A stretch of 55,596 bases of DNA, taken from Clostridia bacterium (lineage in GTDB: Bacteria; Bacillota; Clostridia; Christensenellales; Aristaeellaceae). The stretch lies in contig JAGBFR010000050.1 in assembly GCA_017936375.1 (NCBI GenBank), forward strand, positions 1-55,596, in the 5' to 3' direction. The notes under the pieces were generated by a model that ran no database searches, was not told where the DNA came from, and saw only the letters and a program-made list of their open reading frames with translations. Below are positions 1 through 55,596 of this stretch, in pieces (the first letter of the stretch is position 1; each line of letters opens with the position of its first letter). Position numbers and translations under genes: made by a program.

Positions 1-2125
<2,125 letters not shown>

Positions 2126-2218
2126 GCGGGTACTACCTCCTCAAGTATCTCTGCCGGGCTATGCCCGGAATATGATACATACTTTATTGAATCACGGCGC
2201 TTGCACGCCGGGATACAC

Positions 2219-3070
2219 TTAGTCTTTTGCGCCTTTGGCGCTCTCCTCGATGCGCAAGCGCACCTCTTCAAGAAGCCACTGCGGGGTGGACGCGCCGGCG
2301 GTGATGGCCACGCGGTCCTCGGCGGTGACGATCCCCTGCGGGATATCCTCCGGCGTCTCGACCTGATAGGAACGGCTGCAGCGCAGCGCGCAGGTCTCAA
2401 GGAGCTTCCTGGTGTTGGAGCTGTTTCTTCCGCCCACGACGATCATCACATCCGCCTCATGGGAGAGCCGCTCGGCCTCCTGCTGGCGCTGGCTCGTCGC
2501 CGCGCAGATCGTCATGCGGACAGTCAATTCGGGAATCCTGCGGCGCAGCACATCCAGCACGGCCTCAAAGCGGTCGCGGCGCAGCGTCGTCTGCGCGACG
2601 ACAAGCGCCTTTGCCGGGAGCTGGGCGGCCTCCGCCGCCTCGCGCGTGGGCAGGATGAGCACCGGACCGGACGCCCAGCCTGCGATGCCGATGATCTCGG
2701 GGTGATCCGGCTCGCCGACGATGACCACCGCGTCGCCGGACGCGCTGAACTCGCGGACAAGCTGGTGAATATGCGCCACATGGGGGCAGGTCGCGTCGAT
2801 CACCGGGATGCCCCGCTGCTCGCACTGCGCATAAACCTCCGGCGTGACGCCGTGGGAGCGGATGATGACCGTCTGCCCGGGCATCACCTCGTCGAGCGAA
2901 TCCACGCTGCGCACGCCCGCGGCCTCCAGCCGCGCAACCTCCTGCGGATTGTGGATCAGCGGCCCGAGCGTCACGCACGGGAGCTGCTGCTTGGCGCATT
3001 CAAACGCCTTGCACACCGCGCGCTTCACACCGAAGCAGAAGCCCGCATGTTCGCCGATTTGTAGCCTCAT
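2219..3070 (-). CDS. ispH: 4-hydroxy-3-methylbut-2-enyl diphosphate reductase IspH
   Basis: Last enzyme of the MEP isoprenoid pathway. It reduces HMBPP to IPP and DMAPP with an iron-sulfur cluster. The three cluster cysteines are visible at C12 (GFCFGVKRAV), C95 (DATCPHV) and C189, and so are the substrate-binding histidines H40, H73 and H123 and the proton donor E125 (DHPEIIG). Length is 283 residues, normal for the family. An upstream GTG at 3088 would add six residues, but the ATG at 3070 matches the family start MR-I-A-HAGFCFGV and is preferred. It is cotranscribed with rpsA, an association often seen in Clostridia, where the two are sometimes fused. Confidence 0.95.
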   Translation of the reverse strand: MRLQIGEHAGFCFGVKRAVCKAFECAKQQLPCVTLGPLIHNPQEVARLEAAGVRSVDSLDEVMPGQTVIIRSHGVTPEVYAQCEQRGIPVIDATCPHVAHIHQLVREFSASGDAVVIVGEPDHPEIIGIAGWASGPVLILPTREAAEAAQLPAKALVVAQTTLRRDRFEAVLDVLRRRIPELTVRMTICAATSQRQQEAERLSHEADVMIVVGGRNSSNTRKLLETCALRCSRSYQVETPEDIPQGIVTAEDRVAITAGASTPQWLLEEVRLRIEESAKGAKD

Positions 3071-3199
3071 AGCACCTTGACCTGTCACACCGGACAGCCC
3101 CGCAGCACACCCTTTATGGGTCTATCGCCGCAAAACCATCCAGTAAATCCATATACTCCATCTTATCCTATTCTATGCGATCTCCTTGATTCCTGCCAT

Positions 3200-3220
3200 G
3201 ATTCAAAGAAATTTTGAATC
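3200..3220. repeat. 8-bp inverted repeat between plsC and ispH
   Basis: GATTCAAA and TTTGAATC flank a five-base loop in the 176-bp gap between plsC and ispH. No T-run follows, so it is not a standard terminator. It could be a processing site or an operator. The rest of this gap shows nothing I recognise. Confidence 0.4.
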
Positions 3221-3246
3221 TTTCGTATTTTCGTTCGGCTTTTGCC

Positions 3247-3969
3247 TTATTCCCTGCCGGCCGGCAGGCTCTTGCCGCCGCTGAGCTGGGCAAAGGAGGC
3301 CTCAATGCGCCGGGTCAGCATGTCGCAGGCTTCCTTATTCACCCTGCCCTCGAGCAGGTCGTCCATCTCAATCGGCTTGCCCACGCGCACAACGATCTGA
3401 TGGAAGAGCTTGTAACTGCCGTCGATATACACCGCGATCACCGGGCGCCTGCTGCGCAGCGCCAGCATCGCCGCGCCGCCCTGCAGCGGGCCCATGGCCT
3501 CGGTCTTCATGCGCGTGCCCTCCGGGAAGATGCCCAGCGTGTGGCCGGCCTTGAGCACGGTCATGGACATGCGGATCGCCGCCATGTCGACATTGCCGCG
3601 GTCGACCGGGACGCCGCGCACCTGACGGGCGATCCATGCAAACGCCTTGTTGCACCAGAGCTCCTTCTTGCCCATGAAGCGGATCTCCCTGTCCCTCGTG
3701 CACATGGCGAGGAAGAACGGATCCGCCCACGCGCGGTGGTTGCCCATGATCACGCAGCCCTCCGCCGGGATATTCTCCTTGCCCTCGATGCGCACGAAGA
3801 AGACCAGCTTGGCCACGACGGTAAACAGATTGAGCACCAGCTGATAGAACCACGAGCGTTTATTGTCGGTCAAGATGGCCTCCATCTCCGCGCTCTCGGG
3901 GATGATCGGCGTCCGCTCCGGCTTCACCGCCGGCTTGTTCTCCTGCTTGTTTTCGTTATTGTTTTCCAT
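3247..3969 (-). CDS. plsC: 1-acyl-sn-glycerol-3-phosphate acyltransferase (PlsC family)
   Basis: Transfers an acyl chain to lysophosphatidic acid to make phosphatidic acid at the inner face of the membrane. In the 240-residue protein the catalytic HX4D motif is N-H78-RAWA-D83 and the substrate motif FPEGTR is at 148-153. A hydrophobic stretch at about 41-59 would anchor it. The charged N-terminus (MENNNENKQENK) is poorly conserved. The start chosen has GGAGG six bases upstream and overlaps the end of cmk by 14 bp, which suggests translational coupling. An in-frame ATG 24 bp further upstream lacks a good ribosome site. Confidence 0.92.
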   Translation of the reverse strand: MENNNENKQENKPAVKPERTPIIPESAEMEAILTDNKRSWFYQLVLNLFTVVAKLVFFVRIEGKENIPAEGCVIMGNHRAWADPFFLAMCTRDREIRFMGKKELWCNKAFAWIARQVRGVPVDRGNVDMAAIRMSMTVLKAGHTLGIFPEGTRMKTEAMGPLQGGAAMLALRSRRPVIAVYIDGSYKLFHQIVVRVGKPIEMDDLLEGRVNKEACDMLTRRIEASFAQLSGGKSLPAGRE

Positions 3970-4630
3970 ATATATCCTCCGCAATCGCCGCAATGGCGTC
4001 CACGACCTCGTCGATCGTCATATTCGTCGAGTCCAGCAGCACGGCGTCTTCCGCCTGGCGCAGGGGCTCGGTCTTTCTGGTCATGTCCTGATGGTCGCGC
4101 GCATTGAGATCGGCAAGCACCTGCTCATAGGGCGTCATATCGCCCTTGGCGACCTGCTGCTCATAGCGCCTGCGCGCGCGCTCCTCGGCGCTCGCCGTCA
4201 GGAAAATCTTGCACGGCGAATCCGCCAGCACGCGCGTGCCGATGTCGCGTCCGTCGATGAGCATATCCGCCTGACGCGCCATCTCCTGCTGCGCGCGGAC
4301 CATGCTGCTGCGCACTGCCGGCCATTTCGACACGGCGCTCGCCGCCGCGGAAACCTCCGCCGTGCGGATCAGCCCGCTGACGTCCTCGCCAAAGAGGAGC
4401 GTCCTCTGCTCGCCGTCCTCAAGGACAGCCTTCACATCCGCCTGCTCAATCAGGGCGGTCATCGCCGCCTCGTCCTGCGGGTCAAGCCCGGAGCGAAGGG
4501 CGTAGAGCCCGAATGCGCGGTACATCGCGCCCGTATCCAGATGCAGAATGCCCAGCCGCTTTGCGACCCTGTCGGCAATCGAAGACTTGCCCGCGCCAAC
4601 CGGGCCGTCGATGGCGATATTCATCGGCAT
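3956..4630 (-). CDS. cmk: cytidylate kinase
   Basis: Phosphorylates CMP and dCMP using ATP, in pyrimidine salvage and phospholipid precursor supply. The 224-residue protein starts MPMNIAIDGPVGAGKSS, with the P-loop at about 9-17. The LHLDTGAMYRA substrate region, the DGRDIGTRV motif and the lid-like RARRRYEQ segment are characteristic. The start at 4630 has GGGAGG upstream; the open frame extends further upstream, but that extension has no family similarity. It is the first gene of the cmk-plsC-ispH-rpsA group. Confidence 0.95.
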   Translation of the reverse strand: MPMNIAIDGPVGAGKSSIADRVAKRLGILHLDTGAMYRAFGLYALRSGLDPQDEAAMTALIEQADVKAVLEDGEQRTLLFGEDVSGLIRTAEVSAAASAVSKWPAVRSSMVRAQQEMARQADMLIDGRDIGTRVLADSPCKIFLTASAEERARRRYEQQVAKGDMTPYEQVLADLNARDHQDMTRKTEPLRQAEDAVLLDSTNMTIDEVVDAIAAIAEDIYGKQ

Positions 4631-4728
4631 GGTGATATTCCCTCCCGCGCGGTCTGCCGCGCCTGATTCTCTTCCTTCGGGGCAAAGCGTACGGCGCATC
4701 GCGCCTGCACACATTCAGCCATGATAAT

Positions 4729-4758
4729 ATTATAATCCATCCGCCTCCGCTTCTTCAA
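4729..4758 (-). promoter_or_regulatory. promoter of the cmk-plsC-ispH-rpsA group
   Basis: Minus-strand TTGAAG (4753-4758) and TATAAT (4729-4734) with an 18-bp spacer. The 325-bp divergent gap 4631-4955 contains this promoter, the opposing promoter at 4875-4903 and two direct copies of TTCTCTCCACAA (about 4832 and 4857). Confidence 0.65.
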
Positions 4759-4874
4759 GTCCCGATCTCCATTTTGCCCATTTGCGCGCTCATCCTCCAC
4801 ATTATGCGACAATTATTCTCGTTTTTCGCGCATTCTCTCCACAATTGTCTCATTTTTCTCTCCACAAGCCCCAC

Positions 4875-4903
4875 TTTACCCCATCTGTTCCTTGTGCTAT
4901 AAT
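4875..4903 (+). promoter_or_regulatory. promoter of the 156-residue membrane protein gene
   Basis: TTTACC (4875-4880), a 17-bp spacer and TATAAT (4898-4903), 52 bp before the start codon. Confidence 0.6.
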
Positions 4904-4955
4904 AAGATCATCCACAGTAACCCCTCATGCTTATGACCCAAGGAGGTACGCTTCT

Positions 4956-5426
4956 ATGTATACATTCAAGACCGGAACCGGCAAGCGCAGGCAAAAGCAG
5001 GTGCAGCGCCTGCTCTGCGTCATCATCTTCATCCTGCTCATCGCGCTGGCCGGCGTGACATATTCCTACGTCCGCAGCCGCTCTGCCGGGGCAAACACGA
5101 GCGAGGCCATCCTCTCCCGCGTCGTCAGCGAGGCCGCCAACGCGCAGAGCACGGTCTACCGCCTCACCCAGTCCAGCGGAACGAACACCAACACCCTCCT
5201 CTCCACCCTGCGCAGCCACATCTACGCCATGGAATGCCTCAATGCGCTGGCCGCCAACATCTACGGCCCGGGCACAGCGATTGTGGACGGCGCGCTGCTC
5301 ACCTCCTGCCAGCAGAGCATCACAGAATGCGAGACGCGCCTTCAGGCCGGCAGCGTCATCACCTCGCAGATCACGCTGCTCAAGGAGAATGTCGATAAGA
5401 TCGTCGCCGCCTTCAGCGCGGAATAA
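4956..5426 (+). CDS. small membrane-anchored protein of unknown function
   Basis: I do not recognise this 156-residue protein. It starts MYTFKTGTGKRRQKQ, a positively charged stub, followed by one membrane segment at about residues 19-39 (LLCVIIFILLIALAGVTYSY). The remaining 115 or so residues are rich in Ser, Thr, Gln, Asn and Ala and look mostly helical. By the positive-inside rule this part lies outside the cytoplasm. The start follows AGGAGG by seven bases. It has its own promoter and a strong terminator, so it is a single-gene transcript. Confidence 0.8.
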   Translation: MYTFKTGTGKRRQKQVQRLLCVIIFILLIALAGVTYSYVRSRSAGANTSEAILSRVVSEAANAQSTVYRLTQSSGTNTNTLLSTLRSHIYAMECLNALAANIYGPGTAIVDGALLTSCQQSITECETRLQAGSVITSQITLLKENVDKIVAAFSAE

Positions 5427-5432
5427 ACGCAC

Positions 5433-5467
5433 AGCGGGCTCCCCAACCGGGAGCCCGCTGTTTTTTT
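5433..5467 (+). terminator. rho-independent terminator after the 156-residue protein
   Basis: A perfect 11-bp stem (AGCGGGCTCCC against GGGAGCCCGCT) with a five-base loop, followed by seven T. It sits between converging genes. Confidence 0.92.
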
Positions 5468-5472
5468 CGTTT

Positions 5473-6597
5473 TTACTGCGCCGCCATCCTGCGCACCGCC
5501 GAAGCCAGCGCAGCCACGTCTTCCTTCGTATTAAAGAGCCCCGGGCTCACGCGCACGGCGCCCGTCTCCAGCGTCCCGAGGAATCTGTGCACCCCCGGCG
5601 CGCAGTGCAGCCCGCCGCGCACGGCAATCCCCTCGCCGTCCAGCAGCGAGGCGACCTCCTGCGAGGCGCGCCCCGCGATATTGAAGCTCACCAGCATCGC
5701 GCCCCGGGGCGTATATACGCGCACGCCGGGGATCTCCATGAGCAGCCCCCGCAGCTGGCTGCACAGCGCGGCGATGTGCCCTCGCCCCTCCTCCCTGTGC
5801 GGCAGCGCAAAGCGAAGGCCCGCCAGCAGGCCCGCGATACCCGGCAGGTTGAGCGTACCGCTCTCCAGCGCATCCGGCATGATCCTCGGCTGGTACATGC
5901 TCTCCGAGGACGAGCCCGTGCCGCCCTGACGGAGCGGCGCAAGGCGCACCCCCGGTGCGACCCACAGCGCGCCCGTGCCGTGCGGGCCGAGCAGCCCCTT
6001 ATGCCCCGGCATGGCGAGCATCGACACGCCCCATGCCCGGGGCGCGAGGGGCAGATGCCCCGCCGTCTGCGCCGCATCGAGCAGGAACAGCACGCCGTGT
6101 CTGCGGCAGACCTCGCCGACAGCCGCCGCATCCTGCGCCGCGCCCAGCACATTGGACATGTGCGTCATCACCACCAGCCGCGTGCGCAGGGTAAAGGCCG
6201 CCTCGATCTCCGCCGCGCGGATCATGCCGTCCTCGCCCGGGGCGATGAGCGTGAGCGTGATCACCCCGCTGCGCGAAAGCTCAGAGAGCGGGCGCAGCAC
6301 GGAATTATGCTCCAGCAGCGTCGCAATCACATGATCGCCCGTGCGCAGCACGCCGTGAATCGCCGCGTTGAGCGCGTCCGTCGCGTTGAACATGAACGCC
6401 ACGCGCGAGGCGTCCGTCTCGCCCAGCATTTTCGCCAGCTCCTCGCGGCATCCCTCCACCATCCGCCCGGCCTCAAGCGCGAGGGCATGCCCCGCACGCC
6501 CCGGGTTCGCCCCGCAGGCGGTGAGCGCCCTCGTCATCGCCTCCGCCGTGCACTGCGGCTTGGGGAAGCTCGTCGCCGCATTGTCCAGATAGATCAT
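5473..6597 (-). CDS. aminotransferase class V / cysteine desulfurase-like protein
   Basis: PLP enzyme of the cysteine desulfurase-like subgroup with TIGR01977-type features. Over 374 residues it shows the N-terminal MIYLDNAATSFPKP, the PLP-binding DAAQTAGH, the Schiff-base lysine in PGHKGLLGPHGTG, and a C-terminal GGLHCAPGVHRFLGT whose cysteine is where desulfurases carry the persulfide. This subgroup is often found beside YedF or DUF3343 proteins, and here a DUF3343 gene starts 92 bp away on the opposite strand. It probably mobilises sulfur or selenium from cysteine or selenocysteine. It is not the IscS/NifS of an isc operon, since no scaffold gene is near. The start follows GGAGGGAGACGG. 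Confidence 0.88.
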   Translation of the reverse strand: MIYLDNAATSFPKPQCTAEAMTRALTACGANPGRAGHALALEAGRMVEGCREELAKMLGETDASRVAFMFNATDALNAAIHGVLRTGDHVIATLLEHNSVLRPLSELSRSGVITLTLIAPGEDGMIRAAEIEAAFTLRTRLVVMTHMSNVLGAAQDAAAVGEVCRRHGVLFLLDAAQTAGHLPLAPRAWGVSMLAMPGHKGLLGPHGTGALWVAPGVRLAPLRQGGTGSSSESMYQPRIMPDALESGTLNLPGIAGLLAGLRFALPHREEGRGHIAALCSQLRGLLMEIPGVRVYTPRGAMLVSFNIAGRASQEVASLLDGEGIAVRGGLHCAPGVHRFLGTLETGAVRVSPGLFNTKEDVAALASAVRRMAAQ

Positions 6598-6689
6598 CCG
6601 TCTCCCTCCTGCCGTCACCATGCGTCCTGATCGCTCATACCCTACAGTATATGAGGTCGCCCGCCGGGCAGACCATGGAGGGATTGCAT

Positions 6690-6962
6690 ATGAATTCATC
6701 CTTCGGCATCGCCGCCTTTCGCTCAAGGACACAGGTGCTCCGCCTCGAGGAAGCCCTGCGCCGTGCAGGCATGGACGCAGGCGTGATCTCCACCCCGCGC
6801 GAGGTCGCCATCGGCTGCGGGCTCTCCGTCCGCTTTCCCCTTGCCGACGCGCAGAAGGCCATGGCTGTCAGCCGCAGGCTCGCGCCCTCCGCGCTGATCG
6901 GCTTTTACCGGGTGGATGGCTACGGCACCCGCCAGCTCCGCCTGACGCCGCTCCGGCCGTGA
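6690..6962 (+). CDS. DUF3343 protein, putative sulfur/selenium carrier
   Basis: A 90-residue protein with the DUF3343 layout: an N-terminal strand and helix (GIAAFRSRTQVLRLEEALRR), then ISTPREVAIGCGLSVRFP and a C-terminal GFYRVDG. The single cysteine in the IGCGLSVRF motif is the conserved residue thought to carry sulfur or selenium in this family. Start chosen at the ATG after GGAGGGATTGCAT; an upstream in-frame ATG at 6651 lacks support. It is divergent from the class V aminotransferase, its usual companion. The exact role of the family is not established. Confidence 0.82.
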   Translation: MNSSFGIAAFRSRTQVLRLEEALRRAGMDAGVISTPREVAIGCGLSVRFPLADAQKAMAVSRRLAPSALIGFYRVDGYGTRQLRLTPLRP

Positions 6963-6978
6963 TCCGGGCGCGCATCCC

Positions 6979-7007
6979 TTGCCATTTTCACGACGCGCCG
7001 CTATAAT
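6979..7007 (+). promoter_or_regulatory. promoter of nth
   Basis: TTGCCA (6979-6984), a 17-bp spacer and TATAAT (7002-7007). It overlaps nothing and lies 35 bp before the nth start. Confidence 0.8.
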
Positions 7008-7042
7008 ATAGATATCCATCACCCCATACTGCGAGGTAGCCT

Positions 7043-7690
7043 ATGACTGCAAACGAGCGCCATGCGCGCATGCTGGATATTCTGGAAAGCCTTTACCCCG
7101 ATGCAAGGCCCGCGCTTCATTTCCAAAATCCCTATCAGCTGCTGGTCGCCGTCATCCTCTCCGCCCAGTGCACGGATGTGAAGGTGAACATGGTCACCCC
7201 GGCGCTGTTTGAGGCGTATCCCGACGCAGCTGCGCTCGCCGCTGCGGACCCGCTTGATGTGGAGCCGTATATCAAGACCTGCGGCCTCTTCCGCAACAAG
7301 GCCAAGAACCTCGTGGAGACCGCGCGCCAGCTCGTCAGCCTCTACGGCGGCGAGGTGCCCGCCGACCATGAGCTGCTTACGCAGCTGCCCGGCGTCGGCC
7401 GCAAGACGGCGAACGTCGTGATGAGCTGCGCCTTCGGCGCGGACGCCATCGCCGTGGATACGCACGTCTTCCGCGTGTCCAACAGGCTGGGCCTCGCCGA
7501 CGCGAGCGACGTCCTGAAGACCGAGCATCAGCTCATGGAGCATATCCCGAGGGAAAAGTGGAGCCGCGCGCACCACTGGATCATCTACCACGGGCGGCAG
7601 GTCTGCGATGCGCGAAAGCCCGCCTGCGCCTCCTGTGCGCTGCGCGAATTGTGCGAATACGCCAACGGCAACCCGAAAGGAAAGAAATAA
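7043..7690 (+). CDS. nth: endonuclease III
   Basis: Bifunctional DNA glycosylase and AP lyase that removes oxidised pyrimidines in base excision repair. The 215 residues contain the helix-hairpin-helix LPGVGRKTANVV with the catalytic lysine K121, the catalytic aspartate D139 (AVDTHVFRV), and a C-terminal 4Fe-4S cluster loop with the exact CX6CX2CX5C spacing (C188, C195, C198, C204). Length is normal. It is transcribed alone, with a clear promoter in front and a terminator behind. Confidence 0.97.
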   Translation: MTANERHARMLDILESLYPDARPALHFQNPYQLLVAVILSAQCTDVKVNMVTPALFEAYPDAAALAAADPLDVEPYIKTCGLFRNKAKNLVETARQLVSLYGGEVPADHELLTQLPGVGRKTANVVMSCAFGADAIAVDTHVFRVSNRLGLADASDVLKTEHQLMEHIPREKWSRAHHWIIYHGRQVCDARKPACASCALRELCEYANGNPKGKK

Positions 7691-7715
7691 GCGGGGGCTT
7701 TTCCCCGCCATCGCG

Positions 7716-7744
7716 CCCGCATGCTGCATGCGGGTGTGTTTTTT
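7716..7744 (+). terminator. terminator after nth
   Basis: An eight-pair stem (CCCGCATG against CATGCGGG, loop CTG) followed by a T-rich tract. A smaller hairpin (GCGGGG/CCCCGC) precedes it at 7691-7708. Confidence 0.75.
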
Positions 7745-7765
7745 GCATGAATATGCATATCCCAT

Positions 7766-7794
7766 TTGCCTTTCCGCACGCAGTCTGCTATAAT
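7766..7794 (+). promoter_or_regulatory. promoter of azlCD with an 83-bp leader
   Basis: TTGCCT (7766-7771), a 17-bp spacer and TATAAT (7789-7794). The leader that follows contains a CCGGGGAG/CTCCCGG hairpin and a 12-bp palindrome, CAAACCGGTTTG (7862-7873), immediately before the ribosome site, which is a possible operator. Confidence 0.75.
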
Positions 7795-7890
7795 ACCCTG
7801 TATTCGCCGGGGAGCCTCCCGGCCTGATAACTCCGGCGTCGGCTCCGGCAGTCCCGCCGTCCAAACCGGTTTGCTGAGGAGTGTATACCC

Positions 7891-8649
7891 ATGAAACAAA
7901 CGACCGTCCCCTCCGGCAGATTCGCCTTCGACAGAAAAGCGTTTGCCGAGGGGCTTCGCGACGGCGTCCCGATCGGCCTTGGCTACTTTGCCGTCTCCGT
8001 CTCGCTGGGCATCGCCGCGCGTCACGCGGGCATGACCCCGCTGCAGGGCCTTGTCGCCAGCTGGACGACCACCGCCTCCGCTGGCGAGCACGCCGTCTTT
8101 ACTTCCATGATCGCGCAGGCGACCTATCTGGAGATCGCGATCATCACCCTCATTGCCAATGCGCGCTATCTGCTCATGTCCTGCGCGCTCAGCCAGCGCA
8201 TGGCTGTGGACATGCCCTTCTGGCACAGATTCATCATCGGCTTCCATGTGACCGACGAGATCTTCGGCGTGACCATCGCGCGGCCGGGGCATCTCGTTCC
8301 ATCCTACAGCTACGGCACGATGTGCACCGCCGTTCCGCCGTGGGCCATTGGCACCGCTGTGGGCATCATGCTGGGCAACGCGCTGCCCGCGCGCATCGTC
8401 AGCGCCCTGAGCGTCGCGCTCTACGGCATGTTCCTCGCCATCATCATCCCCCCGTCGAGGAAGAGCCGCATCGTCGCCGGCCTTGTGATCGCCAGCTTTG
8501 CGCTCAGCTTCATCGCAGGCCGCCTGCCCGTGATCTCCGCCCTCTCCGGCGGCACGCGCACCATCATCCTGACCGTCCTGCTCTCTGCTGCGGCGGCCAT
8601 CCTCTTCCCCGTGCATAACGACCAGACGGAAGGAGGCGAGGCGGCGTGA
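7891..8649 (+). CDS. azlC: AzlC family branched-chain amino acid exporter, large subunit
   Basis: Integral membrane protein of the AzlC (LIV-E) family; with AzlD it exports branched-chain amino acids or their analogues. The 252 residues carry several hydrophobic helices and the family signatures GLRDGVPIGLGYFAVSVSLGI near the N-terminus and NARYLLMSCALSQR in the middle (about 92-105). It overlaps azlD by four bases (GTGA), so the two are translationally coupled. No regulator gene lies beside them; the leader holds a palindrome that could be an operator. Confidence 0.93.
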   Translation: MKQTTVPSGRFAFDRKAFAEGLRDGVPIGLGYFAVSVSLGIAARHAGMTPLQGLVASWTTTASAGEHAVFTSMIAQATYLEIAIITLIANARYLLMSCALSQRMAVDMPFWHRFIIGFHVTDEIFGVTIARPGHLVPSYSYGTMCTAVPPWAIGTAVGIMLGNALPARIVSALSVALYGMFLAIIIPPSRKSRIVAGLVIASFALSFIAGRLPVISALSGGTRTIILTVLLSAAAAILFPVHNDQTEGGEAA

Positions 8650-8951
8650 CCTACACCTGGCTTTGCATCTTCATCATGGCGGGCGTCAGCTATCTGATCC
8701 GCGTGCTTCCGCTGACGCTGATCCGCCGCCCGATCCGCAATGCGTTCATCCGTTCCTTCCTCTACTATGTGCCGTATGTGACGCTTGCGGTGATGACCTT
8801 CCCCGCCATCGTCGAGGCGACGCAGAGCCCGCTGGCCGGCGCGCTCGCCCTCGCCGTGGGCGTCGTCGTCGCGTGGTGCGGCGCAGGGCTCTTCCCCGTG
8901 GCCGTCTCCTGCTGCGCGGTCGTGCTGATTGCGGAATTCTTCCTGCTGTGA
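8646..8951 (+). CDS. azlD: AzlD family exporter, small subunit
   Basis: A 101-residue partner of AzlC with about four membrane segments and the AzlD-like features YLIRVLPLTLI and SFLYYVPYVTLAVMTFP. It starts with GTG, which overlaps the azlC stop codon, and follows GGAGGCGAGG. Its stop codon lies inside the following terminator stem. Confidence 0.92.
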   Translation: MTYTWLCIFIMAGVSYLIRVLPLTLIRRPIRNAFIRSFLYYVPYVTLAVMTFPAIVEATQSPLAGALALAVGVVVAWCGAGLFPVAVSCCAVVLIAEFFLL

Positions 8952-8976
8952 GGCGCATGCCTCACAGCTTTTCTGT
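8946..8976 (+). terminator. terminator overlapping the azlD stop codon
   Basis: A nine-pair perfect stem, CTGTGAGGC against GCCTCACAG, loop GCAT, then CTTTTCTGTTTT. Confidence 0.85.
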
Positions 8977-9003
8977 TTTCCGCGGCAAACAGAACAGATG
9001 CTC

Positions 9004-9033
9004 TTGTAAAAAAAGGCCTCATTCTGTTATACT
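9004..9033 (+). promoter_or_regulatory. promoter of FR1 reductase gene
   Basis: TTGTAA (9004-9009), an 18-bp spacer and TATACT (9028-9033). Confidence 0.65.
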
Positions 9034-9041
9034 ATTGTCAA

Positions 9042-9058
9042 TGAATGCACGGCATTCA
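9042..9058 (+). promoter_or_regulatory. palindromic operator candidate at the FR1 start site
   Basis: Perfect 7-bp arms TGAATGC and GCATTCA with a 3-bp centre, located just after the -10 box, where transcription should begin. A repressor bound here would block initiation. No regulator gene is adjacent. Confidence 0.5.
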
Positions 9059-9082
9059 CGACAATAAAGGAGGAAACCACCT

Positions 9083-11239
9083 ATGAAGAGACTCATTGCG
9101 CTTCTCCTCATCTGCCTGCTGGCGGTTCCGGCTGCAGCCTTCGCCGACGACGGCACGTTCACTGCCGCCGCCCCGGGCTTCTCCAGCGATGTGACCGTCA
9201 CCCTCACCATCGCCGAGGGCAAGATCACCGAGGCTGTGATTGACGCTGCGGGCGAGACCGAGGCCATCGGCGGCGCCGCTGCCGAAACCCTTGCCGCCCA
9301 GCTCGTCGCCGCCGGCTCTGCCGAGATCGACGGCGTCGCGGGCGCGACCGTCACCACCACCGCCGTCAAGGCCGCTGCTGCGAATGCCCTCGCGCAGGCT
9401 GCCGGCACTGCGGGCGAAAAGGCCGCTGTCGCGGACGGCACCTATGCCGGCACCGCCTCCAGCTTTGGCCTGCTCAGCCAGATGACCTGTGAGACCACCT
9501 TCGAGGGCGGCAAGATCACGGGCATCACCGTCACCAAGGAAAGCGACAGCGCCACGGGCGAGTGGTTCGCCTGCGCGCAGGAGCTGCTGATCCCGCGCAT
9601 TCTGGAAAGCCAGTCCCTCGCGGTTGACTCCATCTCCGGCGCGACCTCTTCCTCCAATGCGATCAAGGCCTGCGTGGCTGCGGCGATCGACGCTGCCGGC
9701 GGCCAGAGCGCGCAGTGGTACACCGAGGTCGAAAAGAAGACCGACGTGGTCACGCTCGAAGGCTACGACGTCATCGTCGTGGGCATGGGCGGCTCCGGCG
9801 TGCTCTCCTACTGCGCCGCCGCCGAGCAGGGCGCGACGGTGTTCGGCATTGAGACCGCGGGCAAGATCGGCGGCAACTCCGTGTGCACCTACGGCCCGAT
9901 GGCCCTCAACAGCGAATACCTGAAGAACCTCTACAACAACGGCGAGGACTACATCAACGCCGACGACGTGTTCGCCGTGTGGATGGAGTATGTCGGCAGC
10001 AACGAAAAGGAAGACATCATCCGCAAGGCCGTCTACAACTCCGGCTCCGCGCTTGACTACTATGTTGAGAAGTTCGGCTTCGAATTCACCGGTATGGGCA
10101 TGCTCGGTTCCTTCGCCGTGCCCGAGTGGACCAAGCTGTGGACCGTCTACACCCCGGACAACGGCGCGTGGAACGTCCTCGGCCCGAACAAGACCTATCA
10201 GTTCACCCGCGCGCTGGACATCGCCAACGCCATGAACGAAAAGAATCAGTACATGACCGAGCTGACCGCCACCACCCTGATTTTTGACGAGGCGGGCAAG
10301 GTCATCGGCGTGAACGCCGAGTACTACGACGGCACCCAGTACGCCATCTACGGCGACGCCGTGATCCTGGCGACCGGCGGCTTCCTCGGCAATGACGAGA
10401 TGATGACCCAGTACCTCGGCAATCCGGTCAACACCATCGGCGTGACCACCTGCGACGGCACCGGCATCAAGATGGGCATCTCCGCCGGCGGCGCCACCTA
10501 CATGATGGGCACCCTGCCGATGGTCCACATCTCTCAGGTCGCCAACATCATCCGCAACGATGACCTGACCGCCGACCAGAAGGCCATCCTCTCCGCGCTG
10601 GCCCTGACCACCGATCAGCTGATGATCACCACCGAGGGCAATGTCTGGGGCAACGTGAACCAGAGCGGCACGCAGAACGAGGGCATCAGCGTGGAGATCG
10701 TCTTCGCGCCGGAATACCGCTATTACGTCGTCTACACGCAGGAGCAGATCGACGCCATCCGCGAGACCGGTCTGACCCCGGCGCAGGCGATGTCCTCCTC
10801 CATGTTCATGGGTCAGGGCGGCACGCTGCCGGCCGCCGGCACGCCGGTCGCCGACATTGACGTCATCCTCTCCGTGGGCGAGGCGTACGGCAACGTCGTC
10901 AAGGGCGAGAGCATCGCGGCGCTGGCTGCGGGCATCGGCTGCGACGAGGCCAACCTCACCGCTGCGCTGGGCGGCGTGGAGACCACCTACTATGCCGTGA
11001 CCTGCAACTCCTACGCGTACGCGACCGTCGGCGGCCTTGACGTCGATGTGAACATGAACGTGCTGCGCGAGGACGGCACCGCCATCGAGAATCTCTTCGC
11101 CGTCGGTCAGGATTCCGAGGGCGTCGGCAATGTGGACGGCAAGGCCTACACCCCGTGGGGCGGCCAGGCGCAGAGTTGGACCTTCGTCTCCGGCGAGATC
11201 GCAGGCAAGCAGGCTGCCGCTTACAGCACCGCCAAGTAA
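9083..11239 (+). CDS. secreted flavinylated reductase FR1 (two FMN-binding domains plus FAD domain)
   Basis: 718 residues: a signal peptide (MKRLIALLLICLLAVPAAAFA), two FMN-binding domains with flavinylation-type motifs (AGAT, T89; SGAT, T188), and an FAD-binding-2 domain from about 226, with the dinucleotide motif VVGMGGSG and ETAGKIGGNS. FMN attached to the threonines by an ApbE transferase (not in this window) would relay electrons to FAD. Fumarate-reductase-type proteins of this build work outside the membrane. Here the usual HHTMGG is replaced by YATVGG, and the NRLGGNA arginine motif by KAYTPWGGQA, so fumarate is unlikely. Closest in the window is FR2. Start follows GGAGG; a terminator makes it a one-gene unit. 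Confidence 0.88.
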   Translation: MKRLIALLLICLLAVPAAAFADDGTFTAAAPGFSSDVTVTLTIAEGKITEAVIDAAGETEAIGGAAAETLAAQLVAAGSAEIDGVAGATVTTTAVKAAAANALAQAAGTAGEKAAVADGTYAGTASSFGLLSQMTCETTFEGGKITGITVTKESDSATGEWFACAQELLIPRILESQSLAVDSISGATSSSNAIKACVAAAIDAAGGQSAQWYTEVEKKTDVVTLEGYDVIVVGMGGSGVLSYCAAAEQGATVFGIETAGKIGGNSVCTYGPMALNSEYLKNLYNNGEDYINADDVFAVWMEYVGSNEKEDIIRKAVYNSGSALDYYVEKFGFEFTGMGMLGSFAVPEWTKLWTVYTPDNGAWNVLGPNKTYQFTRALDIANAMNEKNQYMTELTATTLIFDEAGKVIGVNAEYYDGTQYAIYGDAVILATGGFLGNDEMMTQYLGNPVNTIGVTTCDGTGIKMGISAGGATYMMGTLPMVHISQVANIIRNDDLTADQKAILSALALTTDQLMITTEGNVWGNVNQSGTQNEGISVEIVFAPEYRYYVVYTQEQIDAIRETGLTPAQAMSSSMFMGQGGTLPAAGTPVADIDVILSVGEAYGNVVKGESIAALAAGIGCDEANLTAALGGVETTYYAVTCNSYAYATVGGLDVDVNMNVLREDGTAIENLFAVGQDSEGVGNVDGKAYTPWGGQAQSWTFVSGEIAGKQAAAYSTAK

Positions 11240-11253
11240 TCCGTCATTTTCCC

Positions 11254-11283
11254 GGGAGCAGGAAACCCCTGCTCCCCTTTTTT
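11254..11283 (+). terminator. terminator after FR1
   Basis: A GGGAGCAGG stem against CCTGCTCCC with a short AAAC-type loop, followed by CTTTTTTT. Confidence 0.88.
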
Positions 11284-11470
11284 ATCCCACAAAAAAAGCA
11301 CCGTATCCCGAGCCGTCACGCTCCATACGGTGCTTTTTCCTGTTGTAGAGTTTTGCGCTTTCCTTTTTCTTCGTCACCGGGCTTACGTCGCCCCAGGTCG
11401 CGCGGCGCGCCCTGTCCGCCTCGCGGCGCTGGCGCTTGGACATCTTCTCATACGGGACAAACTTTTCCAT
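11282..11470 (-). CDS. small basic conserved clostridial protein
   Basis: A 62-residue, strongly basic protein beginning MEKFVPYEKMSKRQRREADR, with WGDVSPVTKKKES in the middle. I recognise this layout (FVPYEK-S, then W-G-NPVT) as a small conserved protein of Firmicutes without known function. The Arg/Lys content suggests nucleic-acid or ribosome binding, which is inference. The start follows GGAGG by eight bases. The last 16 codons or so coincide with the transcription terminator, so the C-terminus (SGYGAFFVG) is encoded by the hairpin and its T-run. Confidence 0.78.
   Translation of the reverse strand: MEKFVPYEKMSKRQRREADRARRATWGDVSPVTKKKESAKLYNRKKHRMERDGSGYGAFFVG
11291..11338 (-). terminator. 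terminator embedded in the 3' end of the small basic gene
   Basis: Perfect 14-bp arms (AAAAAGCACCGTAT and ATACGGTGCTTTTT) around an 18-base loop. On the minus strand the distal arm runs into seven T. On the plus strand it also ends in five T, so it may work both ways. Confidence 0.85.
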
Positions 11471-11501
11471 ATCATGTACCTCCTTGTCTGTCGGTAAGTA
11501 T

Positions 11502-11530
11502 ATTATACCATACTTTGCATATTTTTTCAA
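11502..11530 (-). promoter_or_regulatory. promoter of the small basic protein gene
   Basis: Minus-strand TTGAAA (11525-11530), a 17-bp spacer and TATAAT (11502-11507), about 30 bp before the start codon. Confidence 0.8.
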
Positions 11531-11559
11531 ATTGCGCCGTCGTGCAGCCCTGCTGCCGC

Positions 11560-11588
11560 TTGTGAGCGGGCGCCGTTTCATGTATAAT
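11560..11588 (+). promoter_or_regulatory. promoter of the 74-residue protein gene
   Basis: TTGTGA (11560-11565), a 17-bp spacer and TATAAT (11583-11588), 34 bp before the start codon. Confidence 0.7.
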
Positions 11589-11622
11589 AAGCCTACGACA
11601 TAACGAAAGGACGGTATCCCCC

Positions 11623-11847
11623 ATGGACATTCAGAAGATCATCACCGACGCCGTGAAGAAGCTCAGCGAAAACGAGGACCTGTGCAGGGCCTTCATGAAG
11701 AACCCCGTCGAGGTGCTGGAAAAGAAGCTGGGCATCGACCTGCCCGAGGATCAGATCAATCCGGTCATCGACGCCATCAAGGCGAAGATCAAGGTCGACG
11801 ACGCGCTGGAATTCGCCGGCAAGCTCAAGGGCCTCCTCGGCAAGTAA
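11623..11847 (+). CDS. small Nif11-leader-like protein
   Basis: A 74-residue helical protein starting MDIQKIITDAVKKLSENEDL, with the central pattern FMKNPVEVLEKKLGIDLPEDQINPVIDAIKAKI. The layout (an amphipathic helix, F-x-(K/N)-(D/N)-P, then a long helix with LGIDLPEDQ) recalls the Nif11 and nitrile-hydratase-like leader families, and similar small proteins occur in many Clostridia. It lacks the double-Gly cleavage site and core peptide of a RiPP precursor, and no maturase is near, so it may be a stand-alone protein of unknown role. It has its own promoter and terminator. Confidence 0.8.
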   Translation: MDIQKIITDAVKKLSENEDLCRAFMKNPVEVLEKKLGIDLPEDQINPVIDAIKAKIKVDDALEFAGKLKGLLGK

Positions 11848-11866
11848 GCCGCTATATACAGACGAT

Positions 11867-11914
11867 AACACCCCGATCCGCCATGCAAAGCGCATGAGGA
11901 ACGGGGTGTTTCTG
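11867..11914 (+). terminator. hairpin between converging genes
   Basis: A nine-pair stem (AACACCCCG against CGGGGTGTT) closes an inner CATGC/GCATG hairpin. The T-run is weak. It lies between the 74-residue gene and the end of yifB, 8 bp before the yifB stop codon. Confidence 0.65.
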
Positions 11915-11921
11915 TATGCTT

Positions 11922-13463
11922 TTATGCCTTGTCGCTGAAATACCCGCCGTCGGGATTGCGGAAGGCCAGCGCCTCCAATAGGTGCGTGCGCGTCACGCGC
12001 TCCTCACCGGCGAGGTCGGCGATCGTCCTGGCGACCTTCATCACGCGGCTGACCGCGCGCATGGAGAGGTTGTACTTTTCGCATGCCTTTTCAAGCAGCG
12101 CCTGCGAGACGGCGTCCAGCGCGCATAGATCCGTCGCCTGCCGGGAGGTCAGCTGCGCATTGCAGCCAACGCCCACCTCAGCCATGCGCCCGCGCTGCAC
12201 CTCTCTCGCGCGCTGCACGCGCTCGCGGATCGCATCGCTGCTCTCCTCCTGCGCGCCGCCGGTGATCTCCTTGACCGGCACGGCGGCAATCTCCAGCTGA
12301 ATATCGATGCGGTCCAGCAGCGGGCCGGAGATGCGCCCCAGATACCGCTTGATCTCCTTCTGCGTGCAGCGGCAGGGCGCGGTCTTGCTGCCATAGTTGC
12401 CGCAGGGGCAGGGGTTCATCGCCGCGACGAGCATCGCCCGCGCGGGATACTGCGCCTGCGCCGCCACGCGCACCACGCTCACCGACCCATCCTCCAGCGG
12501 CTGGCGCATGGCTTCCAGCGCCGCACGCTCATACTCCGGCAGCTCGTCAAGGAAGAGCACGCCCTGATGCGCGAGGCTGATCTCGCCCGGGCGCGCCTTG
12601 CTCCCGCCGCCGACCAGCGCCACCGCGCTCACCGTGTGATGCGGCGAGCGGAACGGGCGCTCGAGCATGATGCCCCGGCCCGCGCCGAGCGTGCCCGCCG
12701 CGCTGTGGATGCGCGTGACCTCCAGCGCCTCGTCGAGCGTCATATCCGGCAGGATGCCCGGAAGGCAGCGCGCCATCATCGTCTTGCCGCTGCCCGGCGG
12801 GCCGATCATCAGCACATTGTGTCCGCCGGCCGCCGCGATCTCCAGCGCGCGCTTGGCGCTGCGCTGTCCGCGCACGTCGGCAAAGTCGCTCGCCATCCTG
12901 CGCCCGCGCAGCTGCGCCTCGTAGGGCACGGACTCAAGCGGCTGGATCCTCCTCTTTCCATGCAGGTGATCGACCACCTGCCGCAGGCTCTCCACAGGAA
13001 GAATCTCGATACCCTCGATGCAGGCGGCCTCCTGCGCATTCTCCTTCGGGAGCATCACCGCGCTCAGCCCGCGCTCACGCGCCGCAATGGCCATGGACAG
13101 CGCGCCGCGCACGCCGACCACGTCGCCCGAGAGGGACAATTCGCCGATCACCGCGACGCCTGCGAGCTTCTCCTGATCGATCTTCCCATCCGCCGCGAGG
13201 ATCGCCAGCGCGATGGGCAGGTCATAGGCCGGGCCCTCCTTGCGCACATCCGCCGGGGCAAGATTAACAGTCAGCCGCGCAATCGGAAAAAACAGCCCGG
13301 AGGAGGCCATCGCCGCGCGCACGCGCTCCCGGCTCTCCTTGACGGCGGCGTCCGGCAGGCCGACCAGCTCGTACATCGGCATGCCCTCGGCGCAGTACGC
13401 CTCCACCGTGACGAGGAAGCCCTCAATTCCCATAAGACCCAGACTGCTGATGCTGGCGAGCAT
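11922..13463 (-). CDS. yifB: YifB/ComM family Mg chelatase-like AAA+ ATPase
   Basis: 513 residues of the YifB/ComM family, whose members act as helicase-like motors in DNA recombination during transformation in some bacteria. An N-terminal Lon-protease-like S5 domain fold (MPMYELVGLPDAAVKESRERVRAA) is followed by the AAA+ core with Walker A GPPGSGKT at about 217-224, Walker B in GVLFLDELPEY, a CPCGNYG zinc-like cysteine cluster, and a C-terminal helical domain (KYNLSMRAVSRVMKVARTIADL). The start follows GGAGGAGAGGGCC. Length and domain order are normal. Without natural transformation data its role here is unknown. Confidence 0.94.
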   Translation of the reverse strand: MLASISSLGLMGIEGFLVTVEAYCAEGMPMYELVGLPDAAVKESRERVRAAMASSGLFFPIARLTVNLAPADVRKEGPAYDLPIALAILAADGKIDQEKLAGVAVIGELSLSGDVVGVRGALSMAIAARERGLSAVMLPKENAQEAACIEGIEILPVESLRQVVDHLHGKRRIQPLESVPYEAQLRGRRMASDFADVRGQRSAKRALEIAAAGGHNVLMIGPPGSGKTMMARCLPGILPDMTLDEALEVTRIHSAAGTLGAGRGIMLERPFRSPHHTVSAVALVGGGSKARPGEISLAHQGVLFLDELPEYERAALEAMRQPLEDGSVSVVRVAAQAQYPARAMLVAAMNPCPCGNYGSKTAPCRCTQKEIKRYLGRISGPLLDRIDIQLEIAAVPVKEITGGAQEESSDAIRERVQRAREVQRGRMAEVGVGCNAQLTSRQATDLCALDAVSQALLEKACEKYNLSMRAVSRVMKVARTIADLAGEERVTRTHLLEALAFRNPDGGYFSDKA

Positions 13464-13544
13464 GGCCCTCTCCTCCTGTGCATAGAACTTCTTTTACCAT
13501 TCTACCCGTTCCCGGCCGGAAAATCAACCCGTGCGCATTTGCTG

Positions 13545-13573
13545 TTGCCCGATTCGCCCGCATGCGGTATACT
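13545..13573 (+). promoter_or_regulatory. promoter of the GNAT acetyltransferase gene
   Basis: TTGCCC (13545-13550), a 17-bp spacer and TATACT (13568-13573). Confidence 0.7.
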
Positions 13574-13606
13574 GTTTCCATCAAAGGAAAAAGGCGGGAT
13601 TCCACC

Positions 13607-14110
13607 ATGAACACACTCGAGCAGGCAAAACCCCACGAGCTCTCCGCATGCATCCAGATCCTGCGCGAGGGCCGCGCCTTCCAGCAGGAGCAGGGCTTCA
13701 CCCAGTGGACGGAGGAATACCCCGCCCCCGCGCTCATCGAGGAGGATATCCGCACGGGCGGCGGCTGGCTCTTCAAGATCGACGGCGAGCCTGCGGGCTA
13801 CATGTATCTCTCCTTTGACGGCGACCCGACCTACCCCGATATCGAGGGCAAATGGCTGTCGGATATCCCCTACGCCGTCGTGCACAGGATCGCGCTCTCC
13901 CGCCGCTTCGCCGGGCGCGGGCTGTCCACCGCCGTCTTTGAGACCATCCGCGGTCTCTGCCGCGAGCGCGGGATCGGCTGCATCCGCATCGACACGGACA
14001 AGAAGAACGCACGCATGCAGCATGTGCTGGAGAAGAACGGCTTCACCCGCCGGGGCTATGTGCTCTTTGAGGGGGACAAGAAGCTGGCGTATGACCATCT
14101 GTTCGAATAA
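13607..14110 (+). CDS. GNAT family N-acetyltransferase
   Basis: A 167-residue acetyl-CoA-dependent acyltransferase of unknown substrate. It shows the central beta strand VVHRIALSRRFAGRGLSTAVFETI (the acetyl-CoA pyrophosphate-binding R/Q-x-x-G-x-G/A region reads RFAGRG) and the C-terminal IRIDTDKKNARMQHVLEKNGF, the usual distal GNAT helix. The N-terminal LEQAKPHELSACIQILREGRAF is typical of small-molecule acetyltransferases in Clostridia. It is monocistronic, with a clear promoter and a strong bidirectional terminator. Confidence 0.9.
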   Translation: MNTLEQAKPHELSACIQILREGRAFQQEQGFTQWTEEYPAPALIEEDIRTGGGWLFKIDGEPAGYMYLSFDGDPTYPDIEGKWLSDIPYAVVHRIALSRRFAGRGLSTAVFETIRGLCRERGIGCIRIDTDKKNARMQHVLEKNGFTRRGYVLFEGDKKLAYDHLFE

Positions 14111-14132
14111 TCCCCATAAAACCAAAAAAGAT

Positions 14133-14170
14133 CAGGCGGCGTCATGGTTTCCCATGACGCCGCCTGTTTT
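14133..14170. terminator. bidirectional terminator between GNAT gene and FR2
   Basis: A 15-bp perfect stem (CAGGCGGCGTCATGG against CCATGACGCCGCCTG) with a four-base TTTC loop. T-rich sequence follows on the plus strand, and a run complementary to AAAAAAG lies on the minus strand, so it should stop both converging transcripts. Confidence 0.92.
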
Positions 14171-14199
14171 ATTCCCTTATGCGTTAAGCGCAGGCAGGA

Positions 14200-16524
14200 T
14201 TACTGCAGGCTCTCCGCGATGTAGCCGCCGACGAGACGGCCGCTGGTGAAGGCCCAGCCCATCGCCGCGCCGCCGTAGGTGACGTACGCCTTGGTCTCGG
14301 AGAAGAGCACGCCCATGCTGTCCGTACCAACAGCGTACAGGCCCTTGATCGGGGTCTCGCCGTCGGTGGTCAGGACCTGGAGCTTCTCGTTGACGTCGAG
14401 CGCGCCGCAGGTGGAGTAGCAGTAGGAGGAGCCAACGATGCCGTAGTACGGCGCGCCGGTGACCTTCTTGAGGTACTTCTCAGCCTTGCCGAACTCAACG
14501 TCAACACCGGCCTCGCAGTACTCGTTATAGGTGGCGACGGTCGCCTCCAGGGTCGCCGGATCCATGCCCATCTTCTCGGCAAGCTCAGCGAGGGTGTCCG
14601 CCTTGTAGACGTAGCCCGCGTCGATGGCCAGCTGGAGCACTTCCTCAGCCTTGTCCATCGGGACGCCGGCCGGGATGCTGGTGCCGTAGCCAACATAGTT
14701 GGTGGACGGGCCATACGGAGTCTCCTCGAAGCCCGCGGTGATCAGCTGCTGAACCTGATCGTTGCCCCAGATGCTGTAGAAGTGCGGGCCAGAGATCCAC
14801 GGGTTGAACATGGAGACGTCGGTCTCCGCCGTGAAGCGCTTGGCATTGGCGTCAACCGCCAGAGAGTTGGAGGAAATCGCCATGTTCAGCGGGATATCCG
14901 CCTGAGACCAGTAAGCCGGACGGCCCGGGGCCAGACCAGCCTTGCCCTCGACGATCACCGTCTCGTAGCCCGGGATGGTGCCGTCGACGCCGCCGACGTG
15001 AACCATCGGCGCAACGCTCATGTTGTAGGTGCCGGCGCCATTGACGATCGCAGACTCGATCATCTTGCCGTCGTTCTGATGCATACCGAAGAGCTTCCAC
15101 TCGCCCTTAAGCGGGAAGTAGGTGTTCTCCAGGTACTTCTCTTCCATCTCGCCGCTGCCGGCAAAGCCGCCGGTGGCCAGGACAACAGCCTTCGCGTTGA
15201 TCACGTATTCCTTGCCGTTGACCATGCTGCGCGCCTTGGCGCCAACAACAGCACCGGTCTCGTCCAGGATCAGATCATAGGCCTCGGTCTCGAGCATGTA
15301 CTTGCCGCCCAGATCGGTGGTGAAGCGGTTCATCGCCTCGGCGAAGAAGCCCTCGGTCAGCTGCTTGCCGCCGGAGAGCGGGGTGTAGGCCGCCCAGACA
15401 TTGCCGGCGAAGCCGCTGGCCGTGTCAAACTGGAAGCCATACTGGGTGAGCCAGTCGTCGGTGTAGCCGCTCTCGTCGAGCATCAGGCGGACCATTTCTT
15501 CCTTCGCCTGCTGCACACCTTCTTCATTGGTGGTGTACTCAAGCCAGCTCTGATAGAGCGCCTCCTTGTCGATCAGATCCTCGCCAGCCTTCTTGGTGAC
15601 GACCTGCTTGGCAACCGGATCGTTCCAGTTCTCGATCTCCGCAGCAACCTGGCTGGGGACGTTGATGGCCATCGGGCCGCTGGTCAGGACCGCGTTGCCG
15701 CCCCACTTGGCCGCCTTCTCGATGGCCAGGACGGAGAGACCCTGCTCGGCAGAGCTGATCGCGGAAGCGAGGCCCGCGCCGCCAAGGCCGACAACCAGGA
15801 CGTCCGCGGACAGCACTTCGACTTCCTCAGACTGGGGGATCTGGCGATAGAACGCGCTCACGTCGGACGCCTCGCCGCCGGCAGCGACGATCGCCTGAAT
15901 CAGCGCCTCTTCAACCGCCTGACGCACGCCGTTGCTCGTCGCAGTCGCACCGCAGACAGCGTCCACGGAGACGGACTGGTACTCCAGCATGCGCGGGACC
16001 AGCGTGCTGATCACGGTCTCAACAAACGCCTTCGTGTCGGAGGTCTCGTCCTGCTTGACCTCGATGGACTCGATGCGGTTCTCGCTGACGGTCACAGCAA
16101 CCGGAACCGGCTCGCAGGGCCTGAAGCCCAGGCCAGCGCCAGTATAGGTGCCCGGAGCCATGGTGACTTCCTTCTCACCGGAGACGCCCATCGCCTGGTC
16201 CAGGCAGTCCTGAACGGCCATGCGGATCGCCTTGCTGGTGAAGGTCGCGCCGGAAATGGCAGCCACATCGGCAGTCTGCTGCTCGATGATCATGCCCGGC
16301 AGCTTGTCAAGCGCATTGCTGCCAATGCCGTCCGTCTCCTCCTCGCCGACAACCTGCACGTCGAGGATCTTCTGCTCGTCAACGGTCACAACCGCCACGA
16401 CATTGCCGCCGAAGCCGGCCGCAGCCGCCTCGTACGTGCCCGCCTGGTAGAGCGCCGCAGTTTCCGCGCTGGCGCACGTCATGAGCATGCACAGCGCAAG
16501 AATCAGACTCAGAATGTTCTTCAT
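14200..16524 (-). CDS. secreted flavinylated reductase FR2 (two FMN-binding domains plus FAD domain)
   Basis: 774 residues: a signal peptide (MKNILSLILALCMLMTCASA), two FMN-binding domains with flavinylation threonines T94 (SGAT) and T194 (CGAT), and an FAD-binding-2 domain from about 240 (VLVVGLGGAGLAS, EKAAKWGGNAV). Expected to act outside the membrane as a terminal reductase fed by flavin electron transfer. Like FR1 it lacks the fumarate reductase signatures: YSTCGALDV stands for HHTMGG and KAYVTYGGAA for the NRLGGNA arginine motif. The real start is the ATG with AAGGAAGG upstream; the open frame extends far upstream into lysR without support. A LysR gene lies directly upstream, with a candidate operator. 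Confidence 0.88.
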   Translation of the reverse strand: MKNILSLILALCMLMTCASAETAALYQAGTYEAAAAGFGGNVVAVVTVDEQKILDVQVVGEEETDGIGSNALDKLPGMIIEQQTADVAAISGATFTSKAIRMAVQDCLDQAMGVSGEKEVTMAPGTYTGAGLGFRPCEPVPVAVTVSENRIESIEVKQDETSDTKAFVETVISTLVPRMLEYQSVSVDAVCGATATSNGVRQAVEEALIQAIVAAGGEASDVSAFYRQIPQSEEVEVLSADVLVVGLGGAGLASAISSAEQGLSVLAIEKAAKWGGNAVLTSGPMAINVPSQVAAEIENWNDPVAKQVVTKKAGEDLIDKEALYQSWLEYTTNEEGVQQAKEEMVRLMLDESGYTDDWLTQYGFQFDTASGFAGNVWAAYTPLSGGKQLTEGFFAEAMNRFTTDLGGKYMLETEAYDLILDETGAVVGAKARSMVNGKEYVINAKAVVLATGGFAGSGEMEEKYLENTYFPLKGEWKLFGMHQNDGKMIESAIVNGAGTYNMSVAPMVHVGGVDGTIPGYETVIVEGKAGLAPGRPAYWSQADIPLNMAISSNSLAVDANAKRFTAETDVSMFNPWISGPHFYSIWGNDQVQQLITAGFEETPYGPSTNYVGYGTSIPAGVPMDKAEEVLQLAIDAGYVYKADTLAELAEKMGMDPATLEATVATYNEYCEAGVDVEFGKAEKYLKKVTGAPYYGIVGSSYCYSTCGALDVNEKLQVLTTDGETPIKGLYAVGTDSMGVLFSETKAYVTYGGAAMGWAFTSGRLVGGYIAESLQ

Positions 16525-16576
16525 ACGATTCTTCCTTCCTTTGGAAATATTGAGGGTTTTCACCCTTCTTGCCATC

Positions 16577-16605
16577 AGTATACCGTCCGGCTTGTGAAAA
16601 AGCAA
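16577..16605 (-). promoter_or_regulatory. promoter of FR2
   Basis: Minus-strand TTGCTT (16600-16605), a 17-bp spacer and TATACT (16577-16582). It lies in the 86-bp gap between lysR and FR2. Confidence 0.8.
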
Positions 16606-16610
16606 ACGAT

Positions 16611-17492
16611 TTATTCTGCTCGCGTCATCACTAATAGTGATGACAGTGCCTCTATTCTGTCTTCGTTGGCATTCCCTTTTGCCCACATCAGGCACACGCT
16701 GCTCCGGCGCGCATCCTGAACTTCCTTGTAGATAATCCCCGGATGCGGGCGGATCACGCTCTTTACGCCAAGCGATATCCCATAGCCGGCCGCAACCATC
16801 GTCTCAATACAGTTCTGCGAGGCCGCATAGGCATAGACCCTCGCCGGAATACCGTCGCTGATCATCCGCTTGACCGTCTGCCTGTTCTCATCGCCGGAAA
16901 ACAGGATCATCGGATCCTCTGATAGCTGCTGCATGCAGACCTTCTCCTCGCCGGAGAGCCTGTGCCCCAGCGGCAGCATGGCGTACACCGGCTCGTCGCA
17001 GATCCTGCGGATCTGCAGCCAGTCCCGTCCGTCCTCCGCGTCTTCATGCCGGATGGACACCAGACAGTCCAGTTTGCCCTCGTGCAGCTCAGAATAGAGC
17101 TTCTGCCGCAGCCCGCTGCTGAGGATGACGCGCGTATCCAGATACGCCCTGCGGAATGCACCGAGCGCCAGCGGCAGCTCGTTGCGCAGCAGATTGCCGT
17201 AGCAGCCGATGCGCAGCTGGCTGACATAGCTGTTCTTCGCCTGGTCGATGATGTCGCGGGTGATGTCCACCTGCTCGAGCAGGCGGCGCGCCTCGTTGAC
17301 CATGATTTCGCCCGCAGGCGTCAGCCGCAGCCCCCTGTTCGTCCGCTCAAAGAGCAGCACGTCCAGCTCCTTTTCCAGCGCCGTGATCTGCTGGCTCATC
17401 GCCGACTGGACAATGCAGCACGCATCCGCCGCCTTCGTGAAGTTCAGATGCGTGGCCGCCGCCAGGAAATATTTCAATTGACGCAGCTCCAT
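16611..17492 (-). CDS. LysR family transcriptional regulator
   Basis: A 293-residue LysR-type regulator. The N-terminal winged helix-turn-helix (MELRQLKYFLAAATHLNFTKAADACCIVQSAMSQQI... to about residue 60) is followed by a two-lobe effector domain (about 90-290). It lies 16 bp downstream of uvrC and 86 bp upstream of FR2 on the same strand. A perfect palindrome of LysR-box type sits in its own last codons, centred near -64 of the FR2 promoter, so it most likely activates FR2 in response to that enzyme's substrate. The ribosome site (AGAGGAATAAAT) is the second copy of a 14-bp tandem duplication. Confidence 0.92.
   Translation of the reverse strand: MELRQLKYFLAAATHLNFTKAADACCIVQSAMSQQITALEKELDVLLFERTNRGLRLTPAGEIMVNEARRLLEQVDITRDIIDQAKNSYVSQLRIGCYGNLLRNELPLALGAFRRAYLDTRVILSSGLRQKLYSELHEGKLDCLVSIRHEDAEDGRDWLQIRRICDEPVYAMLPLGHRLSGEEKVCMQQLSEDPMILFSGDENRQTVKRMISDGIPARVYAYAASQNCIETMVAAGYGISLGVKSVIRPHPGIIYKEVQDARRSSVCLMWAKGNANEDRIEALSSLLVMTRAE
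16624..16644 (-). promoter_or_regulatory. LysR-type operator candidate for FR2
   Basis: Perfect 10-bp arms GTCATCACTA and TAGTGATGAC around one central base; the inner part fits the LysR T-N11-A rule (TCACTATTAGTGA). Its centre (16634) lies about 64 bp before the predicted FR2 start point near 16570, the usual position for the recognition site of LysR activators. It is inside the 3' end of the lysR coding region. Confidence 0.7.
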
Positions 17493-17520
17493 ATTTATTC
17501 CTCTTTATTTATTCCTCTTT
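17493..17520 (-). repeat. 14-bp tandem duplication spanning the uvrC stop and the lysR ribosome site
   Basis: Two adjacent identical copies of AAAGAGGAATAAAT on the minus strand. The first encodes the last residues and TAA of uvrC; the second supplies the Shine-Dalgarno of lysR directly before its ATG. Confidence 0.9.
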
Positions 17521-19425
17521 CCCCTGCGCGTCCGCCTGATCCTTGTGATAGTGCGCCCAGATCACCTTCGCCTGCGCCGGACCGATGCCCTCGACCGTGC
17601 ACAGCTCCTCCACGCTCGCCCCGGCGATGCTTTTGATCGATTTGAACTTAGCCAGCAGCGCCCGCCTCCTCGCAGCGCCGATGCCCGGGATATCCTCAAG
17701 CGTGGAGCGGATGCTCGCCTTGCTGCGCAGATTCCTGTGGTGCGTGATGCCGAACCGGTGCGCCTCGTCGCGGATGCGCTGAATCAGATGCAGCGCCGGC
17801 GACTTGCGGTCCAGATAGATGCTCTCCTCCTGATTCGGGAGGAAGATCTCATCCAGCCGCTCGGCGAGGGCGAACATCGGGATATCGTACCCCGCCGCGT
17901 GCATCGCCTCGCGCGCAAAGCGCAGCTGCTGCGGGCCGCCGTCGATGAGGATCGCATCCGGCAGATCGGCAAAGCCGGACAGCGGCTCCGCGCCCTCTGG
18001 CAGCGTGCCATCCGCATTCAGCCTGCCCTCGGCGATGAGCTTCTCCCGCTCCTGCGTCGCGCGGGCGAGGCGGCGGGACATGACCTCGTAATGGGAGGCA
18101 AAGTCGTTCGCGCCCTCGACGGTCTTGATCCGGAAGATGCGGTACTCGCTGCGCGCGGCCTCGCCGTCGATGGCGACGACCATGCTGCCCACGGACTGCG
18201 CGCCCTGCGTGTTGGAGATGTCGTAGCCCTCGATGCGCCGGGGCGTCCTGTCCATGCCGATGACCTGCCCCAGCGCCTCGCATGCGCCGAGCGTGCGCTC
18301 ATGCTGGCGCTCAAGGTGCGCATTGCGCTTTTGAAGCGCGTCGCGCGCATTCTTAACGGCGAGCTCGACGAGCTTATGCTTCGTGCCGCGCTGCGGCTCA
18401 TGCAGCACGACCTTCTTTCCCTCCCGACGCTCGGTGAGGACGCTCTCGATGTCCTCCGCCTGCTCCGGCAGCTCGAGGCAGAGCACCTCGCCCGCCGGCT
18501 GCCGCCCGTCGTCGTAGAACTGCAGGATGAACTGCGCGAGCACCTGCGCCGTCTTCTGGTCGCCCGCGCCCTCGAGCGCGTAGTTCTCCGCGCCGATCAT
18601 CCGCCCGCCGCGCACATAGACGACCTCGACCATCGCGTCGATGCCGTCGCTCACGCAGGCAAGGATATCCTGATCGCCGCCGCGCACGTTGATCGCCTTC
18701 TGCCGCTCCATCAGGGCCTGCACATCGCGCATCCTGTCGCGCAGCTGTGCCGCCTGCTCAAAGCGCATCTCCTTCGCCGCCTGCATCATCTGCGCCTGCA
18801 GGCGGGAAAGCACGGCGTCGCTCTTTCCGCCGAGGAAATCGACGACCTCGGAGACGACCTTGCCGTATTCCTCCGGCGTGGTCTTCCCCGCGCAGGGGGC
18901 GAGGCACTCGCCCAGCTGATGGTGCAGGCAGGGCCGCTTGTTCATCCCCGGGCGGATCGCCTGCGCGCAGGTGCGCAGCGGGAAGAGCCCGCGCAGAACG
19001 TCCAGCACCTCGCGCACGCCCGTCGCGCCCATGTAGGGACCAAAGTACTTCGCCTTATCCTTCTGCACGCGGCGCACCAGCTCCACCCGCGGGTAATCCT
19101 GCGTCACGTCGATGCGCAGGTAGGGGTAGTGCTTGTCGTCCTTGAGGAGGATGTTGTACTGCGGCTGATGGAGCTTGATGAGGTTGCATTCAAGGATCAG
19201 CGCCTCCAGATTCGTATCGCAGAGCACGATGTCAAAATCGTCGATCCGCGCCACCATCGCGCGCACCTTGACCGTGTGATCCCGGCTTTGGTGGAAATAC
19301 TGGCTGACGCGGTTTTTGAGGTTGACCGCCTTGCCGACGTAAATGATCGTGCCCTCGCTCTTCATCAGGTAGCAGCCCGGGCAGGTCGGCAGCTTGGCAA
19401 TCTTCAGCCTGAGCAGGTCGTTCAT
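17509..19425 (-). CDS. uvrC: UvrABC excinuclease subunit C
   Basis: Makes both incisions around DNA lesions in nucleotide excision repair. The 638 residues contain the N-terminal GIY-YIG nuclease domain (about 13-92, GTIIYVGKAVNLKNRVSQYF), a UVR motif that binds UvrB (about 205-240, EMRFEQAAQLRDRM), the RNase-H-like 5' incision domain (RRIEGYDISNTQG, with the catalytic aspartate of YDIS), and paired helix-hairpin-helix motifs at the C-terminus (ILDDIPGIGAARRRALL-type and CTVEGIGPAQA). Length is normal. The start follows GGAGGGAATAGAGG. lysR follows after 16 bp, so read-through between them is likely. Confidence 0.97.
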   Translation of the reverse strand: MNDLLRLKIAKLPTCPGCYLMKSEGTIIYVGKAVNLKNRVSQYFHQSRDHTVKVRAMVARIDDFDIVLCDTNLEALILECNLIKLHQPQYNILLKDDKHYPYLRIDVTQDYPRVELVRRVQKDKAKYFGPYMGATGVREVLDVLRGLFPLRTCAQAIRPGMNKRPCLHHQLGECLAPCAGKTTPEEYGKVVSEVVDFLGGKSDAVLSRLQAQMMQAAKEMRFEQAAQLRDRMRDVQALMERQKAINVRGGDQDILACVSDGIDAMVEVVYVRGGRMIGAENYALEGAGDQKTAQVLAQFILQFYDDGRQPAGEVLCLELPEQAEDIESVLTERREGKKVVLHEPQRGTKHKLVELAVKNARDALQKRNAHLERQHERTLGACEALGQVIGMDRTPRRIEGYDISNTQGAQSVGSMVVAIDGEAARSEYRIFRIKTVEGANDFASHYEVMSRRLARATQEREKLIAEGRLNADGTLPEGAEPLSGFADLPDAILIDGGPQQLRFAREAMHAAGYDIPMFALAERLDEIFLPNQEESIYLDRKSPALHLIQRIRDEAHRFGITHHRNLRSKASIRSTLEDIPGIGAARRRALLAKFKSIKSIAGASVEELCTVEGIGPAQAKVIWAHYHKDQADAQGKEE

Positions 19426-19472
19426 CCTCTATTCCCTCCTTGACTTGCAGCCTGTAACCCAATAACCAGAAA

Positions 19473-19496
19473 GCGGAGCGGATTGATCCGCCCCGC
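19473..19496 (-). terminator. hairpin terminator after the DUF1292 gene
   Basis: GCGG(G)GCGGAT pairs with ATCCGC(T)CCGC, two-base loop, followed on the minus strand by TTTCTGG. The short T-run makes it weaker than the others. Confidence 0.6.
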
Positions 19497-19503
19497 CGTC
19501 CTA

Positions 19504-19857
19504 TTACTCTTCGTCCTCGTCCTCATCGTCCTCGCCGAAGCGGGTGCGGACGATCTGGATGAGCTTATCCATGAGCGCATCGTCCGGGGAGACGAACTCC
19601 TCCATCTCCTCGCCGTTCTCATCGGTAAAGACGTTGATCTTCATGATGTACACCGGATCGTCGTCGGGATCGTCGTCCGCCGGATTCTCCTTCGCCTCGC
19701 ACAGCGCGGCAAACTCCTCGCCGTTGTAGAAGAAGTAGTCCATCACTTCCAGCAGCATCGTATTGCCTGCGTCATCGGTGAATTCCACGATGTCGCGCTC
19801 GTCCTCCGTCTCGGGGATCATGTCCGGATTCAGCTCCGGGTTCATTTCCGGGGTCAT
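19504..19857 (-). CDS. DUF1292 domain protein
   Basis: A 117-residue, very acidic protein (ends GEDDEDEDEE). The core RDIVEFTDDAGNTMLLEVMDYFFYNGEEFAAL, followed by DPVYIMKINV and EEFVSPDD, matches the DUF1292 (YrzB) pattern common in Firmicutes, often found near the replication and repair genes yrrK and mutS2. Function unknown. The N-terminus is a Pro/Glu/Met-rich repeat (MTPEMNPELNPDM). The start follows AGGAGG by five bases, and the gene has a strong promoter. uvrC lies downstream beyond a hairpin. Confidence 0.9.
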   Translation of the reverse strand: MTPEMNPELNPDMIPETEDERDIVEFTDDAGNTMLLEVMDYFFYNGEEFAALCEAKENPADDDPDDDPVYIMKINVFTDENGEEMEEFVSPDDALMDKLIQIVRTRFGEDDEDEDEE

Positions 19858-19900
19858 ACATGCCTCCTGTCCGCGCACATGCGCTGATTCGATGGTTCTC

Positions 19901-19929
19901 ATTATACCCAAATACGGCTGAAAAAGCAA
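19901..19929 (-). promoter_or_regulatory. promoter of the DUF1292 gene
   Basis: Minus-strand TTGCTT (19924-19929), a 17-bp spacer and TATAAT (19901-19906). Confidence 0.82.
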
Positions 19930-19957
19930 GCGTGCGCCCCTGACCTGCGCAATTCGC

Positions 19958-20566
19958 TCACACCTGTCCGCAGGCGGGGAAGACGTCGATCCGCGTGATC
20001 AGCCTGTGCCCCTGTCCGGCGGGCACGAGGACCGCCATCGCCGCATCCACCTGCGCAGTATTGCCTGTGATCCTGCGCACGAGCCCCGCCCGCTCGTCAT
20101 ACCTGCCGCCCGTGCCGCCAGGCGCATGCGGGAGCGGCACCGCCGCCGCATACCCCGACAGATCCGGCACAACCGCGCGCGGCATGAGCAGGCCGTCCGC
20201 CTGCGCATCCCCGGCAAGGCGCATCGTCAGATAGCGCAGGAGCACGCCCGCCGCCTGCGGCTCCTCCTGCCGGGCCGTCCCCTCCTGCGCGCCTGCGGGA
20301 CGCAGCTCCAGCTCGATCACCCCGTCCGGCCAGTACAGTGCAAAAGCATGCGCCTGCGGCTCAAGGCGCGCGATGCGCCCCTCCCGCAGCGCCATCGCCG
20401 CGCAGAGCGGGGCGATGGCAGGATCAAACGGGAAGAGCTGCGCATAGATCTCCGCGTTCTTTCCGGCGGGAAAGGCCTGTCCCTCCTCCTCCAGCGGCCC
20501 GCAGAACTGCCCGTTGACCATCAGCACGCCCGGCGTGCAGCTCTCGATAAACAGCACAGGATTCAT
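19958..20566 (-). CDS. protein of unknown function
   Basis: I do not recognise this 202-residue protein. It begins MNPVLFIESCTPGVLMVNGQFCGPLEEEGQAF and reads like a beta-rich soluble domain without signal peptide or membrane segment. The opening phrase (an ESC-PG-L-VNG-F-G strand pattern) resembles proteins that sit near sporulation or envelope genes in Clostridia, but I cannot assign a family. The start at 20566 has GAGGGG upstream. It lies alone between a terminator (20598-20624) and the DUF1292 promoter; its codon usage matches its neighbours. Confidence 0.72.
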   Translation of the reverse strand: MNPVLFIESCTPGVLMVNGQFCGPLEEEGQAFPAGKNAEIYAQLFPFDPAIAPLCAAMALREGRIARLEPQAHAFALYWPDGVIELELRPAGAQEGTARQEEPQAAGVLLRYLTMRLAGDAQADGLLMPRAVVPDLSGYAAAVPLPHAPGGTGGRYDERAGLVRRITGNTAQVDAAMAVLVPAGQGHRLITRIDVFPACGQV

Positions 20567-20597
20567 GCCCGTCACCCCTCTTTGCAGAAGAGTATGC

Positions 20598-20624
20598 AAA
20601 AAGCTCCGGTCTTACGACCGGAGC
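20598..20624 (-). terminator. terminator of the dgoK operon
   Basis: A nine-pair perfect stem (GCTCCGGTC against GACCGGAGC), four-base loop, followed on the minus strand by TTTTTGC. Confidence 0.88.
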
Positions 20625-20629
20625 CCTGC

Positions 20630-20692
20630 CGCCTGCGGGCGGGACCTCATCCGTCTCGCCTTTGGCGATCCACCTTCCCCATAGGGGAAGGT
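20630..20692 (+). repeat. triple-hairpin dispersed repeat, copy A
   Basis: Three consecutive stem-loops: CCGCC/GGCGG, then after GACCTCATCCGTC the stem TCGCC/GGCGA, then after CCACC the stem CTTCCCC/GGGGAAG. Copy B at 36233-36303 has the same order and the same spacer words, while the stems differ by compensating changes. It lies between dgoK and its terminator. Confidence 0.82.
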
Positions 20693-20719
20693 AAATATTG
20701 CTTATTGCCGACGCTCTTC

Positions 20720-21703
20720 TTAAAGCGCGATGGCCAGCACGCCGGCCGTGCCCATCTGCGCGGAGATCGCGGGATCGACAGGCTTTGCGCCCTCGACGCC
20801 CAGCGCCTCGAGCACGTCGCACATGCAGCCCTGAACAGGGTCCTTGCCGGCGACGTAGACGTCGGTATTCTCGATTTCCTTGACGAAGGACTGCATCGCC
20901 TGCACGTCAAGCGACAGCGCCGCGCCCAGCAGATAGCTCTGGATCTTCGCCGCCTCCTTGCCGCCCAGCGTGCTCAGGATGCGCCCGGCGAAGGCCGCGC
21001 GGCCAAGGCCGCTCTTCGAACATTCCCACGCGCCCTCCTTCGCCATGACGGGATCATACTCCTCCGCCTTGACAAAGCTGTGGCCGACAGCGTCGGCGAT
21101 GATCGTGTGATGGGTGATCGCGTCGAGCAGCTCGCCGGAGATGGAAGTCATGCAGCCGAGGATCTCGCCGTTTTCGCCCATGGAGACGAACTTGTTGTGC
21201 GTGCCCGGGAGGACGAAGAGCGCAGGGCCCTTGCAGCCCAGCAGCTTATACAGGCCAATGGCCTCGACCTCCTCGCCGCGCATCATGTCCATGCCGGAGA
21301 AGTTGTCCATATCCACCGCGCCGGCGAAATTGCGCGTGCCGGGGATGAAGGCGATCGGGAAGGGCGCGACGTCCTCAAACACCTGCTCCTTCATGCCGCT
21401 GCGCAGATCCTCAAGGGACACAGGGGACGGCAGGTGCGGGATTTCAAGCAGGCCGAGGCCGCTGGTGATCATGCCGGAGGCAACGCACTTGATGACATCC
21501 GCCGCGGCATAGCCGTTCTTCTCAAGCACGGCGTCGATGCTCTCCTTGAGCATGCGGCGCAGGCGGCCGTTGTGGCCGTCGATGGAGGTGTGGCGCACGC
21601 CGCCCTCCGCCTTGACGGCGTCCACGAGTTCCTTGTTTTCATTAAGCAGCTTGACGCGCAGGTTGGTCGTGCCGCAGTCGATCACGAGATAGCACTTGCT
21701 CAT
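20720..21703 (-). CDS. dgoK: 2-dehydro-3-deoxygalactonokinase
   Basis: Phosphorylates 2-keto-3-deoxy-galactonate in the De Ley-Doudoroff route. The 327-residue protein carries the DgoK pattern: an N-terminal phosphate-binding strand (YLVIDCGTTNLRVKLL), FIPGTRNFAG, MRGEEVEAIGL, VLPGTHNKFVSM and MTSISGELLDAI. The start at 21703 overlaps the eda stop codon (ATGA), and GGGAGG precedes it. Together with the aldolase upstream this yields pyruvate and glyceraldehyde 3-phosphate; the dehydratase (dgoD-like) and transporter are not in the window, so the substrate could also come from another sugar acid. Confidence 0.92.
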   Translation of the reverse strand: MSKCYLVIDCGTTNLRVKLLNENKELVDAVKAEGGVRHTSIDGHNGRLRRMLKESIDAVLEKNGYAAADVIKCVASGMITSGLGLLEIPHLPSPVSLEDLRSGMKEQVFEDVAPFPIAFIPGTRNFAGAVDMDNFSGMDMMRGEEVEAIGLYKLLGCKGPALFVLPGTHNKFVSMGENGEILGCMTSISGELLDAITHHTIIADAVGHSFVKAEEYDPVMAKEGAWECSKSGLGRAAFAGRILSTLGGKEAAKIQSYLLGAALSLDVQAMQSFVKEIENTDVYVAGKDPVQGCMCDVLEALGVEGAKPVDPAISAQMGTAGVLAIAL

Positions 21704-22368
21704 TGCTCTTCCTCCCATGCATGAATAGCGTCGGTGAATTCATTCGCGCGCGCCTCAATCGCCGCATAGTCGCCGGCCTTGACGGCCTTGCCGATGACCA
21801 GCTGGCCGCCCACGCCGAAGCCGCAGACGCCCGCATTCAGGAAGTCCTTCACGTTGTCGGGCTTCACGCCGCCGACGGCGCTCATCGGGATATAGCCAAG
21901 CGGGCCGCGGACCGCCTTGATATAGCCAAGGCCCAGCTCTCCCGCCGGGAAGAGCTTGACGATGTCCGCGCCCATGTTATAGGAGGCGACGATCTCCGTC
22001 GGGGTCAGCGCGCCCGGCATGGAGACCATGTCCAGCTCCTTCGCGCGGGCGATGACCGCCGCGTCCACATTCGGAGAAATGACGAGGCAGGCGCCCGCGG
22101 CATGCGCGGCGTCGACCTCCTCGACCGTCAGCGCGGTACCGCAGCCGACGAGCACCTTGTCCCCGTAATGCTCGACCGTGTGGCGGATCTTCGCCGCATT
22201 CTGCGCGATGCAGTCCGCATTGTCATGGTCAAAGGTAAATTCCAGCACGCGCACGCCGCCGGCGATCAGCGCGGAGACCACGCCGTCAATTCTGTCCATC
22301 GGCACGCCGCGAAGAATGGCGACGAGCTTTTCCTTCTTGATAACGGAAAGCACTTCCTGATGCGTCAT
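21700..22368 (-). CDS. eda: 2-dehydro-3-deoxy-phosphogluconate/galactonate aldolase (KDPG-type)
   Basis: Class I aldolase that splits 2-keto-3-deoxy-6-phospho-sugar acids. The 222 residues show the Schiff-base lysine K138 in DIVKLFPAG, the general acid/base glutamate at E43 (VLEFTF), and GCGTALTVEEVD and PMSAVGGVKPDNV as in the KDPG/KDPGal family. It is translationally coupled with dgoK, so the physiological substrate may be KDPGal. The start follows AGGAAG. It lies 26 bp after the dipeptidase gene. Confidence 0.93.
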   Translation of the reverse strand: MTHQEVLSVIKKEKLVAILRGVPMDRIDGVVSALIAGGVRVLEFTFDHDNADCIAQNAAKIRHTVEHYGDKVLVGCGTALTVEEVDAAHAAGACLVISPNVDAAVIARAKELDMVSMPGALTPTEIVASYNMGADIVKLFPAGELGLGYIKAVRGPLGYIPMSAVGGVKPDNVKDFLNAGVCGFGVGGQLVIGKAVKAGDYAAIEARANEFTDAIHAWEEEQ

Positions 22369-22394
22369 GGCTGTTCTTCCTTTCTGTATGTCGC

Positions 22395-23768
22395 TTATGC
22401 GCAGAGCGCAAGGATCGCGTAGGCGTAGATGCGCGCTGCCTTGACAAAGCCCTCGACCGAGATGCTCTCATTCGCCTGATGCTCCAGTTCCGGCTCGCCC
22501 GGGAAGAGCATGCCGTAGGCCACGCCCTCCTTGAGGTGGCGGGCATAGGTGCCGCCGCCGATGGCAAAGGGCTTCGCCTGCGTGCCGGTGATGGTGTTAT
22601 AGACCTCCATGAGCTTGGTGACCAGCTCGGAGGATTCCGGCACATGATGCGGCTCGCTGACACGGCCCGGCTCGAGCACAAAGCCCGCCGGGGCGAGGCG
22701 CTTGGCGACTGTCGCGCGCAGCAGCTGCGCGTTATAGAAGACCGGGTAGCGGCAGTCGAAGGTGACGCTCATCTCCTTCTCGTCCGCAAAGAGCAGGCCG
22801 AGGTTGATCGTCAGCCGGCCGGAGACCTCGTCGCGGCCCGCGATGCCCAGATTCACGCCGTCGTCGCCCTCGCCAGCAGCCTCAACCAGCAGGCGGACAG
22901 GCTCGCCGCCGATGCCCAGCACCTCGAGCACCGCGAGGAGCATCTTCGCCGCATTCTTGCCGCGCTCGGGGGTGGAGGCATGCGCCGGAACGCCGGTGAC
23001 GACGATCTTCGTATTGCCGTCCACCAGCTCGGTCTCGATGCTGCAGTCCTCATCCTCAACGATGAAGGCCTCCGCCGCCGCCTCGCGCCAGTCGCCCTTG
23101 ACGATGGCCGTCGCCGTACCCGGAACGACGTTGGAGCGGGTGCCGCTGGCGATGGAGACGAGGCGATCGTCCGTCATCTTCGCATGCAGGAAGAGGGAGG
23201 TGATGCCCTTCTCGGTGTTGATCAGCGGGAAGCTCGCGTCCGGGGAGAAGCCCACGTCCGGCAGGCCGATCTTCTCCTCGTAATAGTGCAGATCCTCCAT
23301 GCCGCTCTCCTCGTCGCAGCCGAGGATCAGACGGCAGCGCTTCCTGAGCGGGATGCCCGCATCCACGATGGCCTTCATCGCAAAGAGCGCGGCCACGCCC
23401 GGGCCCTTGTCGTCGCTCGTGCCGCGGCCAATGATGCGGCCGTCGATCAATTCGCCGCCGTAGGGATCGTGATCCCAGCCGTCGCCCTCGGGCACGACGT
23501 CCAGATGCGCCAGCACGGCGATCACATCCTCGCCCTCGCCGATCTCCGCGTCGCAGCAGTAGCCGTCGATATCGCGCGGCTGCATGCCAAGGCGGGCAAT
23601 GTCCTCAAGCGCCAGATCCAGCGCGCGGCGGACCTCTGCGCCGAAGGGCGCATTGTCGGCGCTGCGCTCCGCGCGCAGGCTCGGCACGCGGATCCAGCGG
23701 CGGAGGGTGTCGATCATGTCCGGCTGCAGCGCGCTGAGCGCCGCGTCGAGCTTTGCATTGTACTCCAT
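22395..23768 (-). CDS. M20 family dipeptidase (PepV/Sapep type)
   Basis: Metal-dependent exo-dipeptidase of family M20A. The 457 residues show metal ligands H88 and D90 (VLAHLDVVPEGDGW), D120 (GRGTSDDKGP), the catalytic acid pair E153-E154 (GCDEESGMED), SPDASFP, and a His near the C-terminus in the YARHLKEGVAYGMLFPG segment. This order is that of PepV and Sapep, with a large lid domain between. It is expected in the cytosol, hydrolysing dipeptides. Its role among sugar-acid genes is unclear; co-transcription may be incidental. The start follows AAGGGGAAC. Confidence 0.93.
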   Translation of the reverse strand: MEYNAKLDAALSALQPDMIDTLRRWIRVPSLRAERSADNAPFGAEVRRALDLALEDIARLGMQPRDIDGYCCDAEIGEGEDVIAVLAHLDVVPEGDGWDHDPYGGELIDGRIIGRGTSDDKGPGVAALFAMKAIVDAGIPLRKRCRLILGCDEESGMEDLHYYEEKIGLPDVGFSPDASFPLINTEKGITSLFLHAKMTDDRLVSIASGTRSNVVPGTATAIVKGDWREAAAEAFIVEDEDCSIETELVDGNTKIVVTGVPAHASTPERGKNAAKMLLAVLEVLGIGGEPVRLLVEAAGEGDDGVNLGIAGRDEVSGRLTINLGLLFADEKEMSVTFDCRYPVFYNAQLLRATVAKRLAPAGFVLEPGRVSEPHHVPESSELVTKLMEVYNTITGTQAKPFAIGGGTYARHLKEGVAYGMLFPGEPELEHQANESISVEGFVKAARIYAYAILALCA

Positions 23769-23861
23769 ATCAAGTTCCCCTTTCTAAACGAAGGATTATC
23801 TTACATGACTGATATCAAAGGTGCGGTGATGGACAAGACAGGCAGCGCTTCCGCCCGCCTT

Positions 23862-23901
23862 CTCCCTCCGTCATCGCCGGAGGCGAAGCCGACTGAGGGA
23901 G
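23862..23901. repeat. hairpin repeat of the CTCCCTC/GAGGGAG type
   Basis: A 7-bp stem (CTCCCTC and GAGGGAG) encloses CGTCATCGCCGGAGGCGAAG and CCGACT, with an inner GCCGGAGGC hairpin. Words such as CCGACTGAGGGAG are familiar from dispersed repeats of gut Firmicutes genomes. It sits just past the PatB-like gene. Only one copy is in the window. Confidence 0.55.
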
Positions 23902-23908
23902 TTATTCC

Positions 23909-25081
23909 TTACCCCAGCACGGTTTTCATCTGCGCCAGCGCGCGCTCAAGCTGGCTGCGCGGGCAGCCGATATTCAGGCGGATGAAGCCGCGGCCCAGCT
24001 CGCCGAAGAACAGGCCGTCATTGACCTTCACATGCGCCGCCGCCAGCGCGTCCAGCAGCGCCTGCTGCTCAAGGCCCAGCGCGCGGCAGTCCAGCCACAT
24101 CAGGTAGGTCGCGTCCAGCGGCGTGACCTTGACCCTGGGCATATTCTTTGCAATATAGTCCATGGCGTAGTCGCGGTTGCCGACGAGGTATGCCTTCAGG
24201 CCGTCAAGCCACGCGTCGCAGTCCGTATAGGCCGCGCGCGTCGCCGCGAGGGCAAAGGCATTGCCCGCCTTCACGCCCGCGCCGTCCATCTCCGCGCGGA
24301 TCGCCTCAAGCATGGCCGCATTGCGGCAGACGATGCTGCTCTGCTGCAGGCCGGCGACGTTAAAGGTCTTGCTCGCCGCGCAGAGCATGACAGCGATCTC
24401 ATCCGCGCCCTCGATGGAGAGGATGCTGTGATGCTCGCCCTCGAAGACAAAGTCCGCATGGATCTCGTCGCAGATCAGCGGCGCGCCGTACTTGCGGCAG
24501 AGGGCGACCAGCGCGGTCAGCTCCTCGCGGCTCCATGCGCGGCCGCAGGGATTGTGCGGGGAGCAGAACATGACGGCCTTCGCCTCGCCGGAGGCGAGCT
24601 TGCCCTCCATGTCCGCGAGGTCGAGCTGATAGCGGCCGTCCTCGCCGGGGCGCAGCGGGCTCTCCACGAGCGTCCTCTCATTGCCCTTGACCGAGCCGAA
24701 GAACGGACCGTACACCGGCGGGTTGATCATCACGCCGTCGCCCGGCTTCGTCAGCGCGCGCACAGCGAGGCGCAGCCCCGTGACCACGCACGGGCTCATC
24801 AGCACCTGCGCAGGCTCAATGGCGAGCCCGTGGCGGCGCGCCCAGAAGCTGCACAGCGCCTTCGCGTCCGCCTCGCCGCTGATGGTATAGCCCCACGTGC
24901 CCCAATCAAGCACGCCGGAGAGCGCCTCGCGGATCGCCGGTGCGGAGGGGAAGTCCATATCCGCCACCCACATGGGGATCATCTCGCTGTCGCCGGAGGC
25001 GGCGATCATGCCGTCCCACTTTTCGCACTGCGTGCCGACGCGGCAGACGCCCGCGTCAAAGTATGCCTTGTCAAAAACCAT
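23909..25081 (-). CDS. MalY/PatB family pyridoxal-phosphate aminotransferase or C-S lyase
   Basis: PLP fold type I enzyme of 390 residues. It begins MVFDKAYFDAGVCRVGTQCEKWDGM, and the PLP lysine is K238 in AASKTFNVAGLQQS, with NPPVYGPFF and SPHNPCGRAW as in MalY and PatB, which split cystathionine or cysteine conjugates. It could make sulfide, homocysteine or thiol odour compounds. The start has GGGAGG upstream; 27 more in-frame codons exist but lack support. The protein matches the family length. It lies in a minus-strand colinear group with the methyltransferase upstream and the dipeptidase downstream. Confidence 0.9.
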   Translation of the reverse strand: MVFDKAYFDAGVCRVGTQCEKWDGMIAASGDSEMIPMWVADMDFPSAPAIREALSGVLDWGTWGYTISGEADAKALCSFWARRHGLAIEPAQVLMSPCVVTGLRLAVRALTKPGDGVMINPPVYGPFFGSVKGNERTLVESPLRPGEDGRYQLDLADMEGKLASGEAKAVMFCSPHNPCGRAWSREELTALVALCRKYGAPLICDEIHADFVFEGEHHSILSIEGADEIAVMLCAASKTFNVAGLQQSSIVCRNAAMLEAIRAEMDGAGVKAGNAFALAATRAAYTDCDAWLDGLKAYLVGNRDYAMDYIAKNMPRVKVTPLDATYLMWLDCRALGLEQQALLDALAAAHVKVNDGLFFGELGRGFIRLNIGCPRSQLERALAQMKTVLG

Positions 25082-25140
25082 GGTTTCCGTCCTCCCGTAT
25101 CTCCTCCGCACGCGCGGTGCGGTTTGATCCTGACCGATGA

Positions 25141-25740
25141 TTACGCGTCCTGCTTCGTGCATTCGATGATCCAGTAGCCGCCGTCTCGCTCGATGACCTC
25201 CGCCCTTCCGTAGAGCTCCTTGAGGTGCTTGAGCGCGCTGGGCGCGCCCTGCTGCTTGCGGATGACCAGATAGAGCCTGCCGCCGGGCACGAGATGCGCC
25301 TTCGCATCCTCGAACATCTTGTAGATGACCGCCTTGCCCGCGCGGATGGGCGGATTGGTGATCACCGCCTCAAACTCGCCCTCAATCTGCGCAAAGCCGT
25401 CCGAGAGCACGGCCTTCGCCGTCATGCGGTTCGCCGCCACATTCTCCTGCGCCAGCGCGAGGGCGCGCTCGTTGACGTCCGCCATCGTGATCTCGCACCC
25501 CGGGCACTTGGCCAGCGTGAGGATCGTCATCGCGCCCCATCCGCAGCCCATGTCCAGCACCCGGCCGGAAAGATCCACCGGCAGCGCGCTGCACAGCAGC
25601 TCCGAGCCCGGGTCGATGTGCTGCTTGGAAAACACGCCCGCGTCGGTGACAAAGCGAAGCACCCTGCCCGCAAAGACGTGATTGAAATGCCGCTCCTCAT
25701 GCCCACTCGTGGGCGCAGAGGTAAAGTAATGCTCAGCCAT
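25141..25740 (-). CDS. class I SAM-dependent methyltransferase (RsmC-like)
   Basis: 199 residues with the SAM-binding motif I VLDMGCGWGAMT, the acidic motif II end (ITMADVNERA), and the catalytic motif IV ITNPPIRAGK. The N-P-P-(I/Y/F) signature and overall length match the RsmC/small rRNA methyltransferase type in Firmicutes, often annotated as 16S rRNA (G1207) methyltransferase. Substrate specificity cannot be read from the sequence. The start is the ATG after GGAGGAAACT. It is 30 bp downstream of the Nudix gene. Confidence 0.88.
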   Translation of the reverse strand: MAEHYFTSAPTSGHEERHFNHVFAGRVLRFVTDAGVFSKQHIDPGSELLCSALPVDLSGRVLDMGCGWGAMTILTLAKCPGCEITMADVNERALALAQENVAANRMTAKAVLSDGFAQIEGEFEAVITNPPIRAGKAVIYKMFEDAKAHLVPGGRLYLVIRKQQGAPSALKHLKELYGRAEVIERDGGYWIIECTKQDA

Positions 25741-25770
25741 AGTTTCCTCCATCCCTTCCGCTCCGGATTT

Positions 25771-26271
25771 TCAGAATTCCTCGAGCGGGGTAAACACCGC
25801 GCCGCGCTCCGTCGTCGCGCAGGCGTACAGCGCGCTGTCGTATCGTCCCGTATCAAGATAATGCCGGATGACCTCATAGGCGGTAAACGGCATCTCCAGC
25901 GAGAGCAGCCTGTCATAGGGCACCCATGCCAGCCGCCCCTCGCTGCTCTCCTGCGGCAGATGCGCGCCGGGCGCAAGCTCCGCAAAGAAATAATAGTTCT
26001 GCCGGATCTCGCCCTTCTTGAGCCGCATGCAGGCGTAGCGCATGTCAAGCCCGGTCAGATCCTCCTCGCGCAGCCCCGTCTCCTCCTGCAGTTCACGCAG
26101 GACGCAGGCACGCGCGTCGTTCAGTTCATCCTTTTCAAAGTGGCCGCCGATCCCGCACCAGCTCGGCGCGACCACGCGCGAGCCCACGCGGTAGAGCAGC
26201 AGCATCTCCCTGCCGTTCTCCCCCTCGCGGGAGATATACGCGGCGGTCATGTTCCGCAGGTTTCCATCCAT
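25771..26271 (-). CDS. Nudix hydrolase
   Basis: 166 residues with a Nudix box, GGHFEKDELNDARACVLRE followed by LQEETGL. The spacing from the first Glu to REL is two residues longer than in the textbook box, a variant I have seen in Firmicutes. The substrate is unknown, possibly an oxidised or unusual nucleoside diphosphate. Start at 26271 has GGAGGCGC upstream and overlaps nothing, one base past the end of the pseudouridine synthase gene, so the two are coupled. An internal in-frame ATG at 26250 is less supported. Confidence 0.85.
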   Translation of the reverse strand: MDGNLRNMTAAYISREGENGREMLLLYRVGSRVVAPSWCGIGGHFEKDELNDARACVLRELQEETGLREEDLTGLDMRYACMRLKKGEIRQNYYFFAELAPGAHLPQESSEGRLAWVPYDRLLSLEMPFTAYEVIRHYLDTGRYDSALYACATTERGAVFTPLEEF

Positions 26272-26272
26272 A

Positions 26273-27025
26273 TCAGAGCGCCTCCATTTCAAGCAGAGCG
26301 ACCTCGTCGTCCTCAAGCTCGCGCCACTGCCCCGGGGCCAGCCGCTCATCCAGCGCCAGCGCGCCGATCTGCAGGCGCTTGAGGTAGATCACCTGCACCC
26401 CGCGCGAGGCGAACATGCGCTTCACCTGATGGTATTTGCCCTCCGTCACGCGCACACGCGCCTCGCTCTTCTCCTTTGAAGAGGAGAGGATTTCCAGCGC
26501 CGCGGGCGCGGCGTCAAACTCGCCGTCCGCATCGTCAATGTGCAGACCCGCGGCGAAGGCGGCGATATCCGCATCGCCCAGCGGCCCGTCCACATGCGCC
26601 AGATACACCTTGCCGACCTCTTTTTTGGGCGAGATGATCCGGTGCGCCAGCTGCCCGTCGGAGGTGATGACGAGCAGGCCCTCAGTGTCCTTATCCAGCC
26701 GGCCGGCCGGCATGCAGCCCATCGCCGCGTACATCGGCGGCAGCAGGTCCATGACCGTAGGCTGCTTTTTATCCCGCGCGGCGGTTAAAACGCCCTGCGG
26801 CTTATGCAGCATCACATGGCGCACGGGCTTGTAGTCAAGCGCGCGCCCGTCCAGGCAGACGCTGTCCGCCCCGGCGAGCACCTGCATGCCCGCGTCCCGC
26901 GCAATGCTCCCGTTGACCGTCACGCGCCCGGCGCGGACGATATCCCGAATGCCGCTCCTCGTGCCCTCGCCGAACAGGGCGAGCAGCTTGTCCAGCCGCA
27001 TCCTGACCGCTTTCGTCTCTGCCAT
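26273..27025 (-). CDS. RsuA/RluB family pseudouridine synthase
   Basis: Isomerises uridine to pseudouridine in rRNA. 250 residues: an N-terminal S4 RNA-binding domain (MRLDKLLALFGEGTRSGIRDIVRAGRV-type, about 9-55), then the catalytic domain with GRLDKDTEGLL, whose D111 is the conserved nucleophile, and the C-terminal EGKYHQVKRMFASRG motif. This architecture is that of RsuA and RluB/E/F; it cannot be decided which. The start at 27025 has GGAGG upstream. A promoter lies at 27073-27101, so it is probably the first gene of the minus-strand run down to dgoK. Confidence 0.93.
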   Translation of the reverse strand: MAETKAVRMRLDKLLALFGEGTRSGIRDIVRAGRVTVNGSIARDAGMQVLAGADSVCLDGRALDYKPVRHVMLHKPQGVLTAARDKKQPTVMDLLPPMYAAMGCMPAGRLDKDTEGLLVITSDGQLAHRIISPKKEVGKVYLAHVDGPLGDADIAAFAAGLHIDDADGEFDAAPAALEILSSSKEKSEARVRVTEGKYHQVKRMFASRGVQVIYLKRLQIGALALDERLAPGQWRELEDDEVALLEMEAL

Positions 27026-27072
27026 CGCGCCGCGCCTCCTTTGCCGTATACCGGCATAGTCATACATGATTT

Positions 27073-27101
27073 ATTATACCCCATGGCGCGTCAATTTGCA
27101 A
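27073..27101 (-). promoter_or_regulatory. promoter of the pseudouridine synthase-Nudix-methyltransferase run
   Basis: Minus-strand TTGCAA (27096-27101), a 17-bp spacer and TATAAT (27073-27078). The 376-bp gap 27026-27401 holds this promoter, the opposing glgC promoter and the repeats in the glgC leader; I see no gene in it. Confidence 0.75.
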
Positions 27102-27260
27102 TTCGCGATCCCCCTCCGCATCGCGTCAATCCGTTTTATCCTCCCCGTACGCCCTCATTTGCCCCGCGATTTCCGGGACAACTTCCGCCCGCTTGGACAT
27201 TATTTGATCAAAAACCCGGATTCCGGCCACCGTTCAATGAAAATGTCACATAAAATTTCT

Positions 27261-27289
27261 TTCACTTTTGAATAGTTTATGGTATAATA
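27261..27289 (+). promoter_or_regulatory. promoter of glgC
   Basis: TTTCAC (27261-27266), a 17-bp spacer and an extended -10 TGGTATAAT (TATAAT 27284-27289). The weak -35 suggests that the extended -10 matters. Confidence 0.65.
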
Positions 27290-27353
27290 TTGTCAAGTGG
27301 AGCGGTATGCGTATGGCAATTCCGCTCTTTCACGTGTCAGTTTACTCTCAATT

Positions 27354-27373
27354 TTGGCACCAAATTGGCACCA
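27354..27373 (+). repeat. direct repeat TTGGCACCA x2 in the glgC leader
   Basis: TTGGCACCA at 27354-27362 and at 27365-27373, one helical turn (11 bp) apart and about 29 bp before the glgC start codon. Each copy has a short internal TTGG/CCA dyad. It could be a regulator site or leader RNA element. Confidence 0.5.
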
Positions 27374-27401
27374 AAACCCAATTCACAGGAGTGTGTTCAC
27401 T

Positions 27402-28580
27402 ATGAGAAAGAAGCAATGCGTTGCCATGCTGCTGGCCGGCGGCCAGGGCAGCCGTCTTGGCATCCTGACCAAGAACGTCGCCAAGCCGGCAGTCCCCTAT
27501 GGCGGTAAGTATCGTATCATCGACTTCCCGCTCTCCAACTGCACCAATTCCGGCATCGACGTCGTCGGCGTGCTGACCCAGTATCGTCCGCTCGAGCTCA
27601 ATGCCTACATTGGCTCCGGCTCTCCGTGGGATCTGGACCTTGCCAACGGCGGCGTCTTCATCCTCCCGCCGTATCACTCCGGCAAGACCGGCGAATGGTA
27701 CAAGGGCACGGCCAACGCCATCTATCAGAACATTCCGTTCATCGCGCAGTGGGATCCGGAGTATGTGCTCGTGCTCTCCGGCGACCATATCTACAAGATG
27801 GACTATGCTGCGATGCTGCAGTCCCATATCGACAACAACGCCGACCTGACCATCGCCGTGCGCGAGGTCCCGTGGGCGGAGGCGCCGCGCTTCGGCATCC
27901 TGAACACGGATGAGAACAACCAGATCACCGAGTTCGAAGAGAAGCCGAAGAATCCGAAGAGCAACAAGGCCTCCATGGGCGTCTACATCTTCAACTGGAG
28001 CAAGATGCGCAAGTACCTGGAGCAGGACGAGCTCAACCCGAATTCCGAGAACGACTTCGGCAAGAACATCATCCCGGATATGCTCGCCGACAACCAGAGG
28101 CTCTTCACCTACACCTTCGACGGCTACTGGAAGGACGTGGGCACCATCGAGTCCCTCTGGGAGGCCAACATGGACCTGCTGGAGATGCCGATGCCCATCG
28201 ACCTCTACGACAAGAAGTGGCGCATCTACGCCCGTAATCCGGGCATGCCGCCGCACTCCGTCGCCGAGGGCGCGAAGGTCGTCGATTCCCTGATCACCGA
28301 GGGCTGCGAGGTCAAGGGCGTGGTCAATCACTCCGTGCTCTTCGCGGGCGTCACCGTGGAGACCGGCGCGGAGATCACCGACGCGGTCATCATGCCGGGC
28401 GCGGTCATCGAGCGCGGCGCCGTCGTCCGCCGCACTATCGTCGCCGAGAATGCGCGCATCTGCGCCGGCGCGGTCGTGGGCGAGGAGACCGGCAATATCG
28501 CCGTCATCGGCCCGAAGGCTGTCATCGGCCCGGGCGAAAAAGTTGCTGCCGGCGTTCAGGTTGACGCCGATGCGCAGTAA
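27402..28580 (+). CDS. glgC: glucose-1-phosphate adenylyltransferase, catalytic subunit
   Basis: Makes ADP-glucose from glucose-1-phosphate and ATP, the committed step of glycogen synthesis. In its 392 residues the N-terminal nucleotide-binding motif is [11 protein letters not shown] and the fold continues with [13 protein letters not shown]; the substrate and metal region is [11 protein letters not shown] left-handed beta-helix follows at the C-terminus (repeating V-x-x-x-I-x-x-G units from about 290). The chosen start has AGGAGT upstream; an earlier in-frame ATG lies within the promoter and is dismissed. First gene of glgC-glgD-glgA. Confidence 0.97.
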
Positions 28581-28594
28581 GGAGGATACCCACC

Positions 28595-29725
28595 ATGAAA
28601 GACGTAATGGGCCTTATCTACACCGGTGAAAATGACATTCATCTCGGTGAACTGACCAGCCTGCGCGCCGTTGCGGCGCTGCCGATTGCCGGCCGTTATC
28701 GCGTGATCGACTTCCAGCTCTCCTCCATGGTGCATTCCGGCATCAAGAGGGTCGGCGTCATCACCCAGAAGAACTACCAGTCCCTGATGGACCACCTCGG
28801 CTCCGGCCGCGAGTGGGACCTGCACGGCAAGGTGGGTCTGCAGATCCTCCCGCCGTTCCTCACCCGCGACGGCCAGGGCATGTATGACGGCCTGCTCGAC
28901 TCCCTCAAGAGCAACCTCAACTTCCTGCGCCTCTCCAGCGAGGAATACATTGTGCTGACCAATAGCCACTCCATCTACAACATGGACTACACCGACGCGG
29001 TCAAGCAGCATATCGAGACCGACGCGGACATCACCGTCATGTACATGCAGCCCAGCGAGGCGTTTGACGGCGAGGGCTTTGAGGGCGAGGCGGATGCGCA
29101 CTTCACCGTCGGCGAGGATAAGGTCATCACCGCCATGGAAGTCGGCCCGTCCCATCCCACCTGCCACTGCCCGAGCCTGAAGATCTACGTCGCCCGCCGC
29201 GAGAGGCTGCTGCAGCTCGTCGAGCAGAGCGCCGCGAACGGCTATCATCACTTCGGCCGCGACCTGATCCAGCGCAGCGTCAACAATCACAGCCTCAAGA
29301 TCTGCGGCTATGAGTACAAGGGCTACTGCTGCCAGATGGATTCCATCCAGGCCTACTTCAACTTCAACATGTCCATGAACGACCCGAAGGTCCGCGCCGC
29401 CCTCTTCCCGGCGGAGCGCCCGGTCTACACCAAGGTCCGCGACGACCTGCCGGCCCGCTACATGGGCGGCCAGTGCTCCAACTCCCTGATCGCCAACGGC
29501 TGCATCATTGAGGGCACGGTCATCAACTCCGTTCTCTTCCGCGGCGTCAAGGTCGCCAAGGGCGCGGTTGTCAAGAATTCCATCGTCATGCAGGACGCCC
29601 AGATTCAGGAGGGCGCGGAGATTGACCACTGCATCCTCGACAAGCAGAGCGTCATCCGCCGCAACGGCCGCCTGATCGCGCCCGCTGCGTATCCCATCGT
29701 GATCGCCAAGAAAGTTGTGATCTAA
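28595..29725 (+). CDS. glgD: glucose-1-phosphate adenylyltransferase regulatory-type subunit GlgD
   Basis: A 376-residue paralogue of GlgC that pairs with it in Firmicutes, where the heteromer is the more active enzyme. It begins MKDVMGLIYTGENDIHLGELT; the active-site motif of GlgC (GGQGSRL) is missing here (YTGENDIHL), so it is probably not catalytic by itself. The C-terminal part again has beta-helix repeats (SVLFRGVKVAKGAVVKNSI). It follows glgC by 14 bp, with AAGGAGG before the ATG. A terminator-like hairpin separates it from glgA. Confidence 0.93.
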   Translation: MKDVMGLIYTGENDIHLGELTSLRAVAALPIAGRYRVIDFQLSSMVHSGIKRVGVITQKNYQSLMDHLGSGREWDLHGKVGLQILPPFLTRDGQGMYDGLLDSLKSNLNFLRLSSEEYIVLTNSHSIYNMDYTDAVKQHIETDADITVMYMQPSEAFDGEGFEGEADAHFTVGEDKVITAMEVGPSHPTCHCPSLKIYVARRERLLQLVEQSAANGYHHFGRDLIQRSVNNHSLKICGYEYKGYCCQMDSIQAYFNFNMSMNDPKVRAALFPAERPVYTKVRDDLPARYMGGQCSNSLIANGCIIEGTVINSVLFRGVKVAKGAVVKNSIVMQDAQIQEGAEIDHCILDKQSVIRRNGRLIAPAAYPIVIAKKVVI

Positions 29726-29732
29726 CACGCCT

Positions 29733-29778
29733 GCGGGACTGCACCCAAAGCCTCTTTGGCGTGCAGTTCCGCTTTTTT
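29733..29778 (+). terminator. terminator or attenuator between glgD and glgA
   Basis: A 12-bp stem with one G-T pair, GCGGGACTGCAC against GTGCAGTTCCGC, a 16-base loop, and six T. It lies 8 bp after the glgD stop codon and 38 bp before glgA, with no clear promoter in between, so read-through may set the ratio of GlgA to GlgCD. Confidence 0.85.
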
Positions 29779-29816
29779 CCAGATATCCAATCTCCAGACG
29801 AAAGGAAGACAAGATT

Positions 29817-31628
29817 ATGAAGATCCTGTTCGCTGCTTCCGAATGCGTGCCGTTTATCAAGACCGGCGGCCTGGCTGACGTTGTCGGCGCGCTCTCCCCG
29901 GTGCTCAAGGCGCAGGGCCATGACGTGCGCGTCATCCTGCCGCTCTACTCCGCCATCCCGGAGAAGTGGACCAGCCAGATGAAGACCGAGTGCGAGTTTG
30001 AGGTCGAGCTCGGCTGGCGCAAGCAGTACTGCGGCGTCAAGTCCCTCGAGTATCAGGGCGTGACCTTCTACTTCGTGGACAATCAGTTCTACTTCGGCCG
30101 CTCCTACATCTACGGTCTGGGCGGCGACGAGTACGAGCGCTATGGCTTCTTCTCCCGTGCGGTCATCGATGCGCTGCCGCATCTCGACTTCAAGCCAGAG
30201 GTCGTCCACTGCCACGACTGGCAGACCGGCATGGTCCCCGCGCTGCTGAAGATTCAGTATGCGCACTTCCCGTTCTACGCGAACATGAAGACCGTCTACA
30301 CCATCCACAACCTGCAGTATCAGGGCGTGTTCTCCATCAAGTCCGTGCAGGATACGCTCGGCCTGGGCGACGACCTGTTCACCTCCGACAAGCTGGAGTG
30401 CTATGGCTGCGCCAACTACATGAAGGCCGGCCTCGTCTACTCCGACGAGCTGACCACCGTCTCCCCGAGCTATGCGGATGAAATCCAGACCGCCTTCTAC
30501 GGCGAGCGCCTGGACGGCCTGCTCCGCGCCCGCCGCGAGCAGCTCTCCGGCATCCTCAACGGCATCGACATCGACGATTACGATCCGTCCAAGGACCCGC
30601 AGATCTACAAGACCTACACCATCGACACCCTCGGCGACAAGGCCGTCAATAAGGAAGAGCTGCAGAAGGAGCTCGGCCTGAACGTCGACCCCGACGCCCC
30701 GGTCGTGGGCATCATCTCCCGCCTGTCCAATCAGAAGGGCCTTGACCTCGTCGAGTGCGTCATCCGCGAGCTGATGGGCACCGGCATCCAGCTGATCGTG
30801 CTGGGCATGGGCGAGGCGAAGTACACCAACCTCTTCTCCTGGGCGGAGAGCGAGTATCCGGGCCGCCTCGCCGCGCGCTTTGCGATGAATCATCAGCTGG
30901 CTCACCGCATCTACGCCGGCTGCGACATGTTCCTCATGCCCAGCCAGTTTGAGCCGTGCGGCCTGTCCCAGCTGATCTCCCTGCGCTACGGCACGGTGCC
31001 GATCGTCCGCGAGACCGGCGGCCTGCGCGACACCGTCCTCTCCTACAACAAGTTCACCGACGAGGGCAACGGCTTCTCCTTCTTCAATTACAACGCGCAC
31101 GACATGCTCCACACCGTCCGCCGCGCTGTGCACTACTACAAGAACAACAAGGAAGTCTGGAACAAGCTCATCGTCCGCGGCATGACCGGCGACTACAGCT
31201 GGGATGCGTCCGCGAGCAAGTACGTCAGCCTGTATGAGAAGCTGACGGGCTCCGGGGAGGAAGCCGTAAACCCTAATGAGGCCCCGGCTGGAGAGACCCC
31301 CGTTCAGGAGGCGCCGGCCGAGGCAAAGCCCGTGAAGAAGGCCCCGGCCAAGAAGACGGCTGAAAAGAAGACGGCCGAAAAGAAGGCCCCCGCGAAGAAG
31401 ACCGCGAAGAAAGCCGAGGTCAAGGAAGAGCCCAAGGCCGAAGAGGTCAAGACCGAAGTCAAGGCTGAAGAAGCCCCGGCCAAGCCCAAGCGCGCCCCGC
31501 GCAAGAAGGCCGCCCCGAAGGCTGAGGAAGTCAAGACTGAGGTCAAGGCTGAGGAAGCCCCGGCAAAGCCCAAGCGCGCCCCGCGCAAGAAGGCTGCCCC
31601 GAAGGCTGAGGAGCCCAAGGCTGAATAA
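29817..31628 (+). CDS. glgA: glycogen synthase with a long Lys/Ala/Pro/Glu-rich C-terminal tail
   Basis: GT5 starch/glycogen synthase using ADP-glucose. The first 475 residues or so are a complete GlgA: the ADP-glucose-binding KTGGLADVVGAL at the N-terminus, HCHDWQTGM-type motif (VVHCHDWQT), and the C-terminal nucleotide pocket MPSQFEPCGLSQL with RETGGL. The family normally ends near here; this protein has a further 125 residues or so made of Ala, Lys, Pro, Glu, including two consecutive 28-codon repeats (31437-31604) and KKTAEKK-type runs. The tail resembles histone H1 or bacterial Lys/Ala/Pro DNA-binding tails. What it does is unknown. GGAAGAC precedes the start. Confidence 0.95.
   Translation: MKILFAASECVPFIKTGGLADVVGALSPVLKAQGHDVRVILPLYSAIPEKWTSQMKTECEFEVELGWRKQYCGVKSLEYQGVTFYFVDNQFYFGRSYIYGLGGDEYERYGFFSRAVIDALPHLDFKPEVVHCHDWQTGMVPALLKIQYAHFPFYANMKTVYTIHNLQYQGVFSIKSVQDTLGLGDDLFTSDKLECYGCANYMKAGLVYSDELTTVSPSYADEIQTAFYGERLDGLLRARREQLSGILNGIDIDDYDPSKDPQIYKTYTIDTLGDKAVNKEELQKELGLNVDPDAPVVGIISRLSNQKGLDLVECVIRELMGTGIQLIVLGMGEAKYTNLFSWAESEYPGRLAARFAMNHQLAHRIYAGCDMFLMPSQFEPCGLSQLISLRYGTVPIVRETGGLRDTVLSYNKFTDEGNGFSFFNYNAHDMLHTVRRAVHYYKNNKEVWNKLIVRGMTGDYSWDASASKYVSLYEKLTGSGEEAVNPNEAPAGETPVQEAPAEAKPVKKAPAKKTAEKKTAEKKAPAKKTAKKAEVKEEPKAEEVKTEVKAEEAPAKPKRAPRKKAAPKAEEVKTEVKAEEAPAKPKRAPRKKAAPKAEEPKAE
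31437..31604 (+). repeat. two tandem 84-bp repeats in the glgA tail
   Basis: Copy 1 at 31437-31520 and copy 2 at 31521-31604 encode the same 28 residues (AEEVKTEVKAEEAP, then AKPKRAPRKKAAPK); the copies differ only in several third positions. Confidence 0.9.
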
Positions 31629-31640
31629 CGAATCCCCCGT

Positions 31641-31672
31641 GCCGGGATGCAGACGCATCCCGGCGCTTTTTT
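31641..31672 (+). terminator. terminator after glgA
   Basis: A 10-bp stem (GCCGGGATGC against GCATCCCGGC), four-base loop, then GC and six T. It ends the glycogen operon. Confidence 0.92.
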
Positions 31673-31692
31673 GTGTTTCCGCGTTTATCCTC

Positions 31693-31721
31693 TTGCGCGG
31701 CGCACCGCGATCCCGTACAAT
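31693..31721 (+). promoter_or_regulatory. promoter of the polytopic membrane protein gene
   Basis: TTGCGC (31693-31698), a 17-bp spacer and TACAAT (31716-31721). Confidence 0.6.
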
Positions 31722-31811
31722 GTATACAGGCGGGTTATGTCCGCCCCGTCTCATGTCCCCCAACGCTTCCGCCCCTCCGGGCGTTCATTCCTATTTACAG
31801 GAGGCGATCCC

Positions 31812-33587
31812 ATGTCCCTGCTCAGGCGCTATTCCGCCCCTGCCGCGCTGGCTGCAGTGCTCTTTGCATCCATTGCTGCGCCGTATCTGACGCCCGTCGA
31901 CCCGGACGCCGCCGTCTTCCGCAGCGGCTCGCTGGGCGCGCTGCTGCTGCTGGGCTGCTATCTGCCCGTGCGCGGCGCGTACATCAAGGCGAACAGACGC
32001 ACGCTCCTTTGCGGCATGGTATGGGGCTTTCTCTTTGCCTGCGCGCTGGGGCTGGGGTCCGAGCTGGCGTTCTATGGCCGTCTTCTCCCCGGCGCGGGCA
32101 GCATGATCCGCCGTCTCGCCGTCCCGGTGCTCATAACGCCGCTTGCGGGCGGCCTCTGCGCGCGGATGATGCTCGGCCGCCTGCCGCGCGGCACGCAGCC
32201 AGCCCGCCTGCCCATGATCGTCTATGCCGCGGTTTTCTTCGTCTGCTGGCTGCCGCTTCTGCTGGCCTATTACCCCGGCATGCTCAATTACGACGTCGTC
32301 ACCGAATACGGCCAGCACCTCGCCGGTCAGTATTCAAGCATCCATCCCCTGCTGCACAGCGCGCTGATGAACGGCGTCATCTCCATCGGCGAGCAGATGA
32401 ACGACCCGACGCTGGGCGTGCTGTTCATGTCTCTGCTGCAGATGATCCTCTTCGCGCTCTCGCTGGGGCATGCCTGCGCCTTTGCGCAGCGCCGGGGCGC
32501 TCCCCGCTGGGCCCTCGCCGCGCTGGCGGCGCTCTTCGCGCTGCATCCCGTCTTCTCCGTCATGTCCCTGTCGATGACCAAGGACACGCTCTTCGCCGCG
32601 GCGATTCTCACGCTCTCGCTCGAAATCTTTGAGCTCCTCCGCGATCCCGACAGCTTCCTTTCGAGCAAGGCGCGCTGCCTGCTCTTCGTCATCCTGACCA
32701 TCGGCGCGGCGCTCATGCGCAACAACGGCGTCTTCGCCCTCGCGCTGATGTTCCCCGCCGCGCTGATCGCCGCAAAGGGCCGCCGCCTGAAGACCGCCGC
32801 GCTGCTGGGCGCGGGCGTATGCGCGGCGCTGCTGACCCTCTTCGGTCTGCACGCGCTGCTCAAGCCCTCCGCGATGCCCTCTTTCCAGCTCTACAGCCTG
32901 CCGGCGCAGCAGCTCGTCCGCGTCTACAACAGCGGCAAGCTCACCGACGAGGAGCGCGCCGAGATTGCGCAGTGGTACACGTCGGAAGACGGCCTCGTCC
33001 TCCATCCGCATCTGGCTGACCCGGCCAAGGGCTACCTTGACAAGGCGAGGCTGGAATCAGACGGCGGCGATTTCCTCGCCATCTGGAAAAAGCACTTCCC
33101 CACCTACACCACAGAATACATCGAGGCCTTCCTGCTCCTCAACATCGGCTCATGGTATCCGGATGACCGGAGCCACCAGACAATCTACCCCGACGTCTCG
33201 TGGAACGACAAGGGCTACCTGCAGACGCAGGAATACGACCTGAGCGCGGAGGGCATCATCAGCCGCTGCTTCCTGCCGGACGTCCGCGACTTCTACGAGC
33301 AGATCTGCCGCCGCAATGAGTATAAGAAGTACCCCGTGATCTCCCTCCTCTTCTGCACGGCGACGCCCCTTTGGGTGCTGCTCTTCGCCGCCCTCCTGCT
33401 CATCGCGCGCGGGCACACGCGATTCCTCCCCGCTGCGCTGGGCGCGCTGGGGCTGTGGGCGTCCTATCTCTTCGGACCGTGTACGCTGCCGCGCTATACA
33501 CTTCCGCTGTTTGCGCTCGCGCCGGTGCTGCTGATCGCGGCGCTCTGCCTGCCGGACGTTCCCGGTCTCAAGCGTATGCGGCGCTGA
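31812..33587 (+). CDS. polytopic membrane protein, DUF6020-like
   Basis: 591 residues with about 11 or 12 hydrophobic segments and a large polar region near residues 370-520. Motifs recall large Firmicutes membrane proteins of the DUF6020 type that look like GT39-fold glycosyltransferases: YDVVTEYGQHLAGQYSSIHPLLHSAL, SLSMTKDTLFA, LMRNNGVFALAL. In such proteins an acidic pair in the first loop is catalytic. I give the family only tentatively and no substrate. The start at 31812 has GGAGGCGATCCC upstream; an in-frame extension upstream has no support. It is alone between promoter and terminator. Confidence 0.8.
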   Translation: MSLLRRYSAPAALAAVLFASIAAPYLTPVDPDAAVFRSGSLGALLLLGCYLPVRGAYIKANRRTLLCGMVWGFLFACALGLGSELAFYGRLLPGAGSMIRRLAVPVLITPLAGGLCARMMLGRLPRGTQPARLPMIVYAAVFFVCWLPLLLAYYPGMLNYDVVTEYGQHLAGQYSSIHPLLHSALMNGVISIGEQMNDPTLGVLFMSLLQMILFALSLGHACAFAQRRGAPRWALAALAALFALHPVFSVMSLSMTKDTLFAAAILTLSLEIFELLRDPDSFLSSKARCLLFVILTIGAALMRNNGVFALALMFPAALIAAKGRRLKTAALLGAGVCAALLTLFGLHALLKPSAMPSFQLYSLPAQQLVRVYNSGKLTDEERAEIAQWYTSEDGLVLHPHLADPAKGYLDKARLESDGGDFLAIWKKHFPTYTTEYIEAFLLLNIGSWYPDDRSHQTIYPDVSWNDKGYLQTQEYDLSAEGIISRCFLPDVRDFYEQICRRNEYKKYPVISLLFCTATPLWVLLFAALLLIARGHTRFLPAALGALGLWASYLFGPCTLPRYTLPLFALAPVLLIAALCLPDVPGLKRMRR

Positions 33588-33613
33588 CCCGCTCCCATCC
33601 TTCATATTGATCG

Positions 33614-33652
33614 CTGCATGGCGGCCTGTAACGGCCCGTCATGCAGTTTTTT
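33614..33652 (+). terminator. terminator after the DUF6020-like gene
   Basis: A stem CTGCATG/CATGCAG extended by GCGG/CCG pairs, a loop of about ten bases, then six T. Confidence 0.75.
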
Positions 33653-33686
33653 CATATAGCAGCCATCCTTTGGGATATCCTGCCGA

Positions 33687-33715
33687 TTGACAAATGATCG
33701 GCATCTGCGTATACT
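33687..33715 (+). promoter_or_regulatory. promoter of the M20 amidohydrolase gene
   Basis: A perfect consensus -35, TTGACA (33687-33692), a 17-bp spacer and TATACT (33710-33715), the strongest core promoter in the window. Confidence 0.85.
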
Positions 33716-33750
33716 TTAGGACATTGCCGCATGAAAGGGAGGAGTCAGCC

Positions 33751-35193
33751 ATGACCAACAGCCGCCTGATGGACGCCGTCGTCCGCAGCGTAGAGAGCCG
33801 CGCCGCGGCGTATGCCCGCCTGAGCGACGCGATCTGGGATCATCCCGAGCTGAATTTCCACGAAGATTTTTCCGCTGCCGCCCTGCGCAGCTTCCTTGAG
33901 GAGCAGGGCTTCGCCGTTACAGACCGCCTCGCCGGTCTGCCCAATGCCTTCCGCGCCGAATACGGCAGCGGAAAGCCGGTCATCGCCTTCCTCGGCGAGT
34001 ACGACGCGCTGAGCAGCCTGAGCCAGAAGGCGGGCTGCGCCGTACGCGAGCCGCTCGAGTCCGGCGCGCCGGGCCACGGCTGCGGGCACAACCTGCTGGG
34101 CACGGGCGCGCTGGCCGCCGCCGTCGCGCTCAAGGATCTGATCGCCGCCGGCGAGGCTACCGGCACGGTCGTCTACTTCGGCTGCCCGGCGGAGGAGACC
34201 GGCAGCGCCAAGGCCTTCATGGCGCGCGATCACGTCTTTGACGGCGTGGACGCCATGCTCACCTGGCACCCGTGGGACTACAACGGCATCTGGCCGGGCG
34301 GCTCGCTGGCAAATGTGAAGATGATCTTCCGTTTCAAGGGCCAGAGCGCGCACGCCGCCTCCAGCCCACATCTGGGCCGCAGTGCGCTCGACGCGCTGGA
34401 ATTGATGAACGTGGGTGTGCAGTTCCTGCGCGAGCATGTGCCGGAGGACACGCGCATCCACTACGCCATCACCGACGCAGGCGGCGTCTCGCCCAATGTG
34501 GTGCAGAATCACGCCGAGGTCGTCTACCTCGTGCGCTCTCAGCGCCTTGCCGATCTGGAGAGCATCAAGCAGCGCGTCATCGACTGCGCGCGCGGCGCCG
34601 CCATCATGACCGGCACAACGATGGAGATGGAATTCGTCAAGGGCTGCTCCAATATCCTTGGCAATGTCGTCATGGAGGAGACGCTCCTTGAGAGCATGAA
34701 GGAAATCGGCGTGCCGCAGTATACGCAGGAGGAGCTGCAGCTCGCCGCCAGCCTCCACGCCGCGCTTGAGGCGCCGGAGACGACCCTCGCCAAGATCACC
34801 CGCCTGTGCGACAGCCGCACGCGCGAGGAGATCCTTGCCCATCAGGGCGAGCCTCTCTATACCTTCATCGCCCCCTACACGCCCAGCGACACGCCGATCA
34901 TCCCCGTCTCCACCGACGTGGGCGACGCCAGCTGGTGCGCGCCGACGAGCCAGGTCTCCTGCGCGGCATGGGCCGCCGACACCCCGGCGCACAGCTGGCA
35001 GGCCGTCGCCATCGGCAAGAGCCCCATCGCGCACAAGGCGATGCTCATGGCCGCCAAGACCATCGCCCTCGCCGGCGCGAGGCTGATGACCGACCCGGCG
35101 CTCCTCGCCCGCGCGAAGAAGGAGTTTGACGAGCGCATCGCCCGCCAGCCGTATCTGTGCCCGATCCCGGAGGGCGTTGTACCGAAATATTGA
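33751..35193 (+). CDS. M20 family amidohydrolase (AbgB/p-aminobenzoyl-glutamate-hydrolase type)
   Basis: 480 residues of a peptidase M20D subgroup. Signs are HPELNFHEDFSAAALRSFL, GEYDALSSLSQKAGC, APGHGCGHNLLGTGALAAAVAL (a conserved Cys-Gly-His zinc site), PAEETGSAKAFMARDHVFDGVDAMLTWHPWDYN and the dimerisation/lid part with GVSPNVVQNHAEVVYLVR. The family cleaves amide bonds of aminobenzoyl-glutamate, N-acyl amino acids or peptides; substrate here unknown. The start at 33751 has GGGAGGAG upstream; an earlier in-frame ATG lies before the predicted start site of transcription. Single gene behind a strong promoter. Confidence 0.9.
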   Translation: MTNSRLMDAVVRSVESRAAAYARLSDAIWDHPELNFHEDFSAAALRSFLEEQGFAVTDRLAGLPNAFRAEYGSGKPVIAFLGEYDALSSLSQKAGCAVREPLESGAPGHGCGHNLLGTGALAAAVALKDLIAAGEATGTVVYFGCPAEETGSAKAFMARDHVFDGVDAMLTWHPWDYNGIWPGGSLANVKMIFRFKGQSAHAASSPHLGRSALDALELMNVGVQFLREHVPEDTRIHYAITDAGGVSPNVVQNHAEVVYLVRSQRLADLESIKQRVIDCARGAAIMTGTTMEMEFVKGCSNILGNVVMEETLLESMKEIGVPQYTQEELQLAASLHAALEAPETTLAKITRLCDSRTREEILAHQGEPLYTFIAPYTPSDTPIIPVSTDVGDASWCAPTSQVSCAAWAADTPAHSWQAVAIGKSPIAHKAMLMAAKTIALAGARLMTDPALLARAKKEFDERIARQPYLCPIPEGVVPKY

Positions 35194-35207
35194 CCAAAGA
35201 TCGTCGA

Positions 35208-35221
35208 TGAATTTTTATGCA
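35208..35221 (+). promoter_or_regulatory. ARG box 1 of the argBCD operator
   Basis: TGAATTTTTATGCA: left half TGAAT is perfect, right half ATGCA has one mismatch to ATTCA, with the 4-bp AT-rich centre of ARG boxes. Confidence 0.6.
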
Positions 35222-35228
35222 TTCGCTA

Positions 35229-35257
35229 TTGCATATTTATTCACTCTTTGGTATAAT
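35229..35257 (+). promoter_or_regulatory. promoter of argBCD overlapped by ARG box 2
   Basis: TTGCAT (35229-35234), a 17-bp spacer and TATAAT (35252-35257). ARG box 2, TGCATATTTATTCA (35230-35243), overlaps the -35; its left half has one mismatch (TGCAT) and its right half ATTCA is perfect. The two box centres are 22 bp apart, close to the 21-bp spacing of tandem ARG boxes, as expected for hexameric ArgR (gene not in window). Confidence 0.75.
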
Positions 35258-35322
35258 CGGGAACATACATCGTTTATTGAATCATCGCAGGCCGGCAGGA
35301 TCGGCAGAAAGAGGCAATGCTC

Positions 35323-36222
35323 ATGTCCAAGGATCAGATCGTCGACAACAGCGACATCCACTTTATCAATAAAGCCAATATCCTCATCGAGGCGCTCCCG
35401 TATATCCAGCGCCTCTGGGGCAAGACCGTGGTCATCAAGTACGGCGGCAACGCCATGAAGAGCGATGACCTGACGCACAAGATCCTCGAGGATGTGACCC
35501 TGCTCAAGTACGTGGGCATCAATCCGATCCTCGTGCACGGCGGCGGCCCGGAGATCAACGCCATGCTCAAGCGCGTCGGTGTGGAGAGCTCCTTCCACAA
35601 CGGCCTGCGCATCACCGACGCCGCGACGATGGAGATCGTGCAGATGGTGCTCGCCGGCAAGCTCAACAAGAACATCGTCTCCGACATCGGCCGCCTCGGC
35701 GGCAAGGCGATCGGCCTTTGCGGCAAGGACGCCGGGCTGATCACCGTCAAGAAAAAGCCGCCGCTTTCCGACGGCGTTGACCTCGGCTTCGTCGGCGACA
35801 TCGTCTCCATCAATACGAAGCTGCTCAATTCCCTCTGCGCGGACGAGTACATCCCCGTCATCTCCTCCGTCGGCACGGATGAGAACGGCGAATCCTACAA
35901 CATCAACGCCGACACCGCCGCCGCCGCCATCGCCGCAGCGCTCAAGGCGGAGAAGCTGATCTTCCTGACGGACATCGACGGCGTGCGCGCCGACCCGGAG
36001 GATCCGGCGTCCCTCTTCCCTGTGCTGACCGTGGATCAGTCCAAGGCGCTCATCGAGGATGGCACCATCTCCGGCGGCATGATTCCCAAGGTCACCGCCT
36101 GCACCGACGCGATCGAGAAGGGCGTGCGCCGCGTGCACATCCTCAACGGCACGATCCCGCACCCGATCATCCTGGAGATCTTCACCGACCGCGGCATCGG
36201 CACCATGTTCGAGTTGGGCTGA
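35323..36222 (+). CDS. argB: acetylglutamate kinase
   Basis: Second step of arginine synthesis; phosphorylates N-acetylglutamate. The 299 residues show VVIKYGGNAMKS (phosphate loop), LVHGGGPEINAML (substrate site), GLCGKDAGLI, and the C-terminal TDIDGVRADPEDP with SGGMIPKVTA. ATG at 35317 and at 35323 are both in frame; the second is preferred because AGAGG is 8 bp in front of it. It is the first gene of argB-argC-argD, controlled by the ARG boxes. Confidence 0.95.
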   Translation: MSKDQIVDNSDIHFINKANILIEALPYIQRLWGKTVVIKYGGNAMKSDDLTHKILEDVTLLKYVGINPILVHGGGPEINAMLKRVGVESSFHNGLRITDAATMEIVQMVLAGKLNKNIVSDIGRLGGKAIGLCGKDAGLITVKKKPPLSDGVDLGFVGDIVSINTKLLNSLCADEYIPVISSVGTDENGESYNINADTAAAAIAAALKAEKLIFLTDIDGVRADPEDPASLFPVLTVDQSKALIEDGTISGGMIPKVTACTDAIEKGVRRVHILNGTIPHPIILEIFTDRGIGTMFELG

Positions 36223-36232
36223 GCCAATCTCC

Positions 36233-36303
36233 GCACCGGCCTTCGGGCCGGGACCTCATCCGTCATTGCCTTCGGCAATGCCACCTTCCCCATTGGGGAA
36301 GGC
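36233..36303 (+). repeat. triple-hairpin dispersed repeat, copy B
   Basis: Lies between argB and argC. Stems CCGGCC/GGCCGG (loop TTCG), ATTGCC/GGCAAT (loop TTC), and CTTCCCC/GGGGAAG, linked by GACCTCATCCGTC and GCCACC exactly as in copy A at 20630-20692. Between copies the stems change by paired substitutions, which points to RNA or cruciform structure. Confidence 0.85.
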
Positions 36304-36342
36304 TCTATTGTGCGCAAAGCCAATCCCGGAAGGAGTAAACGT

Positions 36343-37290
36343 ATGAAACCCAAGATTTACATTGACGGCAGCGAGGGCACGACAGGTCTCCGGATCTTCG
36401 AGCGCCTGGGCAGCCGCGACGATATCGAGATTCTGAGCATTGATCCCGCGCTGCGCAAGGATGCGGACGAGCGCAGGAAGCTCATCAATCAGTCCGACAT
36501 CACCTTCCTCTGCCTGCCCGATGCAGCGGCGAAGGAGGCCGTGACCCTCGTGGAAAACGAGAATGTGCGCATCATCGACGCCTCCACCGCCCATCGCGTC
36601 AATCCCGACTGGGCGTACGGCTTCGCCGAGCTCTCCCCCGCGCACCGCGAGGCCATCGTAAACGGCAAGCGCATCGCCAACCCGGGCTGCCACGCCACCG
36701 GCTTCATTTCTCTGGTCTATCCGCTGGTCGCCGCGGGCGTGCTGCCCAAGGAGACCGTGACCACCTGCTTCTCGCTGACCGGCTATTCCGGCGGCGGCAA
36801 GAAGATGATCGCGCAGTACGGCGACGAGGGCCGCAATCCGGCGCTTGATTCCCCGCGCCTCTACGGCCTGACGCACAGCCACAAGCACCTGCCGGAGATG
36901 AAGACCGTCTGCGGGCTTGACAACGCCCCGCTCTTCACCCCGATCGTCGCGGATTATTATGCGGGCATGCTGGTGTCCGTGCCGTTTGCCGCGAGCCAGC
37001 TCAAGGGAATTTCCTCCCTCGCGCAGCTGCACGAGGTCTATGCCAGCCACTACGCCGGGCAGAAGATGATCCGCGTCATGCCGCTGAGCGCGCAGGCGGA
37101 CATCGGCGGCTTCCTCGCCTCCAACGGCTGCGCCCTGTGGGACGGCCTCGAGGTCTACGTCACCGGCAACGACGAGCGCATGATGGTCTGCGCCCGCTTC
37201 GATAATCTGGGCAAGGGCGCGTCCGGCGCAGCCGTGCAGTCCATGAACCTGATGCTCGGCTGCGACGAGGCGACCGGGCTGAATCTGTAA
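36343..37290 (+). CDS. argC: N-acetyl-gamma-glutamyl-phosphate reductase (ArgC type 2)
   Basis: Reduces N-acetylglutamyl-phosphate to the semialdehyde with NADPH. The protein of 315 residues has the N-terminal nucleotide fold (YIDGSEGTTGLRI) and the catalytic cysteine C116 in ANPGCHATG. It is the shorter type 2 form, close to that known from Bacteroidetes and some Firmicutes, and distinct from the standard ArgC of about 345 residues. Start has GGAAGGAG upstream; the frame continues upstream through a non-coding repeat and is rejected there. It follows argB by 120 bp, a gap filled by the repeat. Confidence 0.92.
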   Translation: MKPKIYIDGSEGTTGLRIFERLGSRDDIEILSIDPALRKDADERRKLINQSDITFLCLPDAAAKEAVTLVENENVRIIDASTAHRVNPDWAYGFAELSPAHREAIVNGKRIANPGCHATGFISLVYPLVAAGVLPKETVTTCFSLTGYSGGGKKMIAQYGDEGRNPALDSPRLYGLTHSHKHLPEMKTVCGLDNAPLFTPIVADYYAGMLVSVPFAASQLKGISSLAQLHEVYASHYAGQKMIRVMPLSAQADIGGFLASNGCALWDGLEVYVTGNDERMMVCARFDNLGKGASGAAVQSMNLMLGCDEATGLNL

Positions 37291-37326
37291 GCAAAACACG
37301 ACAAGAACCTCACCATGGAGGTATTC

Positions 37327-38526
37327 ATGAATCTTACCGAAATCAAAGCGCTGGACGCCAAGTATTTCCTCGAGGTCTTCGGCGAGCGCAATCCCGTCTG
37401 CTTCGTCCGCGGTGAGGGCTGCACCCTCTACGATCAGGACGGAAAGGGATACACCGACCTCTTCTCCGGCATCGCCGTCAACGCCCTGGGCTATCATCAC
37501 CCGGTCGTCACCAAGGCGATCATCGACCAGGCGGAGGCGGGCGTTCTGCACACCTCCAACCTCTACTACGTCGAGCCGCAGGCGAAGCTCGCCCAGCTCC
37601 TGTGCGAAAATACCTTTGCTGACCGCGTTTTCTTCTCCAACTCCGGCGCAGAGGCCAACGAGGGCGCGATGAAGCTGGCCTGCAAGTACTTCTATGCGCA
37701 GGGCAGCAAGCGCTATAAAATCGTCTCCGCCGATCATTCCTTCCACGGGCGTACGCTGGCGACCGTCGCCGCGACCGGCCATGACTACTATCAGGAGCCG
37801 TTCCGCCCGCTGCTGCCGCAGGGCATCTCCCAGGTGCCGTATAACGACATCGACGCCCTGCGCGCCGCCATCGACGAGGAGACCGCCGCCGTCATGCTCG
37901 AGCCGATGCAGGGCGAGGGCGGCGTGACCCCGGGCAAGGCCGAGTACCTCAAGGCCGTGCGCGAGCTGTGCGACGAGAAGGGCATCCTGCTCATCTTTGA
38001 CGAGGTGCAGACCGGCATCTGCCGCACCGGCGCATTCTACTGCTATCAGAATTACGGCGTCACGCCGGACATCATGACCAGCGCAAAGGGCCTTGGCTGC
38101 GGCTTCCCGATCGGCGCGATCCTCGCGAGCGAAAAGGTTGCCTCTAAGATCTCCCGCGGCGACCACGGCTCCACCTTCGGCGGCAATACGTTCGCCTGCG
38201 CCGTGTCGCTGGCTGCCGTCAGCTACATGATCGAAAACGACTTCTCCGCCGTCGCGCGCGAGAAGGGCGAGTACTTCATGAAGGCGCTCAAGGGCGTGAA
38301 GGGCGATAAGATCGCCGACGTCCGCGGCATGGGCATGCTGCTGGGCATGGAGATGGACGCCTCCCTCCCGGCCGCTCAGGTCGCCCGCGCGCTGCTGGCC
38401 AAGGGCTTCGTCGCCGGCACGGCCTCGGGCAATGTGCTGCGCCTCGCGCCGCCGCTGATCATCTCCTATGAGGAGATGGACGCCTTCGCCGCAGCGCTGC
38501 AGGCCGTCATGGACGAGATCGCCTGA
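37327..38526 (+). CDS. argD: acetylornithine aminotransferase
   Basis: Class III PLP transaminase that makes N-acetylornithine from the semialdehyde and glutamate. In 399 residues, the cofactor region is SNSGAEANEGAMK, the PLP lysine is K254 in TSAKGLGCGFPIGA, and the DEVQTGICRTG motif precedes it. The start has GGAGG five bases upstream; an ATG four codons earlier overlaps that site. It is third in argB-argC-argD. The first (argA or argJ) and later genes are not in the window. Confidence 0.95.
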   Translation: MNLTEIKALDAKYFLEVFGERNPVCFVRGEGCTLYDQDGKGYTDLFSGIAVNALGYHHPVVTKAIIDQAEAGVLHTSNLYYVEPQAKLAQLLCENTFADRVFFSNSGAEANEGAMKLACKYFYAQGSKRYKIVSADHSFHGRTLATVAATGHDYYQEPFRPLLPQGISQVPYNDIDALRAAIDEETAAVMLEPMQGEGGVTPGKAEYLKAVRELCDEKGILLIFDEVQTGICRTGAFYCYQNYGVTPDIMTSAKGLGCGFPIGAILASEKVASKISRGDHGSTFGGNTFACAVSLAAVSYMIENDFSAVAREKGEYFMKALKGVKGDKIADVRGMGMLLGMEMDASLPAAQVARALLAKGFVAGTASGNVLRLAPPLIISYEEMDAFAAALQAVMDEIA

Positions 38527-38537
38527 CCCACAATGAC

Positions 38538-38570
38538 AAAAGGGATGTTCCTCACAGGAGCATCCCTTTT
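38538..38570 (+). terminator. terminator after argD
   Basis: A ten-pair perfect stem (AAAAGGGATG against CATCCCTTTT), with an inner TCCT/AGGA extension, followed by T-rich sequence. It is 12 bp past the argD stop codon. Confidence 0.85.
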
Positions 38571-38603
38571 CATATTTATACACGCTATGCAGCCTCAAAG
38601 GGA

Positions 38604-38632
38604 TTGATCTTTTTCCTTCCATCCCCTACAAT
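38604..38632 (+). promoter_or_regulatory. promoter of the GH36 gene
   Basis: TTGATC (38604-38609), a 17-bp spacer and TACAAT (38627-38632). Confidence 0.68.
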
Positions 38633-38663
38633 ACAGGTATTATCTTATCATGGAGGAATCGCC

Positions 38664-40709
38664 ATGCACAGACTCATCGCCAAGCGAATCGACCTGCCCG
38701 CCGCGCCGGGCGCAGAGGAATTCCGCTATGAACTGACCAATCCGACGGACAAGGACGTCCGTCTTGACCGCTTCGAGCTCTTCCGCGCCGATTCCCTCAA
38801 GGCGCTGGGCGTGCGCCGGGAGAGCTGCCGCCTCTACCGCAGCGGCCGGCACAAGAACGACATGCCCGCCGTCGCCGTCTTCGGCGCGATGGACGACGCC
38901 ATGCTCGACGCGCTGGGCGGCATGACCGAGGCGGGCGAGCGCAGCGGCGACACGCCCGGGCAGCGCGCGATCCTCAGCGACCACCTGACGCTCATCGGAC
39001 ACGAGGATCAGTGCTGCCTGCTGGGCTTCATGACCGGGCGGAATCAGCTGCTGCGCACGGAGATCGCCGTCAGCGAATCGGGCGAATTCCTCTCCCTCTC
39101 CTGCGCCGTGGAGTTTGGCTGCCTGCTGCGCCCGGGCGAGACCGTACAGACAGAGATCCTTCGCATTGAGCATACGGACAATCCGGAAGAGGCCGTCCGC
39201 CGTTTCGCGCAGGATAAGGCCGAGCGCTATGGCAGCCGCCTGAGCAATCCGCCCTCCGTCTTCTGCACATGGTATTACTACGGGCTGACCGTCACGCAGG
39301 AAGATGTGATGAGCAACCTCGAGCAGATCGAGCAGAAAAAACTGCCCTTTGACGTCTTCCAGATCGACGAGGGCTGGGAGAAGACGCTGGGCTGGTGGGA
39401 GGCGAACGAGAAATTCCCCATGCCGATGGAGGAGATCGCCGCGCGCATCCGTGCCGCCGGGCTGATTCCGGGCATCTGGACCTCTCCCTTCGTCGCCAAA
39501 GAGACCGCGCCCGTCTGGCAGGAGCATCCCGACTGGGTGCTGCGCGACCATAATGGGCAGCCCTGCATTTTCCCGATGAACGACACGACCTACTGGGTCT
39601 TTGACATCACTGTTCCCGAGACCCGGGATTATTTCACCGAGCTTTACCGCCATCTCACGTTCGACTGGGGCTATACCTATCATAAGCTCGACTTTACCCG
39701 CGCCGCCGTCATCTATGAGGACGCGGACTACCACGACAAGCACATCACCCCCGCGCGCGCATATTACGAGGCTGTCGCCGCCATCCGCCGCGGTATGGGC
39801 GAGGAGGCGTACTTCCTCATGTGCGGCGGGCTGTATGACCCGATCATCGGCCTCGTCGATGCGCAGCGCTCCGGCTCGGACGTGCTGTCGATGTGGTCCT
39901 CGACGATCAACAAGGGCGGCAAGACCGCACCCTACACCATCAAGCAGAGCCTGCTGCGCGCCTATATGAACGCATGGTGGCACAATGACCCGGACGCGCT
40001 GATGATCCGCCGCAATGAGACCATGGAGCGCGGCCTGCGGCTGACCTACGGCCTGCTCACGGACGACGAAGTGCGCACCGTCGTGGTCAATCAGCTGACC
40101 GGCGGCGGCATCGTCTGCTCCACGGAGCCGCTCGCGCGCATCGACAAGGACCGGCTGCTCGAGCTGCGCCGCATCCTCCCGCCGATGGAGCGGCAGGTGC
40201 AGCCCATCCGTCTGATGGACAGCGGCCGCTTCCCGGACCGCGTGCGCGTGACGTATCCGCAGGATGGGCGTGTGCTCATCGCCCTCATCAACTGGTCGGA
40301 TACGGAGGCCATCCCCGCAGCCGTCACGCTCGACAGGGATACGCTGGGCTTTGACCCGGACGAAGCATCCCGCTATGCCGTGTGCGATTACTATGCCGGC
40401 AAGTATATGACCGAAGCCCGCGCCGGCGAAACGCACGCCCTCTCCGCCATCGCCCCGCACAGCGCAGCCGTCGTCAAGATTGAGCGCATCGGGGACGCGC
40501 CCATCGTGGTCGCCTCCGACGGGCATTACAGCATGGGGCTGGAACTTGAGCGCCTTGCCGCCAATGACAGCGAGCTCATTCTTGAGCACGACAACCGCTT
40601 TGATCGCCCCATTCATATGGAAGTCCTTCTCCCCGAAAGCGGGCGCGTTGCGTCCGTCACCCTGCCGGGCATGCGCCATTGCTGCATTCACGTGCCGCTC
40701 CACCTGTGA
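38664..40709 (+). CDS. GH36-type alpha-galactosidase
   Basis: 681-residue retaining glycosidase of clan GH-D. After a beta-sandwich N-terminal domain, the (beta/alpha)8 barrel carries FQIDEGWEKTLGWW (about 232-245) as in melibiases, KLDFTRAA with the likely nucleophile D343, and QRSGSDVLSM with the likely acid/base D406. No signal peptide, so it is cytoplasmic and would act on imported oligosaccharides such as melibiose or raffinose. The start at 38664 has GGAGGAATCGCC upstream. GH36 is divided into subgroups of different specificity; alpha-galactosidase is the most likely but not proven. It stands alone. Confidence 0.88.
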   Translation: MHRLIAKRIDLPAAPGAEEFRYELTNPTDKDVRLDRFELFRADSLKALGVRRESCRLYRSGRHKNDMPAVAVFGAMDDAMLDALGGMTEAGERSGDTPGQRAILSDHLTLIGHEDQCCLLGFMTGRNQLLRTEIAVSESGEFLSLSCAVEFGCLLRPGETVQTEILRIEHTDNPEEAVRRFAQDKAERYGSRLSNPPSVFCTWYYYGLTVTQEDVMSNLEQIEQKKLPFDVFQIDEGWEKTLGWWEANEKFPMPMEEIAARIRAAGLIPGIWTSPFVAKETAPVWQEHPDWVLRDHNGQPCIFPMNDTTYWVFDITVPETRDYFTELYRHLTFDWGYTYHKLDFTRAAVIYEDADYHDKHITPARAYYEAVAAIRRGMGEEAYFLMCGGLYDPIIGLVDAQRSGSDVLSMWSSTINKGGKTAPYTIKQSLLRAYMNAWWHNDPDALMIRRNETMERGLRLTYGLLTDDEVRTVVVNQLTGGGIVCSTEPLARIDKDRLLELRRILPPMERQVQPIRLMDSGRFPDRVRVTYPQDGRVLIALINWSDTEAIPAAVTLDRDTLGFDPDEASRYAVCDYYAGKYMTEARAGETHALSAIAPHSAAVVKIERIGDAPIVVASDGHYSMGLELERLAANDSELILEHDNRFDRPIHMEVLLPESGRVASVTLPGMRHCCIHVPLHL

Positions 40710-40731
40710 ACGCCGGCCCGATTCCAAAGCA

Positions 40732-40757
40732 CAGGCTGCGAATCCAGCCTGTTTTTG
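40732..40757 (+). terminator. terminator after the GH36 gene
   Basis: A CAGGCTG/CAGCCTG stem (loop CGAATC) followed by GTTTTTG; it is 23 bp past the stop codon. Confidence 0.82.
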
Positions 40758-40761
40758 TGCG

Positions 40762-40794
40762 ATTGTGCAAAACATTGTGAATTTTTTGCGCAAT
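40762..40794 (+). promoter_or_regulatory. inverted repeat upstream of the pckA promoter
   Basis: ATTGTGCAAAA and TTTTGCGCAAT flank an 11-base centre that itself contains TTGTGAA; one arm position is a T/C difference. It lies directly before the pckA -35 box. The half-site TTGTGAA-N-TTGCGCAA recalls a degenerate Rex (NADH-sensing) site, but the match is incomplete. Confidence 0.4.
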
Positions 40795-40796
40795 GG

Positions 40797-40825
40797 TTGA
40801 TTTTACCGCGCAGGTAGTGTATCAT
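40797..40825 (+). promoter_or_regulatory. promoter of pckA
   Basis: TTGATT (40797-40802), a 17-bp spacer and TATCAT (40820-40825); the leader to the ATG is about 110 nt. The 235-bp gap before pckA otherwise holds a terminator and an inverted repeat. Confidence 0.6.
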
Positions 40826-40944
40826 ATACTCTGTATCATGAGGGTATAGGTGCTTTGCCGTATGCGGCGGATGCGCTTCCATGCCCTGTGAAGTAAAAAC
40901 ACTGTTTCACAAAGACATTTTTTGAGAAAGAGGTTGCAAGCAAC

Positions 40945-42549
40945 ATGGCTAAGATTGATCTGACCAGGTATGGCATCACCGACACCACCGAGATCGTCTA
41001 CAATCCGTCTTATGAGCTGCTCTTCGAAGAGGAGACCAAGCCGGAGCTGGAAGGCTACGACAAGGGCCAGGTGACCGAGCTGGACACCGTGAACGTCATG
41101 ACCGGCATCTACACCGGCCGTTCCCCCAAGGATAAGTATATCGTCATGGACGAGAATTCCAAGGACACCGTGTGGTGGACCTCTCCGGAGTTCAAGAATG
41201 ACAACCATCCGATGACCCAGGAGACCTGGGAGGTCGTCAAGTCCCTCGCCAAGAAGCAGCTCTCCGGCAAGCGCCTGTTCGTCGTCGACGCCTTCTGCGG
41301 CGCCAACAAGGACACCCGCATGGCCATCCGTTTCGTGATGGAGGTTGCCTGGCAGGCCCACTTCGTCAAGAACATGTTCATCGTCCCGACCGAGGAAGAG
41401 CTGGCCACCTTCGAGCCGGACTTCGTCGTCTACAACGCCTCCAAGGCGAAGGTTGAGAACTACGCCGAGCTCGGCCTCAACTCCGAGACCGTCGCCGCCT
41501 TCAACATCACTTCCCGCGAGCAGGTCATCCTGAACACCTGGTACGGCGGCGAGATGAAGAAGGGCATGTTCTCCATGATGAACTACTACCTGCCGCTCAA
41601 GGGCATTGCCTCCATGCACTGCTCCGCCAACACCGATATGAACGGCGAGAACACCGCCCTGTTCTTCGGCCTCTCCGGCACCGGCAAGACCACCCTCTCC
41701 ACCGACCCGAAGCGCCTGCTCATCGGCGATGACGAGCACGGCTGGGACGACAACGGCGTCTTCAACTTCGAGGGCGGCTGCTACGCGAAGGTTATCGGCC
41801 TTGACAAGGAGTCCGAGCCGGACATCTACAACGCCATCCGCCGCAACGCGCTGCTGGAGAACGTCACCGTCGACGAGAACGGCAAGATCGATTTCGACGA
41901 CAAGTCCGTGACCGAGAACACCCGCGTCTCCTACCCGATCTCCCACATCGAGAAGATCGTCCGTCCGATCTCCGCTGCTCCGGCCGCGAAGAACGTCATC
42001 TTCCTGTCTGCTGACGCTTTCGGCGTCCTCCCGCCGGTCTCCATCCTGACCCCGGAGCAGGCTCAGTACTACTTCCTCTCCGGCTTCACCGCCAAGCTGG
42101 CCGGCACCGAGCGCGGCATCACCGAGCCGACCCCGACCTTCTCCGCCTGCTTCGGCCAGGCCTTCCTCGAGCTGCATCCGACCAAGTACGGCGAGGAGCT
42201 CGTTAAGAAGATGGAAGCCAACGGCGCCAAGGCCTACCTGGTCAACACCGGCTGGAACGGCACCGGCAAGCGCATCACCATCAAGGATACCCGCGGCATC
42301 ATCGACGCCATCCTCGACGGTTCCATCCTGAAGGCCGAGACCAAGACCATCCCGATGTTCAACCTGGTCGTGCCGACCTCTCTGCCGGGCGTCAACCCGC
42401 AGATCCTCGACCCGCGCGACACCTACGCCAACGCTTCCGAGTGGGAGACCAAGGCGCAGGATCTGGCTGGCCGCTTCATCAAGAACTTCGTGAAGTACAC
42501 CGGCAATGCCGCTGGCAAGGCCCTCGTCGCCGCCGGCCCGCAGCTGTAA
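40945..42549 (+). CDS. pckA: phosphoenolpyruvate carboxykinase (ATP)
   Basis: Interconverts oxaloacetate plus ATP with PEP plus CO2; in fermenting anaerobes it often runs towards oxaloacetate, conserving ATP on the way to succinate. The 534 residues show the ATP-type signatures: [12 protein letters not shown], the kinase-1a motif [14 protein letters not shown] (near residue 242), the kinase-2 segment [22 protein letters not shown], and NTGWNGTG near the C-terminus. Length is normal. Codons are strongly biased to the preferred C-ending set, a sign of high expression. AGAGGTTGCAAGCAAC precedes the ATG. Confidence 0.97.
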
Positions 42550-42572
42550 TTCACAGCCCTATAAGAGCCATT

Positions 42573-42608
42573 CATCCCCGGCAGATTCGTCTGCCGGGGA
42601 TGTTTTTT
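42573..42608 (+). terminator. terminator after pckA
   Basis: A 13-bp perfect stem (CATCCCCGGCAGA against TCTGCCGGGGATG) with the stable loop TTCG and six T. Confidence 0.95.
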
Positions 42609-42683
42609 GGTTCCCCATGGCCATTCATTCGCCTCAAATTATTTCAAATCCCGTAATTTCTTAATCATTTCGTAATACTTTTA

Positions 42684-42713
42684 TTGACATGCTTTGCTCT
42701 CCCATGGTAAAAT
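42684..42713 (+). promoter_or_regulatory. promoter and structured leader of the Ig-repeat protein gene
   Basis: Consensus -35 TTGACA (42684-42689), an 18-bp spacer and TAAAAT (42708-42713). The 318-bp gap 42550-42867 holds the pckA terminator, this promoter and a leader of about 145 nt with at least two hairpins: CCGCG/CGCGG near 42762 and a long GCCTGACG/CGTGCAGGC hairpin near 42790-42820. I cannot match the leader to a known riboswitch. Confidence 0.7.
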
Positions 42714-42867
42714 ATCCAATGGAAGGTCATGCCACAAACCATATCAGACAGTCCCCCGCGAGCTGCACGCGGCCCTGCCGGCATCCCTCCAAGGCCTGAC
42801 GATTCCGTGCAGGCTTTGCCGCTTTTTAGCAGCCCGCTTTTTCCCAGTCTGATTACAGGAGGTCACC

Positions 42868-45800
42868 ATGAACAAGATCGCAAAGCGCATCCTGCTTACC
42901 GCCGTGCTGGCCGCGCTGCTGTGCTGCTTCGCCCTGCCCGCGTTTGCCGCGAAGGACATGGGCGCAGGCTTCTCCTGCAGCCTCAATCCGGTCACGACCG
43001 GCTCTAAGCCGACGTTCTCCTGGGCTCTGACTCCGTCCGAGGCCTACTCCAGGATCAACGTCTCTATCTATTCCATCACGGACGACGTCACGACCGTACT
43101 CTGGTCCAATGACAATGCCAATCCGTCCGACAGCGTCATGCTTGAAATCACGGACAGCGAGAAGCTCTATGCTTCCGCCTCCATCTTCTATACAAGCGGC
43201 AATTATGAGCGCCTGAAGAGCAACACGATCAAGGTCACCATCCCCGTGACGGCGATCACCTTTGCCTCCACCACGCTCAACATCATCGAGGGCGAGACAA
43301 GCAGCGTCCCGGCCGTGACCATCACGCCGTCCAACGCCACTAACCCCGATGTTTCCTACTATTCCGAGGATGATTCCATCGCGGATGTCGACGCTGTGAC
43401 GGGCGAGGTCACCGCTGTCTCCGAAGGCGAGACCGTGATCTATGCCGTGGCGGACGACGGCTTCGGCGCCGAGGCGGAGCTGTACGTCTCCGTCCTGCCG
43501 GTCTCTGCGCCCATCGCGCTGAAGATCACCGCCCAGCCGCAGGACGTCGCCGTGGAAGACGGTGAAACCTTCACCCTCTCCGTGCGCGCGCAGGGCTCCG
43601 GCCTGTCCTATCAGTGGTTCGTGCGCGAGCCGGGCAAGACCGGCTACTCCGACGCCTTCTGCAATACGGCCGATCTCACCGAGACCATGACCGCCGCGCT
43701 TGACGGCTGCGAGTATTACTGCCTCGTGACCGACGCGTACAGCAGCTTCGTCGAGTCCGCCTCTGCGACGGTGACCCTGATCCCGGATCTGAAGATCACC
43801 TCCCAGCCCAAGGACGTCATGGCGAAGGCGGGCGAGACCGTCTCCTTCACCGTCGAGGCCTCCGGCAGCGGCCTGGCCTATCGCTGGTATGTGAAGACCC
43901 CGACCACCAACCGCTTCGTGGACACCAAGAACATCTCCGCCAACTACACCTTTGAGATGCTCGAGTCCCTCGACGGCAACCAGTATTACTGCATCGTCAC
44001 CGATGCAAACGGCAACACCGTCCAGTCCAACACCGTCACCCTGCGCCTGCCCAAGCCGGTCTTCATCAAGACCCAGCCGAAGAACACCTCCGCCGCCGCC
44101 GGCGAGAGCGTGACCGTCTCTGTCGAGGCCGTCGGCGAAGGCCTGACCTACAAGTGGTACTACAAGAACCCGGGCGACGTTGACTTCCTCTACACCTCCA
44201 CCTTCACCGGCAATACCTACACCATGACCATGAGCGAGTCCCGCGACGGCCGCCAGGTCTACTGTGTGGTCACCGATAAGGACGGCAATTCCGTCACCTC
44301 CGACACCGTCACCCTGAGCATGAAGAGCTACGCGCGCATCACCAAGCAGCCGCAGAATGCCATGGCTGCGCTCGGCGCCAGTGTCAGCGTCAGCGTTGAA
44401 GCCGTCGGCGAAGGCCTGACCTACGAGTGGTTCTACAAGAACAAGGGCGACACTGCCTTCACCTATACCTCCACCTATACCACCAACACCTACACCATGA
44501 CGATGACCAACGCCCGCGCGGGCCGTGAGGTCTACTGTATCGTCACCGACGTGTACGGCAACTTCGTCAAGTCCAACACCGTCGTGCTGGATATCCTCCA
44601 GCCGGTCTATATCCGCAAGCAGCCGGAGAGCTCCTTCGTCTACAGCCCGGGCGACGTCGCTTCCGTCACGGTTGACGCCGTGGGCGACGGCCTGACCTAC
44701 GAGTGGTACTGCAAGCTGGCCAACGCCGTGTCCTTCACGAAGCTGCCGGCCTTCACCGGCAACACCTACTCCGTGACGATGAACGCCTACGACCACAACA
44801 GCCGCGTCTACTGCATCATCACGGACAGCCAGGGCAACTATGTGCAGTCCAACATCGTCACCCTCGGCTTCTATGAGACCGCGTATATCCATGCGATCTA
44901 CGGCGGCAAGGCCTTCATCGGCAGCCGTGCGACCATCACCCTCGACGCCGAGGGCAACGACCTGACCTACAAGTGGTACTATAAGGATCCGGGCGCTGCG
45001 GCCTATACGCTCTCCAGCGTCACCGGCGATACCTACTCCCTCGTGCTGACGGAGGCGCGCGTGGGCCGTCAGGTCTACTGCGTGATCACCGATAAGTACG
45101 GCTATTCCGCCACCTCTGACATCGTCACCCTCGGTGAGCCGCAGCCTGTCTACATCAAGGTGCAGCCCACCAGCGTCAGCGCCTTCGCAGGCGAGCAGGC
45201 CAAGGTCTCCTTCACCGCAATCGGCGACGAGCTGGTCTACCAGTGGTACTTCAGGCCGGCGGGCGAGGTTAACTTCGTCTACACCGATACCTTCGAGGAG
45301 AACTACTACTACACCACCATGTCCGAGGCCCGCGACGGCCGTCAGGTTTACTGCGTGGTCACCGATAAGTACGGCAACACCGCGCAGACCAATACCGTCA
45401 CCCTCGATATGAAGCACCGCGCTGCGATCACCGAGGAGCAGAAGCCTCACACCATCACCGCCGCTGCGGGCGAGCGCTTCTCCATCACCATCAAGGCCAC
45501 GGGCGATGGCGTCACCTACCAGTGGTATGTCAAGAACAAGGGCGCGTCCGAGTTCACCGCTGTTGCCGGCCAGAATGGCTCCGTCTTCAACGCGACCATG
45601 AGCACCGCGCTCGACGGCGCGAGGGTGAAGTGCATCGTCACCGACGAATACGGCACCACCGCCGAAACAGAGTACGACTATAAGCTCAGCGTCGTCACGC
45701 CGGTGGAGATCACCACCCAGCCCACGGACGCTGCCGCTGCTGTCAACACGAAAGCGACCGTCAAGCTGACCGCCAACGGCGAAGGCCTGACCTACAAGTG

Positions 45801-47322
45801 GTACTTCAAGGACAAGAAGGCGACCAGCTTCAAGCTGACGACCACCTTCATCGGCGACACCTATGAAGTTACCATGAATGATACCCGTGACGGCCGTCAG
45901 GTCTACTGCGTCGTCACCGACGAGCACGGCTATCAGGTGACCTCCAACACCGTCACCCTGAGCCTCAAGGAGACCGTCAAGATCACCGCCCAGCCGCAGA
46001 CCACCACTGCCCATGACGGCGAGCGCGTGAGCGTCACCATCACCGCGACGGGCGACGGCCTCAAGTACACCTGGTACGTCAAGGAGCCGGGCGAGAGCGG
46101 CTACACCGCCTACAACAACATCGGCACCGCCTACAGCATGGTCGTCAATGACTACACCACCGGCACCATCGTCTACTGTGTGGTTACCGATAAGTACGGC
46201 AATTCCGAGGAATCCAACAAGGTCTCTGTCCGCAAGATTGTGCCGGTTTACATCGACAGCCAGACGGAAGACGACGTCAAGGTCATGCTCGGCGAGAAGG
46301 CCACGGTCACCGTCAACGCCATCGGCGACGGCCTCAAGTACGAGTGGTACTTCAAGGACGCCAACGCTTCCTCCTTCGCCAAGACCAAGACCTTCACCGG
46401 CGACACCTACTCCGTCGATCTGACGGAGGCGCGCGTGGGCCGTCAGGTCTACTGTGTGATCACCGACAAGTACGCCAACAAGGTGACCTCCAACGTGGTC
46501 ACCCTCAAGCGCGACTATACGCTGAAGATCCTCAAGCAGCCGGTCAATAAGACTGTCAACGAGGGCAAGACCGCGACCGTCACCGTCGAGGTGAACGGCG
46601 CCGGCCTGACCTATCAGTGGTACGTCATCAAGGCGGGCACGGTCGAGGTCACCAAGTCCTCCAATACCACCAGCAAGTACAGCGTCGTCATGAATGATGA
46701 GCGCAGCGGCAACCAGGTCTTCTGCGTCATCACCGACAAGAACGGCGACAGCGTGACCTCCGATACCGTCACGCTGAAGATGCCCATCGCCATCAAGGTC
46801 CAGCCCGTGAGCGTGAAGGTGAAGAGCGGCGAGACCGCCTCAGTCTCCGTGAATGCGACTGGTACCGGCCTCAAGTACAAGTGGTACTACAAGAATCCGG
46901 GCGACAGCAGCTACAAGGCCAGCTCCGTCACCGGCGACACCTACTCCGTCACCATGAACGAGGACCGCGACGGCCGCAAGGTCTACTGCCTGATCACCGA
47001 CTCCAAGGGCAATCAGGTCAAGTCCAACGCCGTCTCCCTGACGATGAAGGTTGAGCTGGGCATCACCGCCCAGCCCAAGAATGTGACCGTTGCCAGCGGC
47101 CAGAAGGCCACTGTCTCCATCAAGGCCACGGGCGTCGATCTGACCTATCAGTGGTACGTCAAGGCGGCCGGCACCGGCACCTTCCTCAAGTCCTCCATCA
47201 CCTCTTCCAAGTACAGCGTCACGATGAACTCTGCCCGCAACGGCAACCAGGTCTACTGCGTCGTCACCGACAAGTACGGCAATACCGTCAAGAGTAAGAC
47301 CGTCACGCTGAGCATGGAGTAA
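42868..47322 (+). CDS. large secreted protein with a BIG2-like domain and fourteen Ig-like repeats
   Basis: 1484 residues. A signal peptide (MNKIAKRILLTAVLAALLCCFALPAFA) is followed by a unique region to about 125, a BIG2-like domain to about 212 (VTAITFASTTLNIIEGETS), and then fourteen repeats of about 90 residues from about 215 to the end. Each repeat has the pattern I-x-x-QP-x-x-V-A-x-x-G-E, G-L-x-Y-x-W-Y-x-K, and R-x-G-R-x-V-Y-C-V-V-T-D-x-x-G-N, a typical Ig-like outline. The YC cysteine occurs in every repeat but its usual Ig partner is absent. There is no LPXTG or SLH signal. It is probably a surface or matrix adhesin. Start follows AGGAGG. Confidence 0.93.
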   Translation: MNKIAKRILLTAVLAALLCCFALPAFAAKDMGAGFSCSLNPVTTGSKPTFSWALTPSEAYSRINVSIYSITDDVTTVLWSNDNANPSDSVMLEITDSEKLYASASIFYTSGNYERLKSNTIKVTIPVTAITFASTTLNIIEGETSSVPAVTITPSNATNPDVSYYSEDDSIADVDAVTGEVTAVSEGETVIYAVADDGFGAEAELYVSVLPVSAPIALKITAQPQDVAVEDGETFTLSVRAQGSGLSYQWFVREPGKTGYSDAFCNTADLTETMTAALDGCEYYCLVTDAYSSFVESASATVTLIPDLKITSQPKDVMAKAGETVSFTVEASGSGLAYRWYVKTPTTNRFVDTKNISANYTFEMLESLDGNQYYCIVTDANGNTVQSNTVTLRLPKPVFIKTQPKNTSAAAGESVTVSVEAVGEGLTYKWYYKNPGDVDFLYTSTFTGNTYTMTMSESRDGRQVYCVVTDKDGNSVTSDTVTLSMKSYARITKQPQNAMAALGASVSVSVEAVGEGLTYEWFYKNKGDTAFTYTSTYTTNTYTMTMTNARAGREVYCIVTDVYGNFVKSNTVVLDILQPVYIRKQPESSFVYSPGDVASVTVDAVGDGLTYEWYCKLANAVSFTKLPAFTGNTYSVTMNAYDHNSRVYCIITDSQGNYVQSNIVTLGFYETAYIHAIYGGKAFIGSRATITLDAEGNDLTYKWYYKDPGAAAYTLSSVTGDTYSLVLTEARVGRQVYCVITDKYGYSATSDIVTLGEPQPVYIKVQPTSVSAFAGEQAKVSFTAIGDELVYQWYFRPAGEVNFVYTDTFEENYYYTTMSEARDGRQVYCVVTDKYGNTAQTNTVTLDMKHRAAITEEQKPHTITAAAGERFSITIKATGDGVTYQWYVKNKGASEFTAVAGQNGSVFNATMSTALDGARVKCIVTDEYGTTAETEYDYKLSVVTPVEITTQPTDAAAAVNTKATVKLTANGEGLTYKWYFKDKKATSFKLTTTFIGDTYEVTMNDTRDGRQVYCVVTDEHGYQVTSNTVTLSLKETVKITAQPQTTTAHDGERVSVTITATGDGLKYTWYVKEPGESGYTAYNNIGTAYSMVVNDYTTGTIVYCVVTDKYGNSEESNKVSVRKIVPVYIDSQTEDDVKVMLGEKATVTVNAIGDGLKYEWYFKDANASSFAKTKTFTGDTYSVDLTEARVGRQVYCVITDKYANKVTSNVVTLKRDYTLKILKQPVNKTVNEGKTATVTVEVNGAGLTYQWYVIKAGTVEVTKSSNTTSKYSVVMNDERSGNQVFCVITDKNGDSVTSDTVTLKMPIAIKVQPVSVKVKSGETASVSVNATGTGLKYKWYYKNPGDSSYKASSVTGDTYSVTMNEDRDGRKVYCLITDSKGNQVKSNAVSLTMKVELGITAQPKNVTVASGQKATVSIKATGVDLTYQWYVKAAGTGTFLKSSITSSKYSVTMNSARNGNQVYCVVTDKYGNTVKSKTVTLSME
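43510..47319 (+). repeat. fourteen tandem repeats of about 270 bp coding for Ig-like domains
   Basis: The units begin with words for ITxQP and end with TVTL. Nucleotide identity between units is moderate, with conserved stretches such as CAGGTCTACTG before GTCACCGA, so the array is old rather than freshly amplified, apart from a few closer neighbours. Confidence 0.9.
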
Positions 47323-47350
47323 TCCCTCTCGCAGGCACACTTACACAAGC

Positions 47351-47394
47351 AGCAGCCCCCGCCCGGATCGCTCCGGCAGCGGGGGCTGCTTTTA
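47351..47394 (+). terminator. terminator after the Ig-repeat gene
   Basis: Stem AGCAGCCCCCGC against GCGGGGGCTGCT, with an inner CCGG/CCGG hairpin in the loop, then TTTTA. Confidence 0.88.
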
Positions 47395-47407
47395 CGTATA
47401 TTGACAG

Positions 47408-47444
47408 AAAAAGGCGCGCCCGTCAAAGCGCGCCTCTGTTTTTA
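47408..47444. terminator. bidirectional terminator overlapping the merR stop codon
   Basis: A seven-pair core (GGCGCGC/GCGCGCC), with AAAAA on the left and TCTGTTTTT on the right, can work for both converging transcripts and includes the end of the MerR gene. Confidence 0.82.
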
Positions 47445-48257
47445 TAGTCCTCCGACCTCGATGCGCATGGAGATCCGGTACATCGGATTCTCCTCGCCGA
47501 CGGGCGAATAGACGATCCATCCATAGAAATCATCCAGCGGGATCAGATTGTGCTGGGTGATATACGCAAAGAAGGGCTCAAGCGCCGCAAAGGGGATCCG
47601 CATCGGATCCGGCGTCTCGATCATCATCTGCAGGCAGGACGTCACGGCGGAGTACTGCATGGGTTCGCGATAGGTATCGCTGATCGCGTCAAAATGATTC
47701 TTGAACAGGCCGATACCGATATCCGCCGGGCAGCAGCCGTCCTCCCTCTGTCCCATGTCCTTCATCCTCACCCGGACGACGGAATACACATGCGGCGCGC
47801 AGGTCATCCAGTGCTGGAAGATGCCCGCTGTATTTTGATGCGCCGCCACCTCCGGATCGGACAGAAAGAGGCGATAGGTGCCCACCATCCGCGCCGGCTT
47901 GACCGCATCGCCGCCCTCGCATGCCTGCGCGAAGGCATTCTCGTGGAGCCTGATGCGCCCGAGCATGTTATGCAGATTCTCAATCTGAGACTCAATCTCA
48001 TGCTTTCGCTGTGTCAGGCTGGCAAGCATATCCTCGCACGCCACATTTCCCTCGCGCGAGGGCATGGACGAGAGCGGAATGCCAAACGCCGTCATCTGCC
48101 GCAGCTGGATGAGCCTGAGAATATCCTGCGAGGCATAGGACCGGTAATTATTCTTCTGATCACGCTGCGTGCAGAGCACGCCGATGCTGTCATAATAGCG
48201 CAGCGTCGCGCTGGGCACGCCGGTCAGGCGCTCAAAGTCGCTGATTCTGTACTTCAT
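47442..48257 (-). CDS. MerR family transcriptional regulator
   Basis: 271 residues. The N-terminal MerR winged helix (MKYRISDFERLTGVPSATLRYYDSIGVL, with R-Y-Y-D and a Y-R-S-Y-wing) spans about residues 1-70, followed by a coiled coil (about 78-115, LTQRKHEIESQIENLHNMLGRI) and an effector-binding domain of about 150 residues with GyrI-like appearance (YSVVRVRMKDMGQREDGCCPADIG). It is divergent from FR3, whose promoter has the 19-bp spacer typical of MerR activation. Its inducer would be the FR3 substrate or a related compound. The start has GGGGGAGAGG upstream. Confidence 0.92.
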   Translation of the reverse strand: MKYRISDFERLTGVPSATLRYYDSIGVLCTQRDQKNNYRSYASQDILRLIQLRQMTAFGIPLSSMPSREGNVACEDMLASLTQRKHEIESQIENLHNMLGRIRLHENAFAQACEGGDAVKPARMVGTYRLFLSDPEVAAHQNTAGIFQHWMTCAPHVYSVVRVRMKDMGQREDGCCPADIGIGLFKNHFDAISDTYREPMQYSAVTSCLQMMIETPDPMRIPFAALEPFFAYITQHNLIPLDDFYGWIVYSPVGEENPMYRISMRIEVGGL

Positions 48258-48281
48258 TTCACCTCTCCCCCTTCCAAATTG

Positions 48282-48310
48282 AGTATAGCATAACAAGCGA
48301 ATGCAGACAA
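48282..48310 (-). promoter_or_regulatory. promoter of the merR gene
   Basis: Minus-strand TTGTCT (48305-48310), a 17-bp spacer and TATACT (48282-48287). Confidence 0.75.
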
Positions 48311-48324
48311 GTTCAAGCGAACTT
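48309..48324 (-). promoter_or_regulatory. inverted repeat over the merR -35 box
   Basis: AAGTTC-AAGC-GAACTT, perfect 6-bp arms and a 4-bp centre overlapping the merR -35 box; a likely autoregulatory or shared operator. Confidence 0.5.
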
Positions 48325-48411
48325 CATAGTTCACCGTATTTAGGGACAAAAACAGCCCGTCCGGAACGTCTTTCTTTTGTCAATCCCCCTCATTCCGGCA
48401 CGATTATCCGA

Positions 48412-48442
48412 TTGACCTTCAAGCATACTTTAATCATATAAT
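48412..48442 (+). promoter_or_regulatory. FR3 promoter with MerR-type 19-bp spacer
   Basis: TTGACC (48412-48417) and TATAAT (48437-48442) are separated by 19 bp. The spacer contains the imperfect dyad TTCAAG-CATA-CTTTAA. MerR activators bind such overlong spacers and twist the DNA. A small GCCCGT/ACGGGC hairpin follows in the leader (about 48455-48469). Confidence 0.8.
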
Positions 48443-48493
48443 AAGAATAACAAAGCCCGTGACACGGGCCGAATAAAGAAAGGACGTGGATCT

Positions 48494-50536
48494 ATGAAGA
48501 AGTTCCTCTCCATGCTGCTCGTCCTCGCGATGCTGCTGAGCCTTGGCGCTCAGGCTGTCGTCGCCGAGGCCGTGAAGGCGACCGGCTCTTCCCGCGCGAT
48601 GCAGGGCGACGTCGTCGCTGAGGTCACCATCGAGGACGGCAAGATCACCGCGATCGATCTTGTCCAGTACCCGGAGACCGGCAACATCACCGTCGTTGCC
48701 AAGGAAAGAATCCCCGCTCAGATCATTGAGCATCAGACGCTGGACGTCGATATCGCGACCGGCGCTACCTTCGCCAGCTACGCCATCATGGGCGCCGTCA
48801 AGAACGCTGTCAAGGCCTCCGGTCTTGAGATCGCTGCCCTGACGGCCGAGCCGTACCGTGCTCAGCCCGGCCCGGACGAGACCTGGGATACCGACGTGCT
48901 CGTTATGGGCGGCGGCGGCGCAGGCTTCGCGGCTGCCATCACCGCTGCTCAGGCCGGCGCGAAGGTCATCCTCATTGAGAAGAGCACCGTCTTCGGCGGC
49001 AACACCATGGTCGCCGGCGCTGCGTACAATGCGGTTGACCCCGATGCGCAGGGCGCGATGATCCTCACCCGCTCCCAGAAGGACACCATGGACGGCTACC
49101 TCGCGCTTGACCCGGCCGACCCGGCGCTCAAGTTCGACGTCTATCCGGAGTGGGCTGCCGTTCTGGAAGAGCTGAAGGCTGACATCACCGCCTTTTACGC
49201 TGCGAACGAAGGCAAGGAAGCCGGCGTCGATATGCCTGGCTTCGACTCCATTGCGCTGCATATGTGGCACTGCTACACCGGCGGCCTGCGCGAGATGAAC
49301 GACGGCAGCTTCATCGCGCCGAAGATCGAGCTCGCCCGCACGCTGGCCTCCAACTCCCTCGCCACCTTCGAGTGGATGGGCACCCTGGGCCTTGAGGCCT
49401 CCTACGGCGCCACCGCGAACTACGGCGGCTACCCGGGCCTGGGCACCGTTCTTGGCGCCATGTGGCCGCGTACCCACAGCTTCATGAGCGGCGCCGACCG
49501 CATCCCGCAGCTCGAGGCTGTCGCCGTTGAGAACGGCGTCACCGTCTACAAGGAGACTGCCGGTAAGGAACTGCTGGTCGACGAGACCGGCAAGGTCATC
49601 GGTGCGATCGCCCAGAAGGCGGACGGCACCAAGATCACCATCAACACCACCAAGGGCGTCGTCCTTGCGACCGGCGGCTACTGCGCCAACCCGGCCATGG
49701 TCAAGGAATACGACAAGTACTGGGGCGACGATCTGAGCGCGCACACCCTGTCCACCAACCTGGGCACCAACGAGGGCGACGGCATCCTGATGGCGCAGGC
49801 CATCGGCGCTGACGTCTTCGGCATGGAAGTCGCTCAGATGATGCCTTCCTCCTCCCCGGTGAAGGGCACCATGACCGACGGTATCTGGGCTGACGCTGCC
49901 GAGCAGATCTGGATCGACGGCAACGGCGACCGCTTCGTCAACGAGTATGCCGAGCGCGACGTGCTGGCCAAGTCCTCCCTGGCGCTTGAAAACGGCATCT
50001 TCTACATCATCTACGCCGGCCGCGGCGACATCTCCAAGCCCGATCAGAAGCTGACCGGTACCGACTACAATGGCCGCGTTGCGGGCATGGTCGAGGGCGG
50101 CCACATCTGGTACGGCGATACCCTCGCCGAGCTGGCTGAAGCCTCCAAGACCGCTGCTGCGGGCGTCGCTCCGGCTTTCTCCGAGGCGAAGCTGCGCGAG
50201 ACCATCGAAAAGTACAACACCTACGTCGCCAACCAGAAGGACGAAGACTTCGGCAAGGAAGTCCTCGCCGGCGCGATTGACATCGAAGCCATCGATGCGG
50301 ATCCGAACATGGGCATCTGCATCAGCCCGCGCAAGTCTTCCCTGCACCACACCATGGGCGGCCTGTGCATCAACACCGAGACCGAAGTCCTGAAGGCTGA
50401 CGGCACCAAGATCGAAGGCCTGTGGGCTGCGGGCGAGGTCACCGGCGGCGTGCATGCCGGCAACCGTCTGGGCGGCAACGCCATCGCCGACATCTTCACC
50501 TTCGGCCGTATCGCCGGCGCCAACGCTGCGAAGTAA
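48494..50536 (+). CDS. secreted flavinylated reductase FR3 (one FMN-binding domain plus FAD domain)
   Basis: 680 residues: a signal peptide (MKKFLSMLLVLAMLLSLGAQA), one FMN-binding domain with the flavinylation motif TGAT (T92), and a fumarate-reductase-like FAD-binding-2 domain (VLVMGGGGAGFAA from about 135, EKSTVFGGNT). Unlike FR1 and FR2 it keeps HHTMGGLCIN and GVHAGNRLGGNAIADIF, whose His and Arg bind carboxylates in fumarate reductases, and ERDV with the proton-donor Arg. It differs where fumarate reductases have Q-x-H-P (here MMPSSSP) and in the proton relay (DGIW for EAVR). So a related unsaturated acid such as urocanate, cinnamate or another enoate is more likely. AAAGGACG precedes the ATG. 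Confidence 0.9.
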   Translation: MKKFLSMLLVLAMLLSLGAQAVVAEAVKATGSSRAMQGDVVAEVTIEDGKITAIDLVQYPETGNITVVAKERIPAQIIEHQTLDVDIATGATFASYAIMGAVKNAVKASGLEIAALTAEPYRAQPGPDETWDTDVLVMGGGGAGFAAAITAAQAGAKVILIEKSTVFGGNTMVAGAAYNAVDPDAQGAMILTRSQKDTMDGYLALDPADPALKFDVYPEWAAVLEELKADITAFYAANEGKEAGVDMPGFDSIALHMWHCYTGGLREMNDGSFIAPKIELARTLASNSLATFEWMGTLGLEASYGATANYGGYPGLGTVLGAMWPRTHSFMSGADRIPQLEAVAVENGVTVYKETAGKELLVDETGKVIGAIAQKADGTKITINTTKGVVLATGGYCANPAMVKEYDKYWGDDLSAHTLSTNLGTNEGDGILMAQAIGADVFGMEVAQMMPSSSPVKGTMTDGIWADAAEQIWIDGNGDRFVNEYAERDVLAKSSLALENGIFYIIYAGRGDISKPDQKLTGTDYNGRVAGMVEGGHIWYGDTLAELAEASKTAAAGVAPAFSEAKLRETIEKYNTYVANQKDEDFGKEVLAGAIDIEAIDADPNMGICISPRKSSLHHTMGGLCINTETEVLKADGTKIEGLWAAGEVTGGVHAGNRLGGNAIADIFTFGRIAGANAAK

Positions 50537-50573
50537 TCCTTCAAGCGATACCGGAAACACACAAAAGATAAAG

Positions 50574-50606
50574 ACGGCGCGCAGCCTGAGCTGCGCGCCG
50601 TTTCTT
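50574..50606 (+). terminator. terminator after FR3
   Basis: An 11-bp perfect stem (ACGGCGCGCAG against CTGCGCGCCGT), six-base loop, then TTTCTT. It lies before the end of the converging GH31 gene. Confidence 0.85.
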
Positions 50607-50625
50607 ATGCTCTTTTGGATTCCAA

Positions 50626-52998
50626 TCACTTCGTGATGAAGATCTCCAGCATCGCGCCGTAGAGCGCCTTCGGGATCTCGAAGGTATGCAGCTGCGCAAG
50701 GAAGGACGCGCTGTCCTCACAGCCCCTGCACATGCGGCTGATGAAATCCTTCTTGTCAAAGTCGATATTCGCGCCGAGCAGCAGCAGATCCACCTGCTCC
50801 TTCCAGTCGACGGCAGGCAGCTCCGGCACAGCATTCCAGATCAGCTCTGCGCCCTCCGCGCCGCAGTCAAGCTCAAGGAAGAGCGAGCGCTTCTTCGCGT
50901 CATAGCGCGCCCTGCAGCCGCAGGAGGCATTGTCCGGCTGCGCATCCGCAAAGCCGCACATCTCCACGATATAGCGCCTGCCCGCCGGCAGAACGTCCAT
51001 ATCGCCCTGTGCCGGTGCGATCGTCAGGCGGATACCCTCGCCCTGCTCAAGCGTCACGCGCGTCTCTGCGCGGCGATATCCCGCGCTGCCAACCAGCGCA
51101 CCGTTGTCCTCGATCAGCTGAGCGCTGCCGTCCGCGCCGGGGAAGACGCGCAGCAGCACGGTCTGCGGCAGGTCGTCTCCGCTCGCGGGGATTTCCTGCG
51201 CATCCATCGGAATGATCGCACCCGCGCGGCAGAACACAGGGATCTGCTCAAGCGGACGGTAGAGGCTGACCTTCTTGCGGCCGCTCATGCGCGCGCCTGT
51301 GAAGAAATCAACCCACTCTCCGCCGGGCAGATACGCATCCGTGCGGGAGAGATTGGCCGCCTTGTCAAGCGGCTCCGTCACCGGGCAGACCATCATCGCG
51401 TCGCCGAGCAGATACTGATTGCGGCCGCCGCGGAATACCGTCTCCATGCCCGGATAATCGTAATATACCGGGCGCAGCATCGCCTCGCCGTCCTCGCTCG
51501 TGCGGATATTCTGCGTATAGAGCCACGGCATCAGCCTGTGGCGCAGGCGCAGATAGTCCTTCATCACCCTGCACACGTCGCCCGGGTAATTCCACGGCTC
51601 CTTGTGCATGAAGCGGCTGTTGGAGGAATGCAGGCGCATGATCGGCGAGAACACGCCGAACTGCAGCCAGCGCAGGGAGAGCTCGTCATCCTGCGTGCCG
51701 TGCATATGGCCGCCGATGTCATGGCTCCACCAGCTGTAGCCGATATTGGCGGCGGTGGAGGTAAAGTACGGCTGGAACGCCAGCGACGCCCACGTCGCGC
51801 AGGTATCGCCGGAGAAGCCCACCGGATAGCGATGGCTGCCCGGCCCGCCATAGCGGGAGAAGGCCATCGCCGGCATATCGCGCTCAAGCGCATGCACATA
51901 GCGCGTGTGATTGAGCATGAACAGCGGGTCCACGCCCGGGTTGCTCGTGCCGCCCTTCTGCTGCCAGTCGACCCACCAGAAGTCGATGCCGTCATCCTCA
52001 AAGGGCTCGAGCACCGCCTTCTCAAAGGCATGCTGATAGCGCTCGTCCGCAGCGTCAAACGGGAAGGGCTTCTCCGTCGCCGGGTCCTCGCCCATCTCCT
52101 TGGCCATCGCAGCGTACTGCTCCTCACAGGCGCGCACGCCGTCCGCCGGGTGATCATTGAGCGTGACGCGCAGGCCGCGCTCATGCAGCCAGGCGAGCAG
52201 CTTCTTTGGCGCCGGGAACTTTTCATAATCCCACGTATACCCCGTCCAGCCGGGGCCGTACTTGGGGTCGATGTCCGTCACATGCCAGTTCATATCCAGC
52301 ACGGCGACGGACAGCGGCACGCCCTCCGCAGCGAAGCGCTCCATCAGCTCCATATAGCTCTCCTGCGTATACGGATAGAAGCGGCTCCACCAGTTGCCCA
52401 GCGCATAGCGCGGCAGCGGCGGCGTCTTGCCGGAGAGGCGCAGATAATCGCGCAGGCAAGCGGTAAAATCATGGCCATAGGCGAACAGGTACAGGTCGAT
52501 GCCGTGTGCCTTCGCCGGCAGCAGGCGGCCCGTCTCATCCATGCGCATGGAATGGCTGTCGTCGAGGACGGCATAGCCCTTCATCGACATCAGGCCTTCC
52601 TCCAGCTCAATCGCGCCGTTCGCCTCGTCCAGCGTCCTCGCCGTGCCCTTCAGGGTATCGGGCTTATCGCCATAGTGCCAGATGCTCGCATACACGGAGA
52701 ACTGGCCCTTGAGCGTCGCGCGCAGGCCCGTGCCGGAGAAGGGCTGCTTGTCGTACTCCAGACGCACCGCGTCCGTCTCCACGGTCAGGAGGTCATCCGC
52801 GTCGGTAACGCTGAACTTCACCGCCGGGAATTCACGGCAGATCGCCGTCTGCGTAGCCGTATCGCAGAACACGTTATCCGCGTCATACTCCAGACGCAGC
52901 AGGCGATCGGTCAGCACCGTGATGCGATACCCATTCCCCGTAATCACCGCCTCCGGGCGGGCGCAGGGTTTGATCGACCAGATATCCGTAAACTTCAT
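50626..52998 (-). CDS. GH31 family glycosidase (alpha-glucosidase or alpha-xylosidase type)
   Basis: 790 residues with the GH31 layout: an N-terminal beta-sandwich, a catalytic barrel with the nucleophile D344 in DFWWVDWQQKG and the acid/base D398 in GFSGDTCATWASL, the MPWLYT region and two C-terminal beta domains. No signal peptide, so it is cytoplasmic and would split imported alpha-linked oligosaccharides. The barrel sequence GVPLSVAVLDMNWHV is typical of the GH31 subgroup with alpha-glucosidase, alpha-xylosidase and sulfoquinovosidase relatives, so the substrate cannot be named. It lies downstream of a sugar ABC transporter. The ribosome site AAAGAAAGTGAG is weak and distant. Confidence 0.92.
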   Translation of the reverse strand: MKFTDIWSIKPCARPEAVITGNGYRITVLTDRLLRLEYDADNVFCDTATQTAICREFPAVKFSVTDADDLLTVETDAVRLEYDKQPFSGTGLRATLKGQFSVYASIWHYGDKPDTLKGTARTLDEANGAIELEEGLMSMKGYAVLDDSHSMRMDETGRLLPAKAHGIDLYLFAYGHDFTACLRDYLRLSGKTPPLPRYALGNWWSRFYPYTQESYMELMERFAAEGVPLSVAVLDMNWHVTDIDPKYGPGWTGYTWDYEKFPAPKKLLAWLHERGLRVTLNDHPADGVRACEEQYAAMAKEMGEDPATEKPFPFDAADERYQHAFEKAVLEPFEDDGIDFWWVDWQQKGGTSNPGVDPLFMLNHTRYVHALERDMPAMAFSRYGGPGSHRYPVGFSGDTCATWASLAFQPYFTSTAANIGYSWWSHDIGGHMHGTQDDELSLRWLQFGVFSPIMRLHSSNSRFMHKEPWNYPGDVCRVMKDYLRLRHRLMPWLYTQNIRTSEDGEAMLRPVYYDYPGMETVFRGGRNQYLLGDAMMVCPVTEPLDKAANLSRTDAYLPGGEWVDFFTGARMSGRKKVSLYRPLEQIPVFCRAGAIIPMDAQEIPASGDDLPQTVLLRVFPGADGSAQLIEDNGALVGSAGYRRAETRVTLEQGEGIRLTIAPAQGDMDVLPAGRRYIVEMCGFADAQPDNASCGCRARYDAKKRSLFLELDCGAEGAELIWNAVPELPAVDWKEQVDLLLLGANIDFDKKDFISRMCRGCEDSASFLAQLHTFEIPKALYGAMLEIFITK

Positions 52999-53048
52999 TT
53001 GCTTAAACTCACTTTCTTTGCGGCAGGGCCGCCGGACAGGATAACCCC

Positions 53049-53092
53049 ATTATACCATTCAGGTCAACCATTCAGATTAACCATTCAGGCCA
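53049..53092 (-). promoter_or_regulatory. extended -10 promoter with three 13-bp direct repeats before the GH31 gene
   Basis: Minus-strand TGGTATAAT (TATAAT 53049-53054, extended -10). Directly upstream lie three tandem 13-bp units (53054-53066, 53067-53079, 53080-53092), each with the core CTGAATGGT. No good -35 is present, so an activator bound to the repeats may be needed. Confidence 0.6.
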
Positions 53093-53142
53093 GCCATCCT
53101 ATGCCCTTCGCGTTTCCCTCGTTGCGTATCACAGGTAACCAA

Positions 53143-53173
53143 ATGGGGCTGCCGCAGCAAGCAGCAGCCCCAT
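53143..53173 (-). terminator. hairpin after the binding-protein gene
   Basis: A long stem ATGGGGCTGC against GCAGCCCCAT with a CTGCTTGCTGC-type loop, 68 bp past the stop codon of the binding protein. The T-run is short, so it may only partly stop transcription. Confidence 0.6.
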
Positions 53174-53240
53174 GGATATGACCTGCTGACTCGCAGCCGG
53201 TTATGCAATTATCACCAGACTGGTCAGCTCAGCGTGCCGA

Positions 53241-54767
53241 TTACTGCGCGATGTAGCGCTCGTAGGCGGCCAGCTCGATGGCGACGAGATCCTCAACGCC
53301 CATCTTCTGGAGCTGAGCGATGTAGGCGTCCCACTCCTCTTCAACGCCGCCCTCGGTGACCCAGTGCGCATACTGCTGGCTCACGTAGCTGTAGATATCG
53401 GCGCTCAGGAAGGCCTTCTCTTCCAGCTCGTCGGCGGTGTAGGCCACGACCGGGAAGGTGTCGCGGGCAAACTCGGCGCTCACGGCGTTGTCAGCCAGCT
53501 TGATGCCGTCGCCCTCGGTGGTCGGCAGGATGATCTTCTGCTCGAACTCGGCGTTCATGTACTTCGGGCCATGATCGCGGAAGGAGAAGGTCCAGCAGGA
53601 GGTGTCCAGGTTGATGCCGGAATCGGCGGCCGGGAGCAGAACCTCGTAGGTGCCGTCCTCGTTCTTGGCGATCTTGCCGTCGGCGATGGAGCCGTAGTAG
53701 GTCTGCAGGGAGGCCTCATCGGTGTAGAACTGGTCAGCCCAGGTCAGCAGCGCGCCGACGTCCTCGCAGTTCTTGGTGATGACGAGCTCATTCTTGCCGT
53801 AGTTGAGGAAGGTCGGGTCGGCTTCGACATAGCGGTTGCCATCCGGGCCAGCCAGGGCCGGAACGACGGTGTAGTCCTTCGCATTGCCCAGCAGCTCGGA
53901 GTCGGCCGTCCAGGCGAAGATGATGCCGGTACGCGGGCCAGCCTCGGTATCCTGAACCTTGGCGCGGACCATATCGGCGGTCTGGGTGAAGTGCTCCGGA
54001 TCGAGCGCGCCGGCCGTGTAGAGCTCACGGGCCCACTTGACGGCTTCCTTGTAGTTCTCCTGCATCGGCATGAAGACCGGCTCGTTCGCCGCGTTCATAC
54101 CCATGAAGTTGCCCGCGCGGGAGACCTGCACGCCGAACGGCACCAGCAGGTTGTTCAGGTCGCCGGCCAGAGAGGAGGACGCGATGAAGCCATAGCGGCC
54201 CTCGCCGGACTGGCTGAACTTCACCAGCACGTCGGCCAGCTCAGCATAGGTGGTCGGCATCGCAAGGCCGAGCTCCTCGAGCCAAACCTTGTTGATGTAC
54301 ATCTGATTGGCAACGGCCGGGCGCATCGGCAGCTTCTTGGGCAGGGACCAGATGTTGCCCTCAGCGTCGGTGACCAGCGCCTTCATCGCCGGATCCTTCT
54401 CAAAGATGGCGGTGAGGTTGGGCATGTACTGCGGGATCAGCTCGCTGAGCTCGACGAAGTAGTCGGCGTTCGGGATGATGTCCGCATCGGTCAGGGAGAT
54501 GGAGCCAAAGAAGGCGTCCGGCAGGGCCTCGAGGCCGCTGGCCAGCATCAGGGACTTCTGATCGGCCCAGGTCGCGTTGTAGTAGGGCTGCCACTCGATC
54601 TCAACGCCGGTCTTCTCGCCGATCTCCTTCAGGAAAGCGGTCTGGGTGAAGTCGACGCCCCAGGTCTCGGTCCAGCGGACGCAGGCCATGGTAAACGGTT
54701 CGGCAAAGGCGACGACGCTGCAAGCGAGCAGGCAGAGAGCCAGAGCCAGGGAGAGCAGTTTCTTCAT
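53241..54767 (-). CDS. extracellular sugar-binding protein of an ABC transporter
   Basis: 508 residues, a solute-binding protein of the LplA-type found with polysaccharide ABC importers. The N-terminus MKKLLSLALALCLLACSVVAFAE is a signal peptide; LLAC could be a lipobox with Cys 16 as lipid anchor, yet AFA-E also fits cleavage by signal peptidase I, so the anchoring is undecided. The mature part shows typical binding-protein words (LPDAFFGSISLTDADIIPNADYFVELSELIPQYMPNL, MYINKVWLEELGL, TYAELADVLVKF). It follows the permease gene by 67 bp and precedes the GH31 gene. GGAGGAATG precedes the start (GGAGGA-AT-C ATG region at 54768-54780). Confidence 0.93.
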   Translation of the reverse strand: MKKLLSLALALCLLACSVVAFAEPFTMACVRWTETWGVDFTQTAFLKEIGEKTGVEIEWQPYYNATWADQKSLMLASGLEALPDAFFGSISLTDADIIPNADYFVELSELIPQYMPNLTAIFEKDPAMKALVTDAEGNIWSLPKKLPMRPAVANQMYINKVWLEELGLAMPTTYAELADVLVKFSQSGEGRYGFIASSSLAGDLNNLLVPFGVQVSRAGNFMGMNAANEPVFMPMQENYKEAVKWARELYTAGALDPEHFTQTADMVRAKVQDTEAGPRTGIIFAWTADSELLGNAKDYTVVPALAGPDGNRYVEADPTFLNYGKNELVITKNCEDVGALLTWADQFYTDEASLQTYYGSIADGKIAKNEDGTYEVLLPAADSGINLDTSCWTFSFRDHGPKYMNAEFEQKIILPTTEGDGIKLADNAVSAEFARDTFPVVAYTADELEEKAFLSADIYSYVSQQYAHWVTEGGVEEEWDAYIAQLQKMGVEDLVAIELAAYERYIAQ

Positions 54768-54833
54768 GATTCATTCCTCCGTTTCGTTTTTATGTTCAGG
54801 CCATTCGCGCGGCCTTAACATCGCTGTATGGGA

Positions 54834-55596
54834 TCAGCCCTTGAGCGCGCCGATCATCACGCCCTGGTTGAAGTACTTCTGCACGAAGGGATACATCGTC
54901 ATGATCGGCAGAGAGGAGACGACGATCGCGCAGTACTTGATCAGGTTCGCCTTGCGGTTGAGCTCCGCTGCGGCGGAGCCGGTCATCGCGGTGGCGGCCA
55001 TTTCGTTGTTGATGAGGATGTTGCGCATGACCAGCTGCAGCGGGAATTTCTCCGGCGAGCGCATGTAGATCATGGCGTTGAAGTAGCTGTTCCAGTGGCC
55101 GACGGCCGCCCACAGGGCGATGACCGCGATGATGGCCTTGGAGAGCGGGAGCACGATGGTGAAGAAGTAACGCAGGTTTCCGCAGCCGTCAATCTGCGCG
55201 GCGTCCCAGAGCTCCTTGGGCATGCTGGTGTCAAAGAACGTCCTGGCCACGACGATGTAATACGAGATGACCGAGAACGGCAGCACCATGACGGTGAAGG
55301 TATCCAGCATGTTGAAGGTGTTATTGAGGATGATGAACGTCGGAATCAGGCCGCCGCCGAAGAACATCGGGAAGATGAAGAACAGCGTGAACAGGCCGCG
55401 GCCGACGAGATCGCGGCGGGAGAGCACGTAGGCGACCGGGATATTGACCGCCAGCATGATCAGCGTGCCGACAAAGGTGTAGGCGATGGTGTTGCCATAG
55501 CCCACCCAGAGGCTGCTCATGGTGGACAGATGCTTATAGCCATCCAGCGTGAGGCCCTTGGGCCAGAAGAGGATGTCGCCGCGGGCGACAAGATTC
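54834..55596 (-). CDS. carbohydrate ABC transporter permease, LplC-type (start cut by window edge)
   Basis: 253 codons are visible; the true start lies beyond the right edge, since the frame is open upstream of the ATG at 55520 with the family-like NLVARGDILFWPKGLTLDGYKHL. Six membrane segments and the EAA loop that contacts the ATPase (PKELWDAAQIDGCGNLRYFFTIVLPLSKA) are present, and the C-terminus ends MYPFVQKYFNQGVMIGALKG, a CUT1-family ending. Expected to be the second permease of the importer, with the LplB-type partner upstream outside the window. The ATPase (MsmK-like) is usually encoded elsewhere. Confidence 0.94.
   Translation of the reverse strand, partial: NLVARGDILFWPKGLTLDGYKHLSTMSSLWVGYGNTIAYTFVGTLIMLAVNIPVAYVLSRRDLVGRGLFTLFFIFPMFFGGGLIPTFIILNNTFNMLDTFTVMVLPFSVISYYIVVARTFFDTSMPKELWDAAQIDGCGNLRYFFTIVLPLSKAIIAVIALWAAVGHWNSYFNAMIYMRSPEKFPLQLVMRNILINNEMAATAMTGSAAAELNRKANLIKYCAIVVSSLPIMTMYPFVQKYFNQGVMIGALKG

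Follow-up and report, generated by a model that had tools for sequence, protein, structure and literature searches.

A multi-flavin RnfG and a set of predicted secreted flavinylated reductases suggest a possible quinone-free electron path in a Clostridia bacterium

Introduction

The flavin-based extracellular electron transfer of Listeria involves Ndh2, demethylmenaquinone, PplA and FmnB. A 19-bp spacer and a divergent regulator gene are known traits of MerR-type promoters. According to the available part of PMC8238504, 3070 FMN-binding fumarate-reductase-like proteins were counted in 1236 genomes; multi-flavin RnfG proteins, some of them in Christensenellales with a multihaem domain, are described there as well, and a side path from multi-flavinylated RnfG to outside acceptors is proposed. 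The FMN-linked fumarate-reductase-like enzymes covered in the same part of that source, such as the Listeria fumarate reductase and Shewanella UrdA, have in common with the proteins studied here a signal peptide, FMN_bind with a GAT motif and FAD_binding_2.

The window, i.e. the whole 55,596-nt stretch of DNA that was analysed, is contig C72 of a Clostridia bacterium genome. An earlier note on this DNA had described three secreted flavinylated reductases (FR1, FR2 and FR3) with separate control elements and suggested that they belong to a modular set of enzymes for extracellular acceptors.

Results

Domain architecture of FR1, FR2 and FR3

FR1 (718 aa) is encoded on the forward strand at 9083-11239, with two FMN_bind domains at 9176-9391 and 9470-9688 and FAD_binding_2 at 9767-11128. 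FR2 (774 aa) lies on the reverse strand at 14200-16524, with FMN_bind at 16198-16416 and 15901-16110 and FAD_binding_2 at 14317-15804; its scanned reading frame extends to 16695, and the Met of the signal peptide at 16524 was taken as the start. FR3 (680 aa, forward strand, 48494-50536) has a single FMN_bind domain at 48602-48814 and FAD_binding_2 at 48893-50482. Both domain types scored above the Pfam curated cut-offs in all three proteins. Together with the Sec-type signals, which were judged by eye, they bear out the three architectures claimed earlier, FR1 and FR2 being predicted FMN(2)-FAD flavoproteins with a Tyr-type C-terminal loop and FR3 a predicted FMN(1)-FAD reductase. The (S/T/C/A)GAT sites were also found, as AGAT and SGAT in FR1, SGAT and CGAT in FR2 and TGAT in FR3. 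Each ends in the Thr expected to take FMN. Compared with the ApbE motif D-x-x-[S/T]-G-A-[S/T], two of the five domains deviate at position 4, where they have Ala or Cys.

A single cluster of FR1-FR3 was rejected, the intervening scanned genes being unrelated; they include a ComM-type Mg chelatase, UvrC, DGOK, PEPCK and a GH31-like protein. The Rfam and tRNA scans of the whole window gave no matches.

The reductase set of the genome

The genome comprises 2.85 Mb and is 81% complete. The search for further paralogues resulted in 21 FMN+FAD proteins, FR1, FR2 and FR3 being three of them. The genome encodes 34 FMN_bind domains, each with Thr or Ser in the acceptor column. Export signals were judged by eye for 20 of the reductases, and 15 were assigned as Sec and five as Tat. 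The single ApbE match of the genome, with a lipoprotein-like start, was located on contig C13, in agreement with the earlier statement that the window holds no apbE. A further exported protein, C4 (380 aa), has a single FMN_bind domain and could be a carrier.

Regulators adjoin at least 12 of the 21 reductases, a lower bound since 20 neighbour proteins of the 42 reductase flanks were scanned. Regulators were enriched in 12 of 42 flanks compared with 5 of 79 other genes (Fisher p = 0.0017). The control value is an upper bound obtained from the 79 other genes of the window and of the fetched stretches: no HTH family had two or more members among them and, since single HTH matches were mostly hidden in this control, one was allowed for each of five families. 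The domain composition, export, ApbE, the candidate electron input described below, the 21 paralogues and the adjoining regulators together make a modular set of acceptor enzymes likely, as had been proposed.

Regulatory elements

A promoter-like site, TTGTAA-18-TATACT, recognised from its letters, was found upstream of FR1 at 9004-9033 (forward strand). The last base of its -10-like box (9028-9033) is the first base of an inverted repeat at 9033-9066 on the same strand, a candidate operator which overlaps the expected FR1 transcription start. The repeat consists of two nested exact 7-nt arm pairs with one 1-nt bulge. Among 20,000 randomised versions of the 140-bp sequence preceding FR1, four contained nested repeats of this type, and the only other such place in the window was 14133-14166; a further shuffle is a test of that one sequence alone. 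The palindrome is thus real, and an operator role is likely. The proposal of a shared FR1 operator was weakened: the core pattern of the repeat was present in none of the 104 loci examined and, with E <= 1e-100 as the limit, FR1 had its nearest match, 40% identical, in one out of 40 other genomes. Upstream of this relative, a gene with a TetR-like start (by eye) and a different dyad were observed. A tblastn search with FR1 and FR2 against 41 FR3-related loci gave no match at E <= 1e-40. The structure prediction of FR1, made from three sequences, had a mean pLDDT of 48 and was set aside.

The LysR-family regulator gene (16611-17492, reverse strand) is located in tandem upstream of FR2 and is not divergent from it. 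Its 3' end contains the 21-bp dyad GTCATCACTATTAGTGATGAC (16624-16644, reverse strand), and the FR2 start codon follows 100-120 bp downstream. The score of this dyad was matched by none of 200 random copies, and it may possibly act as an operator. Beside eight FR1/FR2-related loci, including the 65% relative from G017, LysR was absent from the 1.5-kb flanks, which weakens the proposal of LysR as a conserved controller of FR2.

FR3 is transcribed divergently from a MerR-family regulator gene (47442-48296, reverse strand) and is preceded by the MerR-type promoter TTGACC-19-TATAAT at 48412-48442 (forward strand). The regulator and the 19-bp-spacer promoter are kept with FR3 in relatives. Regarding the separate control elements proposed for the three genes, the MerR arrangement and the FR1 palindrome were thus upheld, whereas a LysR like that of FR2 was not found beside the eight related loci. 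All 21 upstream regions were also scanned for dyads from estimated start positions. At least those of C53, C18_32983, C45_19646 and C24 were incorrect, and the scan did not pick up the FR1 repeat with its bulge, for which a separate test was made.

Active-site residues and the direction of the reaction

Among the three proteins, the acid-binding Arg/His set was kept by FR3 only. Its Arg488, His618/619 and Arg658 match the UrdA/Fcc3 set (UrdA Arg411, His520 and Arg560), and UrdA was the best PDB match of the predicted FR3 model. Met450 of FR3 occupies the position of UrdA Tyr373 and Fcc3 His365 and is conserved in at least 90% of 22 aligned sequences; Asp467 stands opposite UrdA Asp388 in the pairwise alignment, beside a gap. 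FR1 and FR2 have other residues or gaps in the columns of UrdA Arg411, His520 and Arg560 and Val in the column of Fcc3 His365. The earlier note had named urocanate, cinnamates and other unsaturated acids as acceptors to be screened for induction of each gene. Since the Arg and His residues which bind and protonate the acid in UrdA/Fcc3 are missing from FR1 and FR2, unsaturated acids are unlikely substrates of these two, and the assignment of all three as unsaturated-acid reductases was rejected.

Tyr was read in the C-terminal loop of 13 out of 20 proteins. It could be considered that the Tyr-type members, FR1 and FR2 included, are dehydrogenases which oxidise outside substrates and pass the electrons to the flavin array and RNF. 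The lack of the UrdA/Fcc3 Arg and His in FR1 and FR2, the frequent loop Tyr and the occurrence of 3-ketosteroid dehydrogenases among the solved relatives of FR1/FR2 would fit such a role. However, the best-scoring solved relatives of FR1, FR2, C37 and C45_4641 were fumarate or urocanate reductases. In addition, the redox potential measured for the multi-flavin protein SaFMN3, -184 mV (available part of PMC10339131), is well above that of ferredoxin, so the feeding of electrons into RNF would be uphill. We regard the dehydrogenase role as improbable.

The RNF complex and its multi-flavin RnfG

The search for an electron input covered RNF and UbiA. It resulted in one candidate, an operon rnfCDGEAB for the RNF ion pump, whose outer subunit RnfG (802 aa) carries seven FMN_bind domains; it was the one RNF operon found, and the sole RnfD match of the genome adjoins the gene of the array. 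In the 16-kb neighbourhood of rnf, no gene for a reductase was detected. An RnfG with at least two FMN domains was present in all 19 readable genomes of the genus (25 in total); eight of these were complete arrays of 5-9 domains and 11 were ended by a contig end. In 11 genomes of the same order, RnfG had one FMN domain in eight cases, two in one case and none in two. Genomes with more FMN_bind domains outside RnfG tend to have more of them in RnfG as well (Spearman 0.76 for 24 related genomes, rows chosen by hand). G021 has a six-domain RnfG and just three FMN_bind domains elsewhere. The acceptor motif was AGVT or SGVT in six of the seven RnfG domains of the genome, and GVT replaced GAT in 29 of the 49 repeats of nine RnfG arrays; a change of Ala to Val in the motif is reported to lower flavinylation (review, PMC12052999, in its available part).

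UbiA gave no match in the 81% complete genome. In the genus, UbiA over the cut-off was missing in 23 of 25 genomes, with controls positive in 14 of 14, and the two exceptions, G017 and G018, have both UbiA and RnfG arrays. Matches over the cut-off were also detected in G103 and G171. UbiA was not found in G059, G041, G082, G121, G138 and G153, which are 96-99% complete; G059, assembled in three contigs and 97% complete, has an eight-domain RnfG and 19 FMN_bind domains. Because no quinone-making enzyme was found in the genome, the reductases are probably fed by RNF.

The reductases may also be real and have another donor, such as free flavin shuttles, a quinone of foreign origin or a membrane flavin oxidoreductase that escaped detection; the RnfG array would then serve another purpose, e.g. 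metal reduction. Being 81% complete, the genome might lack a quinone gene or some other source of electrons, and the input search was confined to RNF and UbiA. Five genomes of the genus had no RnfD match (G001, G002, G009, G014 and G015, with 7, 27, 10, 9 and 7 FMN_bind domains, respectively), G002 being 92% complete; G075 (71% complete, 14 FMN_bind domains) had none either. The two UbiA-positive genus genomes, the single-domain RnfG of G131 and G027 with five and four FMN_bind domains elsewhere, and C4 as a conceivable carrier would point in the same direction. Against another donor stand the location of the only RnfD match next to the array gene, the six nearly complete relatives in which UbiA was not found and the joint rise of array size and FMN_bind number in 24 genomes. 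We consider a different donor somewhat unlikely.

A simpler explanation is that the proteins are ordinary new members of the known extracellular flavinylated reductases and that RNF is unconnected with them. The abundance of such proteins and the multi-flavin RnfG described in the available part of PMC8238504 speak for it, but the missing UbiA and the joint expansion of RnfG are left unexplained. This explanation seems unlikely to us.

Discussion

We propose, with about an even chance of being right, that electrons pass from RNF through the RnfG flavin array to about 21 exported, interchangeable terminal reductases without a quinone. What the sequences themselves show are the domains, motifs, signals judged by eye, gene sets, promoter conservation and the lack of a UbiA match; we infer that the proteins are flavinylated in vivo, as well as the route and direction of the electrons, the substrates and the inducers. 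Against the proposal speak the lack of reductase genes near rnf, the genomes with FMN_bind domains and no RnfD match, the arrays of G131, G027 and G021 that do not follow the FMN_bind numbers, the 81% completeness of the genome, the UbiA matches of G017, G018, G103 and G171, the AGVT and SGVT motifs of RnfG and the conceivable dehydrogenase role of Tyr-type members. Ferredoxin or NADH would deliver electrons to the membrane subunits of RNF and further to the first FMN of RnfG, from which they would travel over six more FMN domains of RnfG and enter the secreted reductases at their FMN domains. Within each reductase, the covalent FMN domain would hand them to the FAD in the catalytic domain, and FR1-FR3 would be among about 21 exported FAD oxidoreductases reducing small organic acceptors outside the cell. 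A membrane quinone would play no part. In many cases the presence of the acceptor would induce the reductase through a dedicated regulator, which for FR3 would be a MerR protein acting at the 19-bp-spacer promoter.

A broader reading, which we hold tentatively and at rather less than even chance, is a quinone-free anaerobic respiration on flavins outside the membrane. RNF would pass electrons on to its RnfG array of 5-9 FMN domains, which would be the shared socket for about 20 secreted reductases, each under its own control, of which many (the Tyr type) would take acceptors other than unsaturated acids; the array length would shift by gain and loss of repeats, and reductases of the FR3 type would cross phyla, repeatedly under MerR. 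If this is true, these gut- and rumen-type bacteria respire many organic compounds quinone-free, with a flavin chain that extends beyond the membrane. One class of secreted flavinylated reductases would thereby obtain its missing electron donor and the multi-flavin RnfG proteins would gain a role, with a possible bearing on electron disposal in the rumen. The prediction would be testable with two purified proteins.

Compared with the MerR-type promoters of 19-bp spacer, the FR3 promoter is alike in spacer length and the divergent regulator, with a spacer dyad in several cases, and differs in that its target is a flavinylated reductase. In comparison with UrdA, FR3 keeps the residues which handle the carboxylate, and its model resembles UrdA best; it has Met in place of UrdA Tyr373 and Fcc3 His365. 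FR1 and FR2 differ from the UrdA class by their two FMN domains and the missing Arg/His set. Within the class of FMN-linked fumarate-reductase-like enzymes, the present case is distinguished by 21 proteins in one genome in which no quinone enzyme was found.

The Listeria pathway shares the ApbE-type flavinylation and the surface flavoprotein carriers, but uses a quinone, whereas UbiA was not found here. MmcA on the RNF of Methanosarcina acetivorans (available part of PMC12174285) is a similar case, an extra conduit with several cofactors that should connect RNF to outside acceptors; it carries haems instead of flavins, and the conduit described here is a part of RnfG itself. The multi-flavinylated RnfG proteins in the available part of PMC8238504 are likewise encoded in an rnf operon and carry several FMN_bind domains, whereas here the array occurs beside a reductase repertoire and a lack of UbiA, and many of its repeats are GVT. 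A link of RnfG arrays to a reductase repertoire without UbiA is absent from that part of the source. Flavinylated reductases and multi-flavin RnfG are already known, and it is their proposed quinone-free combination that is new.

Reductases of the window and the genome

FR1 (9083–11239, plus strand) and FR2 (14200–16524, minus strand) each carried two FMN_bind domains and one FAD_binding_2 domain, and FR3 (48494–50536, plus strand) one of each, all above the Pfam cut-offs. The acceptor Thr was kept in all five FMN sites (AGAT, SGAT, SGAT, CGAT and TGAT) and the three N-termini look, by eye, like Sec signals, which upheld the description of these genes in the earlier note as secreted flavinylated reductases. 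They are real genes and fresh members of an already known kind of enzyme. The nearest named relatives of FR3 (75–79% identity) came from metagenome assemblies under the labels Clostridia, Clostridiales or Christensenella, with several originating from ruminant gut; a Clostridia lineage of the rumen or gut is therefore the probable host. Relatives with 62–72% identity in records labelled Spirochaetae or Spirochaetaceae (loci L026, L047) and Candidatus Rubneribacter (L038) suggest a transfer of FR3-type genes between phyla.

The window covers 55.6 kb of contig C72. The assembly (2.85 Mb, 75 contigs, completeness 80.9%) contained 34 FMN_bind domains, each with Thr or Ser in the acceptor column. 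Joining FMN_bind and FAD_binding_2 matches with ORFs resulted in 21 proteins with both domains, including a member on contig C11 truncated by the contig end. Judged by eye, 15 of them had Sec and 5 had Tat signals; the sequence stretch of C18_32983 was too short for a judgement. The reductase on C28 (L061:1627–3561) was the only one of the 21 with a C-terminal FMN_bind domain, and had a divergent AraC regulator. The remaining FMN_bind carriers were a seven-domain RnfG and an exported 380-aa protein (L056, C4:9124–10266) with one C-terminal FMN_bind domain and no further Pfam family, a possible soluble flavin carrier. The absence of both ApbE and any electron input, named in the earlier note as fatal to its proposal, was not observed: the single ApbE match was on C13, where the protein begins with what looks like a lipoprotein-type signal, and an RNF operon was on C56.

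RNF operon and the RnfG array

The only RnfD match of the genome was within the rnf operon on the minus strand of C56, comprising RnfC (5838–7391), RnfD (4866–5816), RnfG (2465–4873), RnfE (1868–2464), RnfA (1280–1855) and RnfB (187–1257). The gene order and Fe-S domains were used to tell RnfE from RnfA, the two Rnf-Nqr proteins, and to assign RnfB. RnfG began with a GGAT-type FMN domain, followed by six more repeats with AGVT or SGVT.

RnfD was matched in 20 of 25 genus genomes, and RnfG had at least two FMN domains in all 19 genomes where it was readable. Eight arrays were complete, with 7, 9, 6, 6, 5, 6, 5 and 6 domains, and 11 were broken by a contig end, as near-identical repeats would produce in short-read assembly. 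The contigs stopped inside the RnfG gene in L074, L076, L078, L079, L082, L084, L085, L087, L088, L090 and L091, hence the array lengths there are underestimated. Among 11 genomes of the same order, RnfG had one domain in eight (a split match in G026), two in G035 and none in G037 and G039.

A second comparison covered 20 stretches from 18 genomes. RnfG had eight domains in G059, three in G045 and at least two in G051 (cut), and was single-domain in G131, G171, G094, G072, G055, G132 and both operons of G069. In G082, G138 and G153, an FMN_bind protein with five or six matches was upstream of RnfD, replacing the usual order, and the RnfG of the second rnf operons of G138 and G153 was single-domain. 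A cut ORF with two FMN_bind matches preceded RnfD in G041, and no FMN_bind ORF was detected within the rnf stretch examined in G103 and G166. G121 had an RnfD-RnfG fusion with one domain and, 2 kb further, a gene encoding 956 aa or more (L119:8134–11001, same family), in which FMN_bind domains are combined with an NrfA-like cytochrome c552 domain; the product may be a flavin- and haem-containing reductase linked to RNF. G051 (family f27, outside the family of the window's genome) had 38 FMN_bind domains in 2.1 Mb, possibly an independent expansion; its RnfG was cut at the contig end after the first domain.

Repeat identities were compared across nine complete arrays. The mean identity within the array of the window's genome was 0.82 versus 0.59–0.73 to other arrays, and within that of G059 0.77 (maximum 1.00) versus 0.52–0.59. 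Similarities within and between arrays were about equal for G010, G013 and G018, and the G011 array was closer to the nearest genome (0.76) than to its own repeats (0.74). The N-terminal domain shared 22–30% identity with the repeats of the same array. The acceptor Thr was found by pattern search in 48 of 49 repeats; the exception, from G059, reads SGAT, with Glu preceding where Asp was expected. GV replaced GA in 29 of the 49. According to the part of a review consulted, an Ala-to-Val change at the same position weakened the flavinylation of a model substrate (PMC12052999). The GV-type repeats are thus only putative flavinylation sites.

Quinone synthesis and electron supply

UbiA-superfamily prenyltransferases serve ubiquinone and menaquinone synthesis. 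UbiA (PF01040) had no match in the window's genome (81% complete), whereas all 14 control genomes were positive. At E ≤ 0.001, PF01040 was matched in four of the 25 genus genomes, and in two of these (G017, G018) the match exceeded the cut-off. A second set comprised 16 genomes picked by FMN_bind number, including the window's genome; UbiA was matched in G103 and G171 and gave no match in 14, among which was the 3-contig G059. One incomplete genome weighs little; the 23 of 25 genus genomes without an above-cut-off match mean more. Ready-made quinone may nevertheless be taken up by the cell.

Electrons would pass from RNF to the flavin array of RnfG and on to the secreted reductases without a quinone. 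Order-wide, 134 of 151 genomes had 0–2 FMN_bind domains; the other 17 belonged to family f1 (nine genomes, 4–34 domains), to f27 (two, with 14 and 38) or to f4, f17 and f21 (six in all, 3–6). The number of RnfG domains correlated with that of FMN_bind domains elsewhere (Spearman 0.76, 24 genomes with readable RnfG). This is a description and not a test, because the rows were hand-picked (G026, G037, G039, G041, G051, G069, G082, G103, G121, G138, G153, G166 and cut arrays were left out), most single-FMN_bind genomes were absent, RnfG domains were counted with our own profile and totals with Pfam, and the genomes are related. Exceptions to a strict link were single-domain RnfGs with five (G131) and four (G027) domains elsewhere and the six-domain RnfG of G021 with three.

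RnfD had no match in the genus genomes G001, G002, G009, G014 and G015, which carried 7, 27, 10, 9 and 7 FMN_bind domains, respectively; an assembly gap is possible. For G002 (92% complete, 8% contaminated, 410 contigs), either another electron input or an assembly gap would fit. These five genomes slightly raised the probability of two rivals, another donor and an RNF unconnected to the reductases, and lowered that of both readings based on the array. Feeding of the secreted reductases by RNF and the RnfG array is still the best explanation, at about an even chance. Quinone-free respiration, with the array as a shared socket for about 20 individually regulated reductases, is proposed more tentatively.

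Regulators and promoters

At least 12 of the 21 reductases were adjoined by regulators: MerR (4), LysR (3), TetR (2), AraC (1) and LytTR/GHKL two-component systems (2). Separate wiring of each reductase, claimed in the earlier note, was best supported for FR3, whose MerR gene and 19-bp-spacer promoter were kept in relatives, and less so for the other two: the LysR gene beside FR2 was in tandem orientation and had no counterpart in the related loci examined, and the genes upstream of FR1 were AzlC and AzlD, with no regulator there.

Among 41 FR3-related loci, ten (L010–L017, L026, L027) had a divergent full-length MerR (37–50% identity), seven (L028, L031, L035, L036, L043, L045, L046) a weak co-directional one (18–24%), and L040 and L049 a partial match. 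The spacer scan covered the window and 36 loci; L033 and L047–L050 were omitted due to short upstream, partial or distant sequences. The 19-bp spacer was best or joint best in all 11 stretches comprising the window and the divergent-MerR loci (without a tie in 9; the L026 promoter was weak), although the identical promoters of L010/L011 and L012/L013 are not independent. It was best or joint best in all seven tandem loci (sole best in 4) and in 8 of the remaining 19 (sole best in 4). The tandem loci form a second layout of the same control; by eye, the spacer dyad was perfect in L031, L035, L043 and L045. The genome's other divergent-MerR reductases, C69_65951 and that on C52, had the 19-bp spacer and agreed with the consensus in 11 of 12 letters, and the promoter scan detected no such promoter at C23, with a tandem MerR.

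Several other features of the window were recorded. A second inverted repeat upstream of FR1 (8960–9000), close to T-rich DNA, is perhaps the azlD terminator, and a long nested inverted repeat just past the FR2 3' end (14133–14166) is probably a terminator. The gene ahead of MerR (42868–47322) encodes 1484 aa; its product had Ig-like and PKD-type matches and is probably a surface protein. A 508-aa protein without Pfam match (53241–54767), adjoining a binding-protein-dependent transport permease (54834–55520), is perhaps a solute-binding protein.

Active sites and substrates

In the urocanate reductase UrdA, as described in the part of the source consulted, the substrate acid is held by Arg560, Arg411 and His520, and Tyr373, a His in the fumarate reductase Fcc3, adds to the specificity (PMC7921117). 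The 21 FMN+FAD proteins were aligned, 20 being readable (C11 is cut). The Arg560 column was Arg, with HHTMGG, in five (FR3, C60, C69_21015, C71, C23) and Tyr in ten including FR1; shifting a gap would add FR2, C53 and C42_9775 to the Tyr group. One protein had Phe there and one Thr. Arg488, His618, His619 and Arg658 of FR3 were invariant across 22 sequences (FR3 and 21 of the 41 relatives), and Met450 was at least 90% kept. The predicted structure of FR3 (mean pLDDT 84) had urocanate reductase as the top PDB match.

Based on the residues at the acid-handling columns, FR3 is probably an acid reductase, and the UrdA/Fcc3 mechanism as read from these columns does not account for FR1 and FR2. The unsaturated-acid acceptors suggested earlier for the reductases thus suit FR3, with its Arg/His set, but are unlikely for FR1 and FR2, which lack it. 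The Tyr at the Arg560 column resembles that of 3-ketosteroid dehydrogenases, which hints at carbonyl-bearing substrates for the Tyr-type members; such dehydrogenases occur among the solved structural relatives of FR1 and FR2.

Comparison with known systems

A quinone-free link between such reductases and a multi-flavin RnfG was not found in the literature searched, consulted in part and excluding most subscription papers. In the parts of PMC8238504 consulted, 3070 FMN-binding fumarate-reductase-like proteins were counted, and multi-flavin RnfG was already described with a proposed second path to outside acceptors. The added weight of the present finding is in the setting: numerous regulators accompany a large reductase set, RNF carries a flavin array, and signs of a quinone were absent. 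Compared with that account, where reductases and multi-flavin RnfG are each known singly, both were detected here in one genome without sign of quinone.
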